In this document: positions 1-38,390 of the stretch, one piece after another
Layout: each line of letters opens with the position of its first letter
How positions within the stretch are numbered: the first letter of the stretch is position 1
The notes under the pieces: generated by a model
What the model was told of the DNA's origin: nothing
Databases searched by the model: none
What the model saw: only the letters and a program-made list of their open reading frames with translations
From: a virus
DNA: 38,390 nucleotides
Virus record (IMG/VR): IMGVR_UViG_3300037090_000061
Coordinates: 1 to 38,390 of that record
Strand: one strand, 5' to 3'
Made by a program: the position numbers and the translations under genes

Positions 1-193
1 TGGGGGGTTGTTGGGGTTGTCCTGGTTGCGTAGGAGGTGGGCCACCGCCGGGAGGTAGGGGGGGCTGTTGCATAGATGGGTCAAACGAGGGTGAGCCCTG
101 ACTAATTTGGGTGGTTACCCCGTTTCCCATTCCTCTGCGTTGTAAAGCCTGTTGGATCGGGTCACCACCCTGTCCCGCCATAAATGCTGCCAT
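1..193 (-). CDS. Pro/Gln-rich small virion or lysis-region protein, N-terminal part (cut by window edge)
   Basis: The reading frame starts at ATG 193, with AGGAG five bases upstream, and runs off the left edge after 64 codons. The first 40 residues are ordinary (MAAFMAGQGGDP...); then comes a Pro/Gln/Gly-rich stretch (QQPPLPPGGG, PGQPQQPP). A Pro/Gln-rich C-terminal fragment lies at the right edge (38300-38390), so the two are probably halves of one gene of about 95 residues. Joined directly, the two frames are off by one base mod 3, so a few bases may be missing or miscalled in this low-complexity DNA. Function unknown. It lies downstream of the M23 gene and upstream of a small membrane-protein gene in circular order. 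Confidence 0.65.
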   Translation of the reverse strand, partial: MAAFMAGQGGDPIQQALQRRGMGNGVTTQISQGSPSFDPSMQQPPLPPGGGPPPTQPGQPQQPP

Positions 194-210
194 ATAATCT
201 CCTTTTACAA

Positions 211-257
211 TAAAAGCCACAATAAGTGGCTTAATTTAGCAATGCTTAATTATATCA
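211..257 (-). promoter_or_regulatory. Composite element, copy 1: extended -10, TAAATTA motif, hairpin with T-run
   Basis: On the minus strand TGATATAAT (257-249) is a perfect extended -10. It is followed after 17 bases by a hairpin with arms AAGCCAC and GTGGCTT, then TTTTATTG and the AGGAG of the Pro/Gln-rich gene. The motif just before the stem reads GCTAAATTAA. Five other gaps hold the same arrangement. The T-run after the stem could also terminate transcripts coming from the M23 gene. Confidence 0.6.
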
Positions 258-258
258 T

Positions 259-858
259 CTAAGCAGTCGGGATTCCTAAAGACTGCATCATTTGAAGATA
301 TTCAGGTGAATAGGTGTTTTGAATTGGAGGTAATGGTTGACGTAGATTCTGAGCCAAACGTGAAGGGGCGGGACTATTAACTCCCACTGAGGCCATATTA
401 CTTCCGGGTATAGTTTGTCCGGTGGGTGTAGCTCCTAGCGGGCCTACGGGTTTACCTGAAGCATCGGTGGTTATATCAAGATGTGCGCCTGTAGTATTAC
501 CTGATCCTGGTTGGCCGGGAACTCCACCTGTGTAGGCGATAATGGTTCCGGCTTTAACTAAACCCTTCTGTTCGGGGGTCATCTGGGAAAGATGAGATAA
601 ATAGGTAATTTCTCCAGTCTTAGGGTCTTGCAAAGCAACTCTATTACCAAAGCCAGACTTATCGTAACCTTCAGAAACAAAGTTATAGTCTTGGGGAAGT
701 TTAATGGGAGTACCAGCAGGAATACCGAAATCATAACCTTGGTGATAGGAATAATACTTTTGCATATCAGGAGAAGCGGGGCCGGGAGATTGAGTAAGTT
801 TACCTTGTCCTGCCAGCCATTGGGAGTTGAGTTGTCTAGCCTGTTCTTCTGGATCCAT
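259..858 (-). CDS. M23-family (LytM-like) peptidase domain protein
   Basis: A 199-residue protein with the M23 zinc-peptidase fold signature. Residues 39-52 read HQGYDFGIPAGTPI, giving the first His (H39) and Asp (D43) ligands, H89 lies in YLSHL, and the last motif is GAHLDI at 125-129. In active M23 enzymes that last motif is HxH; here the second His is Asp (D128), so zinc binding may be altered or lost. No signal peptide is visible and the C-terminal 50 residues are Pro-rich. The gene follows an internal virion protein gene, which fits a virion-associated cell-wall enzyme or a structural relic more than a free endolysin, since a separate GH25 lysozyme is present. The fold is fairly sure; activity is not. 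Confidence 0.75.
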   Translation of the reverse strand: MDPEEQARQLNSQWLAGQGKLTQSPGPASPDMQKYYSYHQGYDFGIPAGTPIKLPQDYNFVSEGYDKSGFGNRVALQDPKTGEITYLSHLSQMTPEQKGLVKAGTIIAYTGGVPGQPGSGNTTGAHLDITTDASGKPVGPLGATPTGQTIPGSNMASVGVNSPAPSRLAQNLRQPLPPIQNTYSPEYLQMMQSLGIPTA

Positions 859-895
859 AGTTTGCCGCTTGACTAACTGGTGTATACTGCTAGTT

Positions 896-1090
896 ATGAT
901 TGAACTTGCAGCAACTTTAATTGTTTTATATTTCTCTTTTTATATTCTTATGTTTTTAATTGGTATTGGTGGTTATTTATTGATTGGGGCGGGAGTCTTT
1001 TCATCTTGGTTATGGAGTAAACATAAAACCATTTTCTGGATAGTGTCTTTTTATCTTTTTATGGTTTTATTGATTAAAATAATTGGTTAA
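896..1090 (+). CDS. Small two-helix membrane protein, only likely rightward gene
   Basis: A 64-residue reading frame from ATG 896. It has two long hydrophobic segments (about 4-32 and 45-63) separated by a basic turn (WLWSKHKTI). TATACT (883-888) ends seven bases before the ATG and there is no Shine-Dalgarno sequence, so a leaderless start is possible. An in-frame TTG lies farther upstream at 827 but would add Cys-rich sequence that overlaps the M23 start. The gene diverges from the M23 gene and its stop overlaps the end of the convergent 698-residue gene by four bases. A membrane role such as holin, antiholin or superinfection exclusion is conceivable but only guessed. The strand is T-rich, which by itself favours hydrophobic translations, so the gene is not certain. 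Confidence 0.5.
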   Translation: MIELAATLIVLYFSFYILMFLIGIGGYLLIGAGVFSSWLWSKHKTIFWIVSFYLFMVLLIKIIG

Positions 1091-3183
1091 TGATATTTCT
1101 TTTTAGTCGTATCTCTTAAGTATTTCTCTTGTGCTGCTCTAGATTTAACCGCTGCGGTAACATCTTCAGCAGATGGAGGATTAGATACTGGACTAAAGTT
1201 ACCTTGACCATATCTTAAATCTCTAACTAAACGACCTTGTTGAGCTGGTCCTTTGCTATTATAAGCACCTGCAGGAATATCGGGAGGCAGGGGTTGTCTA
1301 GTCATCGTATTAACGGGTATTGTTTCAGTCGGGACTAAACTGGCTGAAGAGGCTGCTGTGGGTGCAGTAATAGGCGGTAAAACATCAGGACTTAAAGCGG
1401 CTCCGACATTATATAATCCCTGATTAACTAACCCTGCGATATTACTGCCAATCTTTGCTACACCCCCGGTAAATCTGCGGGGAGATTGCATACCCTGTAA
1501 CCCACTTGGATCGCTTAAAATATCTTCTGAATAAGTTTTTAGAGCGTGATAATCTCTTAAATAAGGAATAGCCCCTTTTACTTTTAGAGCTAAATAATTA
1601 CGAGAATATCTAGCCATTTCAGTAGTTATGTCTTTACCAATAGGTCCATAGGTGGGTGAGTTAAAAGCCTTTGGGCCATAATCCATAGCGTTAGTTTTAA
1701 TAGCGTTTATATCAGCAGCTGATAAATAACGACTTCCAGTATTTAGACTGTAGTCCCCATAATTGTAAACATCCCTAATTAGATTTGAGATTGCTTCTTC
1801 TTGACCAGGAAATCTCTTTAATAAATAGCTTTTCATATTATTAGTAAATTCACTAGTTTGAGCAATTTGAGCATAAGCTGGATCTTTTAAGACATTCCCC
1901 AATTTAATCCCTGTTTCAGTTAAAGCCTTATCGGTTGCTAGTATTTTTCCCTTAGTTGTTAGTTGGCCGGGAATATCATTTTTTAGCAACACTTTAGACA
2001 TGGTGCTAGCTTGATCCATATTGTTTGTTTGTTCTATAAATTCTTTAGTTCCACCCCCACTAACTAATTCTTGAGAATTTTCCGCTGCTTTTTTAAGAAA
2101 GTTTCCTGTCCCTTTGACCGGACTCTTAACAATTTCAGGCAGAGTTCCCTTAACTTCAGGTCCAACTTTAGAAAATAGACTTAAATCCATTAAAGTCTGA
2201 ACTGGCTTTTCGTAGGCCCTCTGTCCGGCTCTTTCTAAGAAATTTCCCCCTTTTAATGGTTCACCAACTGCTTGATTCAATTCACTCAATAATCCGATGG
2301 CTAAATTCTTAACGATACCCGGCATACTAATATCTTGGCTTAATTGTTGAAGTTTTTTACCCGTAGGATCAGCGGCAGCATCTTGGACCCTAGTTATGTA
2401 ATCACCTGGCATTTTAGCAATAGTACTTAACATTTCTCCGGTATTATTGATGGCATTGACTCCCAATCCTCCCACAAATCCTTCAACTGGACCGACTGGT
2501 GATTGATCGGTTGATGCTGGCCCAGTGCCGTTTTTGGCTGCCATAAAGTTACCTATTCCCTGATCTATTGATTGGAATATGTTTTGAGATTTATTTTGTT
2601 GAGATTGTGTTTGGGGTATTTCCGGTAATGTCTGACCGGCCAATCCAGCAGTTTGATTTATTTCAGCTTTAATCTTGTCTTTTTGGCCCTGGTCCACACT
2701 ATAGGTGATTTTGGGTAATTCTCCGGTTAATTTTCCTTTTAAAGCTGAAAGCCAACCCGGCCCTTGAACATTCATTGGTATTTGAGATTGAGGGGGAGCT
2801 AGTTTATTGTAATCTGCAGCCGCCGCATCTAAATCGTTCTGGTCACCACTAATCATGGCATCGTTAACTCTTTTGGCTGCTTGCGCCCTAAGAGTAAATT
2901 CGGCAGTCTGAGTTTGTTCTTGAGGTGTTTGTACTTTTAACTGAGGATTGGATAGTTGTTGCTGACGGGTAGCTAGATCGGGAGCAATTTGGGTATCAGA
3001 TAAACCCTGACCTTTAAGAGTGGAATAAGCTCCGGCATTAGCCTGATCCTGAACGTATTTGAGTTGTTCTTCATAATTTGAGGGAGTGGCAATCCCGTAT
3101 CTTGAGAGGTCCTGTGGATAGACATCTTTTATATTTCCTTGACCGTCATCTATCTCATACATTCCATTTGGTTTTAACCCCAT
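1087..3183 (-). CDS. Large internal or structural virion protein, unrecognised
   Basis: A 698-residue protein starting at ATG 3183 with GGGAGG just upstream. The N-terminal 200 residues are Gln/Asn/Ala-rich and predicted helical (DLATRQQQL, TPQEQTQTAE), the middle is helix-rich with repeated Gly turns, and the C-terminus is Pro/Ser-rich, ending in basic residues (TKKKYH). No enzymatic motif is seen. It is paired with another Gln-rich protein (3193-3942) between tail genes and the M23 peptidase gene. In short-tailed phages that position usually holds internal or ejection proteins that leave the head with the DNA, and this is the favoured role by position and composition only. Confidence 0.6.
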   Translation of the reverse strand: MGLKPNGMYEIDDGQGNIKDVYPQDLSRYGIATPSNYEEQLKYVQDQANAGAYSTLKGQGLSDTQIAPDLATRQQQLSNPQLKVQTPQEQTQTAEFTLRAQAAKRVNDAMISGDQNDLDAAAADYNKLAPPQSQIPMNVQGPGWLSALKGKLTGELPKITYSVDQGQKDKIKAEINQTAGLAGQTLPEIPQTQSQQNKSQNIFQSIDQGIGNFMAAKNGTGPASTDQSPVGPVEGFVGGLGVNAINNTGEMLSTIAKMPGDYITRVQDAAADPTGKKLQQLSQDISMPGIVKNLAIGLLSELNQAVGEPLKGGNFLERAGQRAYEKPVQTLMDLSLFSKVGPEVKGTLPEIVKSPVKGTGNFLKKAAENSQELVSGGGTKEFIEQTNNMDQASTMSKVLLKNDIPGQLTTKGKILATDKALTETGIKLGNVLKDPAYAQIAQTSEFTNNMKSYLLKRFPGQEEAISNLIRDVYNYGDYSLNTGSRYLSAADINAIKTNAMDYGPKAFNSPTYGPIGKDITTEMARYSRNYLALKVKGAIPYLRDYHALKTYSEDILSDPSGLQGMQSPRRFTGGVAKIGSNIAGLVNQGLYNVGAALSPDVLPPITAPTAASSASLVPTETIPVNTMTRQPLPPDIPAGAYNSKGPAQQGRLVRDLRYGQGNFSPVSNPPSAEDVTAAVKSRAAQEKYLRDTTKKKYH

Positions 3184-3192
3184 AATCCTCCC

Positions 3193-3942
3193 TTATGTTA
3201 TGTGAGCACCATTGCCGGAACCGACAAACGTCCTGGTTGAGGCATCAAAGATAAGTCCATTCCCAGCCGGAATATATGACTTACTGGAAGTGTAGTATTG
3301 AGCTTGGGCTTGGGCTAGAGGACTATTGAGTTGCTGTTCACTTATGGCTAATTGGTTGGCTCTATCAGCCTCAGCCGTACTTAATTGAACCCCAGCTTGC
3401 ATCTTTGCTAATAAAGTGTTCAGTTCGTTGGTATTCTGTTGAGATTGTAAACTAACACCATAGCCTTGTTGCTGTCCTAACAAAGTAGACTCCATTGAGT
3501 ATGGTTGAAGTTCTTTCTGTTGCTGTTGTTGTTCCAAACCTAACTGAGTAGAGACCAGATTTTGCGCATTTTGAGCCTGTGTGGTAGCTCTTTCGGCTAA
3601 CGGAGATAGTTTAGCCTGTTGGTAACCAACACCTCTATCTAACTGATTCTGGCTCATTTCCTCGCCTCTTGCGGCATTTAATTGGGTGTAGGGTATCTGG
3701 GAAACGGTATCATTTAATTGATTGGCATTTGCCTGCAAAGTGGGGAGATTGTATTGTTGACCAATTGAACCATACAGCGAGGTTAAAGTCGGTTGGCTAT
3801 TTATAGCTCCAGTGTAACGTCCTAAAAGATCAGCATTTTGCTGTTTGTAGGAATTTAAAAGATCAGTATTCCCTTGACTTTGGGAATTAAGTGTCCCTGA
3901 AGTGTCCGGTAAGCCATTCATTGAATCTTGTACTGAAGACAT
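3193..3942 (-). CDS. Gln-rich helical virion protein, likely ejection/internal protein
   Basis: A 249-residue protein, about one fifth Gln, with a long helical central part (roughly 60-210) that contains a QQQQQ run. The short C-terminal tail (GNGLIFDASTRTFVG) looks like a beta-hairpin. Motifs such as LYGSIGQQYNLP and LDRGVGYQQAKLSPLAERAT recall small internal virion proteins of podoviruses, from memory and not from a search. The start at 3942 has AAGGAT about ten bases upstream and follows composite element copy 2. Its stop is ten bases before the start of the 698-residue gene, so the two are probably co-transcribed. Confidence 0.6.
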   Translation of the reverse strand: MSSVQDSMNGLPDTSGTLNSQSQGNTDLLNSYKQQNADLLGRYTGAINSQPTLTSLYGSIGQQYNLPTLQANANQLNDTVSQIPYTQLNAARGEEMSQNQLDRGVGYQQAKLSPLAERATTQAQNAQNLVSTQLGLEQQQQQKELQPYSMESTLLGQQQGYGVSLQSQQNTNELNTLLAKMQAGVQLSTAEADRANQLAISEQQLNSPLAQAQAQYYTSSKSYIPAGNGLIFDASTRTFVGSGNGAHIT

Positions 3943-3963
3943 AGTATTTAATCCTTATACTAA

Positions 3964-4015
3964 AAATCCCGTCATCTCTGGCGGGCTTAAATTAGCTCTT
4001 TGGTATATTTTAGCA
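3964..4015 (-). promoter_or_regulatory. Composite element, copy 2: extended -10, TAATTTA motif, hairpin with T5
   Basis: Minus strand: TGCTAAAAT (4015-4007), 19 bases ending in GCTAATTTAA, then a stem with arms CCCGCCA and TGACGGG (one mismatch), then TTTTTA and AAGGAT before the Gln-rich gene. The five-T run makes this copy a credible intrinsic terminator as well as a 5-prime hairpin. Confidence 0.6.
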
Positions 4016-4039
4016 TAGTTTAGATCTCGTAGTTAATTT

Positions 4040-4693
4040 CTAGGACGCTTGATAACTTAAACTAATACAGATATTGTCAGTAGTTGCCCAAGTCCATGGA
4101 GAGGTGGGGGTTATAGTCATAAGTTTAACCGTTGATCCACTTGGACCAAATTGGTAAATCGTAATGCCATTATCAACCACTCCCTCGTAATAGCCCACAC
4201 CGTGCTGAAGAAAAATAGCCTTACCGCAAGGCATAATTGAAGCAGTGGAGGCTGCCGCTACTGGAGGAGTTATTACAGGATTTGTCCCCATAGAACTTCC
4301 GCTACCAAATACAAAAGAAACCTGTACAAAAATAATCTTACCAATCTGGCAATAAAATCCCGTGTTAGTTCCATTGCCTACCGTTAAATTTGTCCATGAT
4401 GGGTTAAATGATGTCCAGTTATAGGATGGAATTGATGCTGGAGTCCCCCAGGTTGGTACTCCCCCAACCATAGTCAAAACCTGATTGGCTGTACCCACTG
4501 GAAGTCTGGTGAAGTTAGTCCCATCGGAATAGTAAAGATCTCCAGCCGAACCGTTCACGTATAAGTGTCTGGGTTTAATCGCCGCAGGTAGAATATCAGC
4601 CTGACTGATACGCTTAAATTGGTCAGTGGGTTGATCTAAAGGTGTGACTTCAGTCCCAAAGGTGGGGTTAACTTCAATCGGTTTATCAGCCAT
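4040..4693 (-). CDS. Tail fibre/receptor-binding-like protein
   Basis: A 217-residue protein. Residues 40-80 (KPRHLYVNGSAGDLYYSDGTNFTRLP, then GTANQVLTMVGGVPTWGTP) match the style of phage tail-fibre stalk modules, in which a GDLYYSDGTN strand leads to a GTxxQVLT turn. The C-terminal 120 residues are beta-rich (GFYCQIGKIIFVQVSF) and may be the receptor-binding head. The start at 4693 has AGGAG three bases upstream and sits directly behind the nozzle/adhesin gene, so the two may form one receptor-binding apparatus. The family call is by motif style only. Confidence 0.65.
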   Translation of the reverse strand: MADKPIEVNPTFGTEVTPLDQPTDQFKRISQADILPAAIKPRHLYVNGSAGDLYYSDGTNFTRLPVGTANQVLTMVGGVPTWGTPASIPSYNWTSFNPSWTNLTVGNGTNTGFYCQIGKIIFVQVSFVFGSGSSMGTNPVITPPVAAASTASIMPCGKAIFLQHGVGYYEGVVDNGITIYQFGPSGSTVKLMTITPTSPWTWATTDNICISLSYQAS

Positions 4694-4699
4694 ATTCTC

Positions 4700-7600
4700 C
4701 TAAATTTGGTTTTCTTCTCGAGCGTCCTCTACCTGACCCGCAACGGCCAATAGAGCTTGGGAAGTAGTAGTGGTACAACCAAAATCTATACCTAATTTGT
4801 ATTCAAAGAATCTACCACCCATAACTTCAACCCGTGAACTCCGACTGCCTACAGTTGAGTCAGTTGCAGATACCCATGATCCGTCATCTATTTGATATTT
4901 AGGAGTCATCGTCTGGCCTGATATAAGAGGATGATATTGAGCTTTTACTCTTTGCAGAACTTTATCCTTATAAACTCTCCCGGCATCATCGGTCATAAAT
5001 TCGATGGTTGCGGTCGTGTAAGGGGGATTAGTCTGATCGACCTCATCCATGCCACTTGAGACATTATCTTTCCAGCCTATCAAGAGTTTACCGTTAAAGG
5101 ACATTAAGAGACCTATTTTAGCTAGATTAGTTCGGGTTCCGGTAGAAATCACATGGTCAAATCCTAGAGATTCTGGGTAAGAAGGATTCAGTGATCCATA
5201 AACATAAACACCTTGCTCTACCGTACTTGAGGTAGATGGACCCGTACCTGTATGTAGGAGGGCATGGTACATGGTCATCGCTCCGGGCATGATCTCAATC
5301 GTGGTTCCGGGGTCGAGTTTGGGTAGGTTGCGAACTTTAGAAGCTGTCGCATCACCGGCGTATCTCATGTGTTGACCTCTAGCCCCGGCGTAGAAGTCAA
5401 TAATTCCTTTAGATCCAAGCATGGCATCAATCGCCCCTTCAGGTACGTCAATAAAGAAGTTGTATTGATCTGAGATCCCGTCCCAGAAGAAGATACGTCC
5501 GTTTTCAATTGTAGTTATATTTGGTCCCCGTTGACAGCCTACCGCTAAATACTCATTCCACAGGGTAGCGCATCTGGCAGTCCACTCTCCCGGGAGAATT
5601 ATTCTATTTGGATCGTAAGCAATCAGATCCCATTTACCGATGTATTTGTCGTTTAAGATAACTAGGAAGTTCTGGAACCTAATCATCTGGTGGTAATCCG
5701 TCCGGGTAACTAGGTAAGAGAAATAAGTATTGTAAGTGACTGTTGAAAGATCTGAGGTCGTACCTGTCGTCACGGTTCCATCAGCTACCGTACTTGTGAG
5801 GTGGAAATGGTACTGCGCTCCCCCACCCGCTAGTTGTGGCCGCCAAGGGCTAGAAAAGACGAATTCTACCAGTTGTGCGCTTCCTGGGAGGTTAGCGTTT
5901 GTGATAGTCTTGGTTGCCATTACCTGATGGGTTGAATTGTGTACGGTTAAAGTCCAGTCTCCGGTTCCTTTAGTCGCTAGTTTAACGTCTATAGACTTTT
6001 GAGGATCTTTAGTAGGAGTGAAAGTAACCGTATTGGAGGCTGATTCGGTAATTGAAGTGGGTACGGTAAAAGTCTGTCCGGTTAAGGCTTGGGATTGATC
6101 CACGTCGAATCTCCCGTTAGGTGCGGTAAAAGGTACGTCAGTTGAGTAAGTACAAGACGAGTTAGTTAGATCGTTAGCGTTGGAGGTTAGATCAGTGACA
6201 GCGTTGTTGAGTTTGTAGTAGGCTACTAGACCGACTTCATTCCCGATAAGCTGGACATCCTTATAACCGATTAGATTAGCCTGAGAACGGACTGCCGACC
6301 AAACCCTCACGTCGTCCATTAAACCATTGTAAAAGTTTACTGCCGTTCCTGCTCCATCCTTACTGGTAGCTAGGAAGAATTGTGAGGCGTTGTCACTGAT
6401 TGCTGTCAGAGTCCCGACTGAGGTTCCAATACTTATACCATTAACGTAGAAGTTGGCCGTTGAGGTTGAAGCTGTCCAAGTTACGGCACAGTGTTGCCAT
6501 TGGGAAATAGCAATAGAATCCGCCTGTTTAATCAGTTCATCATAAGCTGTGCCGTTAGTCGATACATCTAAATAAAGTTGATTGACTGAGCCGTTGGCTA
6601 GGTTATTATCTTGAGCGTAAGTGATTGTTGGAGTGGTCGTTCCTGTATAGGAAGTGTAGTAATCGATATGGATGCGGCCAGTTCCCCCAGCACCGCCATA
6701 ATGAGCGGCTTGCTGAGACGAGTTGGTTCCGTACCCACCCGATCCTCCAGAAGCGGTTATAAGATTAGTTCCTAAAGTAGCCGTTTGACATTTCAAAAGA
6801 ACTGAGCCTCCAGCTCCTCCACCACCGCCACCTGTTTCTCCTACAAATAAAGATGTATTTTGACCATTTTCACCCGCTGAAACTATATTTGAACCAGCGA
6901 TAATAACGGCTGAAATAAAGATTATCCCTCCTCCGGTTCCTCCTCTAGCCCCACTGTTTGAGGCTCCAGCTCCTCCCCCTCCCCCTCCAGATCCCATAAA
7001 AAGAGTGGTTAAATCAGAAGTTCCGCAAGTTGACCCTCCGACCGGTTCACCTAACTGATTGTTTGCACCGACAGATCCATAGCCCCCGCCTCCACCGCCA
7101 CTAGGATTACCGGCTGGAGTTCCAGCCCCACCACCACCGCCGCTTCCACCAGAAGCATGATATGCACTAGAGCTAAAGTTTCCAGATCTTGATCCGGTAT
7201 TTCCCTCACCGTAACCTCCGTCTCTTGACCCTCCCCCAACTCCGGCCACACCGTAAAGATAACCACATCCTGAAGCTGACAAATTACCCGTTACCGTAAC
7301 TGTTCCATTCGCTAAGAAGGCCAATATGCCCCCGACTGTTCCATTCCAAGCCTTAGCAGTGTAGGTTTTACCAGAGTTGATTGTGACATTAGTGTATTGT
7401 TTTAAGACCCTGACTTGCGCTCCGGTTCCGTAAGTTGCATTAAGAGGTTGATCTACAGTCACGGTTCCTGCCGTATAACCTACAATCTTGTTTCTCATCC
7501 AAGTACCAGCTCCGGTTCCCTGGCTCTGGTGAATTAAGATAACTTGTCCAGAGGCAAAGGAGACATTGGTAGCCGTAAGAGTAGTTGTGTTTATGGTTCC

Positions 7601-8329
7601 AGTACAGGCCGAATCTATCACGGTTTCAGTTTCATCAAGTGAGACAGTTTTAGATCCATCCGACCCATCACCAAAGTAACCTCCTACTGCCCGGACTCCA
7701 AATCTATAAGACCGGATATTGCCTGATTCGTTCCACTTAGAGACAAACACCATTTGATTACCAGTAGTAGGTAGAGTTGTAGGTTTGACGTTACACTCAA
7801 TAGATAGGTCACCTGTTATGGAAAGTGAGGCCGTATCGGCTCGGTAAGCGTATTGAGATGAGGCGGCCACAGCACTTAGGGAGTAGGTATTCTGGGGTAC
7901 ACCGCCGGTAGAGGTGAAATAGTCGTTATTAAAAGTAGGTGAACTGGATAACTTACCGTATCTGCCAATAGTTGAATCATTGGCGTAGTAAATAGCATCA
8001 TCATCAGGGTAATATGACAGTCCGTTACCATGAGAGCTGGGCGCAGTGTTTAGTTTAGCGTAGGCTCCCGTTGTACCATCTCTTGAATAGAACGACCCGG
8101 AAGCATCCACAAAGTAAACTGTGGTCCCAACTATATCCCCGAATTTAGGTAGATCGGTCACAATCGTGCCTGACTTCTTAATCGTGGCCGGGAGAATGTA
8201 AGCGTGCTTAGGATTGGTTCTGAAGTCAATACATCTTTCCCAGTAAACCGCATCAGGGATCATTGACTCATGGTCAAAGTCGGAAATACCGCCTATAAAT
8301 CGGTCGTGTGATTGTTCTATTAGTGCCAT
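4700..8329 (-). CDS. Tail nozzle/adhesin with LamG-like domain split by a Gly-rich insert
   Basis: A 1209-residue protein. Residues 1-150 (HDRFIGGISDFD, YWERCIDFRT, YILPATIKKSG) and 850-1209 (beta-propeller-like repeats such as FQNFLVILNDKYIGKWD) fit a podoviral tail-nozzle or tubular-B-type scaffold. Between them is a concanavalin A/LamG-like lectin fold: the N-terminal half is at about 165-218 (GDLSIECNVKP, FVSKWNESG) and the C-terminal half at about 590-690 (ISQWQHCAVTW, NFYVNGISIG, FYNGLMDDVRVW). The intervening 370 residues begin with beta strands (VILIHQSQGTGAG, YTNVTINSGKTY) and then become Gly-rich (370-550, with GGGGGGAGG runs). A short C-terminal partner segment follows at 700-735. 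The stop of the adaptor gene precedes this ATG by one base. Likely a tail-tip adhesin. Confidence 0.75.
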   Translation of the reverse strand: MALIEQSHDRFIGGISDFDHESMIPDAVYWERCIDFRTNPKHAYILPATIKKSGTIVTDLPKFGDIVGTTVYFVDASGSFYSRDGTTGAYAKLNTAPSSHGNGLSYYPDDDAIYYANDSTIGRYGKLSSSPTFNNDYFTSTGGVPQNTYSLSAVAASSQYAYRADTASLSITGDLSIECNVKPTTLPTTGNQMVFVSKWNESGNIRSYRFGVRAVGGYFGDGSDGSKTVSLDETETVIDSACTGTINTTTLTATNVSFASGQVILIHQSQGTGAGTWMRNKIVGYTAGTVTVDQPLNATYGTGAQVRVLKQYTNVTINSGKTYTAKAWNGTVGGILAFLANGTVTVTGNLSASGCGYLYGVAGVGGGSRDGGYGEGNTGSRSGNFSSSAYHASGGSGGGGGAGTPAGNPSGGGGGGYGSVGANNQLGEPVGGSTCGTSDLTTLFMGSGGGGGGAGASNSGARGGTGGGIIFISAVIIAGSNIVSAGENGQNTSLFVGETGGGGGGAGGSVLLKCQTATLGTNLITASGGSGGYGTNSSQQAAHYGGAGGTGRIHIDYYTSYTGTTTPTITYAQDNNLANGSVNQLYLDVSTNGTAYDELIKQADSIAISQWQHCAVTWTASTSTANFYVNGISIGTSVGTLTAISDNASQFFLATSKDGAGTAVNFYNGLMDDVRVWSAVRSQANLIGYKDVQLIGNEVGLVAYYKLNNAVTDLTSNANDLTNSSCTYSTDVPFTAPNGRFDVDQSQALTGQTFTVPTSITESASNTVTFTPTKDPQKSIDVKLATKGTGDWTLTVHNSTHQVMATKTITNANLPGSAQLVEFVFSSPWRPQLAGGGAQYHFHLTSTVADGTVTTGTTSDLSTVTYNTYFSYLVTRTDYHQMIRFQNFLVILNDKYIGKWDLIAYDPNRIILPGEWTARCATLWNEYLAVGCQRGPNITTIENGRIFFWDGISDQYNFFIDVPEGAIDAMLGSKGIIDFYAGARGQHMRYAGDATASKVRNLPKLDPGTTIEIMPGAMTMYHALLHTGTGPSTSSTVEQGVYVYGSLNPSYPESLGFDHVISTGTRTNLAKIGLLMSFNGKLLIGWKDNVSSGMDEVDQTNPPYTTATIEFMTDDAGRVYKDKVLQRVKAQYHPLISGQTMTPKYQIDDGSWVSATDSTVGSRSSRVEVMGGRFFEYKLGIDFGCTTTTSQALLAVAGQVEDAREENQI

Positions 8330-8330
8330 A

Positions 8331-9269
8331 TTACATGCTCAAAACTACCCCCCAGGGGTATGTCTGCTTAAGTTGACCTACGTTTAAGTGTCTCGCAATC
8401 TTAGAATCAGATCGGCCACTATAACGATTCCTAGCACCAATAAGTCCACCTTGGATATTCCGTCCAGTACGGTCTGCATTTGATGGGTCTCCGGTAAAAT
8501 ACATATTATTCCAATAAGCAAAGGCTTCTTTATCTTTCTTTAAGAGGGCGTAGAAATCTGCTAGGACTCCCCAACCCAAGATCTCATGACATTCCTCCGG
8601 TAATTCTGGAGTTTGACCAATGGTATAGGAGAGAGTAGCCCCGCTGGTTTCTTGATAGTTCTGGTCTAGTTCTAAGCTGGTAGCTGAAGTAAAAGTTCCT
8701 ATCCGATACCAGTGACCTGTAGCTGTAATTTGTAACCAGGAATTAACCATGTCGGCGGTCCAGGTAGTATTCAGTCCGGTTACGGTAGCATCAGCGTTAA
8801 CTACGGTGATCGTGCCGGTAGTGTAATCGTCGGCAGTCAAGTTGCGGTCCCGGTAAATGTAGTTTTCAGTAATAACGTAAGCCGCTTGGGGTATAGGCCA
8901 GATTCCGAAGTCATCCCGTCTAGGAAAGACATATTGGGGGATAGTTGTGACTGAAATCAGGGTTTGGTTTAACCGATCCCACTTATCCTGAGAGGAGATT
9001 GTAGTAAGGGGATAGGCAATCGAACCCACGGTAACGGTGAAGTTCTCAAACATCTTCAAATCAATCGGGTTCTTGTAGTATTGCTGTGCTGTGACCGTAT
9101 TTTGAGTGGCCTGTTTCTGGTTCTTAAAGATTGAGAGTTCAGCTTGCATTGCCTGATACTTAAGACCTAGGTGACGGGTAAAGAAGGTTTTGAGAGCGGT
9201 TGTCCCGACTCCGGTGTTTCCTGTTCCGTCTAAGAAATCATTATATAAACTGGTGAAAGTACTTCTCGT
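8331..9269 (-). CDS. Head-tail adaptor / tubular-A-like protein, probable ACG start
   Basis: Residues downstream of the first in-frame ATG (9149) include YVFPRRDDFGIWPIPQ, a beta domain (TVVNADATVTGLNTTW, HWYRIGTFTS) and a helical end (ECHEILGWGVLADFYALLKK), the style of podoviral adaptor/tubular-A proteins. The frame stays open upstream, with convincing coding sequence (LYNDFLDGTGN, ALKTFFTRHLGLKYQAM), back to a stop near 9280. No ATG, GTG or TTG exists in that extension. AGGAG lies five bases before an ACG codon at 9269, the same spacing as other starts here. I therefore place the start at 9269 (312 residues): either a rare ACG start or a base error in an ATG. Confidence 0.75.
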   Translation of the reverse strand, partial: TRSTFTSLYNDFLDGTGNTGVGTTALKTFFTRHLGLKYQAMQAELSIFKNQKQATQNTVTAQQYYKNPIDLKMFENFTVTVGSIAYPLTTISSQDKWDRLNQTLISVTTIPQYVFPRRDDFGIWPIPQAAYVITENYIYRDRNLTADDYTTGTITVVNADATVTGLNTTWTADMVNSWLQITATGHWYRIGTFTSATSLELDQNYQETSGATLSYTIGQTPELPEECHEILGWGVLADFYALLKKDKEAFAYWNNMYFTGDPSNADRTGRNIQGGLIGARNRYSGRSDSKIARHLNVGQLKQTYPWGVVLSM

Positions 9270-9287
9270 AGTGCCTCCTTAAACAAG

Positions 9288-9337
9288 AAGCGACCCCAGA
9301 TAGGATCGCTTAAAGTAGCTATATTGCTATTTTACCA
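9288..9337 (-). promoter_or_regulatory. Composite element, copy 3: extended -10, TACTTTA motif, hairpin
   Basis: Minus strand: TGGTAAAAT (9337-9329), 18 bases ending in GCTACTTTAA, then a stem with arms AAGCGA and TCGCTT around a loop that includes TCCTATCTGGGG, then the AGGAGG of the adaptor gene. The loop core is shared with copy 4. Confidence 0.6.
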
Positions 9338-9340
9338 CAG

Positions 9341-9520
9341 TTACTTGGACTCTAGTTTATCCAGATGCTCCAACACGACTACCATAATCCTAGCAAGAGT
9401 CTTCATGTCAATGTTACCGGTCTCGTTCAATTCCTTGAAAGTAGACTTAAAACCATTCTCCGGAATTAAGTAACCGACTATCTGCGAGACTTCATGTCTC
9501 AGATCGTTAGTGTCAATCAT
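9341..9520 (-). CDS. Small helical protein, unknown
   Basis: A 59-residue reading frame (MIDTNDLRHEV...HLDKLESK), predicted all-helical. Its ATG overlaps the last codons of the upstream 241-residue gene (stop at 9513), which suggests translational coupling. It is followed directly by composite element copy 3 and sits between minor head genes and the adaptor gene. A minor head or assembly role is possible; no family recognised. Confidence 0.6.
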   Translation of the reverse strand: MIDTNDLRHEVSQIVGYLIPENGFKSTFKELNETGNIDMKTLARIMVVVLEHLDKLESK

Positions 9521-10238
9521 TTTGGGTCAACCTTTCGATAAGCGCCTGTTTTTTGTCCGTCTTTTCAGTCTCCAGTCCTTGTTTCTTAGCAATAGAACGT
9601 AATTCAAAGACTGATTTACTTTCTAAGTCCACTTTAAGCCGTGTTTCCTCAACTACGTCAGTTTTAGGAGGCGTATTTGTCAGTAAGTCGTCTAAACTAC
9701 CGATTTTGGGCGTTGTAGAAGCCTTCCTTGAGGATAATTTACGCAGGAAGTCATCATCTGACTCTTGTTTAGGCTGTGCGGCCTGTTCTTTGACCATATC
9801 GGCCCCGTATTCTTCCTCAATCCCTAGCCACATCATCGACATTATCTGTTTACGCTTTTCTTTGTTCTCAGTCGTGATGGTAGAGAACTGAATCTCAAAA
9901 GGCATCTGTTCTTCCCATTTGGTCATTCGGGCTAAACCAGCTTTAACTCTCCGTTCGTTCTCTGTTTTAACGGCTTCGTCCATTTTGTCGTAAAAGATCT
10001 TGTCACAGATCTTAGTCACGAAGGATACGGCTAGATAACGGGGGAAAACTTGTTGACCTGCTCCGAATCCTGAATCCTTGTTCTTACCCGGTACAGTCCA
10101 TCTATACCCGTCATTATAAACATCAAAGTCCTCATTGGTGGGATTGTAGACCCTAATCCTATCTTTTGATGAACGCTCCAACTCTTTCTTGTATTTAACC
10201 TGATCCTCAGTCTCCATGCCAAATAAATCATCAGCCAT
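9513..10238 (-). CDS. Minor virion protein with NPxxEDF domain and SAP-like C-terminus
   Basis: A 241-residue protein. Residues 27-80 (RVYNPTNEDFDVYNDG, then FPRYLAVSFVTKICDKIFYDK) form a small domain that also makes up most of the protein at 10933-11202. The acidic/Gln middle is probably linker. The last 35 residues (SVFELRSIAKKQGLETEKTDKKQALIERL) have the helix-turn-helix layout of a SAP/HeH DNA-binding motif. It is the third gene of a tight series (11202 down to 9341). A head-associated role near DNA is plausible from the SAP-like end; this is inference. Confidence 0.6.
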   Translation of the reverse strand: MADDLFGMETEDQVKYKKELERSSKDRIRVYNPTNEDFDVYNDGYRWTVPGKNKDSGFGAGQQVFPRYLAVSFVTKICDKIFYDKMDEAVKTENERRVKAGLARMTKWEEQMPFEIQFSTITTENKEKRKQIMSMMWLGIEEEYGADMVKEQAAQPKQESDDDFLRKLSSRKASTTPKIGSLDDLLTNTPPKTDVVEETRLKVDLESKSVFELRSIAKKQGLETEKTDKKQALIERLTQND

Positions 10239-10240
10239 AG

Positions 10241-10414
10241 TTAGTTTACTTTCTTTTCCTCTGCCTTAGGCTCGGGAGTTACGATAATAATAGGTTGGTC
10301 AATAATAGCCGATCCGTCTTCTACCATCCGTACCTTGATCGGGGTTAACTTTAACTGTAGGTGGTTCTCTTTTAAGAACGCTTGTAACTTTTTAACTGCC
10401 TCATCTTTATCCAT
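10241..10414 (-). CDS. Small protein, unknown
   Basis: A 57-residue frame (MDKDEAVKKLQAFLK...EEKKVN) with AAGGAG a few bases before ATG 10414. It has an N-terminal helix, a central beta-like stretch (AIIDQPIIIVTP) and a charged tail. It fits exactly between two virion genes: its stop is two bases before the next start and it begins one base after the coiled-coil gene ends. No family recognised. Confidence 0.6.
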   Translation of the reverse strand: MDKDEAVKKLQAFLKENHLQLKLTPIKVRMVEDGSAIIDQPIIIVTPEPKAEEKKVN

Positions 10415-10415
10415 A

Positions 10416-10946
10416 CTACTCCTTTAATAAGTTATTAAATCTATTCATCTTCTCGGTTAATCTCTTTTCCAAAGCATCTACCTTCTCCATTCTTTGAGTA
10501 AACAACTGCCTTTCTTTCTCAATTAGGATATTCTGTCGGTCAATCTCTACCTTCTGGTTCTGTAAAGATTTCCGTTCCTGTTCTAATCCTTGTGTTTTAG
10601 ACTCCCTAACCTCTATATCCCTAATCCGCTGTGATATTTCTACTTGAGAAGCGGTGCGCTCTTTCTTAATATTAGCCACCATTAAAACCAACTTATCTTT
10701 CTCCTCTTCAATCCGCTTAGCTTCTTCACTTAACTGGATTTTAAGATCCATATTTTCCGATCTAGTTTTGTTGATCTCAGCCTGTTGGGTTAATAAAGCA
10801 CTCTCCCTTTGCCTGACAATCTCAGCCTTTTTACTGACTTCATTATCTAAAGCGTTAATCCGGTTAGATTCTTCGATTAAATACTCTAATCTACCTTTAA
10901 CATCGGACATCTTCTCTATTAGAGTTTGAATATCAGCGTTGGTCAT
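10416..10946 (-). CDS. Coiled-coil protein
   Basis: A 176-residue protein that is almost wholly a long coiled coil (LTEKMNRFNNLL, KSLQNQKVEIDRQ, heptads of Leu/Ile with Glu/Lys/Gln). It has no globular domain and no membrane segment. The start at 10946 overlaps the end of the 89-residue gene. Located among minor head and neck genes; a structural spacer or assembly role is possible. Function unknown. Confidence 0.65.
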   Translation of the reverse strand: MTNADIQTLIEKMSDVKGRLEYLIEESNRINALDNEVSKKAEIVRQRESALLTQQAEINKTRSENMDLKIQLSEEAKRIEEEKDKLVLMVANIKKERTASQVEISQRIRDIEVRESKTQGLEQERKSLQNQKVEIDRQNILIEKERQLFTQRMEKVDALEKRLTEKMNRFNNLLKE

Positions 10947-11202
10947 TAGCCTCTATTTCTTGGTAAATAGATTTAATATCATCTTCATAATTCGTCTTCT
11001 GGCCCCGTTTCCAGTACAACTTATCAGCTAGATGCTTTTTAATGTGATCGGCTAAATCTGTAGGAAATAATTTAATGGATAGGGCTTTGATGGTGTATTC
11101 TTTACTACCATTACCATCGTTGTAATTAACTGTAAAATCTTCGGTATCGGGATTAAAGATTAACTTCTCTGAAGGCTCTGATTTGAGCGGTAATAAACTC
11201 AT
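10933..11202 (-). CDS. Small NPxxEDF-domain virion protein
   Basis: An 89-residue protein whose core (IFNPDTEDFTVNYNDGNG, then LFPTDLADHIKKHLADKLYW) parallels the N-terminal domain of the protein at 9513-10238, so the two look like paralogues. There is no Shine-Dalgarno sequence: TATAAT ends six bases before ATG 11202, pointing to a leaderless message. It overlaps the coiled-coil gene by 14 bases. Probable small head or neck component by context. Confidence 0.65.
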   Translation of the reverse strand: MSLLPLKSEPSEKLIFNPDTEDFTVNYNDGNGSKEYTIKALSIKLFPTDLADHIKKHLADKLYWKRGQKTNYEDDIKSIYQEIEANDQR

Positions 11203-11214
11203 TTATGTATTATA
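11203..11214 (-). promoter_or_regulatory. TATAAT-N6-ATG promoter of a putatively leaderless mRNA
   Basis: TATAAT (11214-11209) is followed by six bases and the ATG at 11202, so the expected +1 coincides with the start codon. The gap between genes is only 19 bases and holds no Shine-Dalgarno sequence. Confidence 0.5.
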
Positions 11215-11221
11215 TACCATT

Positions 11222-11929
11222 TTAGATACCGACACCTAAAAGAGAGAGGTTGTGACTGGTTGCTCCTCCAGCTACATAGGGAGCAAATGAAGCACCTGAA
11301 AAGGCATACCCAGGAGTTCCGGTAGTGGTAGCAATGGTAAAACCCATGGTTTGGGATCCGGCTGGATGTTTAACTCCATTGGTATCTTCAGCCCGGTGGA
11401 GGATAACTGGATTTGAAGAATTGAGCGTAACTGCCCCACGGGAAGTTTGGTCTGTCGTCATGGTAGTCCCAATACCCAAACAGTACTCTACTCCCTCAAC
11501 AAAAACCCAGCAATTATCAGCCGAAGTAGTCACGGCAAAAGTTTTATCGCCCGTTCCGGTGCCAGTAGTTCCATTAACCGCATCCGGCGTATGGGTTTGT
11601 GAACAGCCGGTGTAGGAAACACTGGTTCCGCCAGCGTGTTGACCGCTACCATAAGTCCAAGTCACCGAGACGGTGTTAGATCCAGTACTGGGATTTTCTA
11701 ATAACCAGACACTACTTTCAGTTCCACCCGTACTCTGATCGGATCTAGCCTTATACATGGTAACTGAATTATAAGTGACTCCGGTAACTGTGGCTTGACC
11801 TGAAATATAAGATGAAACTCCAACCCCCACCACTAACAATAAGTTTGAGCCGGTACAAGTATGGCTCCAAGTTAATGGACTAGATGTGGTAGCAGCACTG
11901 GTAGTGGCAACATCTAAAGCGATAGCCAT
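11222..11929 (-). CDS. Beta-rich surface/decoration protein
   Basis: A 235-residue, Thr/Ser/Gly-rich beta protein. It opens with SSPLTWSHTCTGSNLLLVVGVGV and has VTGVTYNSVTMYKA and GTSVSYTGCSQ. From memory this resembles a beta-sandwich domain found in surface proteins of many uncultured bacteria and in some phages; it was not searched. No signal peptide is present, which fits a virion protein over a secreted one. It follows the GAIAS-repeat protein gene by three bases, in the head/decoration block. Likely displayed on the capsid or tail. Confidence 0.6.
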   Translation of the reverse strand: MAIALDVATTSAATTSSPLTWSHTCTGSNLLLVVGVGVSSYISGQATVTGVTYNSVTMYKARSDQSTGGTESSVWLLENPSTGSNTVSVTWTYGSGQHAGGTSVSYTGCSQTHTPDAVNGTTGTGTGDKTFAVTTSADNCWVFVEGVEYCLGIGTTMTTDQTSRGAVTLNSSNPVILHRAEDTNGVKHPAGSQTMGFTIATTTGTPGYAFSGASFAPYVAGGATSHNLSLLGVGI

Positions 11930-11932
11930 ATT

Positions 11933-13606
11933 TTACAGACCCTTATACCCGCTGGCAGAAATAAACACTGCACTAGCGGTAGCGGATTCAGCAAAATAGA
12001 TGGCAGTAGCCGTAGTTGGTTGGCGTAATGGAGTTGGGAAAGTTAAAGTAGCTCCACCACCCGCTGGAGCTGGAATATCATACAATTCAGTCCCACCTGA
12101 GCCATCTTGGATCTTTACATAAATTGTGGTGGCGGAAGTATTCAATATACTGATTTGGGTTATGTAATTACGTAAACTACCTCCAGGTGAAGCTATGAGA
12201 GAGGTAGTTGTAGTATCTGTCGCTGTCGCTCTCCCACTCACGAAGTTTTCAGGATTAGCATAAGGAAGAACGATCAACTTGCCTACCAAGTCAGCCACCA
12301 ACTGTACTTTTCTAGCAGTTGTAACAGCAGAATTTTCCGAACTGACCGCCTGAACACCCAGATTAAGAGGTGAATCAGTGATGGCTACGTTGGTAGCTGT
12401 TACAGCCCCACCGGCTATCTTGGTTATATCTGCCGCTACTAGATCGGTTGTCCCGTGAGTAGTTTGGTCAGTGGTGACTTTACCGATAATGGCCGAACCA
12501 GCCACCAAAACTGGTGCGGCGGCTATAGTCACGGCTCTTGAGGCGGGATTTTGCTCCATGTAAGATATTTCTTTTAAGAGAGGGATTACTGCTACTGAAG
12601 TAGTATCGGTGGCGGTTGATCTAGCTACCGTAGTAGTTCCAAGAGCTACATCTCCCCCATCCACAATCGCCCCAGAAGCTATTGATCCAGAGGCTAAAGC
12701 TCCACTAGCAATGGCACCGGAAGCGATAGATCCCGACGCAAAAGCTCCAGATAAGACAGCTCCGCTAACTACAGCGCCAGCGGCTATTGCCCCGGCTGCA
12801 ATTGCACCACTGGCTATAGCACCAGAGGCTATTCCTCCGGATACCACCGTCACGGGATGAGAGGTGACTGTGCCTGATTTAACATTTACATCCAAAGCGT
12901 TGGTAGTTGAAGTTAAAAGATTTCCTGATCCATCAGCTGTTCTGGTTACCCCGATTACCTTGGTAGTCTCTGCGCCTAAGGTAGCGGTGACGGCTGAGAC
13001 TGGAGTTAAAGTAGTTATTTGAGCAGCGGTTAAGACTACCGGTAGTGAGGCTGCTGCTAATGCCTGTCCTTGTGAGGGAATCTTATCAACGTCAGCCTTT
13101 ATCGCTGCTAAATTACCACCTGTTTCATTAGCGAAGTTGGTAATTGCTGCCGGAGGCGTAAGAGTGGTAATGGTGGCTGAGGGTAAAATGACGGCAAGGG
13201 AATTAGCTGCTGTTTGTTGTCCTATTAAAAGACCAGTTAAGTTTCCACCATTATTTGCAGCGATGTAGTTAGCTGTTGCTGGAACGGCTGCCCCAATAGT
13301 CGGATTGGTTACTGAAACTGACGCTGTGACTGGAAGAGGTTTGGCTGTGGAGACTGTCTGCCAGTTAGCACCATCAGACCATTCAATCGTATTTCCTACC
13401 GGATGGGCTGGAGGAGTCCCCGCATCGGTATATTGAGTGCCTCCACCAAAAGAGGTTATTTGTGACCCTGAACCGTCCACAATGGACACGTTGACTGGAT
13501 CTACCCCGGGAATGGGAGTGTAAGTAGCCGGGTGGACTGTTTTACCATCAACGCTAGAGGTTGTCCCTATTGATGGAATTCTGTTATCATCCCTGGGATT
13601 AGCCAT
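11933..13606 (-). CDS. Long fibrous virion protein with GAIAS pentapeptide repeats
   Basis: A 557-residue protein. The N-terminus (PRDDNRIPSIGTTSSVDGKT) shares the RDxNRxP motif with the next gene upstream (13615-14151). Ala/Thr-rich beta strands with regular TITTLTPPAAITN-like repeats follow to about 250, then at 256-315 about twelve pentapeptides of type (A/S)GAI(A/V). The C-terminal 110 residues (LRNYITQISILNTS, TIYVKIQDGSGG) form a compact beta domain resembling a decoration or trimerisation tip. Low Cys and charge fit an elongated fibre. AGGAG lies three bases before ATG 13606. Probably a head or neck fibre. Confidence 0.65.
   Translation of the reverse strand: MANPRDDNRIPSIGTTSSVDGKTVHPATYTPIPGVDPVNVSIVDGSGSQITSFGGGTQYTDAGTPPAHPVGNTIEWSDGANWQTVSTAKPLPVTASVSVTNPTIGAAVPATANYIAANNGGNLTGLLIGQQTAANSLAVILPSATITTLTPPAAITNFANETGGNLAAIKADVDKIPSQGQALAAASLPVVLTAAQITTLTPVSAVTATLGAETTKVIGVTRTADGSGNLLTSTTNALDVNVKSGTVTSHPVTVVSGGIASGAIASGAIAAGAIAAGAVVSGAVLSGAFASGSIASGAIASGALASGSIASGAIVDGGDVALGTTTVARSTATDTTSVAVIPLLKEISYMEQNPASRAVTIAAAPVLVAGSAIIGKVTTDQTTHGTTDLVAADITKIAGGAVTATNVAITDSPLNLGVQAVSSENSAVTTARKVQLVADLVGKLIVLPYANPENFVSGRATATDTTTTSLIASPGGSLRNYITQISILNTSATTIYVKIQDGSGGTELYDIPAPAGGGATLTFPTPLRQPTTATAIYFAESATASAVFISASGYKGL
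12662..12841 (-). repeat. In-frame 15-bp repeats encoding (A/S)GAI(A/V) pentapeptides
   Basis: About twelve imperfect 15-base units code for residues 256-315 of the fibrous protein. Third codon positions vary while the pentapeptide is kept, which suggests selection on the protein and not a recent slippage product. Confidence 0.75.
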
Positions 13607-13614
13607 AAACTCCT

Positions 13615-14151
13615 TTATTTAGGCGTGACGGTGGCATCAGCACTAAGAGGCATCCATCTCAAGAAGAATGTCATTGCTCCTGAAGTGGGATTGTCGGTCG
13701 TTGCGTAGTGATATTCAATGGTATTGTTGGTAAGTGTCGTTTTATTTCCGATAATAATTGGGGTAAACCACATCATCTGGGTAGCCGCCGGTTCCGCAAT
13801 AAACCCAACAGCGGCACTCTTAGCAGTTAAAGCCGTTGCCACCAATCCGCCCTTATAGATCATTGATCCAGCCTTGTAAGTTGAAATGTCTGCCCCACCA
13901 ACTGCCGTTAAATAAACTTGGGCTGTCTGGTCGTTAATCCTCCAGCTAGAGGCAGTATGGTTAGCTCCTAAATCGGTAGTTACGATCCCCCACAATCCTC
14001 TTATCTCAAGTACTCCGGTAAAACCGAAAATGGGTACGTTGACAGTGGCAGCCGCCCCAGTAAATATCTGACTATCAGTAGAAATAACCCCGTCAGTCGT
14101 AATTGGAACACGATTACTATCTCTTGAGAATGAACCTGAAGTAGTTGGCAT
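13615..14151 (-). CDS. Structural virion protein with RDxNRxP N-terminus
   Basis: A 178-residue beta-rich protein. The N-terminal segment SRDSNRVPITTDGVISTD parallels the start of the fibrous protein that follows, so both may dock through the same anchor. The rest (VPIFGFTGVLEIRGLW, MMWFTPIIIGNKTTL) looks like a compact beta sandwich. The start at 14151 has AGGAG five bases upstream and follows composite element copy 4. Likely a head decoration or fibre-attachment protein; family not identified. Confidence 0.6.
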   Translation of the reverse strand: MPTTSGSFSRDSNRVPITTDGVISTDSQIFTGAAATVNVPIFGFTGVLEIRGLWGIVTTDLGANHTASSWRINDQTAQVYLTAVGGADISTYKAGSMIYKGGLVATALTAKSAAVGFIAEPAATQMMWFTPIIIGNKTTLTNNTIEYHYATTDNPTSGAMTFFLRWMPLSADATVTPK

Positions 14152-14172
14152 AATTTCTCCTTATACAATAAA

Positions 14173-14216
14173 GCCCCCAGATAGGAGGCCTAAATTAGCG
14201 ATACCTCATTTTACCA
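14173..14216 (-). promoter_or_regulatory. Composite element, copy 4: extended -10, TAATTTA motif, hairpin
   Basis: Minus strand: TGGTAAAAT (14216-14208) overlaps the last codons of the methyltransferase gene, then come 17 bases ending in GCTAATTTAG and a stem with arms GCCTCC and GGGGGC around TATCT, then CTTTATTG and AGGAG of the next gene. Confidence 0.6.
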
Positions 14217-14793
14217 TATTTTTACGCAAGATGACTTGGTATCCCAAAGCCAAGAGTTCGTAATCACGGCAAAAACAATTTATAAAGGCATCTATGGCCG
14301 GTTTAGGAGTAATGGGATTGCTCTCTAACCTCGTCCATAAATAGTCGTCAAAGATAATCACCCCTCCTGGTTTAAGAATAATATGGGCTTGAACTGAATC
14401 AATTAAACAATCGGAGGCGAAGTGTCCGGCGTCAACATAAATAAGGTCGGCTAATTCGGTTCTTTTCTTTAAGTAAGTGAAAGTGGTTTCCTGGTGAACT
14501 CTAACCCTATCCTTAAAAGGCTCTATATTGTGCAGAAAGTTAGTCTTGCCCCCGTTCCAGTCAATTATCTTGTTGTAACGGTCGTCATTGATCCCGCCCT
14601 CCCAAGTATCCACACAGTCAATCGTACTCTTAGGATGAGTTAGTAAGTTTTCCAGCATCCAGACGGTTGATCTACCCTCAAAAGCACCCAACTCAATCGC
14701 ATGAGTTTCCCTATCCTTAAACAGGGGGATTAACACCTTCTCCCAGGTGGGTATCTCTACCGTCGTCCAGTCTTGAGTATATTTGTATTCCAT
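14206..14793 (-). CDS. Class I SAM-dependent methyltransferase
   Basis: A 195-residue Rossmann-type methyltransferase. Motif I is at 33-42 (IELGAFEGRS) for S-adenosylmethionine binding, a second-strand acid region is IDCVDTW (58-63), LADLIYVDAGH (115-123) is the motif IV strand, and LKPGGVIIFDDY (140-151) is the motif VI hairpin. This layout is that of the Methyltransf_24-type family, whose members often act on sugars or small molecules. It starts one base after the glycosyltransferase stop, so the pair is likely co-expressed and may modify the same glycan, perhaps one attached to virion proteins; the target is inference. Confidence 0.8.
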   Translation of the reverse strand: MEYKYTQDWTTVEIPTWEKVLIPLFKDRETHAIELGAFEGRSTVWMLENLLTHPKSTIDCVDTWEGGINDDRYNKIIDWNGGKTNFLHNIEPFKDRVRVHQETTFTYLKKRTELADLIYVDAGHFASDCLIDSVQAHIILKPGGVIIFDDYLWTRLESNPITPKPAIDAFINCFCRDYELLALGYQVILRKNMVK

Positions 14794-14794
14794 A

Positions 14795-15406
14795 TCAATA
14801 AACTTGAGTTCCTTTATGGCCCAATTGGATGGTGGGTGAACAATAGACCTCTATTCCTACTTTGTGGCATTTAGCGCAGAATTCTATATCTTCAGTGTGG
14901 TGTTCTCCATTAGGTTCCTCATAGGCTACAAACCAGGGAGCCTCTACCTTTTCAAAGACGGTCATTTTGATTAGTAAGAATCCGGTCGCTATGCCAAACA
15001 CCGGGAATAGTTGAGCGGAGAATTCCGACTGCACAAATTTACCCTTATCTGGATCAGTGGAAGGGTCAACTAACTTAAGTGTGGAGATAATAGGTTGTCC
15101 GGGTACGCCTCTGGCATTGTAGTTAGCCCCTACTACGTCTTTATCGTGGTCTATAAGCCTTTGGATAGCTGATGGTTGGAAGATCATATCCGCATCAATA
15201 AACATTAAGTGGGTAGAGCCGTTCTTTTGGGCAACCCTAACCAATTCATTGCGGTTGTGTGCCACGTAACCACCAATTTGCAAGGAAAGATTAACCCCGA
15301 TACCGTGGCCCTTAATAACCTCTAATGCTCCAAATAAGGAAGTGACTGTCTCCGATTGAACCACTCCACCCGTACAAAGTCCAACCGTTAAATTGATTGC
15401 AGTCAT
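14795..15406 (-). CDS. GT-A-type glycosyltransferase (family 2-like)
   Basis: A 203-residue protein from ATG 15406. MTAINLTVGLCTGG forms the first nucleotide-sugar strand, FIDADMIF (69-76) carries the metal-binding DxD (D71, D73), and TEDIEFCAKCHKVG (171-184) gives the acceptor-side acidic pair. It lacks a membrane anchor, so it probably acts in the cytoplasm during assembly. An in-frame TTG at 15433 would put the start inside a hairpin and I reject it. ATG 15406 has no Shine-Dalgarno sequence but lies six bases after TATAAT, as expected for a leaderless message. Sugar and acceptor cannot be told from sequence. Confidence 0.8.
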   Translation of the reverse strand: MTAINLTVGLCTGGVVQSETVTSLFGALEVIKGHGIGVNLSLQIGGYVAHNRNELVRVAQKNGSTHLMFIDADMIFQPSAIQRLIDHDKDVVGANYNARGVPGQPIISTLKLVDPSTDPDKGKFVQSEFSAQLFPVFGIATGFLLIKMTVFEKVEAPWFVAYEEPNGEHHTEDIEFCAKCHKVGIEVYCSPTIQLGHKGTQVY

Positions 15407-15421
15407 GAGGATATTATAGCA
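15407..15421 (-). promoter_or_regulatory. Extended -10 promoter, TGCTATAAT-N6-ATG, putatively leaderless
   Basis: TGCTATAAT (15421-15413) is a perfect extended -10. Six bases later comes the glycosyltransferase ATG, where transcription should start. It directly follows a terminator hairpin, so the two signals separate transcription units. Confidence 0.6.
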
Positions 15422-15446
15422 GAAAACCTCCAATAAAGGAGGTTTT
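15422..15446 (-). terminator. Intrinsic terminator hairpin
   Basis: A perfect nine-base-pair stem (AAAACCTCC / GGAGGTTTT) with a TTTATT-type loop. It is symmetrical enough to work on both strands. It sits after the 220-residue structural gene and just before the promoter of the glycosyltransferase gene. Confidence 0.7.
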
Positions 15447-15471
15447 ATGCTGTTAAGCCAGAAGCATGATT

Positions 15472-16134
15472 TTAGTACGTGCTTGCGACCGGACCCAAGG
15501 CGGTAGTGAAGGAGGTGGTTGAGTAGGAAGCGGTGGTCAAGAAAGTACCATAAGTTTCTGAGGTGACTGATTTAGCTCCAAAGTTGCCTATAGTATGGGT
15601 AGCTAAATAACCAGTAGTAGTAGATCCTTGAACCAGGACATAATACTTGGCTGGACCGGTTGCTCCGTAAGTGGCCGTAAAAGGAACTTGTTGATAAGCA
15701 TCAGCGGTGCTTTGAGCCACAGTGGTAGCACTTTTAACTAAGACTGTGCCAGCTGCATTAGCTAAACCTACAGTTAAGTTTGCCGAGGCGTTGGTCGTGT
15801 GACCGTTCAAAATAGAGACACCAGTCAAAGTCACAGCGGCGGGAATAAAGACTTCCGCTAAATAAGTAGCAGTGGTAACAATTTGGGTTTGGGTAGCGGC
15901 GGTAGTGGCCGAAAACGGGATACTTCCCGTAGCGTATGAGGTGGGTACGGTTCCGGATGAGGTAATCAAACCGGTCACATTACCAGTTACTGCTCCAGTC
16001 ACAGCTCCGACTACGCCACCAGTGGCGGTAATTGCCCCGGTAACCGCTAAAGCCCCCGTAAAAGCAGCATCTTTAGCAGTGTTTAAACCGTTAAATTTAA
16101 CTACGGGTAAATGATCTTCAATATTCACAGCCAT
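15472..16134 (-). CDS. Capsid decoration / head-fibre-like protein
   Basis: A 220-residue protein. The N-terminal strand LPVVKFNGLNTAKDAAFTGA is followed by a collagen-free Gly/Thr repeat (TGAITATGGVVGAVTGAVTGNVTG, about residues 33-56), then a beta sandwich (LAEVFIPAAVTLTGVSILNG, AKYYVLVQGSTT) ending GPVASTY. This two-part layout is seen in phage head-fibre and decoration proteins, from memory. AGGAG precedes ATG 16134 by five bases. It lies three genes downstream of the capsid gene, which supports a surface role. Confidence 0.6.
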   Translation of the reverse strand: MAVNIEDHLPVVKFNGLNTAKDAAFTGALAVTGAITATGGVVGAVTGAVTGNVTGLITSSGTVPTSYATGSIPFSATTAATQTQIVTTATYLAEVFIPAAVTLTGVSILNGHTTNASANLTVGLANAAGTVLVKSATTVAQSTADAYQQVPFTATYGATGPAKYYVLVQGSTTTGYLATHTIGNFGAKSVTSETYGTFLTTASYSTTSFTTALGPVASTY

Positions 16135-16160
16135 AAAATCTCCTTAATATTTCTCTCCCT

Positions 16161-16231
16161 CGTAGTCATTAGCTCTAGGTCAAGAGTGAGACTAATTGCC
16201 TCATTGCCGCCCCCATACGGATGGGAGCAGC
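16161..16231 (-). promoter_or_regulatory. Two hairpins in the leader of the head-fibre-like gene
   Basis: The 106-base gap 16135-16240 holds an 11-base-pair stem (16206-16216 with 16221-16231, two G-U pairs in the RNA) and a second stem-loop with ATTAG/CTAAT and CTC/GAG arms (about 16166-16195). Neither has a T-run, so they look more like RNA-stability or processing structures than terminators. I see no convincing -10 box here. Confidence 0.4.
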
Positions 16232-16240
16232 GTGAACTAA

Positions 16241-16993
16241 TTAGTCAATTGTTAATTGAACACTGATAGCGTGACTCGAGTTAGCACCCGACATACTGAA
16301 CCCGATGTAGGTTCTGGCGCTTCCAGCGACAAACACACCAACCGCACCAGCAGTCGCAACTGAGGGGCCGACTAATGAACCAACCAAAAAGGTTGAACCA
16401 TCAGAGAGCGCACCGCAGACACCTTTAGTCTGTAACCAACCATAGTTGGCTGCAGGGATAGGTGAGATTGCGATACCGACTGGAGTACCGGTAGCAGCAC
16501 CACCAGTACCTTGAATGACACCATAGTAGGGACTTTTACGAAGAGCCACCGTGGTCGTAGCCGTGGTTAAGGCGGTACGAAGAGGCGCATCTAAGTAAAC
16601 GGTCAGGGAAGCTGCACCAGAAGCAGTGGAGTGATCGATGATCGTGTATTCCTCACCAATGTTAGCCGAAGCCGTACTGGAAGTAGAGACTACAAACGAG
16701 CCTCCGACTAACATTCCAGCGGTAACAGCAGTATTACCATTGGTCAGAACTACTTTGGTATCCCCTTTAGCGGCGGCAGTCGCAACTGCTAAGCCATCAA
16801 AGTCAGTAATAGTGGTGTTGGCACTAGACTGAATCGCGTTACCAACCACTAAAGTTGGAGTGGCGTTATAGCAAAATCTAAACGCTTTACCCGAATCACC
16901 GAACATCAGTTGACCAACATCCGTTACAGCGACAGTGCCGTAGGAATAAGGATCAAACTGGCTGATTATTGGGTTTGCAGAAATTGAAGCCAT
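16241..16993 (-). CDS. Head decoration/stabilising protein, putative
   Basis: A 250-residue beta-rich protein encoded directly after the major capsid gene (24-base gap). It contains GTVAVTDVGQLMFGDSGKAFRFCYN near the N-terminus, VTAGMLVGGSFVV in the middle, and a C-terminal strand-turn series (AVGVFVAGSARTYIGFSMSG). Genes in this place often encode capsid cement or auxiliary proteins. The start at 16993 has AAAGGA upstream. No catalytic motif; the role comes from position and composition. Confidence 0.6.
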   Translation of the reverse strand: MASISANPIISQFDPYSYGTVAVTDVGQLMFGDSGKAFRFCYNATPTLVVGNAIQSSANTTITDFDGLAVATAAAKGDTKVVLTNGNTAVTAGMLVGGSFVVSTSSTASANIGEEYTIIDHSTASGAASLTVYLDAPLRTALTTATTTVALRKSPYYGVIQGTGGAATGTPVGIAISPIPAANYGWLQTKGVCGALSDGSTFLVGSLVGPSVATAGAVGVFVAGSARTYIGFSMSGANSSHAISVQLTID

Positions 16994-17017
16994 ATATTTT
17001 CCTTTCTAATTATTTAA

Positions 17018-18112
17018 TTAAACGGTCGATACTCCTGTACCGCGACCTTGTCGTCTAAATTGAGATCCGCAGTATTGACCGATATAGAAGATCCGACCAA
17101 TTTGACCTGCTTGGTTAGGCAACATCATGTTGGGCATGAAGAACCAACCCTTAGCGGAAGGCATTTCGGCTTTACCGACACCTTCGTAAGTGGAGAATTC
17201 ACTCATGTCAACCTTCTCAATTTTGCCTTTGTATTTCAGAGGCACAACTGTCCGGCCACGAACCTCTTGATAGCGTTCGTTTAACATGAACCAGTTACCT
17301 GCAGTGCAGCGGTCATCTTTAAGAACGGGTTTACCTCTCCAAGATAGAGCGGTGAAACCTAACGCACCAGCTAATTCGACTGGTTTAACAATATCATTCC
17401 CCCGTAAGGAAACTTTATTGTAACCGATTGAACCGTAATCAGCCCGAACCTGGGGAGATAAGAGCTGCTCGTACAAGGACCAGACCGTTTTGGTGGTGAG
17501 GTTCAAGTTGGGTTGTTCGTTGTCTAACCCGACCGCAGAGATCGTATCTTCCAAGGTAGCCATTTTGGCTAGAGTTAAAGCGGTACTCCAAGAAGTACGG
17601 GTACTCTTTAACACGGTGTAGGTGTTGCGGGATTGGCCGCCGATGGTCGCTACATCAGTTGCATCATCGACTAAAGCTCCAAGACCAAGAATTTGATTGG
17701 CTGCGCCTGTCGAATAGACAGCATCACCAATCTTCTGTCCGGCTTCAGCAATCGCTTCCTCGTATTTGAAGGTATCAATGTCAATCGTTCCTTCAGGACC
17801 GGCATTAGCGAAAGATTCAAGCATGATTGAAACGACTGGTTGAGTAAACGCATTGTGGGCATAACTCAAAGTAACGGTCGTATCCGAAGCGGAAGTGGTT
17901 AAGGTCTCTAGACCTGTAAACCATTCTCCGCCACCTGCTGAAGTAACTTTGACCGTATAATCATAAGTCTTCCCGGTCATCTCTTTAGCCATACCCATTA
18001 CCCGAGCGGCATAGGTATTGCCTGTCAAAATGTTATCCACAACTTTAGCGTAGAGTTTACGTTCGGTAAAGTTGTCTACACGATTTGTAAACTGTACTCC
18101 GGAGTAGCTCAT
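17018..18112 (-). CDS. Major capsid protein (HK97-fold type, by context)
   Basis: A 364-residue protein, a usual size for podoviral coat proteins. The N-terminal helix (RKLYAKVVDNILTGNTYAARVM) precedes an E-loop-like beta section (KTYDYTVKVTSAGGGEWFTG). The central helix region (YEEAIAEAGQKIGDAVYST) would be the spine helix, and the C-terminal part (YKGKIEKVDMSEFSTYEG, FFMPNMMLPNQAGQIG) would be P- and A-domain strands. It follows the scaffold gene, as expected, but with an endonuclease gene in between. Its ATG overlaps the stop of that gene (ATGA), with AAGGA six bases upstream, so its translation may depend on reading through the endonuclease frame. Confidence 0.85.
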   Translation of the reverse strand: MSYSGVQFTNRVDNFTERKLYAKVVDNILTGNTYAARVMGMAKEMTGKTYDYTVKVTSAGGGEWFTGLETLTTSASDTTVTLSYAHNAFTQPVVSIMLESFANAGPEGTIDIDTFKYEEAIAEAGQKIGDAVYSTGAANQILGLGALVDDATDVATIGGQSRNTYTVLKSTRTSWSTALTLAKMATLEDTISAVGLDNEQPNLNLTTKTVWSLYEQLLSPQVRADYGSIGYNKVSLRGNDIVKPVELAGALGFTALSWRGKPVLKDDRCTAGNWFMLNERYQEVRGRTVVPLKYKGKIEKVDMSEFSTYEGVGKAEMPSAKGWFFMPNMMLPNQAGQIGRIFYIGQYCGSQFRRQGRGTGVSTV

Positions 18113-18663
18113 AGTATCCTTTCATTTTTATGGAGGTTATGTCCCCATGCCTTTATATTTTTGGGCATTGGCCTTCCATAAGTAATTTTATAATGACACT
18201 CTTGGCAAAGAGTTCGACAATTATTTATGTCGAATCTACCTTCAACATATTCTGACCATGGTTGGATGTGATCTACTTGCAAACATCCATTATGTTGACC
18301 GCAGATTTGACAGGAATAGTTATCCCTTTCAAATACTAATTTCTGTATATCTCTCTTGAATCGACATCTTTGTAGACGATCTTCTTTAGTTCTTCCGTCG
18401 ATATAAGCTGGACAGTTCCTACCAGATCTTGGATACTTACGATAATATTCATCAGTACAAGATCGAGAGCAGAATCTATTTGGTTTATAAAAGTGCTTGT
18501 TGTAAAACTGTTTTCCGCAAATTTCGCAAGTTCCTATCCTATTACCCGGATCTTTTATTAGACTAAGTCTCCAACACTCTCTTGAACAAAACTTAGGATC
18601 AGGTCTAACAGAGTATCTTCTTGCGCTAAATTGCTTCTTACAGTGTTTACAAACTACTTGCAT
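18109..18663 (-). CDS. HNH endonuclease with two N-terminal zinc knuckles
   Basis: A 184-residue protein. Two treble-clef-like zinc modules come first (C5, C8, C26, C30 and C46, C49, C65, C69, each with FCSRxC). A linker (NCPAYIDGRTKEDRL) follows, then a complete HNH domain at 112-160: C118/C121, D131-H132 as the catalytic DH, N147/N148, and C153/C156-H157. This is typical of free-standing phage homing endonucleases, which nick or cut near their own insertion site. It lies between scaffold and capsid genes, shares a promoter with the capsid gene, and overlaps its start. No Shine-Dalgarno sequence is seen at ATG 18663. Confidence 0.85.
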   Translation of the reverse strand: MQVVCKHCKKQFSARRYSVRPDPKFCSRECWRLSLIKDPGNRIGTCEICGKQFYNKHFYKPNRFCSRSCTDEYYRKYPRSGRNCPAYIDGRTKEDRLQRCRFKRDIQKLVFERDNYSCQICGQHNGCLQVDHIQPWSEYVEGRFDINNCRTLCQECHYKITYGRPMPKNIKAWGHNLHKNERIL

Positions 18664-18678
18664 ATATTTGTGACCAAC

Positions 18679-18735
18679 AAAAAACCCACCCGTTGCGGGG
18701 TGGGTCTAAACTGACCACTTTCGTCTATTTTACCA
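18679..18735 (-). promoter_or_regulatory. Composite element, copy 5: extended -10, CAGTTTA motif, strong hairpin with T6
   Basis: Minus strand: TGGTAAAAT (18735-18727), 20 bases ending in TCAGTTTAG, then an eight-base-pair GC-rich stem (ACCCACCC / GGGTGGGT) and TTTTTTG. As a terminator this is the best of the six, and it would insulate the capsid unit from the scaffold unit. If the -10 box is used, its own transcript would have to pass this hairpin to reach the endonuclease and capsid genes. Confidence 0.65.
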
Positions 18736-18739
18736 CAAA

Positions 18740-19564
18740 CTATTGTTCTCTAACAATATCCTCGATTCCTTGTTTGTGGAATTCAGTGTAAGGAACCTTC
18801 TCTGCCGTGTTGGAGGCTCCACCATGAGTCACTCCAGTCACCGGAGCGTTGTAACCTGCTGGTTGCTCATTAGGGGCTTTGAAGTGTTCGTAGAAGATCT
18901 CTTTTAAATTAGAGATAGCATCCAGACCTTTAGTCTGACGATCCTGGTTGACTTCCATCATCGTTTTAAAGAGTTCAACTCTAAACTGTTTACCCTCATC
19001 GTGAGGATAATCTTCTTCTTTACCATTAACCATTACTTTAATTACTTCATTGTCTTCAGGATCAACCGTCGGTATCTTACCAGCCTTAGTCAATTCCCCA
19101 ATCTGGGTATCCCAATACTTGTTGATATTTGTAGTAAAGTTCTTCTGGGTTTCTTCCTGAGTCTTGGCTTGTTCTTGTTCGGCTTTCTCAGACTCGGCCA
19201 GGTCGTTCTTGATCTTCTCGTGAGTCTTTTCAGCCGTATAGTCTAGGGCTTCTTGCCAGGTGGGTTGTCTTCCTTCTTTACCCCAAGGGGTATCGTCTAC
19301 CTTCTCTTCTTTATTCAACCCAAACGCTGTAGAAAGTTTACCCACCATTTCCTGAGACATCTTTTCAGTTTGGGTAGAGACCTCAGTTTTAAGCGCAGCA
19401 ATCTCAGCCTTAAGTGCTTCCACATCTTCATGGGATTCAGGTTTCTCTTCTACTTTGGGTTCTTCCTTAGGCTCCTCTTTTGGCTCTTCCTTAACCTCTT
19501 CTTTGACCGCTTCAGCTACAACATCCTCTAAATCCTCAGTGTGCAGGTCTTTTTTCTTAGCCAT
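18740..19564 (-). CDS. Scaffolding protein
   Basis: A 274-residue, highly charged and helical protein. The N-terminus has a Lys/Glu/Pro repeat (KEEPKEEPKEEPK, about 24-40), then a coiled coil (VEALKAEIAALKTEVSTQTEKM), and helical segments rich in Glu/Gln/Lys (KIKNDLAESEKAEQEQAKTQ). It ends in a short basic-acidic helix. Composition, size and place between portal and capsid genes are those of phage scaffold proteins, which organise coat subunits and leave before or during packaging. No protease domain is seen and no separate protease gene is recognised, so the scaffold may exit intact. Confidence 0.8.
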   Translation of the reverse strand: MAKKKDLHTEDLEDVVAEAVKEEVKEEPKEEPKEEPKVEEKPESHEDVEALKAEIAALKTEVSTQTEKMSQEMVGKLSTAFGLNKEEKVDDTPWGKEGRQPTWQEALDYTAEKTHEKIKNDLAESEKAEQEQAKTQEETQKNFTTNINKYWDTQIGELTKAGKIPTVDPEDNEVIKVMVNGKEEDYPHDEGKQFRVELFKTMMEVNQDRQTKGLDAISNLKEIFYEHFKAPNEQPAGYNAPVTGVTHGGASNTAEKVPYTEFHKQGIEDIVREQ

Positions 19565-19572
19565 ATATCCTT

Positions 19573-19597
19573 TCGCTAAATTGCGATAATTTTACTA
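19573..19597 (-). promoter_or_regulatory. Degenerate relative of the composite element
   Basis: Minus strand TAGTAAAAT (19597-19589) followed closely by TCGCAATTTAGCGA, a four-base-pair stem that contains the AATTTA motif in its loop, then AAAGGAT before the scaffold ATG. It keeps the parts of the six-copy element but lacks the TG of the extended -10 and the normal spacing. Confidence 0.35.
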
Positions 19598-19600
19598 AAC

Positions 19601-19795
19601 TTATTCTTCTTTAGATTCAGACTTCTTGTCTTTGGCATCCTCTTTATCCTTACCTTTACCTTTTTCGTTCGCATATCTCGCAGCGATTGCACGTTGGGCC
19701 ATTTCCTTAGAATCTGACTTACCGACGACTTTACCGGAGTCTTTCTTAGTAATAGCGGTTTTACCGTTAGGTAGTGTCTTTAAACTGTATGGCAT
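19601..19795 (-). CDS. Small basic head-region protein
   Basis: A 64-residue protein. The first 40 residues (MPYSLKTLPNGKTAITKKDSGKVVGKS) form a short beta-hairpin domain followed by a helix (KEMAQRAIAARYANEKG), and the tail is a Lys/Glu/Asp repeat. Very similar small proteins are common near portal genes of phages, from memory, and their role is not established. AGGAG lies six bases before ATG 19795. It lies between portal and scaffold genes. Confidence 0.65.
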   Translation of the reverse strand: MPYSLKTLPNGKTAITKKDSGKVVGKSDSKEMAQRAIAARYANEKGKGKDKEDAKDKKSESKEE

Positions 19796-19821
19796 AATAT
19801 CTCCTTTAATATGAATACATT

Positions 19822-21828
19822 TTACACCAATGAGTTACTGGGTTGAGGTGGTAGAACATTTACTTGAGCGGTGTTACCCGGTTGGGGATTGCCTGTAATT
19901 GGCCCTGCTGCTTGAGGATTAGGAGGCGCAAACTGAGCTGCTGGAGGCGCACCGGGGACAGGGGCTTGACCTGGGGGTAGACCGGGTTGAGCGGGTTGCT
20001 GAGCTAAGGCTCCGGCCATTGCGTTAGTATCCTGTAAACCCATAGCGTACTTAGCCATGTATCCTTGGGGGTCAGACATAAATGTAAGCAGTTTCTCAGT
20101 CCTACCCTGGGGATCGGATACGCCGAGATCTTTATAAAAAGTGAGGGGATCAATCATCTTAAGTTTAGCCATGTCAATCGCTTGCTGTTTGGCCTTCACT
20201 TTATCTGTCCCTGAAGCTGTAATAACTACTTCCATGCCATCATCTACCATATCCCGATTTAATCTAGTAAATATAGTCTCTCCATTTGGACCCATCGTCT
20301 TTTTAAACTTATCCTCGGTATATCTTAATTTAATAAACTGTAAGATCCATTCAGCCATCCTTCTAGAGGCGTTGTTGATAGTTTCCTCTGTTAAGTCATC
20401 AGCCCGAGTAAAGTCACCCTCACGACTTAGTTGATTGTTAGTAGCCACTTCTGATGAGGGTTGACCCCTAACTGTCCCGTTGACACCCATCTTAGCGAAT
20501 AGGCGTTGTTCAGAGAGAGCTAGGTCATTAAAGGCTTGACTAGAAGGTTGCTCACCGGGAATGAACGAGTGGACATTATTCACGTTACCTTCGACTACCA
20601 TATCGGCATCGGGATCGGTCATGTCTAGTTCTTCAATGTCTTCTGTTTTAAGACCTGAATCAGTCGAGAAGATGTGTTTACCTCTAGCCCTGTCCAGCAT
20701 TTCACTGATCTGACGACCTCGTTTATCATGCTCTTCTTGTAAAGGGATAGCTTGTTCAACAATTGAAGTCTCATCCAGAGGTTGTTTGCCCCATTGATCG
20801 TAACCCATGAAAATATACGGTTTGGAGGGATGGTCAAAGTAGTTATAAAAGACTTTCTCAGTCGGGATCGGTTGGCCGGTAGCGATAGCCAGTCTCACAC
20901 TTAATTCATCGACGTTACCTTTAATCTTAGTCTGTCCTTCCCAGTCGTAGTTAGGATCTTTAATCTTGTCAAAGACAAAGTCTTTATACAACCACCCAAC
21001 ACAGGCCTGACGTTCAAAGGTGGATTCGCCATTCTCTTTGGTCTGCTCTAAATGGTCAAACCAGATCTCAGTAATCTTAACTTTAGTATTCATCCCGGCT
21101 TCGTTGTTCTCGTTCTTACCCCCATCGTCAAAGACACCATATCTTCGGAGCGCAGCGTAGAGTTTCTGTTCTTTCTTAGGGAACATCATCACTAACTCTT
21201 TAACGGAATAGTTAGGCACATACTCAGCAATAAACTGCATATGATCGGGATCTAGATCGGGTGAGGTGTAGTCTAAAACTAGGTTCTCAGGGAATACCCA
21301 TCTAAAGTTATAATCTCCAATTACCGGATCCCAATAGGGCTTAATCGCACCCAATAACAGAACTTGGAGGTGTTTAAAAGACATCCCCAGAACCTTACGA
21401 CGTTCGGCCTTCTTAATATCCGAATCTATATATTTGGAAAGCATCTCTGAGGTGTCTTTAGATTGAGGATTGTCCGAACCAGGAGAGGTGATAATATCCG
21501 GCATCTGACTTAAAGCGATAGGTTTAAGATAAGCGATAGCTTCGTATAAGAGATTATCTTGGAACCTGGACTCATACTCTTTTAACTTACGCTCCCTTAA
21601 CTGCTTGCCAAAGAAGTAAGACCACATCTTCTCCCGGCGTTCTTTCAAACTATATTCTTTGTTGTAGAAGGTTTCGGAGTCTTTAATTAGCTTGTTAGCA
21701 GTTCTGGCAAAGGTGTCATCTGAAAGAGAGATTGATAGTCCATCCCGTTTCTCAATAACAGAGTTCTCTGGTCTAACCTCTTGTCCAATCGTTTTATTGT
21801 ATGCGTCAGTGAAGGAATTATCGGACAT
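19822..21828 (-). CDS. Portal protein (podoviral type)
   Basis: A 668-residue protein. The N-terminal 120 residues are helical and charged (YSLKERREKMWSYFFGK), and the middle has portal-like wing and stem segments (YNFRWVFPENLVLDY, QACVGWLYKDFVFD). A clip/stem helix region at about 430-500 includes QRLFAKMGVNGTVRGQPSSEV and ADDLTEETINNASRRMAEWILQF. The last 65 residues are Pro/Gln-rich and probably disordered. It forms the dodecameric DNA channel at one capsid vertex and binds the terminase. It follows the terminase and zinc-ribbon genes in usual order, starts at 21828 with GGAG upstream, and is preceded by composite element copy 6. Confidence 0.85.
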   Translation of the reverse strand: MSDNSFTDAYNKTIGQEVRPENSVIEKRDGLSISLSDDTFARTANKLIKDSETFYNKEYSLKERREKMWSYFFGKQLRERKLKEYESRFQDNLLYEAIAYLKPIALSQMPDIITSPGSDNPQSKDTSEMLSKYIDSDIKKAERRKVLGMSFKHLQVLLLGAIKPYWDPVIGDYNFRWVFPENLVLDYTSPDLDPDHMQFIAEYVPNYSVKELVMMFPKKEQKLYAALRRYGVFDDGGKNENNEAGMNTKVKITEIWFDHLEQTKENGESTFERQACVGWLYKDFVFDKIKDPNYDWEGQTKIKGNVDELSVRLAIATGQPIPTEKVFYNYFDHPSKPYIFMGYDQWGKQPLDETSIVEQAIPLQEEHDKRGRQISEMLDRARGKHIFSTDSGLKTEDIEELDMTDPDADMVVEGNVNNVHSFIPGEQPSSQAFNDLALSEQRLFAKMGVNGTVRGQPSSEVATNNQLSREGDFTRADDLTEETINNASRRMAEWILQFIKLRYTEDKFKKTMGPNGETIFTRLNRDMVDDGMEVVITASGTDKVKAKQQAIDMAKLKMIDPLTFYKDLGVSDPQGRTEKLLTFMSDPQGYMAKYAMGLQDTNAMAGALAQQPAQPGLPPGQAPVPGAPPAAQFAPPNPQAAGPITGNPQPGNTAQVNVLPPQPSNSLV

Positions 21829-21848
21829 TTAACTCCAGATACTATAAT

Positions 21849-21895
21849 GCCACCCGATTAGGAGTGGCTAAATTACCGTTCTTTCAATTTTACCA
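21849..21895 (-). promoter_or_regulatory. Composite element, copy 6: extended -10, TAATTTA motif, hairpin
   Basis: Minus strand: TGGTAAAAT (21895-21887) within the last codons of the zinc-ribbon gene, 18 bases ending in GGTAATTTAG (which includes that gene's stop codon), then a stem with arms GCCAC and GTGGC and the portal Shine-Dalgarno. There is no T-run, so this copy is unlikely to terminate transcription. Confidence 0.55.
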
Positions 21896-22122
21896 TATTC
21901 GTAGACTGGTTGCACAAACCCTTCAATTACGTAAACTGAATCACAATCCCGGTTCTTACATTTTATTGTAATCGGAAAGACCATCTCTAGTTGACCGGGA
22001 ACTAATTGAACGATTGAGCCATGATATTGAAACAAACCGCACTGACATTGAGGACAAAAGAAAAGGTGAGATTGCTCTGTATCGTGCCTTAACCAGACTG
22101 AAGTATAAACTCGTTTACCCAT
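21868..22122 (-). CDS. Zinc-ribbon protein of the packaging cluster
   Basis: An 84-residue protein with FCPQCQC (about 22-28) and CKNRDC (about 54-59) as two Cys pairs of a zinc ribbon, joined by beta strands (YHGSIVQLVPG). Small zinc ribbons between terminase and portal genes occur in other phages; their role is not established. The start at 22122 has no Shine-Dalgarno sequence but lies six bases after TATAAT, so a leaderless start is likely. Its 3-prime end overlaps the promoter part of composite element copy 6. Confidence 0.7.
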   Translation of the reverse strand: MGKRVYTSVWLRHDTEQSHLFFCPQCQCGLFQYHGSIVQLVPGQLEMVFPITIKCKNRDCDSVYVIEGFVQPVYEYGKIERTVI

Positions 22123-22134
22123 ATTGATATTATA
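22123..22134 (-). promoter_or_regulatory. TATAAT-N6-ATG promoter of a putatively leaderless mRNA
   Basis: The 14-base gap after the terminase stop consists of GG, TATAAT (22134-22129) and six further bases before the zinc-ribbon ATG. There is no room for a Shine-Dalgarno sequence. Confidence 0.55.
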
Positions 22135-22136
22135 CC

Positions 22137-23603
22137 TTAATTACCCCAATCTCTTTTTGATTTACGTGATCCGGTAGCCCAAGCGTCTAAGTCAACTCTC
22201 ATTAAAGGTCTTTTATTCTTAACGTGAGGCATTTTAATCTCACTGGAGTGAGTAGCTCCTACTTTAGAATCTACCCATGTTTGGTGCTGAATCCCGTAAG
22301 AAGCACTGTCGATTCCATGATCTTCAAGATCTGAATTTAAATCGTTAATATCGTTTGGGTCTGGTTCCATTAAGGGAATCGTTCTAATCAAGTTGGGACA
22401 GGCTCTCGTAACCATCCAATAAGGTAGTCCGTCCTCAGCCATCCTAACCCAGTTATCTATAGCTGCCCATCTAGATACCCGCTTATTTGAAGCAGCCATC
22501 ATGTTTGGTTGAGATCCAGTTAAATCTCTAAATGAATACCTAAACTGATCTATCACTGACAGAGATCCATCTGACTGTGGTGTTTCCATTGAGGGATCAC
22601 AATAAGTCTTACTTATAGTCTTGTAGTCTATTAACTTGGTTATGTGTTCAGCGTGTTCATAAGGCGATTTATTAGTATCATAAACTTCATTAAAAGTGAT
22701 AATCCGGTTAAACTTCTTTCCCTCGTATTCAATGGGTACAATGCAATGGGCATACCAAGCGAAAGGCGCAGCCCTACCCCAGTCAATCGTCCCAAACCTT
22801 TTATACTTATCCTGAGGTATAAAGATACCATCTAAAACATGGGTTCTTGGACTCCATGTGGGGAAGAATCTACCCGCTGACTCCTCAAATGAAGCCATAT
22901 ATTCTTGGTTAAAGAACGGTAGTTTGCCCTTTTCAATCGCCTCTTCCCGTTGCTTGTCGATATATTTAACAAACTCTATTCTTTGGATAGATCCCTCAGG
23001 CCAAGACATATTGTCATAACTGGTAAAGTGCCATGTTTCCCAATCTTCACTTTGTTTAATATCTTTGCCAAAAGTATTTATCTCGTGACTATGATCCCCT
23101 CTTAAGGCGAAGTCGTGGAACCAGTTGAGTCCTTTAGGTGTCCCGATATATAGTTGTCGGTGATAGGGTGAGTCCGCTAAAGCTGGCTTTATGGTATCAA
23201 ATGCTTCTTCTTTAACATCGGCAACCTCATCCCAAATAACTAAATCTAATCCCGAACCCCGAAGAGAATTATAGTTGTCTGATCCCTTTAACCTAATCCA
23301 TGAATTGTTTAACTTAACGTGTAGAGATAGCTCAGAATCGTCTTTTTTAATCAGTCCTGCTTGTACATAAGGCATGAAGTATTTAGTTATGTCGGGATCA
23401 ATCCAATATATTTCCTTAGCCTGTCGATATTGAGGTAGGATAATCCAAATGATTTGATCTTTTAATTGAAAGGCTCTGGCTAGGGCTTCATTTAATCCCA
23501 AAGCTGACTTACCAAACCTTCTACCGGCAACAACTACTCTATTCTGCGCTCTACTCTGGTGAATCTTTATCTGATTAGCGTGTGGTTCATAAAGAGAATC
23601 CAT
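22137..23603 (-). CDS. terL: Terminase large subunit
   Basis: A 488-residue packaging motor. The ATPase part has a Walker A motif GRRFGKSA at 27-34 and Walker B LVIWDE at 121-126, followed by the coupling motif region IGTPKG (153-158). The nuclease part has the RNase H-like acid in GTIDWGRAAP (D274), YCDPSM (D336) and a late Asp in HGIDSASYG. It pumps DNA through the portal and cuts it. The start at 23603 gives the expected short N-terminus before Walker A, with only a weak Shine-Dalgarno sequence (AGG). A 98-base gap separates it from the small terminase gene; I see no clear signal in it. Confidence 0.92.
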   Translation of the reverse strand: MDSLYEPHANQIKIHQSRAQNRVVVAGRRFGKSALGLNEALARAFQLKDQIIWIILPQYRQAKEIYWIDPDITKYFMPYVQAGLIKKDDSELSLHVKLNNSWIRLKGSDNYNSLRGSGLDLVIWDEVADVKEEAFDTIKPALADSPYHRQLYIGTPKGLNWFHDFALRGDHSHEINTFGKDIKQSEDWETWHFTSYDNMSWPEGSIQRIEFVKYIDKQREEAIEKGKLPFFNQEYMASFEESAGRFFPTWSPRTHVLDGIFIPQDKYKRFGTIDWGRAAPFAWYAHCIVPIEYEGKKFNRIITFNEVYDTNKSPYEHAEHITKLIDYKTISKTYCDPSMETPQSDGSLSVIDQFRYSFRDLTGSQPNMMAASNKRVSRWAAIDNWVRMAEDGLPYWMVTRACPNLIRTIPLMEPDPNDINDLNSDLEDHGIDSASYGIQHQTWVDSKVGATHSSEIKMPHVKNKRPLMRVDLDAWATGSRKSKRDWGN

Positions 23604-23701
23604 ATTCTAGGCCTGTTTTAGGGGTTTTTATTGATTTCATCCGTGCGGTGACGAATTGTGCCTTTTAATCAAGAGAGTGTTTTTAATTAACTCCAAATAA
23701 A

Positions 23702-24028
23702 CTAAGTATTATCGGATTGTTTTAGTGAAGAATGGAAGTTTACTGTGATTTCTCCCGTATTATTGACCGTACTACTTTGATTTGGCTTACCCTCTAACCT
23801 ATCGCCAATCTCTTGAATGGCTCTAACATTGCCCTTCCTGGCCTGTTGCATCAATGACTTAGCCACAATCTTCTTTATTGGTGTGCCGTCTGCCTCTTCT
23901 TCTTCCATAGCCAGTTTAATCTCGCCAGTCCAAGTCCATTCTTTTTTAGGAGGGCCGTTTCTATTTATGTTCTCTGGGTGGGCATTAAATCCTGCTACTG
24001 GTTTCATAGATAATTCATTGTTATTCAT
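23702..24028 (-). CDS. Terminase small subunit-like protein
   Basis: A 108-residue protein from ATG 24028. It has an N-terminal basic segment (AHPENINRNGPPKKEW), a helical centre (GEIKLAMEEEE...KKIVAKSLMQQARKGNVRAIQEIGDRLEGKPNQ) and a Ser/Thr tail. The pattern NINRxGPPKK...A..GNxxAIxEIxDRxEGKP is that of DUF5681-type proteins often encoded beside large terminases. The gene position supports a DNA-recognition role in packaging. An in-frame TTG at 24043 lies within the last codons of the upstream gene and is less likely as a start. Confidence 0.7.
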   Translation of the reverse strand: MNNNELSMKPVAGFNAHPENINRNGPPKKEWTWTGEIKLAMEEEEADGTPIKKIVAKSLMQQARKGNVRAIQEIGDRLEGKPNQSSTVNNTGEITVNFHSSLKQSDNT

Positions 24029-24272
24029 CCAATATACTATCAAAATATTTTAATATTTTCTTATTCATCTTATCCTTTATTCTCTTTTCTCTAAATTGTC
24101 TTTTTTTTGCCCGCTTTATATCTTTCCCCACTTTATTTAAGATTAAATTAGACATTTCCACATTTGAATTGCGTGGTGAATCAAATAATTTCCAATCTCT
24201 TATTTCATTTTGATCTGTTTCAATGTTTGAATAGTGGTCTGGTTTTCCTTCACTGTCTAAAAAATTACCCAT
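24021..24272 (-). CDS. Small charged helical protein ending in FDSILDE
   Basis: An 83-residue protein from ATG 24272, with a charged helical second half (KDIKRAKKRQFREKRIKDKMNKKILKYF split by no obvious domain). Its last seven residues, FDSILDE, are identical to the last seven of the next gene upstream. It overlaps the small-terminase start by eight bases. Function unknown; perhaps a packaging accessory. Confidence 0.55.
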   Translation of the reverse strand: MGNFLDSEGKPDHYSNIETDQNEIRDWKLFDSPRNSNVEMSNLILNKVGKDIKRAKKRQFREKRIKDKMNKKILKYFDSILDE

Positions 24273-24273
24273 A

Positions 24274-24522
24274 TCACTCGTCAAGTATACTATCAAAAGT
24301 ATCAGACATTATTTTATCTTCAGCTAACTTAGATTTATCTTTTCTTAAGGCTAGTTCCTCTGGTGAGAGGGGTTTAACCATACCTATTTTAGGTTTAGTT
24401 CTAAAGTTGTCTAGGGTCTGTTGGATTACCTTACGCTGTTGTTCGGTAGGTGTTCTAACCCAAACAGCTAAACCGTAACCTAGAAAGAACGTGATGATAG
24501 TGATTATCCAGGTTAGAATCAT
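24274..24522 (-). CDS. Membrane-anchored small protein ending in FDSILDE
   Basis: An 82-residue protein with an N-terminal transmembrane helix (LTWIITIITFFLGYGLAVWV, residues 3-22), then a charged cytoplasmic part, and the same C-terminal FDSILDE as its downstream neighbour. The start at 24522 overlaps the upstream stop (ATGA). It may present the shared tail motif at the membrane; the partner of that motif is unknown. Confidence 0.6.
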   Translation of the reverse strand: MILTWIITIITFFLGYGLAVWVRTPTEQQRKVIQQTLDNFRTKPKIGMVKPLSPEELALRKDKSKLAEDKIMSDTFDSILDE

Positions 24523-24755
24523 TTAATTGGCTTTATGCCTACACTGGTTGCGGATACTGCTACCTCACTAGATTTGAGACTATCTAAGGTACTAGTTAGT
24601 TCATCTAGTAATTCTTGCTTAGGGGCAATTTCTGCCGTAAGTGAGTCAATATCGTGCTGCATTTGGTCTGCTGAAACGACTGAGGCGGTTTTGTTACCTT
24701 GATCTTCGACATACTTAATAAACGTATCTTCGTCTACTTTAAAATATTGGGTCAT
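24519..24755 (-). CDS. Small coiled-coil protein
   Basis: A 78-residue protein, helical, with Leu/Ile heptads (IDSLTAEIAPKQELLDELTSTLDSL). The start at 24755 has AGGAG four bases upstream, and its stop overlaps the next start (ATGA). No family recognised. Part of the small-gene run between the chaperonin cassette and the terminase genes. Confidence 0.6.
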   Translation of the reverse strand: MTQYFKVDEDTFIKYVEDQGNKTASVVSADQMQHDIDSLTAEIAPKQELLDELTSTLDSLKSSEVAVSATSVGIKPIK

Positions 24756-24807
24756 AATTCTCCTGCTTTTTTAAATAATTCATTCATCTTTGCTAATGTT
24801 AATGTCC

Positions 24808-25125
24808 CTACTTGCTTTTTCCCCTGTTTTCCCAACCTTGAGTATCTTTCCAGACGTAACTTGCCTCCGAGATCTCTTTTTTTGTAGGTTTTATTCCCTT
24901 GGTTCCGAAGTGTTCCAGATACTCTTTGCTTAATTCCCCAGAGCGGTAAGGTTGAATCACTGAGTTGAAATACTCCCGTCTGCCCGTACGGATGGACTCT
25001 GTGGTGAACTCTGGGCTTTGGCCGGGTAAGGTGTAACCATTGCGCCGCTCTTGACAGGAATTGCATGGACTTATTCCATAGACTGTTTTGGTGGCGGGTT
25101 GACTTTGACACACGGGACAAAGCAT
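24808..25125 (-). CDS. Zinc-knuckle phage protein (CPxC...CxxC)
   Basis: A 105-residue protein from ATG 25125, with AGGAG five bases upstream. MLCPVCQSQPATKTVYGISPCNSCQERR gives two Cys pairs, followed by PGQSPEFTTESIRTGRREY and QPYRSGELSKEYLEHFGTKGIK. I recall this layout (a CxxC start, an EFxSxxxK stretch, a SKEYxxxxG motif) from many phage genomes, always as a protein of unknown function. A longer overlapping frame (24752-25186) is rejected because it is Arg/Gln/His-rich and has no good start signal. Confidence 0.75.
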   Translation of the reverse strand: MLCPVCQSQPATKTVYGISPCNSCQERRNGYTLPGQSPEFTTESIRTGRREYFNSVIQPYRSGELSKEYLEHFGTKGIKPTKKEISEASYVWKDTQGWENRGKSK

Positions 25126-25166
25126 GGATTCTCCTTTTAGCTTGCTGTTCAATTATACTCGGGTCT

Positions 25167-25355
25167 TTAAGCTCCATTCTTAGCATCTTTTTCCTTTAAG
25201 ATAATCGTTGGTTCATTTATAAACTGAGGCAATTCAATATCAAATCTACCATTAGCAAGTTTAGCTATCACTGAATGAATTGAGACTCCGCCTTCTATTA
25301 CTTCTTTAGTATCTTCCAATTCTGCAAGTATTGTGGCATTAAATGATATTTTCAT
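25167..25355 (-). CDS. Small beta-rich protein coupled to the chaperonin gene
   Basis: A 62-residue protein from ATG 25355. The ATG overlaps the GroEL-like stop (ATGA), with GAGGAGAAG upstream. The sequence MKISFNATILAELEDTKEVIEGG...FINEPTIILKE looks like a small alternating beta/alpha domain. No family recognised. The overlap suggests co-translation with the chaperonin. Confidence 0.6.
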   Translation of the reverse strand: MKISFNATILAELEDTKEVIEGGVSIHSVIAKLANGRFDIELPQFINEPTIILKEKDAKNGA

Positions 25356-26902
25356 TTCTTCTCCTCTTTCTCTGGAACTATGACGCAATCGAGAGAGTTT
25401 ATGGCAACGGAAACTGAGACAGCGTTCTTAATTACGTTCTTAGCGACTAATACGGGATCTATAATCCCTTTTTTAACCATCTTCTCTAGTTTCCCAGTAG
25501 TAACATCCACACCAGTCCCAAGTTTTCCACTTATCCGCTCCATTAGTTGTCCCGAGTTTAACCCGGCGTTTTCCACTAACTTACAAAATGGTTTCTCTAA
25601 GGCTCGGTATAAAATCTGTTGCGCCGGGGACTGGTCCAAGACATCACGGATGTGTAGGTAAATGATCTCACCACCAGGGATAATACCTTCTTTCATGGCT
25701 GCCTGCGTTGCTGCCACCGCATCGATAGCTCTTTCTTTTCTTTCCTTCATCTCGACTTCGGTATGTCCGCCAACCTTTATCACGGCGACACCGGTTAAGA
25801 GTTTAGCTATTCTTTCCCTTAGTTTCTCAGCTTCCCAACCGCTTAGTTGTTTTAATTGTTCCCTAAGTGACTGTACCCTAGCTAAAACGGCTTTTGCCCC
25901 ACCTTGACCACCTACGATGAGGGTAGCTTCCTTAGTACTCGTCACTCTATCCGCTCTACCTAAAACATCAGTGTCTAGTTCCTGGAACTTCATACCCATA
26001 TCATCGGTGACTAAAATGCCTCCCGTGAGGATAGCCACGTCAGTTAAGAATTCCTTTTGCTTGTCTCCGAATAAAGGAGCCTTAATAGCTAAGACATTCA
26101 TTCCACCCTTAGCCTTAGTCACAGCAAAAGTCTCTAGCGCAGTCCCGGTAATGTCATTCGCTATAACGACAAAGTTTCTAGCTATCTTGCCGATCTTCTC
26201 TAATAAGGGCAACATCTCTTGAATATTGTCTAAATGCTTATCAGTTATCAGGATATACGCATCTTCAACGGTGGCTTCCATTCTTCCGGGGTTGGTGATG
26301 AACCAAGGACTCGCATAGCCTTTGTCAAACTGCATCCCATCCTGTTTCTCAACCACAGTTTCATCTGACTTTGATTCTTCAACCGTGACGATTCCTTCTA
26401 CTCCGACATCGTGCAAGGTCTTACCGATCATCTTACCTAGTTCTTTATCCTCTGAGGAAATAGTAGCTATTTGAATCTCTTGATCTAAAGTGTTTACGGG
26501 GATAGCCACTTTGTCTAGTTCTTCAATCAGTTTATCCCGGCCCGCTTCCAAGTCTTTTCTTAAAGACATGGCATTAACCCCTGTGGCGGTGATTTTCATA
26601 CACTCGGAAATAATAGAATAAGCCAGAAGAATAACAGCGGTAGTCCCGTCACCTACTTGATCTACTTGTTTCCTGGCAGCTTCACGAACGACTGAGGCTC
26701 CGAAGTCTTCCAGTTTATCGGATAAATCCACCGCATTAGCTACTGAAACCCCGTCATGTAAAACAATCTTCTCGTAGGTCTTGTCTATGCCACAGTTAAG
26801 GCCAAGAGGCCCGAGCGTGGTAGATACAGCTCTGGATAGTTTCTTAATCCCTTCAAACACTTTTAGTTTCTGATCGTCACCAAAATAGATTAAGTTAGAC
26901 AT
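25352..26902 (-). CDS. groL: GroEL-like group I chaperonin
   Basis: A 516-residue chaperonin, about 30 shorter than bacterial GroEL. Nucleotide-site motifs are present: LGPLG (30-34), HDGVSVA with D50, GDGTT with D85 (84-88), and the catalytic D394 in RAIDAVAATQAA. Apical-domain motifs are also recognisable (VTVEESKSD, MQFDKGYASPWFITN, LAIKAPLFGDKQKEFLTD). The C-terminus ends EKEEKK and lacks the Gly-Gly-Met repeat tail of host GroEL. It folds proteins in an ATP-driven double or single ring, with client capsid or tail proteins likely. The GroES-like gene is two genes upstream, so the phage seems to encode a complete system. AGGAG lies upstream of ATG 26902. Confidence 0.92.
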   Translation of the reverse strand: MSNLIYFGDDQKLKVFEGIKKLSRAVSTTLGPLGLNCGIDKTYEKIVLHDGVSVANAVDLSDKLEDFGASVVREAARKQVDQVGDGTTAVILLAYSIISECMKITATGVNAMSLRKDLEAGRDKLIEELDKVAIPVNTLDQEIQIATISSEDKELGKMIGKTLHDVGVEGIVTVEESKSDETVVEKQDGMQFDKGYASPWFITNPGRMEATVEDAYILITDKHLDNIQEMLPLLEKIGKIARNFVVIANDITGTALETFAVTKAKGGMNVLAIKAPLFGDKQKEFLTDVAILTGGILVTDDMGMKFQELDTDVLGRADRVTSTKEATLIVGGQGGAKAVLARVQSLREQLKQLSGWEAEKLRERIAKLLTGVAVIKVGGHTEVEMKERKERAIDAVAATQAAMKEGIIPGGEIIYLHIRDVLDQSPAQQILYRALEKPFCKLVENAGLNSGQLMERISGKLGTGVDVTTGKLEKMVKKGIIDPVLVAKNVIKNAVSVSVAINSLDCVIVPEKEEKK

Positions 26903-27263
26903 TTAATAGCTCCTGATTCTCATAAATGTTACCGACGACTTCAATCTCTTCTTTACTAGTTATGGGAATGCAATCATCTCCCTCAATTGGTATGTCCCAA
27001 GACCAACCAGTCCATACAACCTTACCAATACAGGGATTTTTATGTGAATCTTTTATTATATCCCCTTCATATATATCTTTACCGTTTTTATCTTTTAGGC
27101 CGGTTAATTGCATCCATTCAACTTCATCTAAAGAATGACAATTATCCCAATTACCATCTGGAGCATAAGTCCCAGTATCGCAGTTATAAACTAAATCCAT
27201 CAAACCCATATACTCCATCATTTTATCTTTAATATTCCACGCCCTGAATTTAATTTCTCTCAT
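26895..27263 (-). CDS. YopX-family protein between co-chaperonin and chaperonin genes
   Basis: A 122-residue protein with the YopX signature: REIKFRAWNIKDKMM at the start, LMDLVYNCDTG, then MQLTGLKDKNGKDIYEGDIIK (about 51-71) and a C-terminal GNIYENQELL. The family is common in phages and has no proven function. It overlaps both neighbours (14 bases with the GroES-like gene, 8 with the GroEL-like gene), so the three are one translationally coupled unit. The overlap suggests the insertion is old. Confidence 0.85.
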   Translation of the reverse strand: MREIKFRAWNIKDKMMEYMGLMDLVYNCDTGTYAPDGNWDNCHSLDEVEWMQLTGLKDKNGKDIYEGDIIKDSHKNPCIGKVVWTGWSWDIPIEGDDCIPITSKEEIEVVGNIYENQELLNV

Positions 27264-27576
27264 TTAGCACCGCCGCCACGTCCTTAAAGGACACAAATTG
27301 ATAATGCTTACCGTGATATTCAAAGTTCTCAGAGTGCCATTGTTTATGGACAATGACATCGCCTTCTTCACATGGAGCTGCCTCACCTTCTTCTGGATAA
27401 CCCCTATCATCAAAAGACATTATATGTCCAACACTAACCACTTTCCCGATACGGGTGGATTCATACACGTCAGCTTTATTGGAAATAATAAACGGAGAGT
27501 TTGACTGTTCGGAAGTATCAAGAGGTTCAACTACTACATAACCTGGACAAGCGGTAAATTCCGTGGTCTTTTTCAT
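27250..27576 (-). CDS. groS: GroES-like co-chaperonin
   Basis: A 108-residue protein with the Cpn10 beta-barrel pattern: PGYVVVEPLD (11-20), a flexible segment with a hydrophobic triad candidate (SPFIISN, 27-33) where the mobile loop sits, IGKVVSVG (43-50) and the ending EEGDVIVHK...FVSFKDVAAVL (70-104). The insert between residues 51 and 69 corresponds to the roof loop. It should cap the chaperonin ring encoded downstream. There is no Shine-Dalgarno sequence: TATAAT lies seven bases before ATG 27576, so the whole chaperonin operon may begin with a leaderless message. Confidence 0.85.
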   Translation of the reverse strand: MKKTTEFTACPGYVVVEPLDTSEQSNSPFIISNKADVYESTRIGKVVSVGHIMSFDDRGYPEEGEAAPCEEGDVIVHKQWHSENFEYHGKHYQFVSFKDVAAVLNERN

Positions 27577-27589
27577 AACTAGTATTATA
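27577..27589 (-). promoter_or_regulatory. TATAAT-N7-ATG promoter of the chaperonin operon
   Basis: TATAAT (27589-27584) precedes the GroES-like ATG by seven bases. A weak -35 (TTACTT) lies 17 bases farther upstream. This is the fourth minus-strand gene with the leaderless geometry. Confidence 0.55.
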
Positions 27590-27642
27590 CCTTTCTTTAG
27601 TGCTATAAGTAACTATCTAAGTTTGTTTGGCATCTGCCCCAC

Positions 27643-27705
27643 TCACGCCGATAGACTAACTCCCAGGTCAACAAATACTTTTTTTGCCCTGGGTTTGTCT
27701 TTCAT
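27643..27705 (-). CDS. Possible 20-residue basic peptide
   Basis: A 20-codon frame from ATG 27705 with a strong AGGAGG six bases upstream (MKDKPRAKK..., then VFVDLGVS). It follows the stop of the 57-residue gene by 13 bases. The DNA also forms a CCCAGG/CCTGGG stem across the frame, so the sequence may be regulatory instead. The only real support is the ribosome binding site. Confidence 0.35.
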   Translation of the reverse strand: MKDKPRAKKVFVDLGVSLSA

Positions 27706-27718
27706 GTCCCTCCTTTAA

Positions 27719-27892
27719 TTACTTTATTCTAGTTAATCTCTCAAGTGGTTGACGGTTTTTTGCACGTACCCTTTTATTTTCAGTAGTTATAAAACTAACC
27801 CCGACAATATCTGTCCAACCATTAGCCATGCCCCTCAAAATTTCTTCTGCTGTTACTTTCCTAAATCCAGTTTTAAACTTTTTTTGTTTCAT
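27719..27892 (-). CDS. Small basic protein, unknown
   Basis: A 57-residue frame (MKQKKFKTGFRKVTAEEILRGMANG, then WTDIVGVSFITTENKRV...LERLTRIK). The alternation of a basic start, a helix and a beta strand looks protein-like, and GGAGG lies 11 bases upstream. It fills the 355-base gap before the GroES-like gene. No family recognised. Confidence 0.55.
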   Translation of the reverse strand: MKQKKFKTGFRKVTAEEILRGMANGWTDIVGVSFITTENKRVRAKNRQPLERLTRIK

Positions 27893-27932
27893 ATTTCTCT
27901 AACCTCCAACCGCTTCAAAGATTAATCTCTCC

Positions 27933-28175
27933 TTACTTTAATAGTTCCAACTTTTGTTTGTTATAATAATCTTTAGACACGCACCACCAGTTTGTATAAC
28001 CTTGTCGGTGAAATATGTAGCTTTTGGTTTCTTTCCAGTAATATCTAATGGGTAGTTTAAGGTTCCATATCAATAATCTAACCATGAATTCATCCATACC
28101 CTCAATCCAACTCCCCCGTGTCTTTCTAACGTAGTTATGGATTCTGTAGGCTTGTTTTGAGTTAATTGTTTTCAT
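27933..28175 (-). CDS. Small basic, aromatic protein
   Basis: An 80-residue protein, rich in Tyr/Trp/Lys (RYYWKETKSYIFHRQGYTNWWCVS) and ending KLELLK. Its stop is 40 bases before the next gene; it starts three bases after the upstream stop. No family recognised; nucleic-acid binding is possible from composition but unproven. Confidence 0.55.
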   Translation of the reverse strand: MKTINSKQAYRIHNYVRKTRGSWIEGMDEFMVRLLIWNLKLPIRYYWKETKSYIFHRQGYTNWWCVSKDYYNKQKLELLK

Positions 28176-28178
28176 ACT

Positions 28179-28544
28179 TCACTTTAATAGTTCCAAAATA
28201 TCATCAAACCACAATAATAATTGGTCATTGGTTATTAGTTTTCCAGACTGTCTATCCTCACGTTCATTTAACCATTGGCGCAACATTCCAATATCTTTTT
28301 TTAATGCTAACTCCGTCTCCTTAAGCTGGTGAGAGAGGGCTTGGTCACGTTCTTCCCGTAATATCTGGAAGTCCTCTAAACCTTTTTGTATCATAATCCT
28401 TTCAATAAAGTGTTCTATTGCATTACCCACCGTCACATATTTAATTCCTTGATAAACAGGCTTACCGTCACTCCAATTATCGGGATTGGTTACAAAAATA
28501 TACATATCAAAAAATGCCTTCTCCCATCCTTGCTTAGTGGTCAT
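28179..28544 (-). CDS. Helical early protein, unknown
   Basis: A 121-residue protein. The N-terminal half is mixed (WEKAFFDMYIFVTNPDNWSDG), the C-terminal half is a coiled coil (LREERDQALSHQLKETELALKKD) and it ends FDDILELLK, which loosely recalls the FDSILDE tails at 24.0-24.3 kb. The start at 28544 overlaps the upstream stop (ATGA). Function unknown. Confidence 0.55.
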   Translation of the reverse strand: MTTKQGWEKAFFDMYIFVTNPDNWSDGKPVYQGIKYVTVGNAIEHFIERIMIQKGLEDFQILREERDQALSHQLKETELALKKDIGMLRQWLNEREDRQSGKLITNDQLLLWFDDILELLK

Positions 28545-28711
28545 AAACCATATCCTTTTTCTGATAATTTAAGGTAATCTTTGGGTAACGGATAAAGTAT
28601 CTGGACGCATTTTTCATCTACGTTATAGACCACTTCTGCCTTTGGATGCTCTTTTTTAAGGGTTTTAATTTGTCCTAAGATAAATTCAAGATCAAATTCG
28701 TTTAATTTCAT
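28541..28711 (-). CDS. Small protein, unknown
   Basis: A 56-residue frame from ATG 28711 with AGAGGA upstream. The sequence MKLNEFDLEFILGQIKTLKK...EVVYNVDEKCVQILYPLP has a helix followed by a beta hairpin. Its TGA overlaps the next ATG (ATGA), which strongly supports it as a gene. No family recognised. Confidence 0.6.
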   Translation of the reverse strand: MKLNEFDLEFILGQIKTLKKEHPKAEVVYNVDEKCVQILYPLPKDYLKLSEKGYGL

Positions 28712-28737
28712 ATCCTCTTCTAGGTCATAACGGGGGG

Positions 28738-29388
28738 TTAGACCTTAAAATCTCTAGCTTTTATTTTGGTAATTATTCTGTAGCCTCTGCGGTTCTTTAA
28801 TTCAACTGCCGGACGGCACACTAAACCCTCGGCTGGAAAGTCTCCCCATTGGCTTTTAAGACCACCCTTAACCAGTTCTACAGCCTCTAAAAGCGTTCCA
28901 TTACCTACAATTGGGACTACTTTAATCCCTAGGGTAACGGCTATATCTTCTACATCTTCACGCTTTAGCCACCAGTCGCCAATCTTAACGTCAAACAACA
29001 CAAAGTCCACGTCATCCTTTTTGTAGTTTCCGCCACCTTTTTGTATTCTGGCTCCGTACCCTTCACCGTAAAGACAGACATCGGTGGGAGTCTCATCAGA
29101 GGCAAACTTTTCCCTTAAGAGTTTCCTTTTGGGGGTGGTGTCAAATAACTCAGCCAGTTTATTTAAGAGTGGGACATAAATCTGGGCGTTGTCGGTTTTG
29201 CCACCGAAAGACACCTTTTCTCCATTCCACATTACCCTAATGTTGGTTCCATCCACCTTCTCGGTAAATATCCACTCGTTGTCTTTTAACCATTCAAGTT
29301 CAGGCTCAGCCCATTGCCCTTCAAAGACAAACCTCATGTTCTTTGGGTCACGCTTAAATAGCGTAGTTATTTTGTGATATTCAGTCAT
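28738..29388 (-). CDS. ATP-dependent RNA ligase
   Basis: A 216-residue nucleotidyltransferase-fold ligase. Motif I is EKVDGTN at 43-49 with K44 as the predicted AMP-accepting lysine; YGEGYGARI at 107-115 fits motif III/IIIa, EGLVCRP at 187-193 is motif IV, and K208-I-K210 in ITKIKARDF is motif V. The small size and motif spacing match single-domain RNA ligases of the RNA_ligase (PF09414) type. It would seal nicked RNA, for example host-cleaved tRNA. No polynucleotide kinase is seen. A G-run hairpin-like cassette precedes it; the 5-prime end has AAGGAG. Confidence 0.85.
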   Translation of the reverse strand: MTEYHKITTLFKRDPKNMRFVFEGQWAEPELEWLKDNEWIFTEKVDGTNIRVMWNGEKVSFGGKTDNAQIYVPLLNKLAELFDTTPKRKLLREKFASDETPTDVCLYGEGYGARIQKGGGNYKKDDVDFVLFDVKIGDWWLKREDVEDIAVTLGIKVVPIVGNGTLLEAVELVKGGLKSQWGDFPAEGLVCRPAVELKNRRGYRIITKIKARDFKV

Positions 29389-29402
29389 ACAAACTCCTTA
29401 TG

Positions 29403-29428
29403 TTTTAGTGGGGGAGTTATAGTTCCCC
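29403..29428 (-). repeat. Intercistronic cassette, copy 1 (GGGG-stop-CCCC)
   Basis: Minus strand: a GGGGA/TCCCC stem whose loop contains the stop codon of the upstream gene, followed by CCACTAAAA leading to the next Shine-Dalgarno. Copies 2 and 3 follow at 29603 and 29834. Confidence 0.55.
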
Positions 29429-29596
29429 TAACTGATTAAATTGGTCACTAGTCATTTCAATCTTTTCAATGGAGACTGGACACTCAAAGTCTATTCCCTC
29501 AATACAATCTTTCAGGTAATCAAGAGCTTCGTCAAAAGTCTCAAATACCATCGGAGTTTCGCAGTTATCATTTACTCTAAAATAAGTTTGTTTCAT
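29417..29596 (-). CDS. Small acidic protein, unknown
   Basis: A 59-residue frame from ATG 29596 (MKQTYFRVNDNCETPMVFETFDEALDYLKD...). It has a beta-hairpin-helix layout and AAAGGA six bases upstream. It is flanked by two copies of the GGGG-stop-CCCC cassette. The layout resembles the small acidic phage proteins that bind host factors, but nothing specific is recognised. Confidence 0.6.
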   Translation of the reverse strand: MKQTYFRVNDNCETPMVFETFDEALDYLKDCIEGIDFECPVSIEKIEMTSDQFNQLGEL

Positions 29597-29602
29597 ATTT
29601 CC

Positions 29603-29625
29603 TTTAGTGGGGGGGTTATTTCCCC
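29603..29625 (-). repeat. Intercistronic cassette, copy 2 (GGGG-stop-CCCC)
   Basis: Minus strand: GGGG, six loop bases containing a TAA stop, a run of seven C, then ACTAAAGGA as the next ribosome binding region. It matches copies 1 and 3. Confidence 0.6.
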
Positions 29626-29825
29626 TTATTAAAATAATCCATCTTGGATGTACCTATATCCGTTCTAAAATGACCGCATTGATAACCATTATCCCAAGCG
29701 TCTCTAGTTTCTCTTATAAGTACCTTTTTAATATCTTTAACAATATCTTCGTAGTCACAGCACTCAAAACAAGAGCCACCCTTTTTAACTAATTTGGTTT
29801 TGCTCATTACTTCATCTATTTCCAT
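29616..29825 (-). CDS. Small Cys-containing early protein
   Basis: A 69-residue protein (MEIDEVMSKTKLVKKGG, SCFECCDYEDIV, GYQCGHFRTD). Four Cys and one His could hold a metal, though the spacing is not a standard knuckle. GGAGAG lies upstream of ATG 29825. It is flanked by cassette copies 2 and 3. Function unknown. Confidence 0.55.
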   Translation of the reverse strand: MEIDEVMSKTKLVKKGGSCFECCDYEDIVKDIKKVLIRETRDAWDNGYQCGHFRTDIGTSKMDYFNKGK

Positions 29826-29833
29826 AACTCTCC

Positions 29834-29855
29834 TTTTAGTGGGGGGGCTAACCCC
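29834..29855 (-). repeat. Intercistronic cassette, copy 3 (GGGG-stop-CCCC)
   Basis: Minus strand: GGGG, TTAG with the upstream stop TAG, a run of seven C, then ACTAAAAGGAG. It is the cleanest of the three copies. Confidence 0.6.
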
Positions 29856-30072
29856 TTTTAAGTTTAGCTAATTCGGCTAATAAATCTTTTTGTTTTAACC
29901 AAACTCCATCTGACCTGACTATCCTATTAGGATTGTTCTCTACCCAATCTTTTAAGTTATCAACCCATTTATTCATTGCTTCGGTGTGAGCTTCAGTAAC
30001 TATTTTCATCACTCTATCCACATCTACATCATGATAGATGATGGCTTTTATTTTGGCTCGTAAGTTAGTCAT
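29848..30072 (-). CDS. Small helical early protein
   Basis: A 74-residue protein, largely helical (VDRVMKIVTEAHTEAMNKWVDNLKDWVE), ending KLKRG. Its stop codon lies in the loop of cassette copy 3. The start at 30072 has AAAGGAGAAAA upstream and overlaps the upstream stop by four bases. No family recognised. Confidence 0.6.
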   Translation of the reverse strand: MTNLRAKIKAIIYHDVDVDRVMKIVTEAHTEAMNKWVDNLKDWVENNPNRIVRSDGVWLKQKDLLAELAKLKRG

Positions 30073-30617
30073 TTTTCTCCTTTAAGTTGGTTGGTACTAA
30101 AGAGCAAACTATCTATAATCTTCTCTTCAACGCAATAGTATCCAGCATGGTATTTATTGTCGTTTTTCTTTATCATTTTGACTATTCTTTCCCTCTCTTT
30201 CATCACCTCACCAAAACCACGTAATCCGGTTGACACTTCCGTTTCCATTACTTTGGTAGAGAACCAGTTAAATAATTCATCAATCTTTTGTCTCAACTCA
30301 ACAGAGTTTAAGTAAGGTTGAATATCATAATATTTTGCTTTTAACCAGTCAGATGATTGGGTAGGGGGATTGTGACAATCACAAGGACAGTGGGGTAAAC
30401 AATTGTCTTTACCCTTACAACTTTGTATCAAACATTCATTTTCTATTGTTACAAAAGATAGTTCACCTTCACTGTATATCTTTCCGCTTTCATCCTGACA
30501 ATAGTGTCTGGTCTCAGTGTTGTCTATTTCCTCATCAGACATTTTTCTAACAACTATCTCCATGTTAATTTCTTTGATAATTGCTCTCAGCTTCTCTGGT
30601 GTGGTAATGTTTTTCAT
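30069..30617 (-). CDS. Early protein with a Cys/His cluster
   Basis: A 182-residue protein. Residues 70-84 (CKGKDNCLPHCPCDCHNPP) hold five Cys and two His in 15 residues, a compact metal-site candidate. The rest is helical (VELRQKIDELFNWFSTKVME). It overlaps both neighbours by four bases. Function unknown; the cluster suggests metal or nucleic-acid binding. Confidence 0.6.
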   Translation of the reverse strand: MKNITTPEKLRAIIKEINMEIVVRKMSDEEIDNTETRHYCQDESGKIYSEGELSFVTIENECLIQSCKGKDNCLPHCPCDCHNPPTQSSDWLKAKYYDIQPYLNSVELRQKIDELFNWFSTKVMETEVSTGLRGFGEVMKERERIVKMIKKNDNKYHAGYYCVEEKIIDSLLFSTNQLKGEK

Positions 30618-31111
30618 AATTCCCCCTTATAGTGGTTTATAAATATTAAAATATCCTCCCAATCTACGACCGTAATTCCTTCCCTAGTCTTTTTAGGTGT
30701 GTGGCTTAATGTGTCTAATACCCTCTCCAGCAGGGAGGCTTGGGAGTGGGAGTGAACGTGTTGAGCATAGTAACCCAAGTGTTCTTCAACTATTCCCTGG
30801 GTATCTTCTCTGCTCCATTTATTAGCGTCAGAACAATGAACCAAAGTAATTATTTGATCAGCACATTCTTTTTTAGTGAGTGGATTCCATTCCAGTTCTG
30901 GTTTGGTTTTACCAGTATTCCCGGTGTCTTTAGGCTTAACGGACTTTGCCGGAACCAATTTACCGAAGTCCTTGGGTGGTCTTACTTCTTTGGCAAGAGC
31001 ATCACAGCCCTTATTGCATTTAGAACATCTCCAATAACACGCTCCCTCGTCAGCTACAACAGCTATGGCTTCCTTACCGCAACAATCTGAATAATAAACT
31101 TGTTGGATCAT
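30614..31111 (-). CDS. Zinc-ribbon early protein
   Basis: A 165-residue protein with an N-terminal ribbon (SDCCGKEA, then WRCSKCNKGCDAL, Cys at about 10, 11, 29, 32 and 36). A Pro/Lys linker follows, then a helical C-terminus (REDTQGIVEEHLGYYAQHVH). Small proteins of this layout are common in phage early regions. It overlaps the NinG-like gene by four bases. Confidence 0.6.
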   Translation of the reverse strand: MIQQVYYSDCCGKEAIAVVADEGACYWRCSKCNKGCDALAKEVRPPKDFGKLVPAKSVKPKDTGNTGKTKPELEWNPLTKKECADQIITLVHCSDANKWSREDTQGIVEEHLGYYAQHVHSHSQASLLERVLDTLSHTPKKTREGITVVDWEDILIFINHYKGEL

Positions 31112-31605
31112 TTTAGTGACTCCTCAATTAATTTTAGTTCTTCTCTTGTCCACTTTTTAATATCGTGGCGGTGTTCTTCTAAGTATTCAACTCTCTTTAA
31201 GCCTATCTTTTTGACTAGTCCGATTCTGTAATCAATAAGGTTTCCGTGTTTGTATAAATTACATCCAGCCCCCTGGAGATTAAGGTTATCAAAGTTATAT
31301 CTCAATGCTCCCGATGACCCTTGTGCTATGTAGTGTCCGCATTGTGCTGGACCACAATCCCTTCCACAGCTTATACAAGGCTGTCCGGCGTCTCTCTGTC
31401 TGATGTAAGCGTTCACCTTCTTTTGTAAAATCTTTTTAAGCTCTGACAATCTGGGTTCTTTAGCTTTGGATACCTGCCTCTTTTTACCCTCTCTTAGCCT
31501 GTCAATCTGACGCTGTTTCATTTCCTTTAACTTAGCCAGTTTCTTTTCGTACTTCTCTTTTTCGGTTAATTTAATTGGTTTAGGAAACATTAGTTTAGAG
31601 TTCAT
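31108..31605 (-). CDS. NinG/Rap-like recombination endonuclease
   Basis: A 165-residue protein. A Lys/Glu-rich N-terminal helix is followed by LQKKVNAYIRQRDAGQPCISCG (C77, C80), GPAQCGHYIAQG (C89, H91), LRYNFDNLNLQGAGCNLYKHGNLIDYRIGL (C115, N116). This order of RxRDxGxPCISCG, HY, RxNxxNxxxQxxxCN and HGN motifs is that of lambda NinG (Rap), a Holliday-junction nuclease in recombination. It is the only clear DNA-processing enzyme in the early region besides the RNase H-like protein. Confidence 0.85.
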   Translation of the reverse strand: MNSKLMFPKPIKLTEKEKYEKKLAKLKEMKQRQIDRLREGKKRQVSKAKEPRLSELKKILQKKVNAYIRQRDAGQPCISCGRDCGPAQCGHYIAQGSSGALRYNFDNLNLQGAGCNLYKHGNLIDYRIGLVKKIGLKRVEYLEEHRHDIKKWTREELKLIEESLK

Positions 31606-31810
31606 ACTTTCCTTTATAATTAGGATGTGATTCTATGTATTTTCTAGCTCTATAGTTTCTCTTACTACATTCAGGACAAAGGGGGGCGTTCATGGTTTTG
31701 AATTCGGTGTTGCAATCTGAGCATATAACCCAATGTGTTTTTATTTTTCTTGGTATGTAAGTCATATAGTTAAAGTCAGAGGCGGGGCGAGGAACCATCC
31801 TATTACGCAT
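31595..31810 (-). CDS. Small zinc-ribbon protein
   Basis: A 71-residue protein with CSDCNTEF (about 30-37) and CPECSKRN (about 45-52), a simple four-Cys ribbon, and basic flanks. It overlaps the NinG-like gene start. The start is uncertain: ATG 31810, 31798 and 31765 are all in frame and none has a good Shine-Dalgarno sequence. The structured non-coding stretch lies directly upstream. Confidence 0.6.
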   Translation of the reverse strand: MRNRMVPRPASDFNYMTYIPRKIKTHWVICSDCNTEFKTMNAPLCPECSKRNYRARKYIESHPNYKGKYEL

Positions 31811-32184
31811 TGGTGAGATGCAACCCGCCTCTTAACGTACGTTCTGTAGTGCTCCGATTTACACCCGAGCCTACGGTTTGATGGTGGAGCGTCAATTTTT
31901 CACTTTTAAGCAATAACGCTGTAGGTCACTTATGACGGACTGCTACCGTCGCCATCTGTTAGTAGGTTTAAATCACTGGCTTTGATTTGCCGATACGCCT
32001 ACTCTTAGTTATTCCTTTAGAGGTCTAACCGGAATGTGAGACAGTCAATCGAAAAACTATCTCACCTTCTAGGGGGATAAGAAACTTTGTGACCCGTCTG
32101 TCCTTCCTGCCCAGGAAAAACATACCTGATTACTCAGCGGCTTCTTATCCCCTTTGGCCTCGATATAGCGGTAGTGTTAAATTG
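31811..32184 (-). ncRNA. 374-base non-coding stretch with dense predicted RNA structure
   Basis: There is no convincing gene on either strand. Read on the minus strand it opens with an 11-base perfect inverted repeat (32142-32152 with 32073-32083, GGGGATAAGAA) that encloses a smaller hairpin (32104-32117). Then comes a ten-base-pair hairpin (32036-32065). It continues with AGTAGG/CCTACT enclosing AAATCA/TGATTT, then GACGG/CCGTC, and finally GCTCC/GGAGC with CACC/GGTG. Bases 32059-32066 can also pair with 31812-31819, which would close the whole 3-prime domain. This resembles a structured phage RNA. tRNA, tmRNA and RNase P features were not found. Confidence 0.45.
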
Positions 32185-32733
32185 TTAATCAGCAAAGGAC
32201 TTTTGTCCGATGACTCCGGCGCAGCTCCATTGATGGAAAGTGTTACCGGAGGCTTTATATTTAGCGTAACCACGGTCAATGTTGTACTTGTAGTCTTTTA
32301 GTTTCTCTATTTCTTTGGTGTTTAGTTCATCTACATTTATCTGCATGACCCCTATGTCATAACTGCGGCGACCGGACTTCTGGATATTTAAACCACTTAC
32401 CCGGTTAGGATCAAAGGTAGAGTTCTCGCATTTACGAATCATGGTGATCGCTTCTGAAGCGTCATCCCCAAACTTCTCAACCAAATAAGCTAAGATGCTG
32501 CATTTCTGGGTCTTGCAGTTGATGGGGACTTCTACCCGGACTGGAAAGGGTTTATCTATCATGATCACTTTTGCATCTGACCGTGGATCGGCAAATTCAG
32601 CCTTAGCCGGAAGTAAGGTAGCCCAGTTTAAGTGAAGGATAACCCAACCAAAAACTACGGAGGAGATCATTAGCTTAATGGAGGTATAGTCGGTTTGGGT
32701 GTAGCGTCCGTGGATTCGTTGTTGTGTTTTCAT
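32185..32733 (-). CDS. Membrane-anchored lytic transglycosylase (SLT-like)
   Basis: A 182-residue protein. A basic N-terminus precedes a single transmembrane helix (SIKLMISSVVFGWVILHL, about 18-35), then a lysozyme-like domain: ITMIRKCENSTFDPNRV with E103 as the catalytic acid, YDIGVMQIN (125-133), and YNIDRGYAKYKASGNTFHQWS (150-170). This is the layout of soluble lytic transglycosylase-like domains, which cleave the glycan of peptidoglycan. Placed among early genes rather than with holin and lysozyme, it may act at entry, at the membrane, or as a second lysin. No Shine-Dalgarno sequence is obvious at ATG 32733. Confidence 0.75.
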   Translation of the reverse strand: MKTQQRIHGRYTQTDYTSIKLMISSVVFGWVILHLNWATLLPAKAEFADPRSDAKVIMIDKPFPVRVEVPINCKTQKCSILAYLVEKFGDDASEAITMIRKCENSTFDPNRVSGLNIQKSGRRSYDIGVMQINVDELNTKEIEKLKDYKYNIDRGYAKYKASGNTFHQWSCAGVIGQKSFAD

Positions 32734-32754
32734 ACATTAAACATACACCGTTAT

Positions 32755-32982
32755 TTACCGCTCTACAATAGGCAATTCAGCCAAGAGTTTCTTGGCCTTC
32801 TGGATAATCTTAACGGTGGAGTATAAAGCTACGTCCCGGTCCCACATTAGATATTTAGCAATCTCAGTGTCAGTCTTACCATCCTTTAAAAGCTGCATTA
32901 CTTCAGCCCTAAGTTCCGGGGTGGGGTACTTTGAGGGCATGTATTGAAAGGGAATCATTTCCTTTGGTAGTTTACGGGTCAT
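32755..32982 (-). CDS. Small HTH-like DNA-binding protein
   Basis: A 75-residue protein. PTPELRAEVMQLLKDGKTDTEIAKYLMW has a helix-turn-helix pattern (GKTDTEIAKYL) like the ends of resolvases and sigma-type regulators. AAAGG lies upstream of ATG 32982, and the start is three bases after the neighbouring stop. It could be an early regulator; the target is unknown. Confidence 0.6.
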   Translation of the reverse strand: MTRKLPKEMIPFQYMPSKYPTPELRAEVMQLLKDGKTDTEIAKYLMWDRDVALYSTVKIIQKAKKLLAELPIVER

Positions 32983-32985
32983 AGA

Positions 32986-33306
32986 TTAAACCTTTCCTGG
33001 ACAGAATGAGCCGTCTGGATTCTTAACTGCACACGACCAGAAGGCATATGATTTACCTGTTTTCCTACTTACGCCAGTTTTCCAAGACATCGGGACGTGG
33101 TGAATAGGACAATCTGGAATAGCACCGGGTGGATTGGTGGCGGCGATTATTTGTTTCTCCCGGTAAGTATCCACAGCAGTTTTAAACTTCTTGAAAATAG
33201 GCAAGCAGTTGGCAATAGCCTGGTCCAGTTCTTCCGGGGTATCGACGTTAATCACAAAGCCTGGATTCCCGTTAATAAATGACATGGTAAACATGTGTTC
33301 ACTCAT
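32986..33306 (-). CDS. Small protein with C-terminal zinc site
   Basis: A 106-residue protein. The N-terminal 55 residues are a beta/alpha segment (FTMSFINGNPGFVINVDTPEELDQAI). The C-terminus has CPIHHVPM and AFWSCAVKNPDGSFCPGK, Cys and His in a ribbon-like order. AAGGA lies before ATG 33306. Its start overlaps the end of the 121-residue gene by eight bases. Function unknown. Confidence 0.6.
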   Translation of the reverse strand: MSEHMFTMSFINGNPGFVINVDTPEELDQAIANCLPIFKKFKTAVDTYREKQIIAATNPPGAIPDCPIHHVPMSWKTGVSRKTGKSYAFWSCAVKNPDGSFCPGKV

Positions 33307-33664
33307 ATTGACTTATCCTTTCCTTAATATTTTCTCTAAATTTATCCATTTCTAAATTGTAAAATTCCTTAAAATCTGCCGAAACGTATTCCCCATGTTC
33401 TTTGGCAGTCATCCATAGAGCGTAGAGTGCCTTTCTTTGGAGTTCTGATCGGCTTAAATCGTCTTTTTGCTTCATTACCATCAAATCCCCCGTTACCTTC
33501 TCTTCCAACGGTTCTAGGCTGATTACAGAGTTTATGTTCTGATAACCGAATAGCTCTGTTTTTTCCGGGGCGGTGAGTTCTGGAGTGGCAATCCTCAATC
33601 CGAGGGATCCGTCAACCTTCGCTGTCAGGCTAGTGATGATTCCATTAAATGTGATAGCCTTCAT
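33299..33664 (-). CDS. Early protein, beta-rich, unknown
   Basis: A 121-residue protein. The N-terminal half (ITFNGIITSLTAKVDGSLGLRIATPEL) has the look of a small OB- or beta-barrel-like domain, and the C-terminal half is helical (LSRSELQRKALYALWMTAKEHG). A single-stranded-DNA-binding or accessory role is possible from shape only. It overlaps both neighbours. Confidence 0.55.
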   Translation of the reverse strand: MKAITFNGIITSLTAKVDGSLGLRIATPELTAPEKTELFGYQNINSVISLEPLEEKVTGDLMVMKQKDDLSRSELQRKALYALWMTAKEHGEYVSADFKEFYNLEMDKFRENIKERISQYE

Positions 33665-33921
33665 CTTATCCTCAAATTATTTAGCATTTCTAAACTCTCA
33701 TCAAAGATGTGCATTTGGTACTTAGATTGAGGTAACTCAAACATTTCAAACTTTCCTAGAGCGTGGGATTCTAACTTTCCCTCTTTGCGCAGATCTCTAC
33801 ATCTACGACTTACCTCGCTACCGAACATTTGACCTTGCCAGACTCTACCAGTCATCTTTGCCGGGATAATTGATTCATTTTCTCTAACGTAGGCTAGGAT
33901 TAATTCTTTTTGGGTTCTCAT
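33661..33921 (-). CDS. Winged-helix-like early protein
   Basis: An 86-residue protein. ELILAYVRENESIIPAKMTGRVW, SEVSRRCRDLRKEGKLESHALGKFEMFEL reads as helix, helix-turn-helix and beta wing, a common small winged-helix layout. It overlaps its neighbours by four bases each. It may control early genes; unproven. Confidence 0.6.
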   Translation of the reverse strand: MRTQKELILAYVRENESIIPAKMTGRVWQGQMFGSEVSRRCRDLRKEGKLESHALGKFEMFELPQSKYQMHIFDESLEMLNNLRIR

Positions 33922-34178
33922 ACACCATCCTCATGATCTAATTCAGCTTTCTCTTTTTCCACTAAGGTGTAAATATTTGGGGTTAGATTCCTTTTTACTG
34001 CCATAGCGTGATTAGTATCTATCACCCGGCAGACTTCTTTTAAATCTAGATCTTTAACTAGGTTGGCTAGGTAGTCCCAGGAGGCTTGACCGAACTCGTC
34101 TTTACCGATGTGGTATCTGACAATTAAGGTTTCCATCGTATCCATGAATTTTTCTGCTTGTCGTTGTGAATTAGTCAT
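33918..34178 (-). CDS. Small helical early protein
   Basis: An 86-residue acidic protein (MDTMETLIVRYHIGKDEFGQASWDYLANLVKDL...), helical, with no known motif. It is part of the coupled early operon and its TGA overlaps the next ATG. Confidence 0.55.
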   Translation of the reverse strand: MTNSQRQAEKFMDTMETLIVRYHIGKDEFGQASWDYLANLVKDLDLKEVCRVIDTNHAMAVKRNLTPNIYTLVEKEKAELDHEDGV

Positions 34179-34181
34179 AGA

Positions 34182-34433
34182 TTATTCCTGACTTTCTGGC
34201 ATATTCACGCCCCACATTTCACCCATATCTTTATCGGAGTAGACTTTTAAGTCTTCATTGGTGATGACTTTTTCGGCTCTCCAAACCTCTGGATCTCTTT
34301 TAGCCACCTGGTTAAATAGGTTCGCTAGGGATTCAATCCCAAACTGTTTGTAATACTTTTCCATCTCGGAAACCGTTTTTTGATACTGGTTCCTTTGATC
34401 TATCAGAGCGTTGAACATTTGAGTGCTATTCAT
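34182..34433 (-). CDS. Small helical early protein
   Basis: An 83-residue protein, first gene of the early run. It is helical (MFNALIDQRNQYQKTVSEMEKYYKQFG) with an acidic end. GGAG lies five bases before ATG 34433. A promoter candidate is found at 34466-34495. No family recognised. Confidence 0.55.
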   Translation of the reverse strand: MNSTQMFNALIDQRNQYQKTVSEMEKYYKQFGIESLANLFNQVAKRDPEVWRAEKVITNEDLKVYSDKDMGEMWGVNMPESQE

Positions 34434-34465
34434 GGGTTCTCCAATATTTAATTAATATACTATCC

Positions 34466-34495
34466 AATATACACCGCTATATACTGGTTATGCAA
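34466..34495 (-). promoter_or_regulatory. Candidate early promoter
   Basis: Minus strand: TTGCAT (34495-34490), 18-base spacer, TATATT (34471-34466), then AT-rich leader and GGAG of the first early gene. Four of six bases match the consensus at -35 and five of six at -10. Confidence 0.45.
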
Positions 34496-34510
34496 TAGGG
34501 AAAATATATC

Positions 34511-34906
34511 TTAAATACCGTATTTGTTTTCAATGTAAATCCCGGCCTTATTTTCTTCACGGGGAATCCAATCAATATTTGGACAACCAAATAATAACCA
34601 CATCGAATTAGCTAATGAAATCATTTTTTTATGTCTTTCGGTTAAAAGTCCTTTGGAGAGCCGTTTTTGTTTACCTTTAGTCCATCCACCCTTAACCCAT
34701 CCAATGGCTGTTTGAGAATCAGAATAAATCTGAGTCGCCCCTTCTTTTAAAGACAAAACAATTGCTGTTAATTCACCTTCATTATTGGAATAATCCCCAA
34801 TCTCTTTATCTAAAAGCAATCCACCGCTCCACAACGCTACTCTAGTCTTTTGGTGGCCTTTATTACCATTACCTGATGTACCAGCATCACAATATATTAC
34901 TAACAT
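34511..34906 (-). CDS. RNase HI-like protein
   Basis: A 131-residue RNase H-fold protein. D7 lies in IYCDAGTSGNG, E45 in NNEGELTAI, and D63 in IYSDSQTAI, three of the four metal-binding acids. The fourth, normally the Asp of an NxxAD motif, appears as G122 in REENKAGIY, so activity may be reduced or use a nearby acid. RNase HI removes RNA from RNA-DNA hybrids, for example primers. It is isolated between two non-coding stretches. The start at 34906 has no clear Shine-Dalgarno sequence and is preceded by a long hairpin. Confidence 0.75.
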   Translation of the reverse strand: MLVIYCDAGTSGNGNKGHQKTRVALWSGGLLLDKEIGDYSNNEGELTAIVLSLKEGATQIYSDSQTAIGWVKGGWTKGKQKRLSKGLLTERHKKMISLANSMWLLFGCPNIDWIPREENKAGIYIENKYGI

Positions 34907-35251
34907 AATTTAATACGGGAGTTTAAGTATTTGGGAAGTTAGGCTGTTGGTATCCCCTAACTCTTCCCTTAAACTTTAACTCCCTTAAAGAATAAATAAT
35001 AGTTTTTAAGTTTGTTTCCATGCTTACGCTTCCCACCGGGACAGTGAGTATTAACTTGTTGTAACCGAACGCGTTCTAAATCTTCCACCCTGTATTCCCC
35101 TCTTAGATGATCGGTCTTCTAAGGTGAGGTAGTCTGGGCTCTACCCTGCTTTAATAAATCGGTTCTATCGAATCCCGAGGGCTCACAGTCAACTTATCAT
35201 TCGCAGACTGCTATAAAGCGGCCCCTCCCTACGTGTTAGCTTTAGGCCAAC
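34907..35251 (-). other. 345-base non-coding stretch with hairpins
   Basis: No credible gene on either strand. Minus-strand structure includes GTTGGC/GCTAAC, CAGTC/GACTG, TCGG/CCGA around GATTCGATAG, GGTAG/CTACC, CTTAGA/TCTAAG, the palindrome GAACGCGTTC, and a long imperfect hairpin at 34917-34984 with paired ends GGGAGTT/AACTCCC and AGTTAGG/CCTAACT. It lies directly downstream of a strong terminator and upstream of the RNase H-like gene. It could be a structured RNA, a replication-origin-like region or an untranslated leader; the sequence alone does not decide. Confidence 0.4.
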
Positions 35252-35274
35252 AAAAAACCGGACATTATCCGGTT
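35252..35274 (-). terminator. Strong intrinsic terminator
   Basis: Minus strand: an AACCGGA/TCCGGTT stem with a short loop containing the stop codon of the 97-residue gene, then TTTTTTG. It ends the transcript of that gene before the non-coding stretch. Confidence 0.85.
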
Positions 35275-35558
35275 GTTTTCTGGTCTAATATTTGTTTTAA
35301 TTCTCGGTTTAGTTGTCTCAGTGCTGTTTTAGGTGGAGTGTTCAGATCCCAAATAATCTCACACAAATAATCTCGGCAAAACCCCCCCTCTAATCCTAAT
35401 TCTACCGTTGTATCTTTAGGAAATCCCATATCATCTAAAATAAAATCACTTAATACAAAATCACCCACATATAATTGAAACTGTAATTCATAGTCCTCAA
35501 AAGAGGCGTAAATATATCTTTCAAGGCCAATCATTTTAATTAGTTGTTCTTCAGTCAT
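35265..35558 (-). CDS. 97-residue acidic early protein behind an attenuator-like leader
   Basis: Starts at ATG 35558 (MTEEQLIKMIGLERYIYASFEDYELQF...). An in-frame TTG at 35603 would read through the leader hairpin and is rejected. The protein is acidic, mixed alpha/beta, with a helical end (TALRQLNRELKQILDQ). No family recognised. It forms a single-gene transcription unit, with its own promoter, a terminator-like hairpin in the leader and a strong terminator at its end, an unusually isolated arrangement that suggests it is a regulator or host-takeover protein made under tight control (inference). Confidence 0.65.
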   Translation of the reverse strand: MTEEQLIKMIGLERYIYASFEDYELQFQLYVGDFVLSDFILDDMGFPKDTTVELGLEGGFCRDYLCEIIWDLNTPPKTALRQLNRELKQILDQKTTG

Positions 35559-35661
35559 AAAAAAAGACTCCTGTCGGTGTGGTGCTTGGTGTGAAGCAGC
35601 CAATCACACCACCGAAAAGAGTCTTCTGCTTCACATTATAGCACCGTGTGGCTTTCCCACA
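35559..35661 (-). promoter_or_regulatory. Extended -10 promoter with operator-like dyad and terminator-like leader hairpin
   Basis: TGCTATAAT (35643-35635) is a perfect extended -10. Upstream lies a dyad TGTGG-GAAAG-CCACA (35647-35661). Downstream the leader forms AAGACTC/GAGTCTT plus TCGGTG/CACCGA (35564-35625), followed by T7 and the ATG. The Shine-Dalgarno GGAG lies inside the 3-prime arm, so the hairpin could block both elongation and translation. A further inverted pair, GTGAAGCAG (35634-35626) and CTGCTTCAC (35599-35591), overlaps the start point. Confidence 0.6.
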
Positions 35662-35776
35662 AGCAATACCTTTATACCACACCTAACGGACTACTATGCA
35701 ATACCCAATTTGACAATATGTGTAATAATTACTTACCGCTTTTGGATTTCGCTCACCGGCACTTCTGAGAGCGTTT

Positions 35777-35920
35777 TTAGTCGTCGTCAATTAATTCTTC
35801 GTCTTCTTCCAGTTCCAAATCTTCAACAGAATCATATCCCAGTAACCAGGCCATATTGTCTAGTGAATCCTCGGGTTTATCAACCTGTGGTGAATTTTCA
35901 GGATCTGGTATTTCAGTCAT
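35777..35920 (-). CDS. Small acidic protein, unknown
   Basis: A 47-residue frame from ATG 35920 with GGAGAG upstream, very acidic (DSVEDLELEEDEELIDDD). Highly acidic small proteins are common in phages and sometimes mimic DNA; here nothing beyond composition supports a role. It is coupled to the upstream gene (overlap of eight bases). The downstream 130 bases hold a CGCTC/GAGCG hairpin but no clear terminator. Confidence 0.55.
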   Translation of the reverse strand: MTEIPDPENSPQVDKPEDSLDNMAWLLGYDSVEDLELEEDEELIDDD

Positions 35921-36104
35921 CTCTCTCCCTATGTTTATCGTGTTGGCCGTTATCATTGTGGCGTGATCTCTCGAAATGATCCTCTTTGTCAAAATAGGGT
36001 TGCTCGGTGGGTTGTTGATAAACCGAATAGTCTTCTTCACACCCACCGCAATCTTCTGACTCTTTTTCTTCTTGGGGGGATTGTCTTCTAGGTTCCAATT
36101 CCAT
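35913..36104 (-). CDS. Small hydrophilic protein, unknown
   Basis: A 63-residue frame from ATG 36104 with GAGGGG upstream, rich in Glu/Asp/Arg/His (EEKESEDCGGCEEDY, HFERSRHNDNGQHDKHRERDD). CGGC could hold a metal with the His-rich end. The overlap with the next gene supports it. No family recognised. Confidence 0.5.
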   Translation of the reverse strand: MELEPRRQSPQEEKESEDCGGCEEDYSVYQQPTEQPYFDKEDHFERSRHNDNGQHDKHRERDD

Positions 36105-36116
36105 AACCCCTCACAT

Positions 36117-36299
36117 TTACTTCAAAGCGGGCATACTAAACAGCCCAAACAAACTTAGTATGTACAAAAGGGCGATTAATCCAAGTACTAAGTAGATTAT
36201 TTGAACGATAGGGGCTGGAAGTCCAAGACTACCAATAATCAACTTAACGATATAGAAAATCACCAAAAATACAACAATAGTTATAAGTAAGGAAATCAT
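36117..36299 (-). CDS. Small two-helix membrane protein
   Basis: A 60-residue protein that is almost wholly hydrophobic: helices at about 3-24 (LLITIVVFLVIFYIVKLII) and 32-55, joined by LGLPAPIVQ. The layout, including a GLPAP turn, is one I recall in many phages as an unassigned membrane protein near lysis genes. It may be a second holin or antiholin. GTGA-rich leader; weak Shine-Dalgarno GAGGTG upstream. Confidence 0.65.
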   Translation of the reverse strand: MISLLITIVVFLVIFYIVKLIIGSLGLPAPIVQIIYLVLGLIALLYILSLFGLFSMPALK

Positions 36300-36316
36300 A
36301 TAATTTTATTTTCACC

Positions 36317-36391
36317 TCATCTCAAAATTAACCATAAAATAATAACAACTGTAAGCGGAGTTCCTAGTAATAAAAGCAGTAGAAATAACAT
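36317..36391 (-). CDS. Possible 24-residue transmembrane peptide
   Basis: A 24-codon frame from ATG 36391 that codes for a single hydrophobic helix (MLFLLLLLLGTPL..., ending with a single Arg). The ATG follows the holin stop by one base (TAGTATG), so ribosomes could reinitiate. Size and place suggest a lysis-modulating micropeptide; chance is possible for so short an AT-rich frame. Confidence 0.4.
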   Translation of the reverse strand: MLFLLLLLLGTPLTVVIILWLILR

Positions 36392-36392
36392 A

Positions 36393-36599
36393 CTATTTCG
36401 TCTCACTAAGATATTTAGATAAAAAGTTAATCACTAACTGAAGCGCAGCTCCGTAAAGAACGGGTATGGCTTCTTTAATCGGAGTGCCAGCTTTTAAGGA
36501 AACTAAGAATACAAGAACTAGCGGTCCAGTATATTTTAGGATTGATTTACCAATCATCTTCCATTGATCCGAACTGACTGAGAATTTAGGTGATTCCAT
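36393..36599 (-). CDS. Holin-like protein
   Basis: A 68-residue protein. An amphipathic N-terminus (FSVSSDQWKMIGKSILKYTG) precedes a hydrophobic helix (PLVLVFLVSLKAG), a short turn and a second moderate helix (AIPVLYGAALQLVINFLSKYL). The FSxSxxQWKxxGK...VLYG layout is that of small phage holins found beside endolysin genes. It would let the GH25 lysozyme, which has no signal peptide, cross the membrane. It starts six bases after the lysozyme stop. Confidence 0.7.
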   Translation of the reverse strand: MESPKFSVSSDQWKMIGKSILKYTGPLVLVFLVSLKAGTPIKEAIPVLYGAALQLVINFLSKYLSETK

Positions 36600-36605
36600 A
36601 GACTC

Positions 36606-37688
36606 CTAATTATTATTAAATAATTTAGATCTAATAAGATCAAATATCTGAGCCCAGGTGGGGTGAGTGATGGGTGCAGTCCCCCCTGCGGCTAGGGTGT
36701 CGTATTTGGCTTGTAATACGGCCAGTTGATTGACCAGATCAGCCTTATCGGTTGAAAGTTGGGAGAAATTTGCTTTAGCAGTATTTAATTGATCTGTCAC
36801 TGTTTTTAAGTTTGTCTCACAGGTTGTCGATTCAGAGGTTAGGTTGTTAACTTGGTCAGTTAGATTAGAGACTTGTCCAGATAGAGTGCCTACTTGGTTA
36901 GAAAGGTCAGTTGCCCGGGACTTTAGACCGGCTATGTATTGGGTCAGGGAGGGGGTATCAGTCACTCCGGGTATGTTTAGGTCACTTAATTTAATATATT
37001 GATGTAGGTTTATGACCGCATCCCAGACATCAACGGCCACTTTCATGGAATCTTGGTTAGTTAAATCTAGACCTTTGTAAATGTTTGACACAGTACCACC
37101 ATTCTGGCCTTGATAGCCGTATTTTTTAAAGACGTTAAGATCACCGAAAAACACATTACAGTCAACATTTCCGGCTATTCCCATTATAGACCCCGTAGAG
37201 GTGTACTGTTTCATGGCGATGTTCCAACCGGGTTGCGGAGTGGCACTAGTAGAAATATTGTCATATTGGGCGAGCCACAGACCGCAATTCTTAGAGACTG
37301 AACTCCAATCGTGACCGTGTGCAAGGGATTGATTTAGGTAGACTAAGGGCCATACCCCTAACTTTTCATGTACCCGATTAACGAACGCTAGCGACCATCC
37401 TACGGGGTCAGCGTAGGCCATTTGTTCATAGTCTAAGCAGATCAACTCTCCGTTTAAGGGCTTAATTACTGAACAAAACCAATCAGCCTCATTTACGGCT
37501 GAATTAAGGTCGGGTCTAGCAAAATGGTAGTAACCTAAAGGGATGTTGTTTTGATGGCAAGCAGTTTGGAATGAGGTAAACTTAGGATCAGTGTAACCCG
37601 TTCCCTCGGTCGCCTTCATCAGGAAAAAATCAGTCTTTAATTTAGAGAAGTCTACGGTCTGATATTTACTACAATCGACTCCAAGCAT
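36606..37688 (-). CDS. GH25 endolysin with C-terminal coiled coil
   Basis: A 360-residue lysozyme. The GH25 domain spans about 1-190: GVDCSKYQ (D5), KATEGTGYTDPKF, GYYHFARPD, LICLDYEQM with D86 and E88 as the catalytic DxE, and LWLAQYD. It cleaves the glycan backbone of peptidoglycan. A linker follows (GLDLTNQDSMKVAVDVWDA), then a long coiled coil at about 255-335 (SNQVGTLSGQVSNLTDQVNNLTSE...) and a short end (THPTWAQIFDLIRSK). Coiled-coil tails are unusual for endolysins and may oligomerise the enzyme or anchor it. The start at 37688 has AGGAG upstream. Confidence 0.88.
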   Translation of the reverse strand: MLGVDCSKYQTVDFSKLKTDFFLMKATEGTGYTDPKFTSFQTACHQNNIPLGYYHFARPDLNSAVNEADWFCSVIKPLNGELICLDYEQMAYADPVGWSLAFVNRVHEKLGVWPLVYLNQSLAHGHDWSSVSKNCGLWLAQYDNISTSATPQPGWNIAMKQYTSTGSIMGIAGNVDCNVFFGDLNVFKKYGYQGQNGGTVSNIYKGLDLTNQDSMKVAVDVWDAVINLHQYIKLSDLNIPGVTDTPSLTQYIAGLKSRATDLSNQVGTLSGQVSNLTDQVNNLTSESTTCETNLKTVTDQLNTAKANFSQLSTDKADLVNQLAVLQAKYDTLAAGGTAPITHPTWAQIFDLIRSKLFNNN

Positions 37689-37694
37689 ATTCTC

Positions 37695-38126
37695 CTACTT
37701 CTTAATAATCGTAAATTCTTCAGTTTGATTGTTATAAATTATGTGTCTGATCGGATTCATCTGGTAATCAATAACTAAATCCATCTTGTATGTACCTGGG
37801 ACTAAAGTTTCAGGAACGGTATTATAGACATTGGTTATATGGCAACCTCTAGCAACCACCCCTTTACTTTGAGGGGTATCGTATAAGATACCATCTACAT
37901 ATCTTTTGGTTATGGTTGGAATCACGTCAACATATTTACAGTAATTAACTTGATAAACTAATTGTCCCCCTACGGTAGCTGTCTTATTCTCGTTCATAAT
38001 CTTGTATTGGGGCGTTAGATAGACAATCGGTTTATAGGGGTAAAACCACCAATAGGAAACAACACAAACAAACAAGAAAGTTATGATTAGGGTTAAATAT
38101 GAAAACGAATTTAATAAGTTTCTCAT
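37695..38126 (-). CDS. Membrane-anchored beta-domain protein
   Basis: A 143-residue protein with an N-terminal transmembrane helix (SYLTLIITFLFVCVVSYWWF, about 9-28) followed by a beta domain outside the membrane (TATVGGQLVYQVNYCKYV, VPGTYKMDLVIDYQMN). A Cys pair (C63, C95) could form a disulfide. It lies in the lysis block, so a spanin-like or envelope role is conceivable; nothing specific is recognised. Its start overlaps the upstream stop (ATGA). Confidence 0.6.
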   Translation of the reverse strand: MRNLLNSFSYLTLIITFLFVCVVSYWWFYPYKPIVYLTPQYKIMNENKTATVGGQLVYQVNYCKYVDVIPTITKRYVDGILYDTPQSKGVVARGCHITNVYNTVPETLVPGTYKMDLVIDYQMNPIRHIIYNNQTEEFTIIKK

Positions 38127-38284
38127 TTTGACCTTAAAACTAGTGCCATGATTGCGGCTATTACGGCCAGAAAAATGGCAGAGGTTAATAGATAGAAACC
38201 TTTTTCAATGGGAGAGAATCTGTCCAAGGTAACATAAGACTTAAATTCCTCCCATAAACGGTTTATTTCAGCATCTTGTTTCAT
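38123..38284 (-). CDS. Small tail-anchored membrane protein
   Basis: A 53-residue protein from ATG 38284. A charged N-terminus (MKQDAEINRLWEEFKSYVTLDRFSPIEKG) is followed by one transmembrane helix (FYLLTSAIFLAVIAAIMALVL) and a basic end. The RFxPxEKGxY motif before the helix is one I recall in many phage lysis regions. It could act as a holin partner. GAGGGGG is the ribosome binding site. Confidence 0.65.
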   Translation of the reverse strand: MKQDAEINRLWEEFKSYVTLDRFSPIEKGFYLLTSAIFLAVIAAIMALVLRSK

Positions 38285-38299
38285 TCCCCCTCAATTCTT

Positions 38300-38390
38300 T
38301 TACTGTCCCATTTTACCCAATAATTCTAATCTACTTTTCAAAGCTCCGACAATGACTCTTGATTCTGATGTTCCCTGGGGTTGGGGGACA
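38300..38390 (-). CDS. C-terminal part of a Pro/Gln-rich protein (cut by window edge)
   Basis: The frame enters from the right edge as PQPQGTSESRVIVGALKSRLELLGKMGQ and stops at 38300. The Pro/Gln-rich entry fits the N-terminal fragment at 1-193. A second, shorter frame through the same edge ends near 38337 and is less protein-like. If the genome is circular, the gene is complete apart from a frame uncertainty at the junction. Confidence 0.6.
   Translation of the reverse strand, partial: VPQPQGTSESRVIVGALKSRLELLGKMGQ

Follow-up and report, generated by a model that had tools for sequence, protein, structure and literature searches.

The stretch of DNA analyzed here (the window) comprises 38,390 bases, a single virus record of IMG/VR, and nearly all of its genes are on the minus strand. 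Matches to PHROG families marked the terminase, portal and major capsid protein (MCP) genes, as well as genes for GroEL, GroES, an RNA ligase, NinG/Rap and an endolysin, and no near DNA match to the window was detected among 50,697 phage records. Six leaders on the minus strand carry the same ordered parts, which are an extended -10 box, a small hairpin formed by strands A and B (A:B), a larger hairpin formed by strands B and C (B:C), and a tail that precedes the gene (Table 1). All six had been described in an earlier note on this sequence, and each was found where that note placed it.

Table 1. Leader elements, terminator-less (class II) sites and selected genes of the window.
Feature	Positions	Strand	Gene or match	-10 box	A:B	B:C	Tail or remark
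Copy 1	211-257	-	family 15 gene, 1-220 (ends window)	249-257, TGATATAAT	229-240, GCT(AAATTA)AGC	216-230	TTTTATTG
Copy 2	3958-4015	-	family 11 gene, 3193-3942	4007-4015, TGCTAAAAT	3985-3996, GCT(AATTTA)AGC	3968-3985	ATTTTTAG
Copy 3	9281-9337	-	family 4 gene, 8331-~9270	9329-9337, TGGTAAAAT	9308-9319, GCT(ACTTTA)AGC	9288-9311	interrupted, T-rich
Copy 4	14165-14216	-	family 19 gene, 13615-14151	14208-14216, TGGTAAAAT	14188-14199, GCT(AATTTA)GGC	14172-14190	TTATTG
Copy 5	18675-18735	-	HNH gene, 18109-18663, and MCP gene	18727-18735, TGGTAAAAT	18703-18716, GGTC(AGTTTA)GACC	18682-18706	TTTTTTG
Copy 6	21849-21895	-	portal gene	21887-21895, TGGTAAAAT	21866-21877, GGT(AATTTA)GCC	21849-21868	weak, ATTATAGT
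Class II, scaffold	19573-19597	-	scaffold-like gene, 18740-19564	-10-like TAGTAAAAT, 2 nt upstream	19573-19586, TCGC(AATTTA)GCGA		no terminator
Class II, groES	27552-27589	-	groES gene, 27250-27576	27584-27589, TATAAT	27552-27563, CGG(AATTTA)CCG		hairpin in first codons; no terminator
MCP	17018-18112	-	PHROG 9953, E 5.5e-26				anchor used for finding relatives
Portal protein	19822-21828	-	PHROG 156				
Terminase large subunit	22137-23603	-	PHROG 2				
Small zinc-ribbon protein, family 10	24808-25152	-					in every genome of the group; weak trans-factor candidate

In the earlier note each copy had a single hairpin, corresponding to B:C, preceded by a TAATTTA-like motif. The motif is present, but rather than standing alone it consists of the hexaloop and flanking bases of A:B, a second and earlier hairpin that overlaps B:C. 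Because formation of A:B excludes that of B:C, the leaders have the anatomy of a transcription attenuator. T-runs had been credited to copies 1, 2 and 5; we count 5-7 T among the 8 bases that follow the stem in all of copies 1-5, and copy 6 (ATTATAGT) alone is poor, as had been noted. The U-tracts of the window are weaker than those of its relatives. Full leaders from the window fold better than most shuffles, with z values of -1.2 to -3.8. The sequence TGNTAAAAT occurs six times in the window, five of them at copy sites, and 2.7 occurrences are expected from shuffles, so that the -10 box alone is not improbable; what is improbable is the ordered combination. When hairpins of at least 3 bp with a score of at least 7 and one of the window's four own loops were counted across the whole window, eight were found on the minus strand and none on the plus strand, compared with 2.7 in shuffles (eight was reached in 3 of 200), and all eight lie directly after -10 boxes, at spacings of 2-20. 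The site before the scaffold-like gene, which the earlier note took for a degenerate seventh relative, is a perfect mini-hairpin minus the terminator, and the same type recurs at the scaffold genes of relatives. An eighth site, at groES, is absent from the earlier note; its hairpin lies 20 bases after a TATAAT box.

To collect relatives, we used a terminase search, which yielded 11, and then an MCP alignment built from these, which yielded 106 IMG/VR loci, 80 of which were kept; the full records of 29 relatives were scanned. Single-protein searches with the window's MCP and family 4 protein found no relatives. In the 150 bases before the MCP gene, most of the ~80 relatives have TATAAT, then A ~10 bases further on, a loop of 5-6 nt, and B, C, a T-run and ATG in this order. 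The A:B hairpin has 3-4 bp and a loop of 5-6 nt, spans 11-15 nt in total, and starts ~1-5 nt after the predicted 5′ end of the transcript, and its strand B doubles as the 5′ arm of B:C, which is usually followed by a U-rich tract (6-7 T in 8 bases in most relatives). Spacing from the -10 box to A is 7-11 in nearly all elements, and 71 of 93 boxes carry the TGn extension. Relatives that keep the hairpins and lose the -10 box, a pattern that the earlier note considered damaging to its proposal, did not appear, since both are retained; a few relatives are degenerate, such as G006 and G025, with no mini-hairpin or a 2-bp version. The genes preceded by the element in relatives match those of the window (MCP, portal, families 4, 11, 15 and 16/19, and the HNH gene), with tail genes among the late genes.

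The pairing of A with B was evaluated in 60 MCP leaders in which terminators had been located without reference to A. A leader's own A:B of at least 4 bp, with a loop of 5-6, was found in 38 of the 60, compared to a mean of 11.9 in swapped leaders (sd 2.65, maximum 22 in 1000), and the excess was seen only at loop lengths of 5 (16 vs 3.3) and 6 (17 vs 3.8). A strict genome scan, in which the -10 box, A:B, B:C and T-run were all required, returned 113 elements in 32 records and 16.6 per shuffled set; by loop length, there were 56 vs 2.8 in shuffled sequence at 6 nt, and 32 vs 4.8 at 5 nt. The density was 8.7 per 100 kb in the phages, and 0.9 per 100 kb, all chance-like, in 440 kb of a patescibacterial MAG that holds one of them. 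A scan for structure without the -10 box and T-run was not specific, and was dropped. Stem sequences vary while pairing is kept, as the earlier note had observed among the six copies, and covariation across relatives supports this strongly: among 44 hexaloop elements, two-sided changes numbered 71 vs 19, and the covariation score was 1.02, compared to 0.22 for shuffled and at most 0.12 for slid alignments. In the same set, 91% of cells were paired vs 51% in shuffled and 29-45% in slid alignments, the 91% being inflated because the elements were selected for pairing, a bias from which the leader-swap test is free.

The loop behaves differently from the stem, being common within a genome and different between genomes, while stems differ. 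For example, ACACA is the loop in G018 and G021, ATTTTA in G016, G022 and G029, AATTTA in the window, G002 and G003, ACTATA in G004, ACATA in G023, nnTTC in G013, TCTAA in G026, and AGAATA in G017. The first position is A in 84 of 100 loops, and the common loops are AATTTA, ATTTTA, ACACA, ATTTA and AATATA. For pairs of elements with A stems no more than 50% identical, loop identity was 0.695 within genomes and 0.499 between them, a difference of 0.196 with a permutation sd of 0.018. Stems are also somewhat alike inside a genome, and duplication therefore plays a part. A conserved loop on a variable, compensated stem suggests an RNA-binding factor that reads the loop, and the sharing of loops within phages, together with their divergence between phages, points to an undescribed regulator that would turn on the virion genes.

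The loop signature also extends to sites without a terminator. An own-loop hairpin without a terminator was present at groES starts in 7 of 22 genomes and at scaffold starts in 8 of 27, where foreign loops led to expected values of 0.16 and 0.25, respectively; the ATG often falls within the hairpin. At these class II sites the hairpin must act otherwise or additionally, and they are compatible with a nut-like factor that acts processively as well as with an additional, translational role. For some of the putative ANTAR targets, too, an effect on translation has been proposed (PMC3369931). Taken with the targets of the complete element, the class II sites suggest a regulon that comprises the late programme plus groES. 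Neither these sites as a class, nor the A:B mini-hairpin with its two-state switch, nor the loop signature within genomes, was part of the earlier account.

We consider it likely that the leaders are attenuators of late genes, relieved by a phage-specific and probably phage-encoded RNA-binding factor that stabilizes A:B. The sequences themselves show the parts and their order, the covariation, the overlap, the loop signature and the genes targeted, whereas we infer that transcription is terminated and antiterminated, and that a factor exists and acts late. Each late operon would start at an extended -10 promoter, with the transcript beginning 1-5 nt before strand A. In the emerging RNA, A would pair with B to form the small hairpin with its loop of 5-6 nt, and once C is made, B:C would displace A and, with the U-tract, terminate transcription ~40-50 nt from the start, leaving the late genes off. 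The predicted free energies have medians of -1.9 kcal/mol for A:B and -11.7 kcal/mol for B:C, and because B:C is much more stable, A:B would need help to win. Partial leaders of window copies 1, 2, 3 and 6 are predicted to fold as A:B, and the complete leaders as the terminator. Later in infection, the factor, most likely a phage-encoded protein, would read the loop and hold A:B, thereby removing the terminator's basal base pairs and letting RNA polymerase into the operons for capsid, portal and tail proteins. This factor would also bind the hairpins without a terminator at the starts of groES and scaffold genes, where it might load onto polymerase or control translation. Points that count against this reading are the poor U-tract of copy 6, the overlap of just one nucleotide between A:B and B:C in copy 2, the class II sites, which have no terminator, and the few degenerate relatives.

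In a different reading, antitermination is processive and nut-like. Here, the mini-hairpin would be a boxB-like loading site for a factor that rides RNA polymerase through all later terminators, and its overlap with the local terminator would be secondary. Hairpins without a terminator near the groES and scaffold promoters agree with this, as does the fact that groES transcripts have to cross the portal and MCP attenuators, and phage-specific loops recall the specificity of N for boxB. A loading site, however, could do without a 3′ strand in common with the terminator, which A:B almost always has, so that we regard this reading as unlikely. A switch without any factor seems very improbable: start choice, nucleotide level or pausing would decide the outcome, with starts that omit part of A terminating and starts that include A reading through. 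The location of A only a few bases from where transcription is predicted to start, and the tight -10 spacing of 7-11, speak for such a switch, but A:B alone is too weak, and loop sharing within but not between phages is not explained by it.

The earlier note had offered an attenuator, an antitermination site or a transcript-stabilizing cap as possible functions. The strong, conserved T-runs in relatives and the competing hairpin support the first two, and its interpretation as a whole is partly supported. A pure 5′ cap would account for neither the T-runs nor the overlap of A:B with B:C. If combined with ordinary terminators, the cap would protect late mRNAs, with T-runs that merely end transcripts from upstream; the element does lie at the extreme 5′ end and is reached by upstream transcripts. 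Yet a terminator placed behind a promoter would abort that promoter's own transcript, most relatives have B:C followed by 6-7 T in 8, and both the competition from A:B and the loop signature are left unexplained, which makes the cap very improbable. Scarcely credible is a DNA operator, in which A and B would be half-sites at about +1 to +15 for a dimeric DNA-binding regulator. A 4-6-4 dyad right after the promoter, with half-sites about one helical turn apart, has the right geometry, but the half-sites vary with compensation among copies of one genome while the spacer is conserved, the reverse of what an operator would leave.

Under the preferred reading, an attenuator relieved by a loop-reading factor, a candidate for that factor was sought by correlating protein distance with loop distance. 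The zinc-ribbon protein of family 10 had the highest partial correlation (0.33), but the signal is not specific because the scaffold protein, families 12 and 8, and others score 0.26-0.29, and family 10 is also found in two phages without the element, the TM7 phage and the one from Manatee Spring; it is at best a weak lead. AlphaFold models of family 10 (pLDDT 87.5) and family 8 (80.5) matched nothing in the PDB below E 1. Judged by the MCP protein, the named phages nearest to the window are Manatee Spring MW202566 (35%) and TM7 phage DolZOral124_53_65 (33%), both with a chaperonin, and MCP relatives occur on contigs from MAGs of Patescibacteria, Berkelbacteria, Brocadia, Scalindua and Terriglobia. 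The named phages and the Patescibacteria and Berkelbacteria contigs suggest patescibacterial hosts, which are probable only and not proven, because three other bins hold such contigs and MCP was found in just 1 of 380 Patescibacteria genomes.

Our judgement is evenly balanced on a wider proposal, that in this phage lineage, with its probably patescibacterial hosts, the late programme would be under 5′-terminal attenuators and a phage-encoded antiterminator of an unrecognized family, whose diversifying loop specificity would yield orthogonal RNA-protein switches of ~45 nt, with the terminator-less groES and scaffold genes also marked. In the literature searched, we found no description of late-gene timing in phages of uncultured bacteria. 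The element offers a testable regulon with at least six sites per genome, a compact switch and many orthogonal variants, and the loop signatures should lead to the cognate regulator.

With respect to known systems, the element has the general features of a transcription attenuator, namely mutually exclusive hairpins that precede the first codon and include a terminator with a T-run. The logic of hairpin-stabilized antitermination is that of ANTAR-target RNAs (EutV, NasR, AmiR), which have in common with the element a hexaloop mini-hairpin of ~3 bp that lies immediately before an intrinsic terminator and overlaps it, recognition of bases in the loop (here, a proposal), several sites per regulon, and some targets thought to be translational (PMC3369931). 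In contrast, the element has one hairpin rather than two, allows pentaloops, and lies at the transcript 5′ end on phage late genes; with only 7-11 nt from the -10 box to A in most copies, there is no room for the first of two tandem hairpins. Its hexaloops follow A-NNN-UA, the ANTAR-target G at position 4 is in none of the common loops, and the ANTAR domain (PF03861) was found in 0 of 26 genomes, although a host protein might serve instead. RAT sites of BglG, SacY and LicT share with the element a single protein-stabilized hairpin (the protein here is putative) that partly overlaps the 5′ arm of a terminator, but they are 29-30 nt long (quoted in PMC3369931), compared with 11-15 nt here. The CAT RNA-binding domain (PF03123) and the NusG domain (PF02357) of NusG/LoaP-type antitermination were each found in 0 of 26 genomes, and Rfam 15 had no family above its gathering cut-off for the element, the sole match being a tRNA in L010. 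The lambdoid N-boxB (nut) system also uses a small hairpin with a phage-specific loop in phage transcripts, but the loops seen here are A/U-rich ANN(N)UA rather than GNRA-like purine pentaloops, and a terminator is overlapped; nut sites, moreover, are two early ones, whereas the element is repeated at every late promoter. The SAS/ESAS repeats of cluster K mycobacteriophages resemble it in lying before many phage genes, of the same families from one relative to the next, with inverted repeats and a phage-type-specific consensus, but their 17-bp arms are conserved around a variable spacer, whereas here conservation is in the loop and variation in the arms, and a promoter-terminator switch is not described for them (PMC3203893). 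A literature search, with subscription papers and preprints outside its range, found no description of the element. By analogy, the element would work like RAT and ANTAR antitermination but, by the tests made, is a member of neither, and it suggests local attenuation at each late promoter in place of a late sigma factor, a phage polymerase or a single Q-type antiterminator.

Besides the leaders themselves, the window and its IMG/VR relatives carry several other features.

Other features in the window and its relatives
Feature	Position	Context
HNH endonuclease gene	window 18109-18663	between capsid leader (copy 5) and capsid gene
Small zinc-ribbon protein (fam 10)	window 24808-25152	between groEL and terminase genes
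Fam 4 gene	window 8331-9280; start ~9270, by homology	after copy 3
Methyltransferase-like, possibly glycosyltransferase-like genes	window 14206-15433	before copy 4
Loop-pairing terminator variants	L148 7222; L149 12185	both G021
tRNA gene	L010 3540-3611	between terminase and next gene

The HNH endonuclease gene is an insertion that separates the copy 5 leader from the capsid gene, whose start it overlaps by 4 bases. The homology-predicted fam 4 start is preceded by an AAGGAGG Shine-Dalgarno sequence and lacks ATG, GTG or TTG; the start codon may be ACG (or ACT), or that base may be a sequencing error. The methyltransferase-like and possibly glycosyltransferase-like genes lie within the structural region.

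The fam 10 protein, a weak trans-factor candidate, was present in 32 of the 32 genomes examined, including the TM7 phage, and no Pfam or PDB relatives were found.

Among relatives, the tRNA gene in locus L010 lies directly 3' of a TGATATAAT promoter, and in genome G002 (L022) a tandem pair of attenuator-like A:B:C units is located 5' of a single capsid gene (MCP start 10001). In both G021 variants, the terminator additionally pairs with the ACACA loop of the A:B hairpin (e.g., GACACACT..AGTGTGTC), so that the loop itself would be sequestered in the proposed off state.
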